From assembly GCA_948474755.1 (NCBI GenBank), contig CAOLHI010002538.1, positions 62,001-126,000 of the forward strand: 64,000 bases of DNA, written 5' to 3'. Below, in pieces: positions 1 to 64,000 of this stretch (position 1 is the stretch's first letter; each line of letters opens with the position of its first letter). The stretch is from Ctenosaura bakeri (lineage: Eukaryota; Chordata; Lepidosauria; Squamata; Iguanidae). The position numbers and the translations under genes were made by a program. The notes under the pieces were generated by a model that had not been told where the DNA came from, made no database searches, and saw only the letters and a list, made by a program, of their open reading frames with translations.

Positions 1-290
1 AAAAAGTACGGAGCGTGCAACCCCTTGTCACTCCATCGCTGCGCTCCAGTGCAGATTTGCAGGAATGCATTAGTGCATGCCTGCAGATCTGCCGGGGGTG
101 GGCTTTAGGCTGGTGAGCTTCTCCGGTTGGTGGAGAGCCTCCACCAACTGGCAGCCACCATTTTGGATGCCAGAGCAGTGCGGAGCGACGAGCTCACACT
201 GCTCCTCATCAGGACAGACCCAAACGGACCCACCAAAAAGCCAGTGAGTAGCAGCAGGGAGCATTTCCCTCTCCACGTGCGGAAAGGGCC
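1..290. mobile_element. hAT-like short inverted-repeat element, 5' end cut by window
   Basis: Ends in GTGCGGAAAGGGCC, the complement of GGGCCCTTTCCGCAC, and its interior matches the inverse of the element at 10101-10554. U2 and U3 continue across this point without it (ACAGTTGCCTAC), so its right end at about 290 is well defined. It is GC-rich and its ORFs have no recognisable product. Confidence 0.6.
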
Positions 291-662
291 ACAGTTGCTT
301 ATTTGGCCAAGAAACAGGACAGCTCTGCCCATTTTATGGTTCTAGTACTATAGCTCAACATAAATAGATAAGGAAGCATTGCTCAAGCTTGATGAGTGAT
401 TTTCAAGCTCTCTAGACTCTGTCTACAAATGAGGTGTGTGTAATTTGTATATCAGTCTCAGTTCATCCTCCCTTTAGCAGGTGGCTGTTAAAAAGGGAGG
501 GGTGAACACCCTATACCTCACTTTAATTGTCCCTAAAGCAACTCACCAGCCCAACCCCTATTTTTCAAAGTTTTGACATAATTTGCAGATTATTTTTAAC
601 TAAAAAACATGAGGAAGGCCTCCAATAGGCACAAAAGCACAGGTCCCAGAACTTGCCCCCCA

Positions 663-1850
663 TCAGTGACGTATTTAAGTTTTTTTACTCCAGATCTCAA
701 GTCAAGTCTCAAGTCTCTACCTTCAAGTCTCAACTCAAGTCTCAAGTCCTTGCAAGATACTCTCAAGTCAAGTTTCTAGGGGCCAACTTTATACCCCAAC
801 CTATATTCCAGAATTTCTGGACAGAGTCAAATTAAGTCAATTTTAACAACTTAAGTAGAGCCAGCTCCCCACATTTGTGATTTTGCCATCTGAAGCTTTG
901 GAAGGGGGAATTAAGATCGTTCTTACTCTCCCTTCCTGAAGCTGGAGGCTTTCATGTCAATGGGCATAAAAGAGTCTGTAGCTTCAGAAGTGGGGAATAG
1001 AATCCTTCTCACTCCCCATTACTGAAGCTTCAAAGGCTTTAGAAGGAAGGATCCTTCCTCCTCAAACCCACTGCCTAACACATTTTCTGTTTCCCTCTAA
1101 GAAACATGTCCTGGGGCTCTGGGGATGAGTCTTGCCATCTGCTCTTAGGAAAAGGAAAAGACATGGTAGCCATGTTTAAATATTTGAAAGGATGTCATAT
1201 TGAAGGGAGAACAGGGTTGTTTTCCACTGCTCTAGAAACTAGGACAAGGAAGAATGGATTCAAACTATAGAAAAGAGATTCCACTTGAACCTCAGGAAGA
1301 ACTTCCTGACTGTCAGAGCTGTCCTCAGAGTGTGGTGGAGACTTGTCTTTTGGAGGTTTTTAAGTGGAGGCTGGATGGCCATCTGTTGGGAGTGCTTTGA
1401 TGTGAGTTCTGGTATAGCAGGGGGTTGGACTACATGGCCCCTGTGGTCTCCTCCAATGCTATTATTCTATGATTATATGAAGTTTTAGAAGGTTCCTCTG
1501 ATATGCAGCGGGGACAGGCTGCTGAGCAAACCAGAACCCTGCCTCAAGCCCACTGCCTAACCCATTTGCTGTTCCCCTCTGAAAAATTCACCCACACTTT
1601 GGACTTGAGACAGATCATCATGTTACCAGTAAGAAAAAAGGGATGGAAGCATTGTTCAAAGTTGTATGGTTTCTGTAAGAATGTGTTATGTTACTGAACC
1701 AAGGGCAGCAAGTCAGTAACTAAAAACATACAAGATTTGAGTCGAGTCGAGTCAGTGCGTCATTTATTGCTGAGTAGAGTCCAAGTCAAGTCACTGAAGT
1801 AACTTAACTGCGACTCGAGTCCAAGTCAGTTGACTCAAGTCTACATCACT
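663..1850. mobile_element. Non-autonomous DNA transposon with 8-bp TSD
   Basis: Flanked by GCCCCCCA at 655-662 and 1851-1858. The ends are imperfect inverted repeats (AGTGACGTA on the left, TACATCACT on the right). The interior has CAAGTCT-type repeats (690-775) and GAGTC-type repeats (1735-1845). U2 and U3 lack it. An 8-bp TSD is typical of the hAT superfamily. No transposase is visible; a CR1 scrap lies inside. Confidence 0.6.
1140..1477 (+). mobile_element. CR1 LINE 3' fragment
   Basis: Contains the CR1 ORF2 C-terminal region (in broken frame) and ends in TATTATTCTATGATTATATG, a CR1 tail. Degenerate, and nested in the element at 663-1850. Confidence 0.7.
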
Positions 1851-2246
1851 GCCCCCCATAGGTCGATTTTTATTGAAGTCCCTCTTCAAATGTCAACAGG
1901 AAGTTATTTGACATCACTTCCTGCTGAATTTTGACACAGATTCAGAAAAAAAGGGGGGGAATTCAACAGTTGCATTTGATGGAGTGTACCAGAGTGCATG
2001 AAAACTTATGCTTTAATTTCTTTTCCCAGTTAGTCTCAAAGCTCGTATTAGATTCTTTTATGACAGGTATCAGTGGAACTCCTGCTTTTAGGCAGTACCT
2101 GTATCATTCAAAGGCAGTTGTGAATTCTTCCTAGATCAGTAGTGTGTTCACACTGGAACATTACAGCAGCTGGAGACTACTTCAACTTCCATGGCACAAA
2201 CCAATGGAATCCCTGGACTTTGTAGTGTCATGAAGGACTCAAAGAG

Positions 2247-2459
2247 CTCAGAGTGGTGTAGTGGTTCGAATGTTGAAATAAGAGTATGCAGGAATCAAGG
2301 TTCAATTCTCCATTCAGCCATAGAAACCTAGTTGGGTGACCTTGGACAAGTGACACTCTCTCAGCCTTAGAGGAAGGCAATGCCTAACCTCCTCTGAATA
2401 AATTTTGCCAAGAAATCTTTATGATAGTATTTCCATAAGTCAAAGTAGATTTATAAAAA
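2247..2459 (+). mobile_element. tRNA-derived SINE (U1 copy)
   Basis: Starts with GTGGTGTAGTGGTTCGAATG, then a B-box-like GGTTCAATTC, then the conserved GACCTTGGACAAGTGACACTC and the ATGATAGTATTTCCATAAGTC tail. Similar copies are at 10049, 45985, 46297 and 55850, and in reverse at 44507. Confidence 0.65.
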
Positions 2460-2466
2460 TAACAAT

Positions 2467-2819
2467 CATAGAATCATAGAAAGGTAGGGTTGGAAGAGAC
2501 CACAGGGGCCATCCAGTCCAACCCCCTGCCATGCAGGAACACCCTCAAAGCACTCCCAACAGATGGCCATCCAACCTCTGCTTAAAAACCTCCAAGGAAG
2601 GAGACTCCACTACACTCTGAGGCAGCATCTTCCACTGCCGGACAGCCCTGACTGTCAGGAAGTTCTTCCTGAGGTTCAGGTGGAATCTCCTTTCCTGCAG
2701 CTTGAATCCATTGTCCCTGTCCTGGTCTTTGGAGCAGCAGAAAACAAGCCCTCTCCTTCCTCTACATGGCATCCCTTCAAATATTTAAACATGGCTATCA
2801 TGTCCCCTCTTAACTTCCT
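2467..2819 (-). mobile_element. CR1 LINE 3' fragment
   Basis: Begins with CATAGAATCATAGAAAGG, the reversed CR1 tail. The minus strand reads fragments such as FHLNLRKNFLT and FKYLKGCH from the ORF2 C-terminus. It is bounded by TAACAAT at 2460-2466 and 2820-2826, a likely 7-bp TSD. U2 lacks the insertion. Confidence 0.85.
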
Positions 2820-3080
2820 TAACAATGAAGTACTCCTAATTCTCAAGTGGACTCTCATCAATGATAATATTGGAATTCACTGGCACTGCACTCTACATAC
2901 AAAACTGCAGACTCCAGGATTAAATAGGATGAATAGGATGAAAACATAGGTAGATAAGTTGGTATCCAAAGTGTGTCCTTTCAATACTCCCTAGGGCTGT
3001 TCTCACTTTGGGTTGATAAAATGAAAAAGGAGATTTAAAGAGCCAAACAATAAGACAGAATTTTTCTATGAGATTCTTAC

Positions 3081-6000
3081 TTACCACTGTCTGCAGCACA
3101 CAGTACCACGGGGGTCACACCTGCCAATCTGTGTGTACCCGACAGGGCAATGGCGAGACCTGCATATGCCACCAGCATGCTTACATTCAACAGGATTGGT
3201 TGGCCAGGAGAATGCTGGAACACAAGAAAGAACTGTCTGATATTTTCATTACACAAAAGTCATTGATCTTAGCATCATCACGCTTTCTAAGAACAGACTG
3301 AGTCAGTTTCAGAAGCTCATCTAAAGCAGACACAGATGTGTAGGGATGTAATTCTCAGTAGAAATTTTAGCAACTTTCTTCCCTATGCAAGGAAGTTTTC
3401 AAAAACTATGCAATTCTTGAAGACCATTTACAGTCCAGAACTTATTCCGTAAAAATTTTGCACCTTTTTTTTCCACAAAAACAGCACTTTTTTTTAATTA
3501 TTATTTGTATCCCGCCTCTCCATATGGATCGAGACGGCGAACAACTTACAAATAGCATGTATTTCGAAACATTTCTATACATACCCCCAACAAGCTGGGT
3601 ACTCATTTTACCGACCTGCGAAAGGATGGAAGGCTGAGTCAACCTTGGAGCCTGGCAGGATCGAACTCACAACCTTGTGGCTTGCAGTACTGGCATTTAA
3701 CCACTGCGCCACCAAAAAATATTTTCTGTTGCAGAAAACAGAAATTTCTGTGCAAAAATATTATCTTCTATGCAGAAACTGCTGCTTTCTGTGGGGATAA
3801 AAAAACAACATGTGACATTGTGCAGAATTAGTCCCCAAATACAAAGATTCTCAACAGTGAGAGGGCATCCTCAATACTTGCAAAACGCATTTTGACATTT
3901 TTTGGACATATTTGTTGACTATCTCCTATCTTCCAGATTAGAGATTAAGCTAGTTTGGTGAACTTTTTTTAAATATTTTACTGCAAGATGATGATGATGA
4001 TGATGTTTAAAAAATTAATAGTTGTTTTAATAGTATAACTGATTTTATTTGTATTTTACAGTGGATTATATATTGGATGTTTTTTTCAGCGAAAATTTTT
4101 AAACACTTGGAATTCACATTCCATCCCAACCTTAGAAAAACTCAGGATAGAACTCAAAGGTAGGAAGACTCCACCTTTGAATGCACTGTTATCTTATGAC
4201 TCACTCCATTGACTCTTCCAAATTAAAGACAAGTTGTATTAATTTGATGGGGGCTTAATTCTTTCATCAGTTCTTTTCACCTATGGAGGCTCACTTGGAA
4301 CGGCTCCTACATGTGCAGTGCTTGCAAAGACTGCTGTGAGGGAGTCTTAGCCGGCTGAGAGACTTTGCAAGGAGCACTTCTGCACTCAGTCCCAACTGAG
4401 CCACTGTACATCATTCATGCTACCGAAACTATTGTACATGGGTCCCACTTTTCAACCAGTTCTGTTTTCTGACAGTGCTCCTGTTCCTAGCCTGTCAGAT
4501 AAGTGGGGGAAGCCTGTAAATAAATAAATTACATTAAATAATAATCAGAATCCTGGTGTTGACTTATACACATATCAGTTCTCCTAAAAAAGTAGCTGAG
4601 CATTTTTATGGCTGTTTCTGTACTTCAAATGAATGAATTGGCACCCTGGAGGCACTGACAAAGAGAAATGCATCACCCAAGAATGCACAGCTGTAAAGCT
4701 GGAATCCTGTTGATTAACTCCAACTAAAGCAAACCCCATGAATGAACTGTTAAATGAAGAATCAACACTAGAAGTAATCCTATTGATTCAATGGTTTTAC
4801 TCTACTCAGGACAAACATGAAATGGTGATTCTTGTGGAATTCCATTTATGCAACCAGGAAACAGATTCTGTCCACTGTATAACGGAACCCCAAAAGTACA
4901 ACTGCATGTGCACATGAACTTAGACAAGTGTAGAGCACCTACAGGATCCTGGAACATTGAGGAGAAAAAACCTGGAACTTAGGTGTACTTCTCTTAGAAT
5001 CATAGAATCATAGAAATGTAGAGTTGGAAGAGACCACAGAGAACATCCAGTCCAACCCCCTGCCATGCAGGAACACCCTCAAAGCAATCCCGACAGATGG
5101 CCATCTAGCCTCTGCTTAAAAACCTCCAAAGAAAGAGACTCCACTACACTCCAAGACAGCATATTCCACTGCCGGACAGCCTTGACTATCAGGAAGTTCT
5201 TCCTGAAGTTCAAGTGGAATCTCCTTTCCTGCAGCTTGAATCCATTGCTCCTTGTCCTGGTCTCTGGAGCAGCAGAAAACAAGCCCTCTCCTTCCTCTAC
5301 ATGGCATCCCTTCAAATATTTAAACATGGTTATCATGTCCCCTCTTAATCTTCTCTTCTGCAGACTAAACATACTCAGCTCTCTAAGTCTATCCTCATAG
5401 GGCATGGCTTCCAGGCCCCTCACCATTTTGGTCCCCCTCCTCTGTACTTGCTCCAGCTTGACCATGTTCTTCTTGAACTAGGGTGCCCAGAACTGGACAC
5501 AGGATTCAAGATGAGGTCTAACCAAAGCAGAATAAAGTGGTACCAGTACCAGTACCTCCCTCGATCTAGACACCATACTCATATTGATGCAGCTGAGAAT
5601 TGCATTGGCTTTCTTGGCTGCCGCATCACACTGCTGTCTCATGTTCAGCTTGTGCTCTATGTAGACTCCTAGATCCCTTTCACACGTACTGCTATCCATC
5701 CACGTGTCCCCCATCCTATATTTCTGTATTCCATTTTTTTCTACCTAAGTGTAGGATCTTACACTTCTCTCTGTTGAATTTCATTTTGTTAGCCTTGGCC
5801 CAGCTCTCCAATCTATCCAGGTCATTTTGAATTCTGATCCTGTCCTCTGGCGTATTAGCAACCCCTTCCAATTTGGTGTCATCTGCAAATTTGGCGAACA
5901 TGCCCTCTATTCCTTCATCCAAGTCGTTGATAAAAAATATTGAACAGCACTGGGCCCAGGACAGAACCCTGTGGCACCCCACTAGTCACTTCTCTCCAGG

Positions 6001-7443
6001 ATGAAAAGCAGCCATTGGTGATCACCCTTTGGGTTCGGTCGGTCAACCATTTACAAATCCAACTAACAGTAGCCCTGTCCAGCCCGCATTTTACTAGCTT
6101 CTTTGCAAGAATGTCATGGGGAACTTTATCACTCTTCCAAGGGCTTAGTCATCCATCTCAAAAGTGGTGGTGAACGTGAAACTACATATTTCATTATTTT
6201 TTGATAGTCCACATTTCTCTCCAAATGGGTCTCAAAGCAGATAATGTAGACCAGTAAATCTTTGTCCATATTGTTTAAATGATGAATTTGTCAATGGTAT
6301 GTATTTCAGAGCTACCTTTAAGCAATATGGGCCAAAGATGAAGTGATTTTGGGGGCAAAGATGTTGGGAGCAAAACAGTGAATGCACTGTTGTAAGAATT
6401 CTAGTGTCCAGAACTCAGTTTGGACTTCAGTGGATTAGAGACTCCGAATCAATAAAAGAAATACTGTCAGGTATTCAGAATGTTAGTGTGGTGTGTCTAA
6501 GGTGGTGGACAGAGAGAAGAGGTCATTTTTCCCTTTGCAAGCACAGCTGCAAAGTTTGTCCATCTAATCTCCTAAAGTTTCCTATCCCATGGGAAAGCTC
6601 TAAGCGTGGGAATCGTGTGTGTAATGGTTCCAATGTTGTATGTTTGGGAGTGGCTAGCTCTGGTTAAAATCTTACATAATGTTTTGTAAGGTTCCCTTAC
6701 TTCTTTCCTTTGTTCCTTATTGCTTGGCCATTGGCCTTTGTTTCCTGTTTTTACCTGCTTCTAGACATAACTGTCTGAAGCACTTTGCTTATTCATGTAA
6801 ACTGCTATGCTTCAATAAAGTGTAATTTAGCTCAGATGCTTCTTGCATGGCTGTTTTTCCAGCCCAGGGTAACTGGCAACAATCGAGCACTGCTTCCCAT
6901 TTTTGTCATGCTCTGGGTTGCTCATCTAGGCACCCTAACAAATACCACCATAGAACCATACAGTTGGAAAGGACCTCAAGGATCGTCTCATCCAATCCCC
7001 TACCATGCAGAAATACACAACTAAAGCACTCCTAAGAGATGATCACCCAATATTTGTCCCAAGTCCTCCAAGAATGAGAGTCTACCACACTCCATGGAAG
7101 TCCATTATATTTACTCTGAAGTTCTTCCTAATGTTTAGATGGAATCTCTTTCCTTGGAGTTTGGATCCAATGTTTCGTGTTTTTGTCTCTGGAGCAGCAG
7201 AAGAGAACTTTGCTCCATCTTCTATATGACATCACTTCAGATATTTAAAATTGGTCATTGTGTCACCTCTCAGTCTTCTCTTCTGCAGGCTAAACACACC
7301 CAGCTCCCTAAGCCATTAGAACAGAAACACTAGCTCCACCCTTCTTCAGATTTCCCATTTAGCCAAAATTTAAAGGACACCTTACCTGAAGCAGTCATCA
7401 ACACAAAGAACAGAAAAGCTGAAAAGATGTTGAAGATCTTCAT
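3081..7443 (-). CDS. Beta-defensin gene A, two coding exons
   Basis: Secreted cationic host-defence peptide of the vertebrate beta-defensin family. Exon 1 is 7386-7443 (58 nt): ATG plus a hydrophobic 19-residue signal peptide starting MKIFNIF, ending in phase 1 before a GTAAGG donor. Exon 2 is 3081-3214, after a TTGTGTTCCAG acceptor. The join gives 63 residues with TAA at 3081-3083. The six cysteines follow C-x6-C-x4-C-x9-C-x6-CC, with GGIC before the second cysteine loop and a GxC element (IGRC) before the fourth cysteine. The region after the signal has about +6/-2 charges, and the end is CCRQW. The stop overlaps a donor-like GGTAAGTAAGA, so a further 3' untranslated exon is likely. The 4.2 kb intron holds a Sauria SINE, a CR1, a solo LTR and an older CR1. 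Expression is not shown by sequence; an ovodefensin is unlikely because the cysteine spacing differs. Confidence 0.9.
3497..3713 (-). mobile_element. Sauria-type SINE
   Basis: The minus strand starts with GGTGGCGCAGTGGTTAAATG (tRNA-like A box), then a B box in GTTGTGAGTTCGATCCTGCC. It ends in the BovB-like CCGTCTCGATCCATATGGAG and GGCGGGATACAAAT. Lies in intron 1 of defensin A. Confidence 0.85.
3714..3840. repeat. Palindromic TGCAGAAA-rich intron repeat
   Basis: Repeated inverted motifs of the type TTTTCTG/CAGAAAA. The same segment lies just 5' of exon 2 in B (38000-38160) and C (56780-56910). Longer related clusters are at 7838-8330 and 44040-44180. Confidence 0.5.
4995..6130 (-). mobile_element. 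CR1 LINE, 5'-truncated, in intron of defensin A
   Basis: Left end has CATAGAATCATAGAAATG, the reversed CR1 3' tail. The minus strand encodes, in several broken frames, the reverse transcriptase end ([10 protein letters not shown] at about 5880-5910) and the C-terminal region ([24 protein letters not shown]). It ends upstream at the thumb-proximal CDILAKK-like sequence. U2 and U3 lack it. About CTCT lies at both edges, a weak TSD. Confidence 0.9.
6465..6940 (+). mobile_element. Solo LTR with 5-bp TSD
   Basis: Starts TGTCAGG and ends CCTAACA, flanked by AATAC at 6460-6464 and 6941-6945. AATAAA occurs at about 6814. U2 and U3 have the uninterrupted site (CAATAAAGGGAATATGACC). It lies in intron 1 of defensin A, antisense to the gene. 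Confidence 0.8.
6946..7318 (-). mobile_element. Old CR1 fragment near exon 1 (U1)
   Basis: Diverged CR1 3' end (CATAGAACCATACAGTTGG on the left; SLQKRR-like coding at the right). The same insertion is at 39983-40345, 58144-58500 and, inverted, 63605-63905. It therefore predates the duplications. Confidence 0.8.
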
Positions 7444-7544
7444 GGCTGAAAACCAGGGCTGTTTCTAAGGAGAGATGGCAAGGTGAAGAGACAACCAACA
7501 GGATGTTGTCTCTGGAGATGGAGAAATGACTGTAAACTCCTAGT

Positions 7545-7552
7545 CTTTATAG
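7545..7552 (-). promoter_or_regulatory. TATA box of beta-defensin A
   Basis: Minus-strand CTATAAAG about 100 bp upstream of the ATG at 7443, which predicts a 5' UTR of roughly 70-75 nt. Just upstream (7553-7580) is a block containing ATTGTGTCACA-like sequence. The block is kept at the same place in genes B and C and in pseudogene D, which supports it being the core promoter. Confidence 0.65.
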
Positions 7553-7811
7553 GACAATTGTGTGATTGTGTCACACGCTATGGATGCTTGTAGGTGTTGG
7601 TTGAGGTTTTGTTGCAATTTGTGCACAGTAATAGTTGCTATGCAAATAGATTGCTATACAATTAGGAAAGGTTTTTGGGAAGCAATAGCCAAAACCAAAT
7701 ATTCATATATGGCAGGGAATTATCCAGAGTAGGCATGGGAATAGGGCATCATAGGAATATTATTATATCATAGGAATATTATTACAGAACACATTCCTAA
7801 GAAGGAAAAAA

Positions 7812-8340
7812 TGTTATCCTGTTCAAAATTCTATTATTTTGTTGTTATTCCACTCAAGATTCATACATGGTTGTTTTATGCAGAAAACATATTGCTGGGG
7901 AAACAATATTTCGATACAAAGATATTCCTGTGCAGAAAATGCCGTAATTGGAGATAACTATTTAAATACATTTATTTATTCATTCATTCTGTGTCAAATT
8001 CACACGTGGTTGCCATGCATAGAAAACAGCATTTTTGAGCAGAAAACAACATTTCATGCATGGAAAATAGTATTTGAATGCAGAAATATTAATTCCTGTG
8101 TAGAAAAAGCTGTTTTCTGCACAAAAATGCTATTTTCCATGGAAATCAACCATGTGTGAATTTGATGCAGAATAAATCCCCAATTACAGCATTTTCTGTA
8201 GAGAAATAAATATTTCTGCATTCAAATATTATTTTTCACCTAGAAAATTCTGTTTCATGTGCAGACAATGGTGTTTTCTATGCAAAACAACTGCATGTGA
8301 AGTTTGCACAGAATACATCCTGAATAGCAAAGAATCGCAT
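7812..8340. repeat. TGCAGAAA palindrome cluster upstream of gene A
   Basis: About 500 bp built from inverted TGCAGAAAA/TTTTCTGCA and CATGTGTGAATTTG-like motifs. No ORF of interest. It begins where U1 departs from U2 and U3. Confidence 0.45.
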
Positions 8341-8399
8341 CAGTCCAGAATTCTTCTCATCAGGATTTGATGAAGAACCATGAAATAATGAGCCCAGAC

Positions 8400-9190
8400 A
8401 CAAAAAATTGGATTAAATAAGGACAACTTTATTTGACCTAATCTATTTAAGTTGCCTTGAACTGGAAATGAAGAAGTGGGGAGAGAAACCTGATGTGGGT
8501 CCACCTGAGGCCAGATGTCACCACATGACTATCTCCTCAGCCTTCCTTTGGGTGAAACACCTCAGCCCCAAAGGCAACTCAAATCCTTGAGTTGCTCCTG
8601 GCCAGCCATAATCAGAAAGTAACCCAGGGAATTCCCACCCAAGCCTCACAACTGTACAAATGAGAGCCAAAATCTCAGGTTAATCTCAAGGGGAGCCTAC
8701 TTCCAGAGCTTTGGGACACAGAACCCTAAAGCGGGGGTTCCAGAGCCCTAACCTACCCCAAAAGAGCGCCAAAGGTGCATACCGAAGCCTTACACTCTCC
8801 CCTCAGTACCTGTTATGGACAAGAGAAAAGAGTCTGGTTTGTCCATTTCACCCACCAGATTGGCCAACACAGCCCTCACTCCCATTGCAAATTTCGCAAA
8901 AAGAACATATTCGTCTCTTCTGAGAAATGAATGTCATCCTTCTGGTAGAGCTCTGGCCATTTCAAAACTATGTTAGGGTGTGAAAGAAAGTGGTCCAACC
9001 TCCCTAGGATGGCTCTGTGGGCTGCAATGATCCAAAGAGGGTACATGAAGGCGTGGTCAGGCTTAAATAACCTACAGCTGCACCACACCACATGCCAAGT
9101 GCTAGTCACTAAGCATCCTGGTCTCTCTCATGGAGGCCACCCTTCCCTGAGCACCATTCAATGCCTGGGGCCAGGTAAGCATTCTCAACA
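8400..9190 (-). mobile_element. Retroelement fragment with SGNH-hydrolase-like end
   Basis: The minus-strand ORF at 8876-9109 ends with LYQKDDIHFSEETNMFFLRN, which resembles the DGVHLS block at the C-terminus of SGNH/GDSL-like domains carried by some DIRS-type retroelements. A reversed poly(A) signal (TTTATTTG) at about 8430 marks a possible 3' end. Present only in U1. The family call rests on this one motif, recalled and not searched. Confidence 0.35.
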
Positions 9191-10048
9191 TTAGAAAAAC
9201 CTGTGCTTCAACCAATTTTTTTGAACATTTTAAAATATCCTTTACATCCCTATGTTGCCATGCTAAAATAACAGTGTTGGCTTTGGATGCTGTGTACTTT
9301 CACTTGGGGCAGCAGTATGTGTGAGTGGGTACCAGTTCAAATCTAGTACAAGTTGCAATTCCAAGCCTCCTCCGGGTTTCTTTTGGCACTGAAAACTGGT
9401 GGTGAGGAAAATTACTGGTGGGAAACAGAGCAGCAGGTTGTCTATAGCACAGAAAAGCATCCCTGCCCTCTAGTGGATGCATTCAAGCATCTCCTCACCA
9501 GCAGGAGATCAAACTAGCCAATGTTCCTGAGCCCTGTTCCTGGACCATGAGTCCCATGGTCTGGAGTACACCCCTTCTCCCAAAGAATGAGGCAAGTGGA
9601 AGATTATTCCCTGAAGTTATAAAAGTCAATACTAATCCAAGGAAATTGAAATGCACAGGTGGGGCCCACCTCCCACCCTAATAGCAGAAAAAGAAAAGAG
9701 AAAGAAACTCGTTACCTCCCTGGTCTGTTCTCACTTGTGGATCTGTTCCCAACATCAAACTGTCAGGTTATAGCAAAAATAATTACGAGGGCTTGCTAAA
9801 CTCAACATCACTCATTCTATGCCACTGAATCACTGTTAACCTGTGGCCATTTGCTGACAAGATTTCAAGAACCCATCTGCCTGGTGGCAAGAGCCATTGT
9901 CTATTTTGCTATTTGATATTTTGTCTCAGACAGCAAAATATCTGAGGCCAGCACTACTTCTTTCATTCCTTCTTTTTCCTTGAAAAAAGCAACTAAAAGC
10001 AACAATTGTACTTACATTTGAATAATGGGTAGATAAAGAATATTATGA
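9191..10048. other. Unassigned U1-specific sequence
   Basis: No match to the other units and no convincing ORF or repeat end seen. Short ORFs at 9263-9482 look like chance. Confidence 0.4.
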
Positions 10049-10700
10049 TAGCTAGTGTACTGCAGTGGTTTGAGCATTAGACTATGACCCTGGAAACTAA
10101 GGGCTTTTCCGCACTTTGGAGAGGAAATGGGGCAGTCCGTTACTCACCAGACTGGCACATTCCCCCCCCCGATGATCCACAACGGTCCGGAGCAGTGTGC
10201 CTGCGCTACACACTCTCTGGCGACAAAAATGGAGGCTTCTGATTGGCGGAGGCTCTCCACCAACCGGAGAAGCTCGCCAGCCGGAAGCCCGCCCCGGAAG
10301 ATCTGCAGACTTGCCCTGGCGTGAGCCTGTAGATCTATACTTCACAGAGCAATGGACTGGAGCGCACTACACTATTGAAAGTCCTCTTTTAATCAGTCTT
10401 TCAATAGCACGGGCAACCACCAGTTCTGGACATTCCGGAGCGGGCTGAAGTCCGGACAAACGGTAAGTAGTCCAAACTCAGTTTGCTCCCAAATGCGAAC
10501 GTCCTCGCGGGAGGACGCACCGCCCCATTTTAAAAACCAAGTGCGGAAAGGTCCATAGTTTCAATTATCTTTTCGGCCACAGAGACCCACTGGGTGATCT
10601 TCAGTGCATCTTACACTTTCAGCCCCAGAAAAACCCATGATAGGATTCCTGCAGAGTCACCATAAGTCAGAAAGGACTTGGAAGAACACAGTAACAAAAA
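10049..10700 (+). mobile_element. tRNA-derived SINE split by a DNA element
   Basis: The SINE head (GTGTACTGCAGTGGTTTGAG) runs to about 10100, and the rest (ACAGAGACCCACTGGGTGATC, then CACCATAAGTCAGAAAGGAC) resumes at 10555. The gap is filled by the element at 10101-10554. Confidence 0.6.
10101..10554. mobile_element. hAT-like MITE with terminal inverted repeats
   Basis: Left end GGGCTTTTCCGCACTTTGG; right end CCAAGTGCGGAAAGGTCC. The two are inverted repeats. The interior is GC-rich with CpGs and is shared, in the opposite orientation, with 1-290. It lies inside a SINE. No transposase. Confidence 0.65.
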
Positions 10701-11122
10701 CAAAGTATATTATAACCATGTAGTCTTTATTTTACACAATTAAGGATTTAGAGCAGCTAAAGATGTTTTCTACATTTAGCATCTGAAGAAATGGGTTGCA
10801 TACCCTCCCAATTGATCCTTGTTGTCCCACTTTTTCAGGTGCTTTTACAGAGCTCCCATTTCCCTCTCCTCCCATTTTCTCCTTCCTTTTCAGCCTACTT
10901 CCATTGCTGCAAACTGAATTCAAAGTCCAAAAGTAGTTTGCACTCCATCAGCTTAGATGCAGGAAGAAGAAGCCAAGGCAGAATCTTGCCCTTCCTACCT
11001 CCTTCCACTTTCCCCCTTTGCTATTGGCTTACTTCAATTGCTGCAAACTAATTCCGAAGTGTAAAAGTAGTTTGCACTCAATTATCCCTCAGAAGGAGGG
11101 AGAGAAGGCCTAAATACCCTAG
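10701..11122. other. U1 spacer with duplicated 90-bp motif
   Basis: Two related copies of CCATTGCTGCAAACT...AAAAGTAGTTTGCACTC occur at about 10900 and 11035. The second is shared with U2-U4. Non-coding. Confidence 0.4.
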
Positions 11123-11222
11123 AGGCACCAGATCCCATCTTATCTTGGAAGCTAAACAGGGCCAATCAACCCTGGCTAGTACTTGGATGGGAGACCACCA
11201 ACCAATAGCAGGGGCTGTAGGT
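11123..11222 (+). repeat. 5S rRNA-derived repeat, U1
   Basis: Matches the 3' two-thirds of vertebrate 5S rRNA: CTTGGAAGCTAAACAGGG, GGCTAGTACTTGGATGGGAG and GCTGTAGG. The start of 5S is missing and the internal control region is diverged. This fits a 5S-derived SINE or pseudogene, not an rRNA gene. Confidence 0.75.
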
Positions 11223-12116
11223 TCCTTTCAAGTTGACACTGAAACCCAGGGTGACTTAATCATTACATTGACATGGCAAACAACCACCTCCACTGCCTGG
11301 ATACTTCCATTAAACCATACCTTTCATTCCAAAGTTATTTCTGCAAATGAAGGTGTATTCTCTCATACCTTTCCAGCCAAATCTCTGGGTTAGAGACAGA
11401 AAGGCACAGAGACATTCATTGCAAAACACATTGTGCATTTACTTAACATCTTTGAAAAGTAGGAAGTTTTCATAAAGTAGCAGTTAATGTCATTTGAAAT
11501 GTGGGGATAGAGAAGAGTTCTATGGAAACTGCAGACTGCCAAAAAGATAAATGAATGGGTCTTAGGGTTGATCAAGCTTAAACTCTCCCTAGAAATCAAA
11601 ATGATCAAACTGAAATTATAGTAGTTTGATCATATAACAAGATGACATGACTCATTAGAAAAGTTGAAAGTGCTTTGTAAAGTGAGAAACAGTGGGAAAA
11701 GAATAAGATTGCATTACAGGTGGACAGACTCAATCCAGAATCCAGATCCTGAAAAGAGCTGTTTTAGAGGTCCTTCTGTTCATAGCATCACCTTAAGTCA
11801 AAGTCAATTTGATTACAACTGGCAACAAAGCAGTTAGTGAGAAGAATTTCAGAGGACAGGCACAACACAATTTTGTAACCGTTTGAACAGTGAGCCATTA
11901 CAGCAGGAGTGGGCAACTGCCAAGGAGTGGGGACACAGTAGGCTTCATGGTATTTTAGAGGATTAAACCTATCACCATCCTGCATTCTACCCCATGCCAA
12001 TTATTTTTTTAAAAAAAAAATCCAAATATCAGTCTATTATGCTTTGGTTATACCTCATTTGAAATACTGTGTCCAGTTCTGGGCACCTCAATTCAAGAAG
12101 GATATCGACAAGCTGG

Positions 12117-12921
12117 TGTGTCTAGAGATGTGATAATGGGGTTTCCCATTATCTAGACTTGGCTGAAGGGGGATACTTCCCTCTTCAGGTAAAACAAGGG
12201 TTAATGAGGTGTTGGAATTAGGTTACATTTTACTGTGGGTCGGCCTCACAGGTCAAGGGGCGGGGGAGAATTGCCCAATCAAAGGAAAAGAGGTGAGCAT
12301 CTTTGAGATGCTTCAAGGAAGAAGTTATAAAAATCCTTGAGAGGCCATGTGGCAGAGAGACAACAAAGGAACCTCCTGGAGATGGGATCTGTGCCAGTCA
12401 TAGGCTGCAGGCCTAGGCCTCGCCTCCTGGTCTCATTCCTCTCTTAGACCATCTAAGCCTGTGAACCCAGATGTGAGTAACTAGAACATTAGGTAGTTAG
12501 TCGCGTTAGGACTGTTTATAATTTTGGAGGTTGGTTGATCTTAAAGAATATATATTTTTATAACTACTTGTAACTTAAGCGTACCTGGGAGGGGGGAGCC
12601 TCTCATGTGTATTATTGTCTTGTTTATTTGCATGCCTTGAAATAAATGCTTTTCTGTAAAACCTCTGTTTTCTCTCCATTCCCATGCCTTTCTTCAGCAC
12701 ACGCTAGATAGAACTTCCTTCACTCAGAAGGAGAGGGAAGGGAAGGTCCTTAAGCCTAGAGATTGTCAATCCACTGAGCAGGGTCCGACTGTACTGTTCA
12801 GTTAATTCAGAATTCAGTGGGTGGTGGCAGCAAGAATTAGTAAACGCTGGGGAATTTCCTGCTCCTTTCCAAGGGTAGAAGTCAGGCTTGGGGGGGGGCT
12901 GGAAGTAAACTCAGTATGACA
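12117..12921 (+). mobile_element. Solo LTR inside old CR1
   Basis: Starts TGTGTCTAGAG and ends CAGTATGACA, with AATAAATGCTT at about 12641. The flanking CR1 lost about a dozen bases at the join, so no clean TSD is seen. Strand set from the poly(A) signal. Confidence 0.6.
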
Positions 12922-13066
12922 GGAGGATGACCAAAATGGTGAAGGGTCTGGAAGCCATGCCCTATGTGGAACAGCTCAGGGAGCTGTGGATGTTTAGTCT
13001 GCAGAAGAGAAGGTTAAGAGAGGACATGATAGCCATGCTTAAACATTTGAAGGGATGTCATTATAA

Positions 13067-14430
13067 ATAATTATCGCCCAGTCAGCCTGACATCAGTACC
13101 CGGAAAGATCCTGGAGCAGATCATTAAGCAGTCAGTTTCTAATCACTTAGAAAGCAACGTGGTAATCACGAGAAGTCAACATGGATTTCTCAAAAATAAG
13201 TCATGCCAGACTAATCTTACCTCTTTTTATGATAGAATTACTAGCTTGATAGATGAAAGGAATGCTGTGGATGTAGCATATCTCGATTTCAGTAAGGCCT
13301 TTGACAAAGTTCCCCATGATATTCTTGCAAAGAAGCTAGTAAAATGTGGGCTGGACAGGGCTACTGTTAGTTGGATTTGTAATTGGTTGACCGACCGAAC
13401 CCAAAGGGTGATCACCAATGGCTGCTTTTTATCCTGGAGAGAAGTGACTAGTGGGGTGCCACAGGGTTCTGTCCTGGGCCCACTGCTGTTCAATATTTTT
13501 TATCAACGACTTGGATGAAGGAATAGAGGGCATGTTCGTCAAATTTGCAGATGACACCAAATTGGGAGGGGTTGCTAATACGCCAGAGGACAGGATCAAA
13601 ATTCAAAATGACCTGGATAGATTGGAGAGCTGGGCCAAGGCTAACAAAATGAAATTCAACAGAGAGAAGTGTAAGGTCCTACACTTAGGTAGAAAAAAAT
13701 GGAATACAGAAATATAGGATGGGGGACACGTGGCTGGATAGCAGTACGTGTCAAAGGGATCTAGGAGTCTTCATAGACCACAGGCTGAACATGAGTCAGC
13801 AGTGTGATGTGGCAGCCAAGAAAGCCAATGCAATTCTCGGCTGCATCAATATGAGTATGGTGTCTAGATCGAGGGAGGTACTGGTACCACTCTACTCTGC
13901 TTTGGTTAGACCTCATCTTGAATCCTGTGTCCAGTTCTGGGCACCCCAATTCAAGAAGGATATTGACAAGCTGGAGCAAGTCCAGAGGAGGGAGACCAAA
14001 ATGGTGAGGGGCCTAGAAGCCATGCCCTATGAGGATAGACTTAGAGAGCTGGGTATGTTTAGTCTGCAGAAGAGAAGGTTAAGAGGGGACATGATAGCCA
14101 CGTTTAAATATTTGAAGGGATGCCACGTAGAGGAAGGAGAGGGCTTGTTTTCTGCTGCTCCAGAGACCAGGACAAGGAGCAATGGATTCAAGCTTCAGGA
14201 AAGGAGATTCCACCTGAACCTCAGGAAGAACTTCCTGACAGCCAGGGCTGTCCGGCAGTGGAATCTCCTGCCTCGAAGTGTAGTGGAGTCTCCCTCCTTG
14301 GAGGTTTTTAAGCAGAGGCTTGATGGCCATCTGTCAGGATTGCTTTGAGGGTGTTCCTGCATGGCAGGGGGTTGGACTGGATGGCCTGTGTGGTCTCTTC
14401 CAACTCTAGATTTCTATGATTCTATGATTG
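13067..14430 (+). mobile_element. Young CR1 LINE with reverse transcriptase remains
   Basis: 5'-truncated CR1, the best preserved in the window. 13159-13518 reads [16 protein letters not shown] sequence, then [13 protein letters not shown] and [16 protein letters not shown] one-base gain in a T run near 13498 shifts the frame to 13451-13717, which carries FADDTKLGGV with the catalytic DD. A stop follows EI at about 13717. 13719-14348 is an open 209-residue C-terminal stretch ([31 protein letters not shown]). The tail has ATGATTCTATGATTG. The reverse transcriptase catalyses target-primed reverse transcription, but this copy cannot make a full protein. Confidence 0.92.
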
Positions 14431-14763
14431 TATGTTGAGGAGGGTGCAGACTTGTTTTCTGCTGCTCCAGAGACTAGGACAAGGAGCAATGGATTCAGAA
14501 ACGGAGATTCTATCTGAACCTCAGGAAGAAATTCCTGATGATCAGGGCTGTCTGGCAGTGGAATATGCTGCCTGGAAGTTTTTAAGCAGAGGCTGGATGG
14601 CCACTGTTGGGAATGCTTTGATGGATGTTCCTGCATAGCAGGGAGTTGGTCTCGATGGCCTCATGGTCTCTTCCAACTCTATGATTCTATGATTCTGGCT
14701 CCAACCAACTCTCTATACTATGGGAGAGCAGCACTCTGGGTTCCTTTAGACCTGGAACAAACA

Positions 14764-14764
14764 A

Positions 14765-14795
<31 letters not shown>

Positions 14796-14910
14796 TGTAT
14801 GTATGTATATATGAATATATATGTATACAATGTATACATATGTATGTATGTATGTATATGTATACAAACAAATATATGTATATGTGTGTATGTACATATA
14901 TATATGAAAT
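14764..14910. repeat. ATGT/TATG microsatellite
   Basis: Tandem TATG units followed by mixed TATA/TGTA repeats. Open reading frames across it are only repeat translation (YIHT on the reverse). Confidence 0.9.
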
Positions 14911-14989
14911 GAAATAGCCTGAGACCCAAAACATAAGAAAACAGCCCCACATCTTTTAAAAGGAGGAGCTGAAATTGTAGCAAGTTGAG

Positions 14990-16224
14990 GAGCACTGAAG
15001 GCCTTAAAACTGGACTTGGCAATCATATGTTGCTGGTGGGATCTGCTGTTCCACAGCTGTGCATTGTGGCAAAATAAGGACAACAAAGAAAACTATAGCC
15101 AGCAAAAATCTATTCAGAACTCACAAAAAGGAAATGTAGCAGGTTGACCTGGATAATTCTTTAAAAATCAGTTTTATGCAATGCATTTGTTAGTCAAATT
15201 CAACAAAGGAAAGGCATTTGAACACCTTTAGGTGTGACTAGTGGCAACATGAAATTTGCATTATCACAGATTAGGCGCCCATGTTTCTAGGAATCAGTGC
15301 CAAGGTAAATGTTTCAAGGAGACAAATTGAAACTGGCTATTGACACACTTCGAAGACAAACACATTTGTGTTGCAAGGGTTTGGGCTGATGCTAAAGAAA
15401 CCTGATAAGCTGGGGCATTTACTGACAGGTACACAAGCCAGGAGAGATGAACAACAGATATGCACCTTTCATTGATGCAAATGAAGCTGCAAAATTCACT
15501 CATTACATGTTTGTCTCTTTTCCTAGGTTGCCTGTGTTCCAGAGCACAGATGTAGAATATTCAAAAGTGTCCCAGTTTTTCTAGCACTGCTTTATACTCA
15601 CTTTTTAATCTTCTGGCACTCTGCTGGCAGTGCAGTAAGATAATTCAAGAAAGCTTCACAGGCTTCCTGTGTTGTACACTGTATCACAAGGCTGCAGCAA
15701 GGGTGGTGACAGCTTCAAAGCTTGCTTGTTTTTCCTGAAAGAATCTTTCATATGTTCAGTAGAAGGTTGCTCTCCCTTCCCTACTACAGCCGATACAGGA
15801 GTCTTTTACAAGCACACATGCACACAGAGAGGGGGGGGAGTACCATTTATTGATAAGAAATAAAAATGGTAAAACGAAAAACTGAACTGTAGCTTGCTTA
15901 CCCTTTTGAAATTTTCCAAAAGAAATTCTCAGATGAAAAAAACAAACACAAAATACATGTATTAGGGAAGAATATATAAAAGACTCTTTATATCAGTGAA
16001 AAGAACATTCAGAAATGCCTTATTCTAGAAATGCTTACAAAAATGCGTATATTATGCAAACTTGAGATTAAAAATATATGTATTGGGGAAAACGCACAAA
16101 AATAAATTCAGGACAAACCCAACTTAAGACTGAAAAGAATAGAAACAGATCGAGATCAAAATTGACAATGTATACCTAATTAAAATAGTATTCTTAAGGT
16201 AATGAGCAGAATTTTGCTGCTACG
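14990..16224. other. Non-coding U1 backbone upstream of gene A
   Basis: Matches 41500-42640 in U2, 60420-61190 in U3 and, inverted, 61200-61570 in U4. Short ORFs ending SLKHxPWH recur but change length and frame between copies. No exon is supported. Confidence 0.5.
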
Positions 16225-16697
16225 TGTGTTAGTTCTCTTGCAGCCTTTATGGCTTAGATCTGGGTAATTTGAAAGACCATATTGCCTTATACAAACCTGC
16301 AAGAGCCCTAAGATCTGCAGGGGAAGAAGACTTTCTCTCAGTCCTACCACCATCCCAGGTTCACCTGGGGAGGATACAGGAGGGAGCCTTCTCAGTGGCT
16401 GCTCCCACCCTGTTGAACACTGTTCCATGGGAAGCTAGGCTGGCCCCTTCCCTGCTCTCCTTTCATCAGCAGACAAAAGCATTTCTCTTTCAGCAGGCAT
16501 TTAAGTCAGCTGGGGATTTTTGATTATTTATTAATTCATTTTAAATGTGTATATTGTTTTAGGTTTGTATAATTTTATATGTTTTTAATGTTTTTACTTG
16601 ATTCAAATGTTTTTTTAGTGGTTTTAACTTATATTTGAAAGCCACTTTGGGTCCCATTCTTGAAGAAAAGGCAGCACATAAATATAATAAATAAAGA
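16225..16697 (+). mobile_element. L2-type LINE 3' end
   Basis: The reading frame 16269-16523 contains AFSVAAPTLLNTVPWEARLA and LSFHQQTKAFLF, the usual C-terminus of L2-like ORF2. A T/A-rich 3' UTR and an AATAAATAAAG end follow. Present only in U1. Confidence 0.65.
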
Positions 16698-16728
16698 ATG
16701 AATGAATGAATGAATGAATGAATGAATA
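16696..16728 (+). repeat. (AATG)n microsatellite
   Basis: Seven to eight GAATGAAT units at the end of the L2 fragment. Confidence 0.85.
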
Positions 16729-16930
16729 GATGCAGTGGGGGGTGTTTTGGGGGGGGTTGAGGTTTTTTGGATTTTTGTTGCTATTGTTGTTGTTGTTTTG
16801 GCTTTTGCACATAAGCATCTTCAATTCACAATAGAGTAAGCAGAATTCCATGAGGATAACCATTTTATAGAGGCCTAAATTTTACTCATAGTTCCAACTA
16901 GAATACAGCCATTGAATCAACAAGTGCTTA

Positions 16931-17048
16931 TTTGTTGTTGATGTGTGGCTTCAAATCACTTCTGACTTATGGCAACCCTAAGGTGAACCTGTCACAGAGT
17001 TTTCTGGAGCTGAGAGTGTGTGATGCTCCCAAGGTCACCATTCAAGAA
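16931..17048 (-). mobile_element. SINE remnant (U1)
   Basis: GACTTATGGCAACCCTAAGG, then GTGTGATGCTCCCAAGGTCA, a reversed tRNA-derived SINE. The same remnant is at about 42872-42990 in U2. Confidence 0.5.
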
Positions 17049-17214
17049 TTGGTTCAATGGGTCTACTATAGTTGGGATTACCAAAGGAAGTCAGGTGCAC
17101 TAGCCCCGTCCTCTCTTGAATTAGGGTGGAAAGAATATTTGGCAAATCTTAAGAAGTGGTTGGAAGACATGTTTTAGTGAATCAAGAAAGCCTGATGAGA
17201 AGCCTGGGTCTGAT

Positions 17215-20200
17215 CACTATAGCCCAATGATTGCAGTCTCTGGAATACAGAGTCTCTCTTGAGACTGTCTGTATTCCAAGGGGGATGACTGGATGATTAG
17301 GGAGAATGGTTCTTGCAGTGACAGTAGCAACATAATGTAGGACAATTTACTTGCTAAGACCTCCACATTGGCCGCATCTAATAAAGATATGCCTGCTCCA
17401 ACAGGTGCAATCTAGTCCCTCCATGCCCAACTTTAAATGGATATACTGGTTCAGACCACAGTTTTAGCCATTCTACCCAGCCTGCCTCACTGGCATATAA
17501 ATAGGGCGCATATTCTGGCCATTGTGCTGAGGTGTTTAATTTGTTCAGTCTTCTTCAGATCACTTTCAAGGAGACTGTCAGATGTATTACCATTAACTCA
17601 CACATGTCCAACTTTAACACACGAGAGCTCACAATAGGGGATTTTGCCTACATCAGTCTATCACTATCTCTAATCAGTGGATCAAATGCTGTGGCAATGG
17701 AGTGCCGATGGCCAAATTATAGGGTGTACTTGCCTTCTTCATGAGTGAGGTGCAGGACAAGCATTCTTCTTGGCTGAAACCAAATTGAATTCTGCTTTAA
17801 TTATAAGTGGTTCAATTCAGAGGAATGAACCAGCTCATTGGGTCGTGCTTAGTGAGACTTCCTCACAGGATTCTACAGTATTACTTCTGCCAATCTGCAA
17901 TCTGGATTATTGATGTTTCCCCAATGGTGTAGCCAGATTCATTTTAATTGGAGAGGTGTGCTCTTCAGCAGTACTAATGAAAAACACAAAGGGATCACCA
18001 ACATTCCAAGATGCTGCTGTAACTATCACTACCTCACAGGATGGAGCAGGGCAGGCTGAGTACAAGCAATCATACACCAAGGCAGTTGTATCAGGACTGC
18101 ACTGGGTGATGAAGTCAGGCACTTTGGCCTTTTGGACTTCCTAGCAAAAGATCTCCTCATTCCCATTTTTGGGGTACATGTATTTAACGACTGTACAAAT
18201 GACAGCAGATCAGTGTTCAGTGAACCAAGGCTGGATCTGTGTGAATGAATTAATATGCCCTGGGTTGCTACAATCAACTACAGGAGCATGTCTCCTCAGG
18301 GTGGCAGCCATCCCTTGAAGGTCTCATTCACATCCATTCACATCAGGGAGATCTGATGAGGTAAGAGGATCTCTTGCCCTGCCTCCACTAGCTCTTTAAG
18401 TGGGGGATCTCCATTCTAGGGGCTAGCCAAATCTAGGAGGGATTTGGGTTGACATTGATAGGGCACACAGGTGCACTGCCTGCATAGCCATCATCCTTAA
18501 GTTCTGCTTCCTTGATGAGGGCATCAGTACAGCTGTTCCACATGCACACATCGAAAGCATTATTCTGATGGCCATTCACATGTGCTATCCATGTTGGGGC
18601 TGTCCTATCCTGTATTCTGATGGCCATGAGAAGCCACTTGTTTAAATGTGCAGTGGTTTTCCCATCTAAAGTTTTACACTTGTTACCAATCAGATAGGAA
18701 GCCAAATGGTTGCAGCTTTGGCGGATCAGTCTGAGCCCATGGAGGTGGAAAGTGGATAGTCAAGCGGCTCATATTCTAAGATAGTTCCAGAGGCTTCTAC
18801 CTCAGCCATCTGACCAGAGTAAAGTCATGTTGTGCTTAGCAATGTGAAGGAGTCATCCACCCAGATGGTCTTAGGTGTGCTGGGACATGGAGGGATGAAT
18901 AGTCGCAGAACCAGCACACAAAGCCTTGCAATTGGGCCTTCCCAAAGGGCTCTCCCCACTCTGCCAGCCACTGCACATTAATGAACAGTAGAAGGGGACT
19001 GTCATGCTGGTGTCCCATGATGATCAATCTGTAAGGAGCAAAGGCTTCACTCCTATCCCTCTTATAATCACTCCCGCAGTTTACTAGAGCAAGTGTCCAA
19101 TTTGTGATCTGCACATTGGAGACTTGTCCACTCTGGATCTTACCTGACAGAACATACTTTAAAGGAGTGTGCCTAGTCTGCACGATGACTTACCCACTTC
19201 CCACAATGAATTTCCAATGTTTAAGGCTTCACACCATGGCCAGACAGACCTTCTTGCAAGGGCTGTACTTTCGCTCAGCAGACTTCAGACCGTAAGAGAA
19301 ATACATGATGACTCTCTGCTTGCTTGCCTGATGCTGAGTGAGGGTGTGCCTGTGCTATGCTCCAGTGTATCCAATCAGATGTAAAATGGCTTAGACATGT
19401 CTGGGCGAACAAAGGCAGGGGCTAGCCCTTGGCTGTGCTTCAGCTCAGCAAAGGCCTTCTGCTGAAAAGGTCCCCATTCCCAAATGGCATTCTGCTTAAG
19501 GAGGGTGTACAAGGGACAAGCCTTCTCCACAAAGGATTCAGTGAAGTCCTTGGAAAAGTGAAATGTGACTAACAGAGCCCTGAGTGCATGCACATCAGTG
19601 GCAGCAAGAACTTTGGAGATCACTTCCACGTACTGGGTGTCTGCTATACGTCCATTAGTTCCCAGGTACTTTACCTCACTCATGACCAACTGGGCCTTCT
19701 CTCAGTTCGCCATGAACCTGGTGCCCCTGATCAGACTCAGTGCTTCTCTGGTTATCTTTCTAGTCTCCTCTTCTGTTGGTGTATATACTAGAATATCTTC
19801 CTCACAGGACAGGACATGTGGCTACGAAGACAGTCTCAATTTCTCCCACATCTTGACCACATGCGCATGGCAATTCTGGCGGTCAAATGGAATCACTGCT
19901 AGATATGCTTAAAGACGCACTGCTTGTGCCAGAATGTGACTGTGAATTTAAAGCAGCATACCTCATGAAGCTTGACTGAGTGGAAGGCGTTAACCAGATC
20001 CACTACACTATAGTATTTGGCACCCACTGTGATGGCCAATAAGATTTCATTATACTTGGCTACCATAGGTGCAACCCGAGGAATTGTGACATTGAGGACA
20101 TGAAAGTTGACCATCATACACCATGTTTTGCCATCTGCCCTATGGACAGGCCATAGGCATGCATTGCAGATGGACTGCATAGGGATGATAACATCATATT

Positions 20201-21600
20201 TCAGAAGACCCTCTATGGTCTTGCCAAGTACTTCCTCAGCCTCAAATGGATATTTGTATTATTTTTGTGGAGGTGTATCTCTGCCTTTAATGAAGACACA
20301 GGCTTCTATTACCAGACCACATTCTGACTTGTTCTTAATCCATTCACAGTGGCCTCAACGGACATTTTACCTTAAAGGCAAACATCTATATATAGCTGAA
20401 ATTAAAGCAGGGGCCATTGCTAAGCTGACACAACAAGCCATTAGCTATGTTCACAGTTGGTCCTTGTTCAATTAGGAAGAGAACTCCCAAATTCCATCAT
20501 CCTCCTTCCTATTCTCACATACCTTTATCCTATCATGGATTTCCCCTACAGTATTGAGAACATCTTCCTGGATCATCACCTGGTGAGACCCTCCTCCATA
20601 CTGACAGAACAATGGTTTTGGAAGTGGGCTTCCTACATGCAGCTAGATCTGAGTGCAGAACATTCTGGGTTATTCCAGTGTCAACCAGGAGCATGGGGGG
20701 GGGATTTTTGCCCATGTAGTCCTGATGCCTGCCTTGACCATCAGCCACCCCCACATGTAAGGCTCCAGGCGAGCCACAGCACCTTGCGGAAGATATCTGG
20801 GCTGTGTGAACCCCTAGCAAGTAGAGTTTGTGTTGGTGTTGGGTACTGCAGGGATACTCTGCAACTTCAAGAGTGCATCAATCAACTCAGCAGTGGGATA
20901 CAGATGGAACTGGGATATGTCAGTGTGAATGTGTTATTGTGTGTATCTTGTGTGCATGCGTGAATGAATTCCTCTCAATAAAACACATTTTTAGCTTACT
21001 TCTGAATCTCTGGCTGGTTCTTTTCCTGCATGTGCCCGTAAACCCTGGTAGAAAAGATCTCACTTAGTTGCTCCCCTCTTGCAGCATCTTGAGTTTGAGC
21101 TAATTAATTCCGCACTTTTTCAAGGAGGTATTTTGGCATTGCAGGGTAGCCCTTGTGGCACCTACATTTTGGGGTAACATCAGCTCCTGCTTTTCTTAGC
21201 AGCTCTCATACTTTCCTCCATTCTTTACTTGATCATGGCTGTTGAAGATCTTGGCCTCCTTACTATTGATGAGATCTATAAGCTTGACCCAGGTTGGCCT
21301 GAACTTGGCATTGCCCAGGGTTTGAGAAGGTACTGCCTTGGCCAAAGCCATTGCCAGGGATGGAGCTACTCTGCTGGTCTCTCCAATTCTGACTACCGCT
21401 GTCGCTAAAACAGTCATCTTTCCCATCTCCCCAGCTACTGCAAATAGCCAGGTCACCAGCAGCACCTCCCCCCAGTAAGGCTGAGCAGCATGAACAGAGT
21501 AATCTAAGTTGTCTAAGTAGTTAGCACACCCAAAAGGTCTCTACCAGTTCAAAAAGATCTCCCCAAAACAAAGGTCCACTTCAGAAATGCTGATACCTTA
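17215..21600 (-). mobile_element. Endogenous retrovirus remnant E1
   Basis: Order along the minus strand: gag end (21196-21465), protease (about 20533-20820, LLVDTG with the catalytic DTG kept), reverse transcriptase (19899-20180, YYSVVDLVNAFHSVKL), thumb/connection (19375-19689, WEWGPFQQKAFAELK), RNase H (18433-18705, DGKTTAHLNKW) and env pieces (17215-18290). The reverse transcriptase active site is changed to CEEDI, integrase is deleted near 18300, and stops break every gene. It shares its gag-side flank (21600-21910) with E2 and E3. Neither LTR survives at its ends. The retroviral class cannot be fixed by eye. Non-functional. Confidence 0.85.
20924..21179 (+). mobile_element. Short (256 bp) solo LTR with 4-bp TSD
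   Basis: Starts TGTGAATGTG and ends TTTTGGGGTAACA, flanked by TCAG at 20920-20923 and 21180-21183. It corresponds only to the 3' part (poly(A) signal and U5) of the longer LTRs at 34984 and 44844. E3 is uninterrupted here (ATGTCAGTTCCTGC). Confidence 0.7.
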
Positions 21601-21918
21601 ATAGTTGGATTTTAATTAGCTTGAGATAAATAGAATTCAACATAGATCAAACTGATTGTGTTAAAAGCTCAAGTGTGGAGCAGTTCAGGAAGAAGGCTGG
21701 CAGATAAGCCATGGAGATCCATCATGTTCCTAATGACATAGTATTAACTGCAGAAAGAGAAAGACCTGGTAAGATTCAATCATTTTTGAAAGTGGAATTC
21801 TTTAACCCACATGAAAATAATACTTCCATCAAAAATCTGAAATATTCCTCATGTTTATAGTTCACCCTGATATAATACGATCTATGAGCTTTAAATAGCC
21901 AGTCAGTTCACTAACTCA
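21601..21918. repeat. ERV flank and duplicon piece
   Basis: Matches 34060-34500 and 53640-54075. An internal block is missing after TTCTTTAACCCACAT, and a fuller copy of that block occurs at 26098-26445. Confidence 0.6.
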
Positions 21919-22591
21919 TGAAGGGGTTCCTGTTCCCTGGCTTAATAGACAACAAGATTTAGGTGGTCTGCCTGATTGTGGAACCAAAGGGGCCATTCTT
22001 GGCAGTGAGGGGGCTGTTAAGCTCCTTTCTGTCAAGCAAAAGACCCCTTGAATGACAGAGGGTCCGAGGATCTTCAGATGCAACTGGAAATTGGGTCCGG
22101 CCTGTTGTCTGCTCTGGAATTCAGCAGGTGTGGCAGGACTCAAGACTACTGAAGATAAATCGCAGCCACTTTTGGGACACTATGGAGTTGGTGATTTACA
22201 AACCTTGTCAAGGACACTACATTAATTGCTACCTGACACCTTGCAACCAAAGGTTTGTTTTCAATAGAATTCTTTGGATTATGCAAGGAGCCCTTGTTTG
22301 CTACAGCTGTAAATCTTTCCCTAAAGCTAAATTCCTCTCTTGTGAGAAGGAAAGTTTTAAAGAGACAGTACTCTTTTTCTAAGGCTGCCAAAGTAAATAT
22401 ATGGTTATAACGAATCAAAAGTGTAAATTTTTGGAAGGGGATTTTTGAAGATGTTGTCTTCTTGATGCCTGTGGATTTAAAAAAATAAATAATTTTGTAT
22501 TTAGAATGATTATAATTTTGGATTGAGGATATTAAGCTGGAAATAATTGGAATGAATTAGGCCATTTACCACATGAATCATTGTAATACAT

Positions 22592-23513
22592 TGTTACTGT
22601 AGTTTATTGTCCGGGCCCGAGGCCTACTAAATATAATTTGATATCTAAAGATCGACCATTCCAAACCATTCCTCTCCACGTGCTTGCGAGGCCCCCAGAC
22701 AAGCACGCACACGGACACGGCCGAACTAGCTGAAAAATACAAGACAAATCCAGACAGGCCAGTAATTTGCCAGCATGCAGCTTCAGAAGACCTCTGAGCA
22801 AGTACACTTTGAAACTACATTAAGTATGCATGCAACATACAAAAGATTCTCTGCCCCAAACCTCCAGCTTGACGAGATTAGTGCTTCCGAATAGCCAACT
22901 GTCAACCACTCCCTATTTGCATACTGTCTGTGCTATTGACAACTCCGTCAAAATCCAATCATTCTAAGTACTGACCTTTCGGAGGCTTTGTCTCCAACCT
23001 GAAACCCATTGTTTTCCCCGGGAACGGAGAACCCTACAGGCACATTTTTCCCTGTAAGAACCCCTGGTTTTGAATGCTTCTTCGAATCACTCTTGGCTTC
23101 CATCCCGCCTTGCTACCACTCTGTTTGCTGAGCCTTCCCCTCAGCGTCCACATGCTGAGAATCTCCACTCCAACTGACTTTCTTCTGACTACTTGGGCTA
23201 TAGGATCAGGTGTAGTATTTCCCCTGAAAAATCCCTCTCAAAATCCTCTATTGAATCTCCTACCTTTATCTTCTTAGGTCTGTGTGAGTGAGTACATATG
23301 TGCACATTGACTGTCTTTTAATAAAGAAAACAATTATAATTTACTTCTGCTTAGTTTGTGACTCGGTCTGACCCTGTAAACATTGGGTTCAAGATCTTGC
23401 TAAGTTGCCCTGCCTCTTGCATTGCTATAGCTTGTGCTCTGGCTAATTCCCATTCCTCATTATTTGGAGCACATTGAGGTGTCCCCCACGGGACCCCAGA
23501 AATCAGGGTAACA
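22592..23513 (+). mobile_element. Solo LTR with ACAT TSD
   Basis: TGTTACTG at the start and CAGGGTAACA at the end, flanked by ACAT at 22588-22591 and 23514-23517. AATAAA at about 23320. Same LTR family as 43020-43916 (GGACCCCAGAAATCAGGG near the end). Confidence 0.8.
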
Positions 23514-24155
23514 ACATCATCTACAGGGAATAACTGTAACTATCCATGAGAAGAAAAATTTATTTATGGTTATCATGTCCTGAAAGATAAATATTTTCAA
23601 TAATTATTTTGACTGGACTTTCACTCCTACTTGCTTAACAAGATGAATTTACAAATTGACTGTGACCAAGAGAAGGTGCCAACTTACTTTATGGAGTTTT
23701 TGTCAGAATTTAGAGATTATACACATAAAGTGGTGAAGCAATTTGGACAAATAGAAAGAAAGCTAACAGATTTGTTGGACTCAAATAACTCTGTCACAAA
23801 GGACCTAGGTGGAGAAGAAAATACTGAAAAAATGTTTGCAGATTTTGGCGGATCTAAGTTTGACTTGTACTATGATGAATGTAAGAAGGTGCAGGAGAAA
23901 CCACCATAAGCCCACAAAAGAATTCTTCAAGAGGAGATTGCCTATGTGCTGAAAAAACTGGAGATTCAGAATCCTCCTATTTGGGGGGGATTGGAGCAAG
24001 AGGGATTACAAGAGCTGTCTTAGGAATGGCTTCAACTAAGATTTGAAGTGCAGGAGGAGATCCTTTCTGAACTTGCAGGAAGATATGAAATAGACTTTAG
24101 CAGTCAAAAGTGGTGGGAAGAGACACAGGATTGTGTCCAGCTTTGGGAAACAATG

Positions 24156-25141
24156 TGTAAGACCCCGCTTTGGGGGTCCCCAATATCAGTATGGTTTGGA
24201 TGGGCACCATACCTAATTGGCATCATATGTAATTGGCAACACATTTTATTGGCTTTGATATCAAATTTAAGCCTGAGAGGTGATGGAGAGGTCAAACTGA
24301 GCGAGGGAAAGAATTTGACTATACATATGAGAAGGAAAGGTCAACTCCAAAATTCCTCCAGGTAAGACTTGAGTCATTGGTTAGGCAAATACACACCATT
24401 CCTGTGGATAATAGGCTTAAATAGAAGCTGGACTTTTCCAAGGAATCCAACTATGAGGAGCCCACCAGGACACTGATTGACAGATATCCATCCCTTGTAC
24501 ACCTGGACTCCTTCCTCTGTCCTCACAGCACCCACAATAGACAGCTGTTACAACATCCATCATGTCTTTGTCAATCAAAGCAGTAAGCTCATCAACAGAC
24601 AAAAGACTCATTGTCCACAACAGGTTCCCTTTGTCTTGCATCTGGAACCTTCACAGCCACAAGCCATTTTCAGGGTACAAATACCCCTGCTTTGAGGATG
24701 CCCAGTGCAGTCTCTTGCAGATCTACCCGTCACTCTGCCCGTTTGGCTCCTGAATGAGAACTGCCCTTAGGTCCTACCTAAGCCAAAATACATTTCTACT
24801 CTTCACTACTCTTCTGGACTGGTAATTATTAATCCCCCAAATCCCTCAGCCTCTTATAATTTTTCCTCCCTTTTTCTTTCAGTTAGCTCTTGTGTGAATG
24901 TGTGATTGTGTGTATCTTGTGTGCATGCAGGAGTGAATTCCCCTTAATAAAATCATTTTATTAGACAATTTTGCTTGGTTTTTGTCTTGGCCTGACCCTG
25001 TAAACACTGGGTTTAAAGATTTCGCTAGGTTACCCTGCCTCTCATAGTAGTGCTACAGCTTGTTCTCTGTCTAATTCCCATTCCCCATTATTTGAAGCAC
25101 ATTGCTGTGTCCCCCAAGGGACCCCAGAAATCAGGGTAACA
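24156..25141 (+). mobile_element. Solo LTR with AATG TSD
   Basis: TGTAAGACCCC at the start and CAGGGTAACA at the end, flanked by AATG at 24152-24155 and 25142-25145. Its 986 bp equals the outer LTR at 34984-36907 once the insertions there are removed. AATAAAATC at about 24945. Confidence 0.8.
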
Positions 25142-26097
25142 AATGAATGGAATGTCAGAGCAAAATGATGGGATAGTAATTGTTGAAGATGAGATTATGA
25201 AATGTTTTATGAAAATAGGGGTGGGATAAAAATAATTGTTTTTAGGGAAAAAATGATAAAGTTATAGGTATTACTGTGGGGGTTTTCTTAATTTGGAATA
25301 GTAGCATGGATAATGAGTTAAGGATATGATTTTCTTTAAAGAATAAAGTGGTAAAGATGTGGATGAGGACACTAAATATGATTTGATAAAGTTTCTTAAA
25401 TTGTTTAAAAAAGAAGGGATATAATAGTCTATCCACAGATGTAATAGTTATCATAATTTTGTTGAATTAACAAAAATAAAAAAAAAGAAGGAAGCTGATA
25501 TTAGGGTGGTAAGCTTTATAACTTCAACTTGGAGTCTTGTTTTTATTTTCTTTATTTTTTTATTTTCTTAAACTCATGTGAGAAGTATAAACTGATAAGT
25601 CTAATTGTTATATAGTTTAATCCAATGTTAGATTATATAGATTACTAACAATAGTATCACTAATAGATCTTGTGGGCTATTACTATTAGTACATATTTTA
25701 GGACTCTATGTTAGTATACTAATGTTTGATATTAATTAAATATATACATAGCTAGATAAATATTTATGATATTATAGGAATAGCAACACCTAGTTATTAT
25801 GATATATAAGGTGATGACAGATGGTTAGGTGTTTGACTGATTGATTACTAGGAGCTGTTTGCAACAAGGGCGGACACCAATTTTTAATTTTTTTGTAGTT
25901 TTGTAGTTTTATTATATATTGTTTTTTGGGTACTCTTTATAGTGTGTAGGGTTTTTTTAGTTTTTTGTTTTTTGTTTGTTTTTCTTTTCTTTTACAGTAT
26001 GGTTTATGTTGATTGTTGGGTTTTGTTGGTTTATGTTTTCTCTTATGTTTTTTTCTATGCTTGTATGTTTTTACTAATTAAAAATGTTTTTTAAAAA

Positions 26098-26990
26098 AGA
26101 AAGTAGAATTCTTTAACCCACATCTATGAACTGAGGATCAAATTAAATGTGTAGATGCTAATTTCTAATAAAGAAGAAAAGCAAATTGTTATTAGCCTTG
26201 TTATTTGAAATAACATCTCTGACCGTTAAAATGAATACTTCCATCACAAACTGAAGTATTCCCAGTGTTTATAGTACATCCTGGTGTAATGCAGTCTATC
26301 CGCTTTTAATAGCCAGTGAATTCACTAACTCATGAAAATACTGGGAAAACATCCACTACAGGGGGAAGAGACATCCATGTGTTTCTTCCCATAATCACAA
26401 AGATCCAAACCATATTACACTCCTGCTAACTGAGCAACAGGTGCTTTGTATATTTCTTTCTTGCTAATTTTATCTCCTTGTAATTTATCTGTGTTCCATA
26501 TGATTCTAAGCAGAACTTCCAACACCAAGAAAAAACAATCATTTCCATGGTAGAACACAGACATTCAGATAACACCAATAGGATTCCAGCCAGTGCTTGA
26601 CAACAGCAATCTGATTATCCTTCACTTTTGCTTGTATTTTAGTGTTCACTCTCTAATAGAGTCACCTTCTATTGTTACTGCTCTTGTGTGCCTTCAAGCC
26701 ATGCCTTCCCCTTTGCCCAATCCACCTGTCCAGGATTCCCACATGGCTGGAAACTTGCATGTTTAGGTACACACCTTCTATGGACCAACTGATGGAGTTA
26801 AAACCTTAACAGATCAGCAGACGGCACTGATTTTCACTGCAGAAGGACAGTGTAGCTTGAAATCCCCATAAATGATTACTGAAATTCACTGAATGATACC
26901 AATTCAGTTTTGAGAAGAAATGGTCATTCCATTGAAAGCAATGTAGTGAAACATTATTTATAATGCAGTGCTGGTCACTATCAGCAGCTT
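26098..26990. repeat. Duplicon piece joined to L1 scrap and ERV 3' flank
   Basis: 26098-26445 matches 34250-34590 and 53820-54180. 26446-26990 matches 47455-48134, including a short L1 ORF2 scrap and the AGCAGCTT site next to the retroviral LTR. Non-coding. Confidence 0.6.
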
Positions 26991-27548
26991 TGTTACCCCA
27001 AAACATGGGTGAGTCACGGGTTCAACTGTGATGCCAGTGCCTTCATAAAATGGTGGAGAATATTAGTTCAAAGAGGAGGCCTGCGAGAGGGTAGTAACCC
27101 TTTATGCCAGTGTCTACTAGTGCAGGGAAGAACCAGCCAGAAATCCAAAAATAAACTTATTTGTTTTATTGGGGGAATTGCAATCACCCACACAAGAAAC
27201 AGTAATCATGCAAAGCTAACTAAAGGGAAAGGGAGGAGAGTTTTGGATAGAAATATTCTAGGATGAAGTGAGTGATATTCACCAGTCCAGAAAAACAGTG
27301 GAGAGGTAATGGTGTGGCTTAGAAACAAGTCTAAGGTCAGTACACAGTCAGAAATCAGAGCAGTGACACGGGGATATGAGAAAGAGGCACTTGATATACC
27401 AGCTTATGGTTTTATGGATGCTGGATTCACACAACCCCACTGTGGCCTGAAGTATGCATCAGAGCACTGGGGAGTCTCTGAAAAAAACTGGAGAAATCCA
27501 GTTGTGGTGGGCTGGTTCTCCAGAGTCGGGAATGACAGTTTGCCCAAA
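26991..27548 (-). mobile_element. 3' LTR of ERV remnant E2
   Basis: Starts TGTTACCCCAAAACATGG, the reverse of the family end CATTTTGGGGTAACA. The flank CAGCAGCTT is identical to that of E3 at 48135, so both come from one insertion. The right limit is approximate. Confidence 0.65.
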
Positions 27549-27550
27549 AT

Positions 27551-28090
27551 TCATACCTTTTTCTCCAGAGGAACAGTCATAGAGTTAGCAACTCCTTTCC
27601 CCAAAAGATCCTCTACTGGGATGGCTGGCCTTGGATCAGTCTCCTTTAGTGCATACAGAAGACAGTAACTAGGCTTCTGTATTTCCTGCTTGGGCACAGT
27701 CTGCCATTCTTGACTCTGGTGATACCAACTTAACCTGACTAGGAACTCTCTGCAAGGAGCCCTGGGAGCCTTAGGGTTCTTGAACAATACGGTTAAAGAA
27801 AAGACTGAGTCTTGAATGCCTTAGACAATTCTCCAAGGCTCTCAAATTTAGTATCTGGCAGCATACCCAAATATCCAAACCAGCAAGACAGAAGACTAGC
27901 AAAATTTGAAAACCCAGAACAACAATGGGATGTAACGTGACAATAAAGACTCCCATTCCTGGGGGACTAGCCAAGTAAAGACTTGCACCATAAGTGGTGT
28001 CCAGTGGATACAATCTCTCTAGATAGGTTGTTACCAGGCCATACACCTCCATGCTTTGATGTGATTTAAATGGCAAAAAATATTAATTGG
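27551..28090 (-). pseudogene. Retroviral env transmembrane remnant, E2
   Basis: The minus strand reads a hydrophobic membrane span (LHPIVVLGFQILLVFCLAGL) and a cytoplasmic tail over two overlapping frames. Counterpart of 48836-49240. Frame broken near 27780. Confidence 0.6.
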
Positions 28091-29600
28091 CAGATATGTT
28101 TAATAGGCAGAAAATATAAATAATACACACTTATAGCTGAAAGGCCATGTGGAGAAGGGACACTGACTGGAAAGCAGGTCAAAAGTAATTTCAGCATGGC
28201 CAGGTCATGAATTGACTGAGAATTAGCCAGGAAAACCTGACTTCATGGCTCTAAGCTAATCCTCTCAATGAAAACAATAATCAAGCCCTGATGCAGCAGG
28301 CAAGCAGCCATGCTGTCTGTATTTTCTACTGAAAACTTGCCCAGTCATATTACCCAATCAAGATATGTTACCACGGTTATGATATGTCTGGTGAAAGCGC
28401 TAGATATCTCTTGATATCAAATAATTTGGCCTTTACTTGGCCTTTCTCTGCCACCCTACTCCATGTGTTTGAAGAGGTCCACCGGACAAGCACGTATTAG
28501 GCGAGGCCATTAATGGTTGTAAATTCCAAACCTCATTTAGGCAGGCAAGTTAAGCCTCTCCGATGCTTCAGGGAACACCTTCTTGCAAACTGGCCTTGCT
28601 CAGCGCGACTTTACACAAAGACGCATGGCTGAGTGCCGAGCCATTCCTTTATGTTGGGCCATCTGCATACTGGCCATACTATTGTCATCCAGCGCTAAGC
28701 CCATCATGCAAAACCTGACCTTTTCCAATGCCTTTGTCCAGCTACAAATTCCCTTTGTTTTCACCGAGCATGGCATGGCCTGTAGGCAAAATCCACCCTA
28801 TAAGAGGTCCCCATTTTCTAGTCCTCCTCGGATCACCCTGGACTTCCATCCAGCCTCGCTGCCTCTCTGTCCAGTGAAGTTTTCCCCTCAGTTCCCAATA
28901 ACTGAGTCTGCCCTCCTTGGAACACTCAGGACTACTTTGGACTTCCATCCTGCCTTGCTGTCGGTTTGTCCAGTGAGCTTCCCTCAGCGAACTGCGCTGA
29001 GTTTCTTCCCCTGCAACCTCCTCTTCTCTCCAGGACTACAAGACCAGGTGTCGTATTACCCATTCCCCTGAAAACTCTCCATTTCTATTTCTTAGTTAGC
29101 TGTGTGCATCTGTTGCCTTATTCGCTGTTTGTCCTTTAATAAAGCTATCATTTTTGTTATTTTTAAACTTGCCTGGCTACGCTCTCTGACCTGACGCCGT
29201 AGACATAGGGTTAAAGATCCTAACTAAAATTACCCTGCCTCTCGTTAGCCAAGAGAGTGCTCGAGTTAATTTCCCCCATCTTGTGTTTTTATTTGGTTAT
29301 TTGGGCGCCTCTCCCAGGACCCCCAACATACAGGGTAACAGATATTGAAACAATCAGTCCATTCCAGACCCCTTTTGTTTAATCTGTCAGAAAACAATTA
29401 ACTCATACCCCTTCAGGGAGGGAAATAGAATATATAAAGCCTTGGTTTTGAGCAGTCAGATGCAGTACTTCACTTTCACTTTCTGGTGGTCATAATGTTG
29501 ATCAGATTCTTGGTTGTGTACTGCCCTTAGGCAGACAAGTCTAAGCCACTCCACCACTTCTTCACTACTCTTCTGGAATGGTAATTATACCATTATACCA
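28091..29600 (+). mobile_element. LTR of the 44844 family, split by another LTR
   Basis: 28091-28365 resembles the start of the LTR at 44844 (AATTGG repeats, then GGCCAGG). 29345-29600 resembles its middle (AAGTCTAAGCCACTCCACCA, then CACTACTCTTCTGGA). The right end is unclear. Confidence 0.5.
28366..29340 (+). mobile_element. Solo LTR with GATA TSD
   Basis: TGTTACCACGG at the start and CATACAGGGTAACA at the end, flanked by GATA at 28362-28365 and 29341-29344. TTTAATAAAGC at about 29137. Same family as 54908-55788. Confidence 0.85.
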
Positions 29601-29799
29601 TTATGGGGGGTTGTGCTTGAGGGGAATGAGGGAAGTAAAACAAAAGGAGGAAAAGAGACATGACACTTACCAAGTTTCCAGAAGTTGGAGCCATGTGACT
29701 TCATTACTAAAAGGAGGAAAGAATTCAACAGCTACAATTAACTATTACATCTATTACATCTATGGAACTATGTACAAAATGAGGAGCTCACCGGAACAT

Positions 29800-32700
29800 G
29801 CCTCCTCAAGGTGGCTGCCATCCCATAAAGGTCTTGGACAGATCCACTGTAGGCCATTCTTCGTAACTTAGTGATACCTGCCAGACCGCTACTGTACTCA
29901 CAGGGGCAGGAGGCTGCTGTGCCTCTTTGTCTCTAATGTGAATTTGTGTAGGCTTCATACCCTTCCATTCTTTAAGATGAATTAAGTGGAAATATTTCAA
30001 CCAATCTCCCTTCTTGTGAGGTACCACTACCTGATAGACAGTGCATGAGATTCATTTCGTGATCTTAACTGGACCTATCTATTTGGCACACAAGGTATGT
30101 TTGTCTTAGAGGAACTCCCAGTACATGACCAGTTGTCCTTTATCCCATTGGTGGGGGTTGCAAATGCAGCCAAGCTGGTTGTCCATGTTTCTGCCCAAAT
30201 GCAATTTGGAATTTGGGAAATTTCCTGCATGAGTGTTCACACCCACTCACTGTTAATGACAACAGTCTTCAGGTTGGCAGGCAGATAAGTGTTGATTCAG
30301 AAGGCCTCTGGAAGCAGCATCTTCCTCCCAGTCATTACAGTGTGTGGAGCAAGCCATGTACTGCCTTCATTCCCCTGAGGACCATCAGGATGATTGGTAG
30401 ATTTTCACCCCAATGGCACCCTGTTGAATGCATTACCTTTTGGATCCCTTTTTTCAGAGTGCAATTGGTCCGCTTGATATGTCCTGAACTCTGGGAGCAA
30501 TGGGCTATGTGGAACCTGTGCTAGACCTCAAAGGTCTTGCAGAACTCCTTGGTGATTTCTCTGGTAAAATGAGGACCCATATCACTGTCCAACTGCCTAG
30601 TGGTCCTCAGTGACTCTGAACATTGTTAAACAACAGGCGCACAGAGGTAGCCATAGTGTTGCTTTTGCAAGGGAATGCTTTAACCTATTTGCTGAATGGA
30701 TTGATGAGTGTTAGGTAGTACTTGTTCCCTCTAGAGTGGAAAGCAAGGGACTAATGAAATCCATTTGGATTCAGGCCCATGGGCCTTCAATCTTTTGGTG
30801 CTGGATTGGGAACTTGAGGTAGGACTGATCTTCACTGGCACAGGAAAGGCAATTGTCTACCCACTACTCAACTTCCTGGTGCATGGTTGGCCACCAACCT
30901 ATCTCCTACACTTATTCTAATGTTGCCTGCTTTCCTTAGTGTTCCAACTCTGGTGGCACAGTGGTTAAATGCCAGTACTGCAGCCACAATATTGTGAGTT
31001 AGATCCTGCAGGGCTCTAGTTGACTCAGCCTTCCATATTTCTGTAGGTCAGTAAAATGAGTACCCAGCTTGTTAGAGGCAATTAGCTAAAACACACTGTA
31101 AACTGCTTAGGCAGCACGTAGCACTGATAAACCATATAGAAATGTAACTGCTATTGCTATAAACTGGATCAGGTCTCTCCAAAATTCCATGGGCACAATC
31201 CAGTGAGGGCTTTCCTTCTTATCCATGGCCCAAATGATGCCTTTGTTCTCTTCAAAGCTATACTGTCCTATTGAATCCTTCCCTGCCTCAACCAACACTT
31301 TCAGCTGCAGGTCTCTTCTGGAAGCTGGTGAAATCTAAGAGGGGAGTTCTGTCAACCTTCTTAGGATTTACATTAATGGGGCACACAGGTGCAGTGTCTG
31401 CAAAGCCATTGTCCTTAAGGGCTGCTTCCGTGGCAAGTGCATTGGCCCAACTGCTCCACATGCACACATTGGAAGCATTTTTTCTGATGGCCCTTCATGT
31501 GTGATATCCATGTTGGGGCTGTCTAGTCTTGGACTGAAGTGACAATTCAGAGCTACTTGTTCAGATGGGCAGTGGTCTTCCCATTTGAGGTCTTGTAGTT
31601 GTCAGCAAGCCAGATTGGAAGTCCAACGGTTGCGACCTTAGCAGAACAGTTGGAATCAGTGTAAACAGCAAGTGGGCTGCCAAGCAGCCTGAACTCTAAG
31701 ATGCTCTAAGGGCTTCTATCTCAGCCACCTGACTGGAGTGAGGTCATGTGGTTCCCTGCAATGTGAAAGAGTCATCCACCCACATGGCTCTGTAGCCAGT
31801 CTTATGTGTGGCTGTGACATGGAGAGATGAACCATCACAGAACCAACACACAAAGCCTATCAGTAGAGCCTCAACAAAGGGCTCTCCCCACTCTGCTGGC
31901 TACTGCATGTGAATGAAAGACGGAAGGGGGTATTCATGCTGCACTCCCATAAACTATCAAGCCATAAGGGGCGAGAGACTCACTTTGCTTGTTTTTATAA
32001 TCAACCCCAAAATTTACTAGGGCAATTGTACACTTTGTGATCTGTGCATTGGAGACTTGTCTATTCTGGATCTTGTCTGATAGAATGTGCTTGAGAGGTG
32101 TGTATGTAGCCTCCATGATGACTCATCCATCTTTCACAATGAATTCCCAGTGTGTGAGGCTCCATGCCAGGGCCAAGCAGACTTTCTCACAAGGGCTATA
32201 CTTTTGCTCAGCAGGCTTCAAGCCATGAGAGACATATGTGATTACTCTTTGCTTGCCTGTGTACAGCGGAGTAAGGTTAGCACCTATGCTATGCTCTGAT
32301 GTAGCTAATTGGATGTAAAACAGCGAAGACATGTCCAGGTGAGCAAGGGCAGGGCTGGCACTAGGCTGCGCTTCAGCTCAGCAAAGGCTTTCTGCTGAGT
32401 GGGTCCCCATTCCCAAATAGCATCCTTCTTAAGGAGGATGTACAGAGGATGAGCCTTCTCCACAAAGGACTTGATGAAGTCCCTGGAAAAGTTGAATGTG
32501 CCTAACAGAGCCCTGAGTGAGTATATTCAGTGGGTGCAGGAAGTTTGGAGATCCTCTCCACACACTGTGTGTCTGTTATTTGTCCATCAGTCCCCAACAA
32601 GTGATGACAAAACAAGTCATCTGCCATATCTATGGTCAAACAGTGTCCAGTTAGGAAGTGTACTCCCAAGAGGCCATCATCTTGCTTCTGTTCTCACACA

Positions 32701-33463
32701 TCCTTATCTTAGTGTGGAGTTTCCGTACCATAATGGGGACATCCTCCCTGATCGTTGCATGGAGAGAGCTTCCTCTATACCCTTAGAGAGCAATAGTTTC
32801 AGAGATGGGCTTCCTATACATGGATAAATCAGCATGCAGAACATTCCAGTGTCACGCAGGAGTGTGGCAGAGATTTCTACCTGTGTAGTCTCAATCCCCA
32901 CCTTGACCATTGGCTGCATGTAGAATATGTGTTGGTGTTGGGTACTGCAATGGTGCCCACAAGCTGCACCACTTACAGCAGGGCTACTCTGCAACTTCAA
33001 GAGTACATTGCTCAACCCAATGGTGAGATGCAGATGGAACTGGGACCTATCACTTCCTGCTTTCCTTAGCAGCTCCCATACATGCCTTTGTTCTTAACCT
33101 GATCCCGGCCGTTGAAGATCTTGGACTCCCAACTGTTGACGAGAGGGTTTAGGCTGAATCCACGTTGGCTTGGCCTTGCCATTACTCAGGGTTGGAAGAG
33201 GCATTGCCTCAGCCATGGCCATTGCCGTGAATGGATCTACCACACTGGTCTCTTCAATTCTGACTTCCGCTGCCGCAGGAGCAATCATTCTTCCCCCCTC
33301 CAGCTACCACAAGGAGTGAGGTTACCTGCACCTCCCCCTAGTAAGGATGCATAGCACGAAGGGGGGAATCCAAATTGTCTAGGTAGTTAGTATACCCAAA
33401 AAGTCTCTATCAGCTCAAGAATATCCTCACAAACCAGAAATATACTTTGTTGGATAGAAATGC
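29800..33463 (-). mobile_element. Endogenous retrovirus remnant E2, pol and gag end
   Basis: Along the minus strand: gag end (33094-33330), protease (32704-33015, LLRDTG), thumb/connection (32340-32500), RNase H (31290-31740) and integrase. The integrase core shows SDMGPHFTREI at about 30530-30590 and SSGHIKRTN at about 30450-30500, where the usual catalytic glutamate of the VERxN block is lysine. The C-terminal stretch is 29806-30027. Most of the reverse transcriptase palm is missing. A Sauria-type SINE lies inside. Stops and shifts throughout; non-functional. Confidence 0.8.
30953..31150 (+). mobile_element. Sauria-type SINE inside E2
   Basis: GGTGGCACAGTGGTTAAATG, GTTGTGAGTT-like B box region, then GACTCAGCCTTCCAT and AAAATGAGTACCCAGCTTG. 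The BovB-like tail is replaced by CACTGTAAACTGCTTAGG, as in the copy at 59857. Confidence 0.75.
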
Positions 33464-34046
33464 TGTGACATTTGGCCTAGTTAAAAAATACATTTGATGA
33501 GCATGTGGGATACACCTGGGGAATGATTTGGCAAGTCATGATATAATCCCTAGGGGACAGTAAGGCTGGGTCATGGTAATGTGAAATCATGGCAAGGGTT
33601 TGCATCAGCCATTGTCCCTAGCTGATGAGCTATCAGCAGGTGTATATAAAGGAGGTGAGCTCTGACAGGTTCTTTCTCTGATTCTCTCTGACTCTCGCTG
33701 ACTCTTTGACACCAACACTCTGTCCGAGCGAACCTCTGCCTGATGTGATGCTGAACATATGACTGAGGATCTGCGCATCCTGCTTGTACAGATGTGTATA
33801 TATTGGAACTGGAAGAATAAAAGCCTCCAGGTATTTTTGGATGACAACTCTGTGTGCTAGAGTTACTAACCAGTGGTCGGTTACTAGAGTTACTAACCAG
33901 TGGCAACGCTCTGCTGTTGCTCACGCTTGTTGCTGTTTTGATACTCTGCTGTATGTGTCATGCTTGCCTCTGGGACACGTTTTGTTCAGAGCACAGCAGT
34001 TACCAGGAGGATTTTGTGCTAGGTGCTTTGAATCAATCTCCCGACA
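33464..34046 (+). mobile_element. Probable solo LTR next to E2
   Basis: Starts TGTGACATTTGG; TATA-like GTATATAAAGG at 33641; AATAAAAGCC at about 33817; ends about CTCCCGACA. E1 and E3 lack it (AATGCTGAT continuous). The TSD is not clean and the right end is uncertain. Confidence 0.5.
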
Positions 34047-35032
34047 TACTTTTAATTGTAATTAGTGCGAGATTTTAATTAGTGTGAGATAAAGAGAATT
34101 GGACATAGATCAAACTGATTGTGTTAAAAGTTCAAGCATGATGCAATTCAGGAAAAAGGCTGGCAGGGTAAACCATAGAGATCCATCATGTTCACTATGC
34201 CACAGTATTACCTGCAGAAAGAGAAAGACCCTGTTAAGATTCAGTCATTTTTAAAAGTGAAATTCTTTAACCCACATCTACAAACTGAAGATCAAAATTA
34301 AATGAGTAGATGCTAGTTTCAAATAAAAAGGAAAAGAAGAAAAACATTATCAGCCTTGTTACTTGAAATAACTTCTCTGACCGTTAAAATGAATACTTCC
34401 ATCACAAACCTGAAATATTCCCAGTGTTTATAGTTCACTCTGATATAATACAATCCATCAGCTTTAAATAGGCAGTGAACTCACTAACTCATGAAAATAC
34501 TGGGACAACATCCAGCACAGTGTGAACAGATTTCCCCATGCTTTTTCCTGTAACCAAAAGATCCAAACCACATTGTATTCCTGCTAACTGGGCAACAGCT
34601 CAGCAGTGACACTTGAGGAGACACAGTTGCCTACTTGGCAAAGAAGAACTTCTCCCAATTTTATGGTTCTAGGACTGCAGTGCAACATAAATACATAAGG
34701 AGGCATCACTCAGGTGTGATGAATGATTTTCAGCCTCTGTAGATTCTGATTACAAATGAAGGTTGTGCAATTTGTATAACAATCTCAGCTCATCTTCCAT
34801 TTAGCAGGCAGCTATTATAGAAGAAGGGGGGAGGTAACAGACTTACACCCTACTTTTGTTGTCCCTAAAGCAACCCACCAGCCCCAACCCCCATTTTTAA
34901 AATTTAGCATGGTTTGCATATTATTTTTAGCTAAAAAACATGAAGAAAGTGTCCTATATTCACAAAAGCACAGCCCCCAGAACTGTTAGAGCCCTGCATC
35001 TGGGTCTGATAATGATATGGTTTGGATGGCAC

Positions 35033-35617
35033 TGTTAAGAATCCTAGGGGGGCATGGTCTGCAGAGCCATCCTAACAACAAAAGGGATTTAATTTGATTG
35101 GTTGCTGACTATAGAACCCTGGTTAGCCAGAGAAAGGGGCTAGGTGGGGAAGTCAGCATAACAGAAAAATAACTGAAACAGGATTTGAAAGAGGAATTCC
35201 ATCTGTGAGTTTGGAGAGACAGGAGAGAGACTGAGAGAGTGAGAGAGTTGGTAAAGTGTTTGCTGCTAATTGCTGTTTGATAACCTTTAGCTGCCAAGTA
35301 TATTTTCGCTTGTCAGTTTGCTTACTAGAGATTTTATTCTACTTTTTTTAAAGAGCAATCTCCATACAGTGTCTCCTTAATCTGGATCAGTTACTCACGC
35401 TATCACTAGTGATACATTCATTGGGATAAACCTAACAATGATTTGCCCTGTGTCTACAAGCGTGTGAGTTTAGGGAAAGCAGAAGAGATATATAACTGTG
35501 GAGAGGGAACCGGGGGTGGTAAAGATATAGAAGGATGCTGCTTCTCCAGAGAGGGAGACTAGGAGCAACACTGATCTGTCATAACCCTGGCTTGGCCCAG
35601 ATCTTCATGTTTTGACA
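35033..35617 (+). mobile_element. Nested solo LTR with GGCAC TSD
   Basis: TGTTAAGAATCC at the start and TTTTGACA at the end, flanked by GGCAC at 35028-35032 and 35618-35622. The sister LTR at 24156 reads GATGGGCACCATACC without interruption at this point. Strand not certain. Confidence 0.75.
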
Positions 35618-36272
35618 GGCACCATACCTAACTGGCATCATGTTTAATTGGCAACACATATTAATCAGCACTGATATCAAAATCAAACCTGAAGATGATT
35701 GGGAGGTCAAACTGAATGAGGGAGAATTCTGACTGTAAACATGGGAAAGAAAGGCAGGTTAACCTAAGACAACCTCCAGGTAATACTAGGCCATTTGTCA
35801 GGCAAACAAATACTTTTCCTGTGGATAATAAGCTTAAGTAGAAGCTGGAGTTTTCCCCGAGAACAAAATTGCTAGAAGCCCACCGGGATGCTAGTTGACT
35901 CAAACCCATCCCCATGCACTTGAATTCTTCCTCTTTTCCCTGTAGAACCCACAATAGACAGTTATTACAATCCCCTCTTACGCCATTGTCATCCAAGCAC
36001 TTACGAACATTAGCAGGTTGATAGTACATTGTATTTATCACAGCTCCCATTGTTCAGCACCTCAAACTGGACTTATCAACCACTGCCACGGGCTATTTTT
36101 TCAGTATATTAGGTCCCCATATCGAGAAGACTCTTGCTAATCTAAACACCACTCTGTACATCTGAGTCCTGAACGAGGACTGTCCTTAGGTTCCCTACCT
36201 AAGCCTAAACCACGCCACCACTTTTCTCTGCTTCTCTCCAGTCGTGGTAATTATCACCCACAATCTCTATCC

Positions 36273-36620
36273 TGTTGCAGAAATCAGAGATAGAGACCCA
36301 CGGAAAATGGAAAAACGTTTATTGTAGCCGGCACAGTGTCTCAGTGGAATCCTTTCCAAAGACCGAGCCCTGCCTCTTTAAGTTCACAACAATTTATACA
36401 TTTTTCAGTACAGTGTCATCACAGTGTCATCACATGTTCAAGAAAGGAAACAGATGTGTACAAAGGTTCCCATCTCTCCACAATAGACCATTCTTCTAGT
36501 AATCTTCAAATGTTGCAAACCAGAAGCAAACCACATTCCATTTTTCTATTCCCACAGTTCCTTACAAACACAGAGAAATAACTACTAACTGCAAAAAGGA
36601 TTAACTGTTTATCTCTTACA
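36273..36620 (-). mobile_element. Nested solo LTR with ATCC TSD
   Basis: TGTTGCAGAAATC at the left and ATCTCTTACA at the right, flanked by ATCC at 36269-36272 and 36621-36624. The reversed poly(A) signal (GTTTATTG) near 36318 sets the strand. The outer LTR continues on both sides. Confidence 0.75.
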
Positions 36621-37601
36621 ATCCCACTTTCCTCCCTTCTCTTCAGCTAGCTGTAGCATGATTGTGTGCATACTTGAATTGTTGCATGTGTGGGTGTATT
36701 TATTTCAATAAAACACATTTTTAGTTTACATTTTACTCGCTGGCTGATTCTTTCCTGAATAAGACCATAAGCATTGATAGGAAAGGTTTCCCTAAGTTGC
36801 CCCCTACTCTCAAGCCTCCTAAACCCTGAGCTAATTCATTCCCCACTTTTGCATAGAGGTACTAGCATCGTGGGTGGCCCCTCTGACACCTACATTTTGG
36901 AATAACAGAACTTCCCCCCATAGGTTCATTTTCATTGAAGTCCCACTTAGAATGCGAACAGGAAGTTATGTGACATCGCTTCCTGCTGGATTTTGACAGA
37001 GATTCAGAAGACAAGGGGGGAATTCACCAGCTGCATTAGATGGAGTGGACTAGAGTCCATGAAACCTTATGCTAGAGTTTCTTTCCCCAGTTAGTCTTAA
37101 AGCTCTTACTAGATTCCTTTATGACAGATATCAGTGGAACCCCTGGTTTTAAGGCAGTACATGCATCTTTTAAAAGCTGTCATGAATTCTTGCTAGATCC
37201 AGGAGTGGATCCACACTGCACAATTATAGCTCCTGGAGAGTATTTTAACTTCCATGGCACCAACCTATGGAATCCCAGGATTTTCCCAAGAAAACTTTAT
37301 GATAGCATTGCCATAAGACAAAGTTGATTTATACAATAACAATAAAGTACTCTACATTCTCAAATATACCCCCGTCAACTATATCATTAGAATTCTCTGG
37401 CACAGCATTGTATGTACAAAACTACAGGTTCCAGGATTAAATAGGATGTAACCATAGGTAGTTAAAGTGGTATCCAAATGCTCTAATTGTGTCCTTTCAA
37501 TATTCCTTAGGGCTATTCTCATTTTGGGAGGATAAAATGAAAAAAGAGCTGAGATAAGCCAAAACAAACAGTAAGACAATATTTCTCTATAAGATTCTTA
37601 C

Positions 37602-40475
37602 TTACCACTTTCTGCAGCACACTGAACCAGGCATATCACACCTGCCATAGGGTTTAAAGTTGATGGGACAGTGGTGGTATCTGCATATGCCATCAAGTTG
37701 GTGACATCCAGCAGTATCCCTTGGTGGTGAGGAGAATGCTGGAACAAAAGAAAGAATTGCCTGATATTTTCATTACACAAAAGTCACTGCTCTTAGCATC
37801 ATCTCTCTTTCTAAGAGCTGACTGAATCATTTTCAGAAGCTCATCTGGGGCAGGTACCAGAGTGCAGGGATGTGATTCTTCATTAATTTCATTCTCAAAA
37901 GAAGCAATGAATAATTTTAGCAATTTTCTTCCTTCTGCAAGAAAGTTTTGAAAAACTATGCAATTTTTGAAGACCATTTACAGTTCAGGACTTGTTCCCC
38001 CTCTTTTCTGTTTTTCAAAAAGCACTTTCTATGCAAGAAACAACATTTGCAGAAAACAGTAATTTCTGTGCAGAAATATTATCTTCTGTGCTGAAAATGC
38101 ACAGAAAATACAGGGCAGAAAATGCTGCTGTCACACATGTGAAATTGTGCAGAGTTAGTCTCCAACTGCAAATATTCTCATCAGTGAGAGAGTCTCCTCA
38201 ATATTTGGAAAACACCTTTTGATCATTTTTCAACTATTTTCAAACATTCTTCCCATCCCTACAGAAGGGGGTCTTCTTGGTGGCTGCTTCAAGATTGGAG
38301 ATCAAGCTAGTTAGGTAGACTTTTTAAATATTTTACTGCATGATGACGATGATGTTTAAAAAATTAAAAGAAGTTTTAACAGTATAACTGATTTCATTCA
38401 TAGTTATGATGGATTATTTATTGTTTTTTCAGATCAAGTTTTTAAACACTTGGAATGCACCTTCCATCCCAAACTTAGAAAAAGGTCAGGATAGAACTCA
38501 AATATAGGAAGCCTCTACCTTTTGATGCCCTATTATCTGATGACACACTCTCTTGACTCTTCCAAATTAAGGACAAGTTGTATTATTTTGATGGTGGGTC
38601 ACTCTGTCATCAGTTCTTCTCACGTATGGAGGCTCACTTGGAACTTCTCGCACATGTGCATTGCTTGCAAAGACTGCTGAGGGGGGACGTGTTATGCTGC
38701 TGAGACATTGGCCACTTCCACACAATGAGGCTGTGCCACTTGTGGGACAGAATGGCAGTGGTCAGCAGGTCGTACTTCCACACATCATCATTGCCGGCCC
38801 ACTGCCATCCTGTCCCCAAGCATTGCACTCATGCAATTTTTGCAAAATGGAAAAAATCGGTGTCATACATGGAATTACGTGGCACTTCCCAAGCTCCCAG
38901 CTATGCAGAAAGTTGTGGAAGCACAATGACAACGCTTCCTTCCATAGAGCAGCAATGGAACATGCAGGTGCAGAGGGGAGCATTGCTGATGTGTTCCCTT
39001 CTGGACCCAAGATTGCAATGTGGCAACACGGAACAGAAGAGTAACGCAGAAATGGCCTTCGCAAGCAGCAAATGTTTGGTCAGTCCAAAGTGATCCTCTC
39101 TACTTCCTTCAGGCTCCCTAAAGTATAATCCATGGGTGTCACTTTTCAACCAGTTCTCTTTTCTGATAGGGCTTCAATCCCTAACCTGTCAGATAAGTAT
39201 AGGAAGCCTGTAAATAAATGAACAAATGAAAATACATCAAATAATAATCAGAATCCTGTTATTGACTTGTACATAGATAAGTTCTCCTACAAAAGAGGCT
39301 GAGCACATTTGTGACTGTTTCTGCAGTCCCAATGAATCACCTAACACACAGGAGACACTAACAAAGAGAAATTACCACTCAAGAATGCACATCTGTAAAT
39401 CTGGTATCCTGTTGGTTAGTCCCAACTAAAGCAAACCCCATGAATGAACTGTTAAATGGATAATCAACACAGAAGTAAATTGTATTGATTCAATGGCTTT
39501 ATTCTACTCAGGAGTAACATGAAATGGTGATTATTGTGTCATTCTACTTATGCGACCAGGAAACAGATTCTATCTATTGTATAATGGGCCCCAAAAAGTA
39601 CAACTGTATGTGTAAGTGAACTTACACAACTGTAGAATACCAACAGGATCCTGGTAAATGTATTTATACCATTGAGAAGAAAAATCTGGGACTTAGGGGC
39701 ATGTCTCTACCAAGGGCTTAGTCATCCATCTCAACAGTGGTGGTGAACTTGAAAATACATCTTTCATTATTTTTTCAGCCCATCTTTCTCCACAAATAGG
39801 AAGCATTTGTTAACAGTGTGGGCCTTCATCTAAGCAATATGGACCAAAAATGAGGTGATGTTAGGGGCAAAGATATTGGGAGTAAAACAGTAAAAACATA
39901 CTTGATTGTAAGAATTCTAGTGTCCACAACTGAGTTAAGGCTTTGTGCATTAGAGGCTCCTTATCAATAAAGGGAATATGACCACAGAATCATATAGTTG
40001 GAAGGGACCCCAAGGACCATCTCATCCAATCCCCTGCCATGCAGGAATATAAAACTAAAGCATTCCTGAGAGATGATCACCCAACCTTTGCTTAAAGTCC
40101 TCCAAGAGAAAGAATCTACTACACTCCATGGACGTCCATAATATTTGCTCTCAGGAAGTTCTTCCTAATGTTTAGATGGAATCCCTCTTTTTGGAGTTTG
40201 GATCCATTGTTTTGTGCCCTTGTCTCTGGAGCAGCAGAAGAGAACTTTGCTCCATCTTCTATATGACATTGCTTCAGATATTTTAAATGGGCTATTGAGT
40301 CACCTCTCAGTCTTCTCTTCTGCAAACACACCCAGCTGCCTAAGCCATTAGAACAGAAAAACTAGATCCACTCTTCTTCAGATTTCTCATTTAGCCAAAG
40401 TTTACCGGATACCTTACCTGGAACAATTGTGAACACCAAGAACAGAAAAGCTGAAAAGATGCTGAAGACCTTCAT
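37602..40475 (-). CDS. Beta-defensin gene B, two coding exons
   Basis: Paralogue of genes A and C. Exon 1 is 40418-40475, a 19-residue signal peptide beginning MKVFSIF with a phase 1 CCAG/GTAAGG donor. Exon 2 is 37602-37738, after TTTTGTTCCAG. The product is 64 residues, one longer than A because of an extra residue before the first cysteine. The cysteine pattern is again C-x6-C-x4-C-x9-C-x6-CC. The mature part is histidine-rich (CRYHHC) and has three aspartates, so its net charge is only about +3; the end is CCRKW. The TAA stop is again embedded in GGTAAGTAAGA. The 2.7 kb intron contains an hAT-like short element (38710-39057) and an old CR1 piece near exon 1. Both splice sites and the frame are intact, so it is probably functional. 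Confidence 0.9.
38710..39057. mobile_element. hAT-like MITE in intron of defensin B
   Basis: Left end GGCCACTTCCACAC; right end GTAACGCAGAAATGGCC, inverted repeats of the same type as at 10101 and 62429. U1 and U3 lack it. The overlapping ORFs (38661-39149) on both strands are chance reading of the element. Confidence 0.65.
39983..40345 (-). mobile_element. Old CR1 fragment near exon 1 (U2)
   Basis: Same ancestral insertion as 6946-7318. Minus strand reads KRRLRGDSIAHLKYLKQCH and [11 protein letters not shown]. Confidence 0.85.
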
Positions 40476-40573
40476 AGCTGAAAAACAGAGCTGCTTTTAA
40501 GGAGATGCCAAGATGAAGAGAAAACCAATAGAAGGTTATCTGAAGAGCTAGAGAAATGACTGTAAACTCCTAG

Positions 40574-40582
40574 TATATATAG
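40574..40582 (-). promoter_or_regulatory. TATA box of beta-defensin B
   Basis: Minus-strand CTATATATA, 99 bp upstream of the ATG. It is followed upstream by the shared ATTGTGTCACAGGCTATG-like block (about 40590-40612). The position matches genes A and C. Confidence 0.65.
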
Positions 40583-40828
40583 GACAATTCTATAATTGTG
40601 TCACAGGCTATGAACACGTGTAGGTGTTGGTTGATGTTTCCTTGCAATTTGTGCACAGTAATAACTGCTACGCAAAGGGATTGCTATTCAGTTGGGAAAA
40701 GATTGTCAGGAAGCTGTAGCAAAAACAAAATATCCATTAATGGCAGGAAACTATCCAAAGCAGGTGTGTGAATGAGGTGTAATAGCAACATTGTTAAAGG
40801 ACACATCCCTAAGCAGAAAAAATAAAAT

Positions 40829-40985
40829 GTGCAAATGCAGAATCTAGGGGTCTTAGAAGACAACAGGCTAAACATGAGTCAACAGGATGATGAAGCAGGC
40901 AAGAAAGCCAATCTGTTTCTAGGCTATATCAACACAAGTAAAGTACCCCAACTGAAGGAAGTACACGTTCTAATCTACTTCAATT
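40829..40985 (+). mobile_element. CR1 scrap upstream of gene B
   Basis: Reads LGVLEDNRLNMSQQ and AGKKANLFLGYIN, a diverged CR1 ORF2 piece. Counterparts are at 58996-59140 (U3) and, reversed, 63000-63165 (U4). Confidence 0.75.
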
Positions 40986-41068
40986 GCTACAATCTGATTT
41001 CAGTGTGCAAAAGTAGTTTGCATTAAATTATCCCTCAGAAGAAGGAGAGGAGGCCAAAATACCCCAGA

Positions 41069-41163
41069 GGCACCAGATTCCATCTTATCTTGGAAGCTAA
41101 ACAGAGTCAAACCTGGTTCGTTCTTGGATGGGGGACCACCACTCAATATCAGCTGCTGTAGGC
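41069..41163 (+). repeat. 5S rRNA-derived repeat, U2
   Basis: CTTGGAAGCTAAACAGAG, CTTGGATGGGGGACCACC and GCTGCTGTAGGCT. Same insertion as in U1, U3 and U4. Confidence 0.7.
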
Positions 41164-43019
41164 TGTATTAAATCCTTTAAAGTTGACATTGAAACCCAGA
41201 ATGACTTCATCATTACATTGACATGGTAAACAACAGCCTCAATGACCTTGATACTTCTATTAAACCATCCTTTCATGTTATAATTATTTCTGCAAATGAA
41301 GGTGTATTCTCTCATGTTTTTCCATCGCTGGGCTGGATATAGGGAAGCAGAGAGACACTTGTTGCAAAATACATTGTGCATTTACCTAACATTTTTGCAA
41401 CACAGAATGTTTTCATAAAGTAGCAGTTTGTGTCACTGAAATGTGGTGGTAGAGAAGATTTTTATGGAAAATGGATATGGCAATCACATGTTGCCTAGGG
41501 GTTCACCTATTCCACAGCTGCGTATTGTAGAAAAATAAGGACAACAGAGAAAACTATAGCCACAAAAATCTATTCAGGACTCACCAAAGGGAAATGTAGC
41601 CAGGTTGGCCAGGACAATTACTTAAAAAACTATTTTAGGCATCCAATTGTTAGTCAATTTCAACAAAAGGAAAAGCAGCAAAACACCTTTACGTGTGACT
41701 AGTGGCCACATGAAATTTGCATTATCACTGATCGGGCACCTAGCAATTAGTGCCCAGCGAAATGTTTCAAGGAAGCCAAATTGAAATCGACTGTTGACAC
41801 ACTTTGAAGACAAATACATCTGTGTTGTAAAGGGTTGGGCTGATACCAAAGAACATATGCACCTTTCATTGATGCAAATGAAGCTGCAAAGTTCACTCAT
41901 TACATGTGTGTTTCTTTTATTAGGTTATCTGTGTTGCAGAGCACAGCTATGGGACATTCAAAATGTCCCACTTTTTCTAGCACTGTTTTATATTTCACTT
42001 TTTATTTTCTGGCACTCTGCTGGAAGTGCAGTAAGGTCAAGAGATTCATTCAATTGCTGAGCTAAGCTATTCAGGAAAGCTTCTCAGGCTTCCATACTTG
42101 CATACTGTATCATGAGCCTGCAGCAAGCGTTGTGGCAGCTTCAAAGTTTACCTGTTTTTCCTGAAAGAATCCCTCTAGTATTCAGTACAAGGTTTCTCTC
42201 CCTTCTCAACTACAGCAAATACAGTGTCTCTTAGAAACACCCAGAGAGAGAGAGAGAGAACAATTTGTTGACAAGAAATAAAAATGGGAAAACTATTGAT
42301 CATGGTAAAAATTAAAACTGAACTGAAGCTCGCTTAGCCTTTGAAATTTTCCAAAAGAAAATTATCCAATTCAAAAAAAAGGAGTACAAAATACACATAT
42401 TAGGGAAGAATGCATAGAAGATTTTTCATATCAATGGAAAGAGCATTCAGAAATGCCTTATGGTTAAAGTGCTTTCAAAAATGCTTATGTTATGCAAACC
42501 TGAATTCAAAAATATGTATATTAGGGAAAATGCACAAAAATAAATTCAGAACAAACCCAACTTAACACTGAAAAGAATAGAATCAGAAAAAAAGCAAAAC
42601 TGACTGACTATTTTGAATTAAAATAGTCTTCTTAAGGTAATGACCAGAACTCTAGTGGTATTATGCAAATGCATACATTCTCTTGTAAATGCAGTTGGGG
42701 GTTTGTTGGGGGGGTGGTTGGTTATTTTATTTTATTTCATTTTTTGCCCTTTGTGCATAAGCATATTCAATTCACAATACTGTAAGCGGAGTTCCCTAAG
42801 TGTAACCATTTTACATAGGCCTCAGTCCTATTGTTAGTTCCAACCAGGGTACAGCCACTGAATCAACTAGTGTTTATTTGTTGTTGTTGTGTGCCTTCAG
42901 GTCTTTTTTGACTTATGGCTACCGTCACAGGATTTTCTGGAGCTAAGAGTGTGTGATGCTCCCAAAGTCATCATTCAAGAATTGGTTTAATGGGTCTAAT
43001 ATAGTTGGAATTACCAAAA

Positions 43020-43916
43020 TGATATCTCACTGGTAAACCCTGTCCAGGGGTCTACAATTTTGATATTAAAATATGATTCAATGTGCCTGAGAGGTCACCC
43101 GGATGGGCACGTAGGCAGCCACAGTTGAACAATCGAACACCAAGTCAGGCCAGTAAAATCCCCAGTCACGTAGCCCCAGGAGACCTCAAGCTGTGCAAAC
43201 CCACAGTAGACAAAGGGTCCTCAACTGACTTGAGGGGATTAGTGTGTTTGCCCCAAGTTGAGCAAAATCCTATCAGGCAAGAACCATTCACAGAAAGTCA
43301 CATCACAAACCCAATGCAGCCAAAGATTCTGAGACTTTGGCAACACCTTGTAATCTCATCACGCAAAGGAAGTTACCATTGTGGAACTCCCTTCTCATTG
43401 CAACACTCATTGTTCTCCTCGGGAAAGGATTAGCCCTCCAGGTACTTTTCCCCTACAAATAGTCCCAGTTTTTTTGCAGTTCTTTGGATCACTCCTAGTC
43501 ATCCCAGCTGACAGTTTCTCCATCCGCTGAGTAATCCCCTCAGCCCTTTCCGTGCTGAGCTCCACTTCTTCGCTGTTTTTCCCAGACCAAGGACTTCAGG
43601 AAAAGGTGCAGTATCACCCCAGCTACAACTCCTTCAATATTCCCCTATCCAGTTTCCTCTCTTTTGCTTCTTAATAGGTCTTGAGTGAATGAGTGATTGT
43701 GTTGGTGCATGAGACTTTCATTCAATAAAATCATTTTATTGGACATCTTCATTTGGTTTTTGGCTTGGCCTGACCCCGTAAAAACTGGGTAAAAAGACCC
43801 CATTAGGCTACCCTGCCTCTCACATTGCTATTGCTCATGCTCTGGCTAGTTTCCATTCCCCATCACATTGAGCACATCGAGGTGTCCCCCAAGGGACCCC
43901 AGAAATCAGGGTAACA
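43020..43916 (+). mobile_element. Solo LTR with AAAA TSD
   Basis: TGATATCTCAC at the start and CAGGGTAACA at the end, flanked by AAAA at 43016-43019 and 43917-43920. U1 has the empty site (GATTACCAAAGGAAGTCAGG at about 17078). TCAATAAAATC at about 43723. Confidence 0.85.
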
Positions 43917-44506
43917 AAAAGAACTCAAGTGCATTAGCCCTGTCCTCTCTTGAATTAGAGGTGGAAATAATATTTGAAAATCTTAAGAAATGTTTGAAGA
44001 CATGTTTTAATGAATCAAGAAAGCCTGATGAGAAGATTCCCATGTTCTGTATAAAATTCATACAAATTTCTTTCCTGCAGAAAATGGCATTTTCCTCAAA
44101 GGAAAGGCTGTTTCCCATTCATAAAATGCTGTTTTCTGCACAAAACAGCCATTCGCAAATTTTGCACAGAATACAAATTGTAAATAGGCTTCAAAATCTG
44201 CATGGTTTTTGAAGACTTTCTACTAGTGGGAAGAAAATTTGCAAAAACTATGTCATCCTTCCTTCAAAAAGAAAAATAGCAAAGAACTTCATCTCTCTAA
44301 TTCTTTATTAATTTTATTTTTGAAGGAAGCAATACGTAGCTTTTCAAAGCCATCTCTCTAATTCCTTGCAGGAGAAATGCCCAGATGCTAGACCAGCAGG
44401 AAACAAGGAAGAGGGTTCCATCAAAATTCAATTGTTGTGGAGGGAGAATTTTCAAGAGGAAGCATATGCATATATGTGAATACACATATACCATTTATAT
44501 ACATTC

Positions 44507-44700
44507 TGTCATTGTTTACCTTCAAGTCATTTTTTATTTAGGGCGACCCTAAAGTGAGTCTATCATGGGGTTTTATGGCAGCTGAAAGTGTGTGATGTAC
44601 CCAAGGTCATCCAGTGGGTTTCCATGGCTGATTGAGGAATTGGACCCTGGTCTCCAATGTCATACTCCAATGCTCAAACCACTACACTATGCTGGCTCTC
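44507..44700 (-). mobile_element. tRNA-derived SINE
   Basis: Reverse copy of the 2247 family: CCCAAGGTCATCCAGTGGGT, then CAAACCACTACACTATGCTG at its 5' end. Confidence 0.65.
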
Positions 44701-44843
44701 TATACATCATGAAAGGAGAGAAACAGTGTTTGACTTCATTGGGGTTATTTTTTGCACCTCTAATATTTACAGCAATGATGTCCAGTAATGAATGTGTGTT
44801 CTGTGTGTTTAAAAGGATGTGTGCCTTTCACATAAATGCATAG

Positions 44844-45787
44844 TCCACATCTTCATATCATGGTTTATATTATTTAATTGGAAAAATATACTAATTGGTA
44901 TAAATATAAAACAGGTCCTGCTATGGTTGTATGGCCAGGCTGGATAAGAGGAAAAGGCCAGCCGAACACATGCAATGCAAATTCAATCAGAAGAAATCTC
45001 CAGGTATAGCCAGGTGACAGTCAGGAAATCACCAAGAAACTCCAGAGATAATAGGCTTGGGGTTAGCCTTAACAACTCAACCTTTTAGATGATAAAGTCT
45101 GAAAGATTCCCACAAAACTGCTGATTTTCTTAACTCCTTTTCCTGCTGATCAAGTAAACCTCTCCTTTGTCCTCAAACCTGTCCAACAAGTACTGAGCTA
45201 TCAGGATGGCCATTAGCCCTAAGACCATTGGCCATTCCAGACCTCATTGTCCACTCTGCAAGCTCTATTATTTGCTTGACCAGAGACCCAGTAACACCCT
45301 TTGCCCTCCAGACAGAAATTGGGTATATAAACCTCAGGTTTTGGCCAGTTAACTTGCCGCACACTGGTTGCTGGTTGCCATTCTGCCGCTCCAATTTCCA
45401 ATCACGTACTGTCCTTAGACTTGTGTCTAAGCCACATCACTGCTTCTTCACTGCTCTTCTGGATAGGTAAATATCACCCATGTCACCGTAGAACCTCGCT
45501 ATCCAAAATTTTCCTCCCTTTTCCTTCAATTAGCCTTGTGTGATTGTGTAACTGCTTGGATCTTGTGTGTGTGATTACAATTCCCCCGAGAAAACACAAT
45601 TAAGCTTATTTTTGGATCTCCAGCTGGTTCTTCCTTGCAGAAGTACTGGTAAATGTAGGTGTAAAAGATCTTGTTAGTTTACTCCCCTCTCACAAGCTTC
45701 CTATTTTGAGCTAATAATTCCCCACTGTTTCATGGAGGTCCTGGCATTGTGGGTGGACCTCTGAGTCACCCCTGTTTTGGGATAACA
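44844..45787 (+). mobile_element. Solo LTR with ATAG TSD
   Basis: Ends TTTTGGGATAACA with ATAG at 44840-44843 and 45788-45791. The first bases are TC where TG is expected, probably a point change. The poly(A) signal is weak (GAAAACACAA where others have AATAAA). Confidence 0.6.
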
Positions 45788-45984
45788 ATAGGATAACTGA
45801 ATTTACAGAATTTTTTTGATAACAGTGGCCATAGTGCACTCTGAGTTTTTTCACCATATATCCCAGTTGGTATATCTTTATCGTGTCTACTTTGGGATTA
45901 GTACTGTTTGTTCCTATTTCAGCTGTCTTTTCTTTTCTCTCTCTCTCTTTCTCTGTCTTTTGGTTAGCATTTTGTAGTATGTAG

Positions 45985-46205
45985 TAAGAACCAGCATGCT
46001 GTAGTGGTTTGACTGTTGGACTATGGCTCTGGAGACCAGGGTTTGAATCCACCCTGAGGCAAGGAAACCTACTGGATGACCTTGGGTAAATCACAGTCTC
46101 AGAGTAAAGCAAGCCCCTTTCAACAAATTCTGCCAAGAACCCCAGTGATCGTTTTACTTTAGAGTAGCCATAAATCAGAAATGACATGAAAGCACACAAC
46201 AACAA
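45985..46205 (+). mobile_element. tRNA-derived SINE
   Basis: CATGCTGTAGTGGTTTGACTG, GGGTTTGAATCC B box, GACCTTGGGTAAATCACAG, and the CATAAATCAGAAATGACATG tail with an ACAACAACAA end. Confidence 0.75.
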
Positions 46206-46296
46206 GTATGTTGCTTTGCCCAAATTGAATATATTTTTGCTTTGTTCATTCATTCTTTATGTTTGCACTTGTGTATACAATCTTGAGTTCATTTAG

Positions 46297-46480
46297 TGTT
46301 ACAATAGTGTAGTGATATGAGTGTTCAACTAGTGCTCTGGGAGCCTAGGGTTCAAATCCCCATTCAGCCACCAAAACTCACTGGGTGATCTTGGGCAGGT
46401 CACACTATCTTATCCTCAGAGGAAGGCAAGGGCAGACCCCCTCTGAACAAATCTTATCCAGTAAACCCATTATACTTATT
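46297..46480 (+). mobile_element. tRNA-derived SINE, second copy
   Basis: ATAGTGTAGTGATATGAGTG, GGTTCAAATCCCC B box, GATCTTGGGCAGGTCACAC. Shortened 3' end. Confidence 0.7.
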
Positions 46481-46489
46481 GACCATTTT

Positions 46490-47532
46490 AAATTCTAAAT
46501 TTCCTACTTATCTATTTTATGTTAAATATCATCATTGAGAGGTACTAAAAGATATTATTATTTAAATCCATAAATCATTAATCAATTCTCTAATTATTGA
46601 TTCTCTTTTGTCATCATCTTTCTCAACTGCAGAAACTCCTAATGAACAAAAGGCAAAATCCCTCCCCTAATATTAACAAAGCACAAAGAGCTGTTTTAAA
46701 AGAACTCTGTTTACAAATGAAATAAAATAAGACAAAATAGAATAGAATAATGTATGGAAGTGCAATTGAATACCAGCAATATCAGTTAAGTATCCTTCCA
46801 TCATTAAATCTAAATTACAATATATTAAAACTCATCCAGACCAAAGATCCAAAATCTTAAAACAAATTATTGAGTGGTCAAGTGTCAAATCCAGTAACAC
46901 TTAATTTCCCCGTTGTAAAAAAAATCATTAAGCAGCTCCCAATCTTTCCAGAATTTGCTGTTCACCTAGTTATATCTTTTATACGTTGCACAAAACCATA
47001 ATTTTGTTATCACAATTAAGATAGTCTGGAACAGGTATAAAAATTTTCACAAAACATTCAGTTTACTAACTGAAACTCTACCTAAAAAAGATAATTCATT
47101 GTCTGCCACATTTCAAGCTTCTTTTGCATTGATTTACATACTTTCAAATAATTATTTTGAAATAAATAATTATAAATGATACATAATTATTGTTAGCCAT
47201 CAATTTAATACCTAAGTTTTTAACTTTATTTAAACATAATGATCCTGAAATCTTTTGAAGCTGTTCTTTCGCTTTAGATTTAATATTTTTAGTCAAGATC
47301 TCTGTTTTAGATTTCTTAATTTTAAAGCCAGCAAATTGCCTGAATCTGTTTAGTATTCCATTCAGGATATCAACTTTAGACACTGGATCTTCTAGAAAAA
47401 TTATCATGACATGGGCAAATGCTTTGGTTCTACATTCTTCCTTGCCAAGTTTAACTCCTTGTAATTGAATTTTGTTCCTTATTATTCTAAGCACAACTTC
47501 CAACACCAGGAAAAAAACCAGTCCAACTGCTT
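46490..47532 (-). mobile_element. L1 LINE reverse-transcriptase fragment
   Basis: The minus ORF 47144-47506 reads AGFKIKKSKTEILTKNI and VKNLGIKLMANN, typical of the L1 ORF2 region after the catalytic aspartates. The FADD-like motif is FAHVM, so the site is dead. 46490-47140 is AT-rich with no clear coding. Confidence 0.7.
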
Positions 47533-47668
47533 CATAGAATCATAGAATCATAGAAATTCAGAGTTGGAAGAGACCACACAGGCCATCCAGTCCAACCCCC
47601 TGCCATGCAGGAACACCCTCAAAGCAATCCCGACAGATGGCCATCAAGCCTCTGCTTAAAAACCTCCA
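47533..47668 (-). mobile_element. Young CR1 tail insertion
   Basis: Three CATAGAAT units, then GAGTTGGAAGAGACCACACA and CATCAAGCCTCTGCTTAAAA. It splits a sequence that is continuous at 26540-26560. Confidence 0.85.
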
Positions 47669-48134
47669 TAGCAGAACACAAGCATTCACATGACGCCAGT
47701 AGGATTCCACCCAGTATATGACAGTAGCAATCTGATTTTCCTTCACTTTTGCTTGTATGTTAGTGTTCGCTCTCTAATAGGGTTGCCTTGTATTGTTACT
47801 GATCTTGTATGCCTTCGAGCCGTGCCTTCTCCATTGCCCAATCCACTTGTCTGGGATTCCCACATGTCTGGAAACTTGCATGTTTAGATACATATCTTCT
47901 ATGGACCAACAGATGGAACTAAAACCTTGCACAGTCTAGCAGATGGCACTGGTCTTCTCTGTAGAAGGGCAGTGTTGTTTGCAGAAATGAGGAATAAGCA
48001 ACCAGCCTGATTCCTGAAATTCATGGAATGATTCCAATGATACCAATCTGTGTTTTGAAAAGGAATGGCCATCCCATTGAAAGCAATGTCTTGAAAACAA
48101 TATTTATAATGCAGTGACGGTCACTATCAGCAGC

Positions 48135-48830
48135 TTTGTTACCCCAAAACGTGTGTGACTCATAGGTCCACCTGCAATGCCAGTGCCTCTGTGAAATAGT
48201 GGGGAATATTAGTTCAAAGGGGAGGCCTGCGAGATGGGGATAACCTAATATGATCTTTTACACCGATGTCTACCACTACCAGTTCAAGGAAGAACCATCC
48301 AGAGATCAAAAAGTAAGCTTACTAGTTTTATTGGGGGAATTGTAATCACACACACAAGTTCCAAGTGTGATTGCAGTCACGCAATCACACAAGGCTAACT
48401 GAAAGAAAGGGAAGGAAAATCTTGGATAGCAAGATTCTAGGGTGAAGTGGGTGATATTTACCAATCCAGAAGAGCCGCGAAGAGGCAGCAGCGTGGCTTA
48501 GACACAAGTCTAAGGACAGTACACGGACAGAAATCAGAGCAGCAACATGGCGTATAAGAAAGGGACCATGGCACTTCCAGCTGACTGGTTTCCAGGGATG
48601 CCAGATTCATACAAGTCTACTGTGGACTGTAATGTGCATGGGAGCATTGAAGAGTCTCTGAAAAAATTGAAGAAATCCAGTTGGGTTGAACCAGTTCTCA
48701 AGAGTTGGGAATGATGATCTCCCTATGGTTCATACCTTTTTCCACTGCATACAGAAGACACTGACTAGGCTTCCGTATTTCCTCCTCAGGCACAGTCTGC
48801 CATTCTTGACTCTGGTGATACTGACGCAAC
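48135..48830 (-). mobile_element. 3' LTR region of ERV remnant E3
   Basis: TGTTACCCCAAAACGTG at the left, preceded by the same CAGCAGCTT flank as E2. Reversed AAGTCTAAGGACAGTACACG block at about 48505. The right limit against env is approximate. Confidence 0.6.
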
Positions 48831-48835
48831 CTGAC

Positions 48836-51800
48836 TCAGGTCTTGACTGCCTTGGCCAATTCTCCAAAAGCTCTCAAATTTAGTATCTGATGGCACCCCC
48901 AATATGCCAAACCAGCAAGACAGAAGACTAGCAAAATTAGAAGGGCCAGAATAACAATAATAAGATGTAACATCACTTTAAAGACTCCCATTGTATTGGG
49001 GGACCAGCCAAGGGGGGACTCCCACCATGAGTGGATTCCAGTGGAAGCAATCTCTTGAGAGAGGTTTGCAGTGGCTTCACCATTGAGAGACACCACCAGG
49101 CTAGCATTGTCTCCAGATGCTTTCTTCTTTAACAACTGTTCCTTTAGGTCAAGGTGAGTGAGGAGTTTATGCAAAACATGTAAACTCAGGCAAAAGAACA
49201 CTAGGGTAACCGACTGGTATAATGATGGGAACATAACCATTTCTTGTCAGCTCCAGATCAGGACTGAGTAGTCTATGTCACAACCACTGATGGTTGTAAT
49301 GTTGCAAAAGAAGAAATTTAAGGTGGGCATCCACTGAAGGTGATGGAGTGGCAGGCTGTCCTTACACATACACATCCCTCTTCTGTTTAAACAATGGCCG
49401 AATTAGAGTTATGGGTCAGTTTGTAAGCACATTGACAGTCCTTGCACTTCAGGGGTGTGAAGCATGGATGATGGAGTTGCAGGGCATCACCCTCACAAAT
49501 ATAGCTCAGGTTTTCTCAGTGCAGACACCCTTCTATGTCATCAGTTTGCCATTTGGGTCTAAGAATTGTAGCCCATTGATTGTGGTCTTTGAAATACAAG
49601 ATGTTTCCTGAGGCTGTTTGTATTCCAAGAGGGATGATCAGATAAATGAGGAGAATCGAGTGACAGTAGCAATGAAAAGCAGCAGTTGGTTCCATCAGGG
49701 GATTTTGGTGGCATTCACAAGAGTCCACCAGCCTTCTTCTTGCACTTCCTCTTTCCTTAACTTTGGCATAATCAATTCTCTAATCTCTTTTGGAATATGT
49801 CTATCGTGGGCATGCCAAATTACTTCCCTAATAATCATCAAATTAATTGTGTGCACTTGGGTGCAAGCAAAAGTCAATAAAGTATTCCTATTACTGAAAC
49901 ACATTTCTTTTGCAAGTATTAGTGAGTTCCTCTCCATAGTTATTTCCCAATCAATAAACAGAGTGTGAAACACTGGACATGGTCTAGGGGGATAGCCGTA
50001 AACACTCGTTCATATTAGCCATTTTGGTCTTAGTGTAGTACAATTTATTTGCTAAGACCTCGACACTGGCCACATCTAATAAAGACATGCCAGCTCTGGC
50101 AGGTGCAATCCAGTCCATTCACACACTTTTTACTTTAGATGGACTTACTGGTCCAGTCCACAATTTTAACCATTCCACTCAGCCCACTTCACTGGTGCAT
50201 ATTCCGGCCATTGTGCTGAGGTGTTTAACTTGTTCAGTCCTACTCAGATCTCTTTCAAGGAGATATTTTGTTGTATTAACATTAACTCACACACATCTGA
50301 CCTTAAAACATGAAAGCCCACAATGGAGGATTCCGACTGGATCAATGTGACAGCATCCCTAAACAATGTATCAAACACTGCAGCGATTGAGTACTGATGG
50401 CTGAATTGTTTAGTGTACTTGCCTTTCTCATGAGTGAGTTTCAGGACAAGAATTCCTCTTCACTGGAAACAAATTGAATGCTGGCTTGAGTTACAAGCAG
50501 TTCAATAGAGGGTGGAATGGAATCCTTGCAGGGTATGCTTGAAGACATGCTTCTGGCCACAAAATGTGAATGTAAATTAATCCCGTCATGCCCCGTGGAG
50601 CTTGATCGAGTGGAAAAGGTTAGCCAGGTCTGCTATGCTATAGTATTTGGCACCCACTGTGATGGCAAATAAAATTTCATTCTATATGGCTACCATATGG
50701 GCAAGCAGAGGAGAAGTGGCATTGAGAAACAGAAAGTCCACCATCATGCGCCATGTTTTGCTGTCTCGTTGGAATCCTTCCTGTGTTTACTGGGGCAGGA
50801 GGCTCTCTTTCCCTGACTCCACTAACTTTTTAAATTGGGGGTCTCCATTCTAGAGGCTGGCCAAATCTAGGAGGGGAGTGTTGACAATCTTCTTTGAGTT
50901 GACATTGATGGGGCACAAGGGTGCGGTACTAGCATAGCCATCATCTTTAAGCGCTGCTTCCCTGGTGGGGCATCAGCACGGCTGTTCAACATGCTCACAT
51001 CAGAAGCATTTTTCTGATGGCCATTCCTTTGTGCTATCCATGTTGGGGCTGTTTTCTGGTGGCTGTGAGGAGCCACTTGTTTAAATGTGCAGTGGTCTTC
51101 CCATCTGAAGTTTTGCACTCATTAACAAGCCTGATAGGAAGCCAAATGGTTGCGACTTTGGCAGACGAGTCCGAGTCCATATAGATGGAAAATGGACAGT
51201 CAAGCAGCTCATATTCTAAGATGACTGTGAGGGCTTTAACCTTGGCCACCTAACTAGAGTGAGGTCATGTTGTACCTTGCAATGTGAAAGAGTCGTCCAC
51301 CTGGATAGTCTTAGGTACGTTGGAACATGGAGGGATGAACCATTGCAGAACCAGCACACAAAGTCTTGTAGTTGGGCTTTGGCAAAAGGCTCTCACCATT
51401 CTACCAGTCACTTCACATTAATGAACAGTGGAAGAGGACTTTGTTGCTGCTCTCCCGTGACTATCAGGCTGCGAAGAGCAAGAGCCTCATGTGTCTCCTT
51501 ACAATCAACCCCATGGTTTACAAGGGCAAGTGCCCACTTTATGATCTGTGCATTTGAAACCTGTCCATTCTGGATCATGCCTAACAGAATGTACTTGAAA
51601 GGAATGTACACAGTCTGCACGATGACTGACCCACCTCCCACAATGAAATCCCAGTGAGTGAGGCTCCATACCACAGACAAGAAGGTCTGTACTTGCAAGA
51701 AGGTCTATACTTTTGTTCTGCAAGCGTCAGGCCATAAGAGAGATACACAATGACTCTCTGCTTGCATGTCCGGGTGAGCAAGGGCAACACTAGGCTGTGG

Positions 51801-53640
51801 TTCAACTTGGCAAAGGCCTCCTGGTAAGTGGATCCCCATTCCCAAATGGCATCCTGCTTAAGGAGCGTTTACAGGGGACAAGCCTTCTCTGCAAACAACT
51901 CAATGAAGTCTCTGGACAAGTGGAATGTGACTAACAGAGCCCTGGGTGAGTGCATGTCCCTGGGCACAGGAAGTTTGGAGATCACCTCCATGTGCTGTGT
52001 GTCCAATGTGCATCTGTTAGTCCCCTATGAGAGTCCCAGATACTCTACCTCACCCATGACCAACTGGGCCTTCTCCAGTTTCCCCATGAACCTGGTGTCC
52101 CTGATCAGACTCAGTACTTTCCTGGCTATCTCTCTAGTCTCTTCTTCTGTTTGTTTGTGTACTGGAATGTCATCCACACAGGACTGGATATGTGGCCATG
52201 AACATGGTCTCAATTTCTCCCACATCTTGACCATGTGGGCATGAGAATTTCTAGGGCTCAAATGAATCACTGCAGGATATGCTTGAAGACATACTGCTGG
52301 CTATGGAATGTGAATGCAAATTTAAACCAATGCACCTCATGAAATTCGATCGAGTGGAAGGTGTTAGCCAAGTCTACTACACTATAGTATTTGGTGCCCA
52401 CTGCATTTCATTATATCTGGTTACCATGGTGGGAACCAGAAGAGTTGTGACATTGAGGGCACAAAAGTTGACCATCATACCCCATGTTTTCCTGTCTGCC
52501 TTAAGGATAGGCCATAGCAGGGAGATACAGATCAACTGCATGGGGGAATGACATCACATTTCAGAAAACCCTCTTTGGTCTTACAAATTCCTTCTTCAGC
52601 CTCAAATGGATATCTGTATTGTTATTGTGGACATGGTTCTCATTAAATGAGGACACAGACTTCTTTTACCAGATCACATTCTGCTTTATCCTTAATCCAG
52701 AATTCTGGAAATTCTAATGACCAAGAGTCATGGCAGCAAATGTATATATAGCCAAAATTAAAGGAGGGCCCATTGCTAAGCTGCCACAACAAGCCATTAG
52801 CCATGTCCACAGTTGGTTCTTGTCCAATTAGGAAGGTAACACCCAAATTCCATCATCATCCTTCCTATTCTCACACACCCTTATCCTAGCATGGATTTTC
52901 CCTACAATAATGGAAAGGTCTTCCCATATCTTTGTCTGGTGAGGGCCTCCTCTGTACCCTGACAGAGCAATGGTTTCAGAGATGGGCTTCCCACATGTAG
53001 CTAAATCTGGGTGCAAGACGTTCTGGGTTGCTCTGATGTCAACCAAGAGCATGGTGGGGATTTCTGTCTATGAGGTCCTAATGTCTGCCTTGACCATCAG
53101 CTATCCCCACATGTCAGGCTTCACAAAACCTTGCAAAAACTCTCTGGACTCTATGCACCCCTAGCAAGTAGAGTTCATGTTGGTGTTGGGTGGTACAATG
53201 GTATCCACAGTTTCCGTCACTGCAGCAGGGCTACTCTGCAACTTTAAGAGTGTGTCGATCAACTCAAGAGTGGGAAGTAGATGGAACAGGTCATGTCAGT
53301 TCCTGCATTTCTTAGCAGCTCCCATACATGCCTTAATTCTTAACCTGATCCCAGCCGTTGAATATCTTGGATGCCCAACTGTTGATGAGGGGTGCAGTCT
53401 GAATCCACATTGGCCTGGCCGTGCCATTGCCCTGGGTTTGAAGAGGCATCGCTTTGGCCATGGCCATTGCCATGAAGGAATTTACCACACTGATCTCTCC
53501 AATTCTGATTTTCACTGCCACCAGAGCAATCGTTCTTCCACACCCAGCTACGGCAAGGAGACAGGTTACCTGCACCTCCCCCCAGTAAGGCTGTGCAGCA
53601 TAAAGGGGCAAATCCAAAAAATGCTGATGTCTGAACATAT
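48836..53640 (-). mobile_element. Endogenous retrovirus remnant E3
   Basis: Minus strand order: gag end (53333-53677), protease (52828-53052, where DTG has become DIR), reverse transcriptase (52025-52270, with CVDDI keeping the aspartate pair), connection (51408-51700), RNase H (50867-51249, CPFSIYMDSDSSAK), env surface pieces (49516-49973) and env membrane end (48836-49240, a long hydrophobic span). Integrase is missing; at 50515-50780 a second copy of a reverse transcriptase segment (also at 52275-52510) sits out of order. No 5' LTR. Many stops; non-functional. Confidence 0.85.
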
Positions 53641-54907
53641 GGATTTTAATTAGTGTGAGATGAAGAGAATTCAACATAGATCAAACAGATTGTGTTGAAA
53701 GCACAAATGTGAAGCAATTCAGGAAAAAGGCTGACAGAATCAAGCCATGGAGATCCATCATGTTCCCAAAACCATAGTATTACCTGCAGAAAGAGAAAGA
53801 CCCTGTAAGATTCAGCCATTTTCAAAAGTGGAATTCTTTAATCCATATCTACAAACTGAAAATCAAAATTAAATGGGTAGATGCTAGTGTCAAATAAAAG
53901 GTAAAAGAAGAAAAACAGATTGTTATCAGCCTTGTTATGTGAAATAACTTATCAGACCATTAAAGTGAATACTTCCCTCACAAATCTGAAATATTCCCAA
54001 TGTTTGTAGTTCACCTTGATATAATACAATCTATTACCTTTCAATAGCCAGTGAGTTCACTAACTCATGAAAATACTGGGACAGATTCCAGCACAGTGTG
54101 AACAGACTTCCACGTGCTTCTTCCTTTAACCACAAAGTTCCAAACCACATTGTATTCCTGCTAACTGGGCAACAGCTCAGCAGTGACGCTTCAGCAGATA
54201 GAGTTGCCTACTTGTCCAAGAAACAGAATAGCTCTCCCAATGTTATGATTCTAGGACTATAGCTCAACATAAGTAGATAAGGAAGCATCGCTCAGGCAGA
54301 ATGGGTAATTTTCAAACTCTCTATACTCTGACTACAAATGAGGTGTGTATAATTTGTATATCAGCTCAGCTCATCCTTCCTTTAGAAGGCAGCTGTTGAA
54401 GAAGGAGGGGGAGGAAAACTCCCTATACCCTACCTTAGTTGTCCCTAAAGCAACCCACCAACACCAACACCAATTTTTAAAAAATTTGGCATAATTTGAA
54501 GATTATTTTTTGCTAAAAAAAAATGCCAAAACCCTCCTATAGGCACAAAAACCCTCTAGAACCTCCACTCATAGGTCCATTTTCATTGAAGTCCCACCTT
54601 AAATGTGAACAGGAAATTATGTGACATCACTTCCTGCTGAATTTTCACAGAGACTCAAAAGAAAAGGGGAAAATTTACTTGCTGAATTGGAGGTAGTGGA
54701 CTAGAGTCCATGAAACCTTAAGCTAGAATTTCTTTTCCCAGTTAGCCTCAAAGCTCTTACTAGATTTATTTATGACACATATCAGTGTAACTCCTGGTTT
54801 TGGGCAGTATGTGTAGCTTTCATAAGCTGTGAATTCTTGTTAGATCCAGTAGTGTATGCACACTGCACAATTATAGCAGCTGAAGAATACTTTAACCTCC
54901 ATGGCAC

Positions 54908-55788
54908 TGTTACCATGGTTCTGTCATGCCTGGTGATAGCATGAGATATCTAGTGCTATCAAACTTATTTGGCCTTTACTTGACCTTTTTCCACCACCCT
55001 GCTCCACGTGTTTGCAAGGGCCACCGGACAAGCACGTAAACAGGCGTGGCCATTAATGGTTGGACATTCCAATTCCCACTTAGGCAGGCAGATTAATGCC
55101 ACTCCGTTGCTTCAGGGACCATTTCTTGCAGACACACCTTGCTTAAGCGTGACTCTACACAAAGACACACGGTCAAGAGCTGCCACTTTCTTTATGCTGA
55201 GCCATGTCATCCAGCGCTAAGCTACTCATGTAAAACCTGACCTTTTCCAGTGCTTTTGTCCCGCTCCAAACTTCCTTTGTTCTCACTGAGCATGGCATGG
55301 CCTGTAGGCACAATCCATCCTATAAAAGAACCCCTGATTCCAAGTGCCCCTCAGATCACTCGCTTGGACCACCTCGGATTGCTCCTGAGTTCCATCCAAC
55401 CTTGCTGTCAGTTTGTCCAGAGAGCTCCCCTCAGCGAAGCGCGCTGAGCTTTCTTCCCTACAATCCTCCGCTTTTCTCCAGGACTACAAGAAAAGGTGTC
55501 GTATCACCCATTTCCCCCGAAAATGATTATTTCTAATTTCTAGTTAGCTGTGTGCTTGTGGTGTCTTTTCTGTTGTTTGTTCTTTAATAAAACTATCATT
55601 TTTACTATTTTTAAACCGCACCTGACTACTTTTCTGATCTGACACTGTATACATTGGGTGGCAAGATCCCAGCTAAAGTTACCCTGCCCCTTGCTAGCTT
55701 AAGAGAGTGCTTGAGTTAATTTCCCCATCTTGCTTTTTATTTGGTTATTTGGGCATTCCTCTCGGGATCCCCACAATACAGGGTAACA
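54908..55788 (+). mobile_element. Solo LTR with GCAC TSD
   Basis: TGTTACCATGG at the start and ATACAGGGTAACA at the end, flanked by GCAC at 54904-54907 and 55789-55792. U2 shows the empty site (CATGGCACCAACCTATGG at 37253). TTTAATAAAAC at about 55582. About 2.1 kb beyond the likely 3' end of gene C. Confidence 0.9.
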
Positions 55789-55844
55789 GCACCAACCTAT
55801 GGAATCCAAGGTTTTGTAGTGTCATGAACTACTCAAAGAGCTGA

Positions 55845-56050
55845 GAGTGGCGTAATGGTTTGAATCTTGAAACAAAATTATGGGGGATCAGGGTTCAGCC
55901 ATAGAAACAAAGTTGGATGACTTTGGGCAAGTGACACTCTTTCGGCCTTAGAGGAAGGCAACAGCAAACCTCCTCTGAATAAATTTTGCCAAGAAAACCT
56001 TATGATAGCATTGCCATAAGACAAAGTTGATTTACAAGAATAACAATTAG
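55845..56050 (+). mobile_element. tRNA-derived SINE (U3 copy)
   Basis: Orthologous to 2247-2459 by position and flank: GGCGTAATGGTTTGAATC, then TTTGGGCAAGTGACACTC and AGCATTGCCATAAGAC. Confidence 0.65.
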
Positions 56051-56302
56051 ATACTTAAATTCTCAAGCAGATCCCATCAACTATAGTGTTATAATTTGCT
56101 GGCACAGCATTGTATGTACAAAACTACAGATTCCAGGATTAAACAGGATGAAATCATAGGTAGTTAAAGTGGTATCAAAATGCAATAATTGTGTACTTTC
56201 AATACTCCTGAAGGCTCTTCTCATTTTGGATGGATAAAACAAACAAAGAGATAAAATAAGCCAAACAAACAAGAAGACAGTATTTCTCTATAAGATTCTT
56301 AC

Positions 56303-58634
56303 TTATTGCCTTCTGCAGCACACAACACCAAAACCGCCACATGTGCCAATGGATACAAAGTTGGGGGGGCAACGGCGACGACTGCATATGCCACCAGCAC
56401 GGCGACATTGCATAGGATTTGTTATCCAGGAGAATGCTGGAAGTAAAGAAAGAGCTGATTGATATTTTCATTACACAAAAGTCACTTCTCTTAGCATCAT
56501 TGCTTTTTCTAACAGCAGCTTGAGTCATTTTCAGAAGTTCATCTGGGGCAGATGTAGGAGTGCCGGGATGTAATTCTTCAATAATCTCGTTCTCAAAAAA
56601 AGCAATGAAAAATTTAGAATCATAGAGGTGGAAGAGACCACAGAGGCCATCCAGTCTAACCCCCTGCCATGCAGGAACACACATCAAGGTACTTTAGCAA
56701 TTTTCTTCCCTGTGCAAGAAAGCTTTCAAAAACTATGCCACCTTTGAAGACCACCTACAGATCAGGACTTAGTCTGTGCAAATTTTGCACATTTTTTGGC
56801 ACACAATCAGCAGGAAACAGCATTTTCTGTCCAGAAAAAAGCAATTTCTGTGCAGAAAATGTTGCTCCTTATGGAGAAAAAAAGCACATGTGACATTGTG
56901 CAGAATTAGTCCCCAACTGCAAAGATTCTTATCAGTGAGAGGGTCTTCTCAATACTCGGAAAACATGTTTTGACTATTTTTCAACTATTTTCAAACCTTT
57001 TTCCCATCCATACAAAGAGGACCTTCTTTATGGTGGCTAGTTAAGAGGACTTTTTAAATATTTTACTGCATGAAAATGATGAAAATGTTTAAAAAATTAA
57101 TAGGTCCTTTAACAGGATAACTGATTTAATTAGTATTATAAGATGGAATATTTAATGATTTTTCAGCTGAAGTTTTAATCTTTCAGAAATCACCTTCCAT
57201 CCCAACCTTAGAAAAAAGGCCGGATAGATCTCAAATACCAGGGCATCAAAAGGCGGAAGTTTCCTGTATCTGAGGATTTACTCTCTTGCCTCTTCCAAAT
57301 TAAGGAAAAATTCTATTAATTTGATGGGGTTTTCACTCTTTCATCTGTTCTTCTCATCTACAGAGGCTCACTTGGAATTGCTTGCATGTGTGCACCGCTT
57401 GCAAAGACTGCTGTGGGGAGTACTTAGCTGGTTGAGAGGTCTGCAAGCAGCACATGTGTGGTCAGTCCAAAATGAGCTTCTGTACATCCTTCACGTTCCC
57501 TAAAGTATGGTACACGGTTCCCGCTTTTCAACCAGTTCTGTTTTCTGACAGGGCTCTGGTTCCTAACATGTCAGATAAGTGGAGGAAGTCTGTAAATAAT
57601 ACTCTACTCAGGAGTAACATGAAATGGTGATTCTTGTGGAATTCCATTTATGCAACCAGGAAACAGATTCTCTCCATTGTATAATAGCCCCCCAAAAGTA
57701 CAGCTGCATGTCTAAGTGAACTTACACAAATGTAGAACACCAACAGGATCCTGACACATGTATTTATACCACTGAGCAACAAAATCTGAGACTTATGGGT
57801 ATGTCTCTGCCAAGGGCTTAGTCGTCCATCTCAACAGTGATGGTGAGCTTAACAGTACTTATTTCATTATTTTTTTTAGCTTATCTTTCTCCATAAATGG
57901 GTCTCAAAGCACATAACTTAGGACAGTATATATTTATACATATTGATGAAAGGATGCATCTCTTAATGGTGTGGGCCTTCAAAGCTATCTTTAAGCAAGA
58001 TGACCCAAAAATGAGGTGATGTCAGCAGCAAAGATGTCTGGAGCAAAACCATGAAAGAACACTTGGTTCTAAGAATTCCAGGGTCCAGAAATGAGTTAGG
58101 ACTTCCATGGATTAGAGGATCCTTATCAATAAAAGGAGTACAACCACAGAACCATAAAGTTGGAAGGGAATTCAAGGACCATCTCATCCAACACCTGGCA
58201 TGCAAAAATACATAGCTTAAGTACTCCTGAGAGGTGATCACCTAATGTTTGCATAAGGTCCTCCAAGAAGGAGAGTCTACCACACTCCATGGAAATCCAT
58301 TACATTTATTCTCAGGAAGTTCTTCTTAATGTTTAGATGGAATCCCTTTTCTTGGAGTTTGGATCCATTGTTTTGTGCCCTTGCCTCTGAAGCAACAGAA
58401 GAGAACTTTATCTAATATACAACATTGCTTCAGATATTTAAAGTTGGAGGTTGAGTCACCTCCCAGTCTTATCTTCCGCAGGCTAAACACACCCACCTCC
58501 CTAAACCCTAAACAGAAACGCTAGATCCACCCTTCCTCACATTTCCCACTTAGCCAAAGTTTACAGGATACTTTACCTGGAACAACCATCAACACCAAGA
58601 ACAGAAAAGCTGAAAAGATGCTGAAGACCTTCAT
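56303..58634 (-). CDS. Beta-defensin gene C, two coding exons
   Basis: Third intact paralogue. Exon 1 is 58577-58634 (19-residue signal beginning MKVFSIF, phase 1, donor GTAAAG). Exon 2 is 56303-56436, after TTTACTTCCAG. The product is 63 residues with C-x6-C-x4-C-x9-C-x6-CC. It is the most basic of the three: CRRAGGIC, CSRRRC and CCRRQ give seven arginines and no acidic residue after the signal. Its exon 2 ends CAATAAGTAAGA, so the upstream GT donor possible in A and B is gone while the TAA stop and the GTAAGA just after it are kept. The 2.1 kb intron is the shortest because the CR1, LTR and hAT insertions of A and B are absent; it has a 75 bp CR1 scrap at 56616-56690. Confidence 0.9.
56616..56690 (-). 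mobile_element. Short CR1 tail in intron of defensin C
   Basis: AGAATCATAGAGGTGGAAGAG to CATGCAGGAACAC, a 75 bp CR1 3' end absent from A and B. Confidence 0.75.
58144..58500 (-). mobile_element. Old CR1 fragment near exon 1 (U3)
   Basis: Same ancestral insertion as 6946-7318 and 39983-40345. Confidence 0.8.
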
Positions 58635-58732
58635 GACTGAAAAACAGGGCTGCTTTTAAGGAGCTGCCAAGATGAAGAGACAACCAATAGAAGGTTATCT
58701 GAAGAGCTGGAGAAATGACTATAAGCTCCTAG

Positions 58733-58741
58733 TATATATAG
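58733..58741 (-). promoter_or_regulatory. TATA box of beta-defensin C
   Basis: Minus-strand TATATATAC-type box 99 bp upstream of the ATG at 58634, with the same upstream ATTGTGTCACAGG block as genes A and B. Confidence 0.65.
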
Positions 58742-58995
58742 GACAATTCTATGATTGTGTCACAGGCTATGAACACTTGTAGGTGTTGGTTGATGTTTCC
58801 TTGCAATTTGTGCACAGTAATAATTGCTATGCAGAGAGATTGCTATTCAGTTGGGAAAAGATCTCCAGGAAGCTGTAGCCGAAACAAAATGTCCATTAAT
58901 GGCAGGAAACTGTCCAGAGCAGGTATGTGAATGGAGTGTAATCGGGACATTGTTAAAGGACACATTCCTAAGTGGAAAAAAATGAAATGTGCAAA

Positions 58996-59140
58996 TGAGG
59001 AATCCAGGGGAATTAGCAGACTACAGGCTAAATGTGAGTGAACCGGATGATGCAGCGACCAAAAAGCCAATCCCCTTCTGAGCTGCCTCAACACCAGCAT
59101 CATGTCCTGACTGAGGGACGTAGAAGTTCTACTCTACTTC
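58996..59140 (+). mobile_element. CR1 scrap upstream of gene C
   Basis: GACTACAGGCTAAATGTGAG, then AAAAAGCCAATCCCCTTCTG; counterpart of 40829-40985. Confidence 0.65.
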
Positions 59141-59228
59141 AATGGCTGCAAACTGATTTCCATGTGCAAAAGTAGTTTGCACTCAATTATCCCTCAGAAA
59201 GAGGGAGAGGTGGCCTAAATACCCTAGA

Positions 59229-59324
59229 GGCACCAGATCCCAGCTTATCTTGGAAACTAAACCGGATCAACTCTAGTTAGTTTTTGCATGGGAGACCACC
59301 AACCAATATCAGGTGCTGTAGGCT
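59229..59324 (+). repeat. 5S rRNA-derived repeat, U3
   Basis: CTTGGAAACTAAACCGGATC, GCATGGGAGACCACC and GGTGCTGTAGGCT. Confidence 0.7.
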
Positions 59325-59856
59325 ATACCAACAGCTTTCAAATTGACATTGAAACCTATAGTGAATTCACTATTACATTGACATGGTAAGCAACAGCCTC
59401 CACTGTCTGGATACTTCTATTAAACCATAACTTTCATATCATAACTATTTCTGCAAATGAAGGTGTATTCTCTCATACCTTTCCAGCTGCAAAATATATT
59501 GTGCATTTAACATTTTTTAGAAAGTAATAAGATTTCATAAAGTACCAATTAATGTTATTTGAAATGTGGTGGTAGAGAGGAGTTCTGTGGAAACCACAGA
59601 TTGCCAAAAAAGATAAATGAATGGGTCCCAGATTTGATCAAGCCTGAACTCTTCCTGGAAACCAGAATGACCAAACCGAAACTGTCATAGTTTGACCATA
59701 TAACAAGCTGAAATGACTCCTTAGAAAAGTTGATAATACTTTGTAAAGTGAGAGGCAGTGGAAAAAGAAGAAGGCCACATTACAGTTGGACAGTCTCAAT
59801 CCAGAACACTACAGCCCTGAGCCAGTAAGATCCTGAAAAGGAAGGTCCTTTGGTTC

Positions 59857-60036
59857 ATAGCAATAGCAGTTACATTTACAGACAACTTATCAGTGCTAAG
59901 CACTTCCAAGCAATTTACAATGTATAAGTTAATTGCCCCCAACAAACTGGGTACTAATTTTACGAAGGATGGAAGGATGAGTCAACCTAGAGCCCTGGAG
60001 GATCAAAATCACAATGTTGTGGCTGCAGTAGCATTC
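59857..60036 (-). mobile_element. Sauria-type SINE, short-tail form
   Basis: Reverse of the 30953 form: TAGCAATAGCAGTTACATTT at the left, then CAAACTGGGTACTAATTTTA and GGATGAGTCAACCTAGAGCC. Confidence 0.65.
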
Positions 60037-61195
60037 ATAGCATCACCATAAGTGAAAGTCAACTTGAATACTTGTAACAGTGATTGAACCGTGATCCATT
60101 ACAGCAGGGACGAGTGATTGCCAAGGTATAGTACGTTTTCATGGGACCTTAGATGACTAAACCTATCACCATTCCACATCCTACCCCATATCAATAATTT
60201 TTTTAAAAAATGCAGATAATACTTTTATTCCAAGCAAGTCTCCATGCTATGGGAGACCAGCCCTCTGGATTACTTTAGACCTAGAACAAACTTTTTTACA
60301 TATAAATAAAGTGAAATGAAATAACCAAAGAGACCAAAAACATAGGAAAATGGCTCCAAATCTTTTTAAAAGAAGGAAAAATTGAAATTGTAGCAAGTTA
60401 GAGACCACTGGAGACCTTAAAACGGACTTGACAATCACATGTTGCCCGTGGATTCAGGACTCACCAAAGGGAAATGTAGCCAGGTCGGCCAGGATAATTA
60501 CTTAAAAAAATGTTTTAGGCATCCAGTTGTTAGTCAATTTCAACAAAAGGAAAGGCAGCAAAATACCTTTAGGTGTGACTAGTCGCCACATGAAATTTGC
60601 ATTCTCACTGATCAGGCGCCTAGCAATACGTGCCCAGGGAAATGTTTCAAGGAAGCCAAACCGAAATCAACTATAGACACATTTTGAAGACAAACGCATC
60701 TGTGTTGCAAGGGTTGGGCTGATGCCAAAGAAACCTGATAATCTGGTGCATTTATTGGCAGGAGTGCAAGCCCACAGGGATGCATAGCAGCTATGCATGT
60801 TTCAGTTGCTGAGCTAAGCAATTTAGAAAAGCCTCTCAGGCTTCCCATGTTGTATACTGTATGCAGCGAGGGTGCGGCAGCTTCAAAGTTTGCCTGTTTT
60901 TCCTGAAAGTATCTTTGTAGTATTCAGTAGAAGGTTTCTCTCCCTGCTCCACTACAGCCAATACAGGTCTCTCTTACAAACACAAGCGTACACACACATA
61001 CACACAGAACTATTGGTTGCTAAGAAATAAAAATGAGAGAGCTTTTAATCATGGTAAAACTAAACTAAAACTAAATCATGGTAAAACTAAAAAGCTTGTT
61101 TACCCTTAGAAAGAAAAAAATTGTCCAGTCCAAAAAATGAATACAAAATATATGAATTAGGAAAGCATACATACAAGTCTCTTTATATACATATA
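60037..61195. other. Non-coding U3 backbone up to the inversion
   Basis: Matches 11850-12010, 14900-15300 and 15640-16010 of U1. No gene seen. Confidence 0.5.
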
Positions 61196-62007
61196 AAATA
61201 TAAGTATATAAGTATAAAACAGTGCTAAAAAAGGACACTTTTGAATCTTTGACAGTTGTGCTTTGCAACACAGGTAACCTAGTAAAAGAGACACACCTGT
61301 AATGCGTGAACTTTGCAGCTTCATTTGCATCCGTGAAATGTAAACAGCTGCTATTCATCTCTCTGGGCTTGTTCACCTGTCAGCAAATGCACCAGATTAT
61401 CAGGTTGTTTGGTATAAGCCAAGCCCCTTACAACACAGATGTGTTTTGTCTTCAAAGAGTTTCAATAGTCAGTTTCAATTCGGCTTCCTTGAAACATTTT
61501 CCTTGGCATTGATTACTGGAAGCATGGGTGCCTGATCTGTGATAATGAAAATTTCATATGGACACTAGTCAAACCTTATCTTCCATGAAATTCTTCTCAC
61601 TAACTGATTTGTTGCCAATCGTCATCAAGTTGAGTTTGAATTATGGTGATGCTGTGAACAAAAGGACCTTCAAAACAGCCCTTTTCAAGATCTTGCAGAG
61701 TCAGGCCTGTAGCATTCTGGATTGAGTTTGTCCACTTGTAATGCTGTCCTCCTCTTTTTCCACTGCCTCTCACTTTACAAAGAATAATCAACTTTTCTAA
61801 GGAGTCACATCAGCTTGTTATGTGGTCAAACTGTGATAGATGCAGTTTGGTCATTCAGGATTCCAGGGAGATTTCAGGCTTGATCAATTCTGGGACCCAT
61901 GCATTTATCTTTTTGGCAGTCTGTACTTTCCATAGAATTCTTCTCTACCACCACATTTCAAATGACACTAACTGCTACTTTAGGAAAACTTTCTACGTTC
62001 TACAAGG

Positions 62008-62240
62008 AGCCACGGTGGCGCAGTGGTTAAATGCCAATACTGCAAGCCACAAGGTTGTGAGTTTGATCCTACCCGGCTCCAAGGTTGACTCAGCCTTCCA
62101 TCCTTTCGCAGGTCGGTAAAATGAGTACCCAGCTTGTTGGGGGCATGTATAGAAATGTTTCAAAATACATGCTATTTGAAAGTTGTTCGCCGCCTCGATC
62201 CATATGGAGAGGCGGGATACAAATAAATAAATAAATAAAT
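62008..62240 (+). mobile_element. Sauria-type SINE, full form
   Basis: GGAGCCACGGTGGCGCAGTG start, GTTGTGAGTTTGATCCTACC B box, and the end GGCGGGATACAAATAAATA after a BovB-like CGCCGCCTCGATCCATATGG. Inserted in U4 only. Confidence 0.9.
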
Positions 62241-62428
62241 ACATTGCAAAAATGTTAAGTAAATGCACAATGTGTTTTGCAACAAAGGTCTCTGTGTCTT
62301 TCTGCACCCAGCCCAGAGATATGGCTGGACAGGTTTGAGAGAATACACCTTCATTTGCAGAAAGAATTATGACATGAAAGGATGGTTTAATAGAAGTATA
62401 CAGGCAGTGAAGGCTCTTGATTACCATG

Positions 62429-62772
62429 GCCATTTCCATACTACTCTGTTATAGTACTATTGTTCTCCTTTCAACATCCTGTGGAATTCAGGGGTTCGTA
62501 TTTACTGAGGCCAAAAAACTCTCTGGCTGAGAATCCTGAAGGGCCCTCTCTAAACTTCAAACTCCAGGATTTCCTTAGATGTTGAAAGTGGAATAATAGT
62601 GCTACAACAGTGTAGCGTGGAAATAGGGAAAAAAAACCTCAGCCCTCTTAAACACAGCATCCAACCTTGGTGTAAATAGCTGGCAGTGGCCTCAATAAAC
62701 TACAAACCCAAGAATTGCACAGGATGTTGTAAGTGAGATAAAAGTACTATAACAGTGTAGTGCGGAAATGCC
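62429..62772. mobile_element. hAT-like element with about 40-bp inverted ends
   Basis: Left GCCATTTCCATACTACTCTG then TTATAGTACTATTG; right AAAAGTACTATAACAGTGTA then GTGCGGAAATGCC. Flanked by CCATG at 62424-62428 and 62773-62777. A third end-like motif (GCTACAACAGTGTAGCGTGG) at about 62600 suggests two copies fused or nested. Absent from U1-U3. Confidence 0.75.
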
Positions 62773-62825
62773 CCATGTCAACGGAATGGTGAATTCACTC
62801 AATGTCAACTTGAAAGTAGCTAATA

Positions 62826-62923
62826 CAGCCTACAGAACCTGGTATTGGTCAGTGGTCTCCCATCCAAGAACTAACAGGGGTTCACACTGTTTAGTTTCCA
62901 AGATAAGATGGGATCTGGTGCCT
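62826..62923 (-). repeat. 5S rRNA-derived repeat, U4
   Basis: Reverse orientation: AGCCTACAG, GGTCTCCCATCCAAGAACTA and TTAGTTTCCAAGATAAGATG. Its strand confirms that the whole unit is inverted. Confidence 0.75.
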
Positions 62924-62999
62924 CAAGGATATTTAAGCCTCTTCTCCCTCCTCCTGAGGGAAAATTGAGTGCAAACAACTTTTGCACATGGAAATTAGT

Positions 63000-63165
63000 T
63001 TGCTGCAATTGAAGTAGAGCAGAACTTCTATGTCCCTCAGTCAGGACATGATGCTGGTGTTGAGGCAGCCCAGAAGTGGATTGATTTTTTTTTTTTTTTT
63101 GGCTGCTGCATCAGCCTGCTGGCTCATGTTTAGCCTGTAGTCTGCTAAGACCCCTAAATCCTGCA
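63000..63165 (-). mobile_element. CR1 scrap upstream of pseudogene D
   Basis: Reverse of 40829-40985: GGCTCATGTTTAGCCTGTAG and AAGACCCCTAAATCCTGCAT. A T run interrupts it near 63085. Confidence 0.65.
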
Positions 63166-63415
63166 TTTGCCCCCCTTTTTTTTGGCTTAGGAATGTGTCC
63201 CCTAACAATGTTCCTGTTACACTCCATTCACATGCCTATTCTGAATTATTCCCTGCCGTATAAGGATATTTGGTTTGAGCTATAGCTTCCTGACATCATT
63301 GCCATCTTAAATAGCAAATAGTTTGCATAGCAATTATTACTGGGCAGAAATTGCAGCAAAACCTCAAGTGACACCTAGAAGTGTCCATAGCCTGTGACAC
63401 AATCATACAATTGTC

Positions 63416-63540
63416 AATATATACATGGAGATTTCAGACATTTCTCCTACTCCTCAGATAACCTTCTATTGGTTGTCTCTTCATCTTGGCATCTCCATAA
63501 AAACAGGCCTGTTTTTGAGCCATGAAGATCTTCAGGTAAG
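63416..63540 (+). pseudogene. Beta-defensin D: promoter plus broken signal exon
   Basis: A plus-strand fourth copy in an inverted unit. It keeps the upstream TGTGACACAATCAT block, a TATA-like ATATATACA at 63416-63424, a 5' UTR like that of gene A, and ATGAAGATCTTC at 63522. Only 14 nt of exon 1 remain (63522-63535) before GTAAGG, against 58 nt in the other genes. Gene A has a CTTCA at both edges of the missing 44 bp, so the loss looks like a deletion between short direct repeats. It removes the hydrophobic signal core and changes the splice phase from 1 to 2, so exon 2 (beyond the window) could not be read correctly. Rescue by another start or exon cannot be excluded. Confidence 0.8.
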
Positions 63541-63604
63541 GTGTCCTGTAAACTGTGGCTAAATGGGAAATCTGTAGAAGGGTGGAGCTATGGTTTCTTT
63601 TGTA

Positions 63605-63905
63605 ATGGCCTTAGGGAGCTGAGTGTGTTTAGCCTGCAGAAGAGAAAAATGAGAGGTGACTCAATAGCCCACTTTAAATATCTGAAGCAAAGTCATATAG
63701 AAGATGGAGCAAAGTTCCGCTGCTCCAGAAACAATGGTACAAAACAATGGATCTAAACTCCAAGAAAAGGAATCTCATCTAAACATTAGGAAGAACTTCC
63801 TGAGAGTAAATGTGATGGACTTCCACGGAGTATGTTAGACTCTCCTACTTGGAGGATGTTAAGCAAACGTTAAGTGATAATCTCTCAAGAGTGCTTCAGT
63901 TGTGG
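63605..63905 (+). mobile_element. Old CR1 fragment after exon 1 remnant (U4)
   Basis: Reads LRELSVFSLQKRKMRGDSIA and HFKYLKQSHIEDG; inverted counterpart of 6946-7318. Confidence 0.85.
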
Positions 63906-64000
63906 GTTCCTGCTTCCGGTTGCCTTAATAGAGGATGCAAATTAGGATCTGAGGCATCATCCTGGCAAGGGGGTGGGCTTGTTACTTCACTGGACAGAGC

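Follow-up and report, generated by a model that had tools for sequence, protein, structure and literature searches.

Does the window, by which we mean the whole 64-kb stretch of DNA analysed here, carry working beta-defensin genes, and how would such genes have come to stand together? Defensin exons here are too short and too far apart to appear as single open reading frames, and it was an earlier note on this DNA that proposed three intact exon pairs and one broken inverted copy, assigning them to the beta-defensins as a lineage-specific expansion in a squamate. From the analysis below, we consider it very probable that the window covers part of a beta-defensin array, with probably functional genes of a known family, in a sauropsid (probably squamate) genome. 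The array would then be a well-resolved local set of probably functional antimicrobial-peptide genes.

Three exon pairs, a broken copy and the surrounding array

All three pairs were found where they had been placed, with the cysteine spacing and the matching phase claimed for them. Genes A (7443-3081), B (40475-37602) and C (58634-56303; window coordinates) are all located on the minus strand, and each comprises a 58-nt signal-peptide exon and a 134-137-nt exon coding for C-x6-C-x4-C-x9-C-x6-CC. The junction is identical in the three genes (phase 1, G|CA), and the introns of 2.1-4.2 kb (4171, 2679 and 2140 nt) agree with the separation of 2-4 kb that had been claimed. The features of the window are the following.

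290..17085, no strand: unit duplicated around gene A, aligned to unit B in 12 colinear blocks at 78.5% identity
3081..3214, minus: gene A exon 2 (predicted mature beta-defensin; stop codon within phase-2 donor GTAAG), Pfam 33.7 bits
3215..7385, minus: gene A intron 1, 4171 nt
7386..7443, minus: gene A exon 1 (ATG, signal peptide, 58 nt, ends in phase 1, donor GTAAGG)
7546..7551, minus: gene A TATA box, 108 nt upstream of ATG
34071..43018, no strand: unit duplicated around gene B, aligned to unit C in 8 colinear blocks at 80.5% identity
37602..37738, minus: gene B exon 2 (predicted mature beta-defensin; stop codon within phase-2 donor GTAAG), Pfam 24.2 bits
37739..40417, minus: gene B intron 1, 2679 nt
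40418..40475, minus: gene B exon 1 (ATG, signal peptide)
40576..40581, minus: gene B TATA-like box (TATATA), 106 nt upstream of ATG
53642..61069, no strand: duplicated unit around gene C
56303..56436, minus: gene C exon 2 (predicted mature beta-defensin; donor at stop gone, stop retained), Pfam 42.6 bits
56437..58576, minus: gene C intron 1, 2140 nt
58577..58634, minus: gene C exon 1 (ATG, signal peptide, donor GTAAAG)
58735..58740, minus: gene C TATA-like box (TATATA), 106 nt upstream of ATG
63226..63621, plus: broken inverted copy, promoter and exon 1 minus 44 nt of the signal exon; ATG at 63522

The strict cysteine motif is present three times in the window and not once in 200 first-order Markov simulations of it, and the relaxed motif is present three times against 0.075 expected. 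Two tblastn hits, one at window 43446-43493 (E 0.38) and one at 26723-26782 (E 0.66), have interrupted frames and no motif, and were set aside as chance. Rfam and tRNA scans of the window gave no match. The broken inverted copy was recovered as well, as an exon 1 alone on the plus strand with 44 nt deleted; no partner exon 2 was detected for it on either strand between 118.6 and 150.9 kb of the contig (exon-2 profile, E<=1).

The array extends beyond the window on both sides. The 250-kb contig, C2538, carries six intact genes of the subfamily of genes A-C and three other defensin-like exons. A loose-motif scan of this contig gave 11 rows, nine of which were kept, the remaining two, at contig 15863-15967 (plus strand) and 86617-86709 (minus strand; window 24617-24709), being judged chance matches. 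Exon lengths, phase and acceptor are common to the six intact genes, and all six pairs have an open frame, a hydrophobic core (mean hydropathy 2.2-2.8), a predicted donor and acceptor, and phase 1. Each of the eight first exons checked, out of ten copies, has a TATA-like box 99-108 nt before its ATG. Genome-wide there are 54 Pfam matches, which include eight of the nine defensin-like exons of the contig; the ninth, at contig 168.8 kb, was assigned because it shows the motif and is 52% identical to VkBD80a across 25 residues. For the exon-1 module, a search of the genome gave 17 matches, and the view that it is a dispersed repeat was rejected because 16 of these are on contigs C2538, C6035, C6589, C4775 and C205, all of which bear beta-defensin matches; the seventeenth, of 55 nt, lies outside these five. 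CTSB or TRAM2 are the expected flanks of a syntenic beta-defensin cluster. Searches of the contig for XPO1, CTSB and TRAM2 gave no hit at E 0.01, a weak negative obtained with no positive control; XPO1-like exons are present on contig C5031 (CRM1_C search).

Membership of the beta-defensin family

Several lines of evidence support the beta-defensin identity that had been claimed. Firstly, all three window genes score over the curated PF00711 cut-off of 21 bits. Secondly, the family motif, given as C-x6-C-x(3-5)-C-x(8-10)-C-x6-CC in the Komodo-dragon report (PMC6716921), is present in all three. Thirdly, a search of the PDB with a profile of the three genes returned seven sequences at E<=0.01, all beta-defensins except one labelled 'Chimeric Peptide'. 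Fourthly, the AlphaFold model of the exon-2 peptide, made for gene C only (pLDDT 85), has the helix and three-stranded sheet of the family. Its best fold match is human beta-defensin 2 (PDB 1fd3; E 1.5e-3, TM 0.87/0.91, rmsd 0.8 over 40 columns, 40% identity), whose cysteine spacing is identical in the PDB alignment; Foldseek gave no match at E 0.001 for this model, as often happens with chains as short as its 43 residues. Finally, the exon structure and the clustering of nine defensin-like exons on one 250-kb contig point the same way. The net charge (K+R minus D+E) is +4 for gene A, +3 for gene B and +7 for gene C. In protein-database searches, the joined peptide of gene A returned no candidate homologue, and the alignment of genes A-C returned four candidates, none at E<=0.001.

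We consider it very improbable that these peptides are venom or oral-gland products of the crotamine or helofensin kind instead of host-defence peptides. Such peptides do occur in squamates (PMC4078517, PMC9138766), crotamine is likewise a six-cysteine, cationic, secreted peptide with a defensin-like fold (PMC4078517), and the fast evolution of the mature exon would suit a venom role. However, there is one domain per gene here, beta-defensins of mammals and birds give the best PDB and fold matches, and the spacing 6-4-9-6, seen in all three genes, differs from the 6-6-11-5 read by eye from the printed crotamine sequence (PMC4078517), a spacing absent here, so that membership of the crotamine class was rejected. 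Membership of the ovodefensin class was also rejected, as 6-4-9-6 differs, by eye, from the Komodo VkOVOD spacings.

As a host-defence gene, each copy would be transcribed from its own TATA promoter, and its signal-peptide exon would be spliced in phase 1 to the exon for a short cationic six-cysteine peptide. This peptide would be secreted and adopt the beta-defensin fold, presumably with the disulfide pattern of the family, which is C1-C5, C2-C4, C3-C6, and would most likely bind and permeabilise microbial membranes, in epithelia or granulocytes.

Duplication, divergence and decay

The flanking DNA has been duplicated together with the genes, and the units differ by about 20%. Growth of the array would have come from the copying of units several kilobases long; later, the mature exon would have diversified and some of the copies would have decayed (birth and death). 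The Komodo dragon is described as having 66 beta-defensin genes in clusters (PMC6716921), and the likeness to these includes six-cysteine peptides, a signal exon and a mature exon, arrangement in arrays, and a comparable gene number (66 there, 54 Pfam matches here). The x6 spacing between the last cysteines is found in all of genes A-C and in 16 of the 66 Komodo genes (PMC6716921). The named reptile peptides in our sequence comparison were 41 of the 66 Komodo peptides and one turtle peptide, and closeness to Komodo therefore rules out little. Among these 41, VkBD80a, VkBD56 and VkBD62 come nearest to the neighbours located at contig 168.8, 187.7 and 202.9 kb, respectively, whereas genes A-C have no clear one-to-one ortholog (best 39-49% identity over 35-39 residues). 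The gene at contig 202.9 kb matches VkBD62 at E 9e-16, against 7e-9 for the next of the 41 Komodo peptides, which is the best hint of a squamate origin. The term 'squamate' in the earlier note is plausible on this match, and is not proven by a comparison with so few named reptile peptides. The lineage-specific expansion, on the other hand, was not shown: in the peptide tree, a node of 12 (support 73) mixes the nine family members with VkBD25, 45 and 59, giving no clean split from the Komodo peptides, and the units are about 20% diverged.

Six comparable paralogs with alignable introns provide an internal neutral yardstick for defensin diversification. At codon positions 1+2 of the mature exon the mean K80 is 0.54, about double the values for the sequence on either side, 0.24 for the neighbouring 3' part of the intron and 0.25 for the 3' flank; it exceeds both in 15 of 15 pairs, and none of 20,000 permutations of columns reaches the difference, while the cysteines are kept. 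Compared with the 5' intron part, these positions are higher in only 10 of the 15 pairs, the five lower pairs all including the 36.9-kb gene, where the intron start is unusually diverged. The signal exon has a K80 of 0.12, versus 0.20 in the promoter and 0.34 at the intron start (about 0.18 without the 36.9-kb gene). Pairwise dN is greater than dS in only nine of the 15 pairs (one tie, five lower). For the six array genes the codon model gives an omega of about 1.7 (lnL -728.48 free, -730.95 at omega 1); when three further members are added, the value is about 0.9-1.0, no different from 1. As it vanishes with nine members, we rejected the omega above 1 as firm evidence for positive selection. 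An apparent acceleration of the exon could also result from gene conversion of the flanks.

The omega near 1 with nine members would suit a rival reading in which the array is decaying and genes A-C are young pseudogenes that merely happen to be intact, and decayed pieces are common on the contig: in addition to the broken exon 1, there are a truncated exon 2 at 20.2 kb, an exon-2 fragment at the contig edge, and three exon-1 copies without exon 2, at contig 7509, 52944 and 127323. Yet none of the six full pairs has lost its start, frame, donor, acceptor or any cysteine despite a flank difference of about 20%, the signal exon is more conserved than its flanks, and, in a substitution-only simulation of neutral decay at 0.12 per site, the chance of six open frames with all cysteines is about 2e-7. 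We regard the pseudogene reading as very improbable; judged on their sequences, genes A-C are probably functional and members of an already known family.

A stop codon inside the splice donor

Because exon 2 of genes A and B ends on splice-donor sequence, our two-exon model may be incomplete. In eight of the 12 defensin exons read, three of other types included, the stop codon lies within a phase-2 donor GTRAG. Exon 2 ends in phase 2, and therefore the GTAAG or GTGAG donor itself gives an in-frame TAA or TGA. Three exons, that of gene C among them, retain the stop although the donor has been lost.

On the one hand, a third exon may be present, as in birds, in which case the in-frame stop of exon 2 in genes A and B would be intron sequence; we give this somewhat less than an even chance. 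The placing of GTRAG exactly at the stop favours it, as does the distance to the first AATAAA or ATTAAA, 503-1064 nt past the stop in the six genes. Chicken beta-defensin genes are described as having four exons, the last two fused in Gal12, and in all except Gal12 the last exon codes for a few residues of the C-terminus and contains the 3'UTR (PMC515299). The chicken Gal/AvBD genes are otherwise similar, being single-domain (except Gal11) and clustered, with signal and mature parts on separate exons (PMC515299); unlike them, two exons are seen here, and a terminal exon is suspected with none found. On the other hand, the search for a conserved third exon 3' of exon 2 gave no convincing acceptor, only a weak candidate, a block of about 72-108 nt common to the six genes and without a clear pyrimidine tract. 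Gene C and the two others, having lost the donor, can end at that place only at the stop. A third exon would alter the C-terminus only, leaving the family assignment unaffected.

Two-exon defensin genes are found in mammals. It is possible, although rather doubtful, that the array has been caught while its genes are losing the defensin terminal exon, with a 'pre-loaded stop' as the route from multi-exon, sauropsid-type genes to two-exon genes. Since the donor supplies an in-frame stop, loss of splicing would be nearly free, the peptide terminating at once. The stop/donor overlap thereby offers a concrete, testable route for last-exon loss in beta-defensin genes. Genes A and B and their relatives with donor plus stop could have two C-termini, whereas in gene C and the two others the donor is gone and the stop retained.

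Identity and extent of the array

In the window, a motif scan identified three exons on the minus strand that encode the cysteine spacing C-x6-C-x4-C-x9-C-x6-CC. Each lies 2.1-4.2 kb downstream of a 58-nt exon, which contains an ATG and a hydrophobic signal sequence and ends in phase 1 at a GT donor. The three genes, referred to as A, B and C, are:

7443-3081, minus strand: gene A
40475-37602, minus strand: gene B
58634-56303, minus strand: gene C

Thus, the earlier note was right in proposing three paired exons with a signal peptide, a shared splice phase and a separation of 2-4 kb. Its assignment to the beta-defensins was also borne out: all three genes pass the Pfam PF00711 cut-off, and the strict motif occurs three times in the window versus zero times in 200 Markov-simulated windows. 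In addition, the acceptor of exon 2, the mature-peptide exon, is an AG preceded by a pyrimidine-rich stretch in the six genes examined. A model of the exon-2 peptide of gene C, built from a 3-sequence alignment (pLDDT 85.1, pTM 0.57), had human beta-defensin 2 (1fd3) as best fold match (E 1.5e-3, TM 0.87/0.91, rmsd 0.8); rows 1-12 of the 44 in this fold search were beta-defensins, and none of the 44 reached E 0.001.

The window covers positions 62001-126000 of contig C2538, which is 249,663 bp long. The rest of this contig was set beside the window and the copies were compared, within a genome of 1.90 Gb (8006 contigs). The array extends past the window on this contig, where the following were found:

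14.7, 36.9, 65.1, 99.6, 118.3 and 151.1 kb: exon 2 of six intact genes of the subfamily, A-C included
20.2 kb: truncated exon 2
Contig edge: one exon-2 fragment
7509, 52944 and 127323, minus strand, outside the window: intact promoter and signal exon, each lacking its own exon 2
168.8 kb: defensin-like exon of another type, closest to VkBD80a (52% over 25 aa)
187.7 kb: the same, closest to VkBD56 (41% over 32)
202.9 kb: the same, closest to VkBD62 (49% over 43)

Here, "closest" refers to the 41 of 66 Komodo-dragon peptides (VkBD) compared. The contig carries ten exon-1 copies, namely six paired, one broken and three intact but unpaired; the latter may be leftovers or act as alternative first exons. 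Genome-wide, exon-1 modules gave 17 matches, 16 of them on defensin-bearing contigs. The PF00711 search of the genome gave at least 54 matches, all flagged as at or over the cut-off, one containing a stop codon and many with E > 0.01; because 150 of 243 candidates were scored, this is a lower bound on places and not a tally of proven genes. None of 14 control genomes had a match over the cut-off. Eight of the nine defensin exons of contig C2538 are among the matches, the exception being that at 168.8 kb. XPO1-like exons were found on another contig, C5031, not on C2538. According to the Komodo-dragon paper (PMC6716921), an intact cluster could not be had from any squamate genome available at its time. 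The array is real and probably functional, with ordinary birth-and-death features and members belonging to the known beta-defensin family.

Duplicated units and mobile elements

The units around genes A, B and C have 8-14 colinear blocks in common, totalling 5.4-6.0 kb at 78.5-80.5% identity and taking in introns and intergenic DNA. In each of the four window copies, alignment showed the same sequence, CR1-like as judged by eye, directly after exon 1; whole units were therefore duplicated after this insertion. The fourth copy is broken and inverted, as the earlier note had described:

63226-63621, plus strand: promoter and exon 1 (ATG at 63522), the 58-nt signal exon being shortened by a loss of 44 nt

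An exon-2 profile search found no exon 2 on contig C2538 that might belong to it. Compared with genes A-C, it is 81.6-84.3% identical over the intron side and 79.0-81.7% identical over the promoter side. Being about equally distant from all three genes, it is not a recent duplicate of gene C, the one lying closest to it in the window.

Several mobile elements were also observed:

Window 13051-14348, plus strand: LINE piece, with a reverse transcriptase ORF (13051-13515) that passes Pfam RVT_1, followed by what we take by eye to be a CR1-like 3' part
Window 13302-14429: has an inverted copy at 4998-6131, 94.7% identical, which suggests fairly recent activity
Contig C2538 212-217 kb, minus strand: long overlapping retroelement ORFs, DIRS- or LTR-like by eye
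Contig C2538 44.9-46.5 kb, minus strand: ORFs that by eye resemble gag/env and may represent an endogenous retroelement

Divergence of the mature exon

Over the 15 pairs of the six array genes, mean K80 was 0.54 at codon positions 1+2 of the mature region and 0.36 at position 3. The intron gave 0.34 for its 5' part and 0.24 for the adjacent 3' part; values for the 3' flank, the promoter and exon 1 were 0.25, 0.20 and 0.12, respectively. In each of the 15 pairs, mature positions 1+2 were more diverged than the promoter, the 3' flank and the adjacent intron; they were more diverged than the 5' intron part in ten, and the 36.9-kb gene is a member of all five remaining pairs. A codon model gave omega ~1.7 for the six genes (2x log-likelihood difference versus omega 1 ~4.9, p ~0.03), but with nine members omega was ~0.9-1.0, not different from 1; by NG86, dN exceeded dS in 9/15 pairs, with one tie. 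We read these comparisons as rapid diversification of the mature exon on a conserved scaffold, which suggests positive selection and does not prove it. PMC515299 cites the mature region of mammalian defensins as being under positive selection; in its own chicken data, synonymous sites are near saturation and the sole close pair is non-significant.

A stop codon inside a splice donor

The most interesting feature of the array, a detail beyond the claims of the earlier note, is that the stop codon TAA of genes A and B lies within TGGTAAGT, where an exon that ends in phase 2 is followed by GTAAG. The 12 defensin exons that could be read were those of the six array genes, the three other-type exons of contig C2538, and three located on contigs C6035 and C205. 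The stop overlaps a phase-2 GTRAG donor in eight of them, including all three of the other type (7/11 when the weaker 168.8-kb exon is left out). Loci with the overlap on contig C2538 are:

Window 3081-3214 and 37602-37738: genes A and B
Contig C2538 151071-151204: array gene at 151.1 kb
Contig C2538 168786, 187736 and 202888: other-type exons

The 14.7-kb gene shows this layout in a shifted frame, and in three of the 12 (gene C, the 36.9-kb gene and C6035 24.1 kb) the GT is gone and the stop retained. With equal base use, the probability of GTRAG at one given position is 1 in 512; since the exons are related, its presence in eight reflects shared ancestry, not eight independent events.

The overlap is likely the trace of an ancestral third exon, which genes A and B may still use. 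A search downstream of exon 2 found no convincing third-exon acceptor. Chicken defensin genes other than Gal12 end in an exon that carries a few residues plus the 3'UTR (PMC515299), and according to the Komodo-dragon paper (PMC6716921) some cases have a short third exon. Literature searches on exon structure gave no title on a stop/donor overlap, though an earlier report of it may exist. Downstream of the exon-2 stop, pairwise identity among the six genes is 0.91-0.95 in columns 15-60, and 0.84 and lower beyond, a pattern compatible with the start of an intron or with an element of the 3'UTR.
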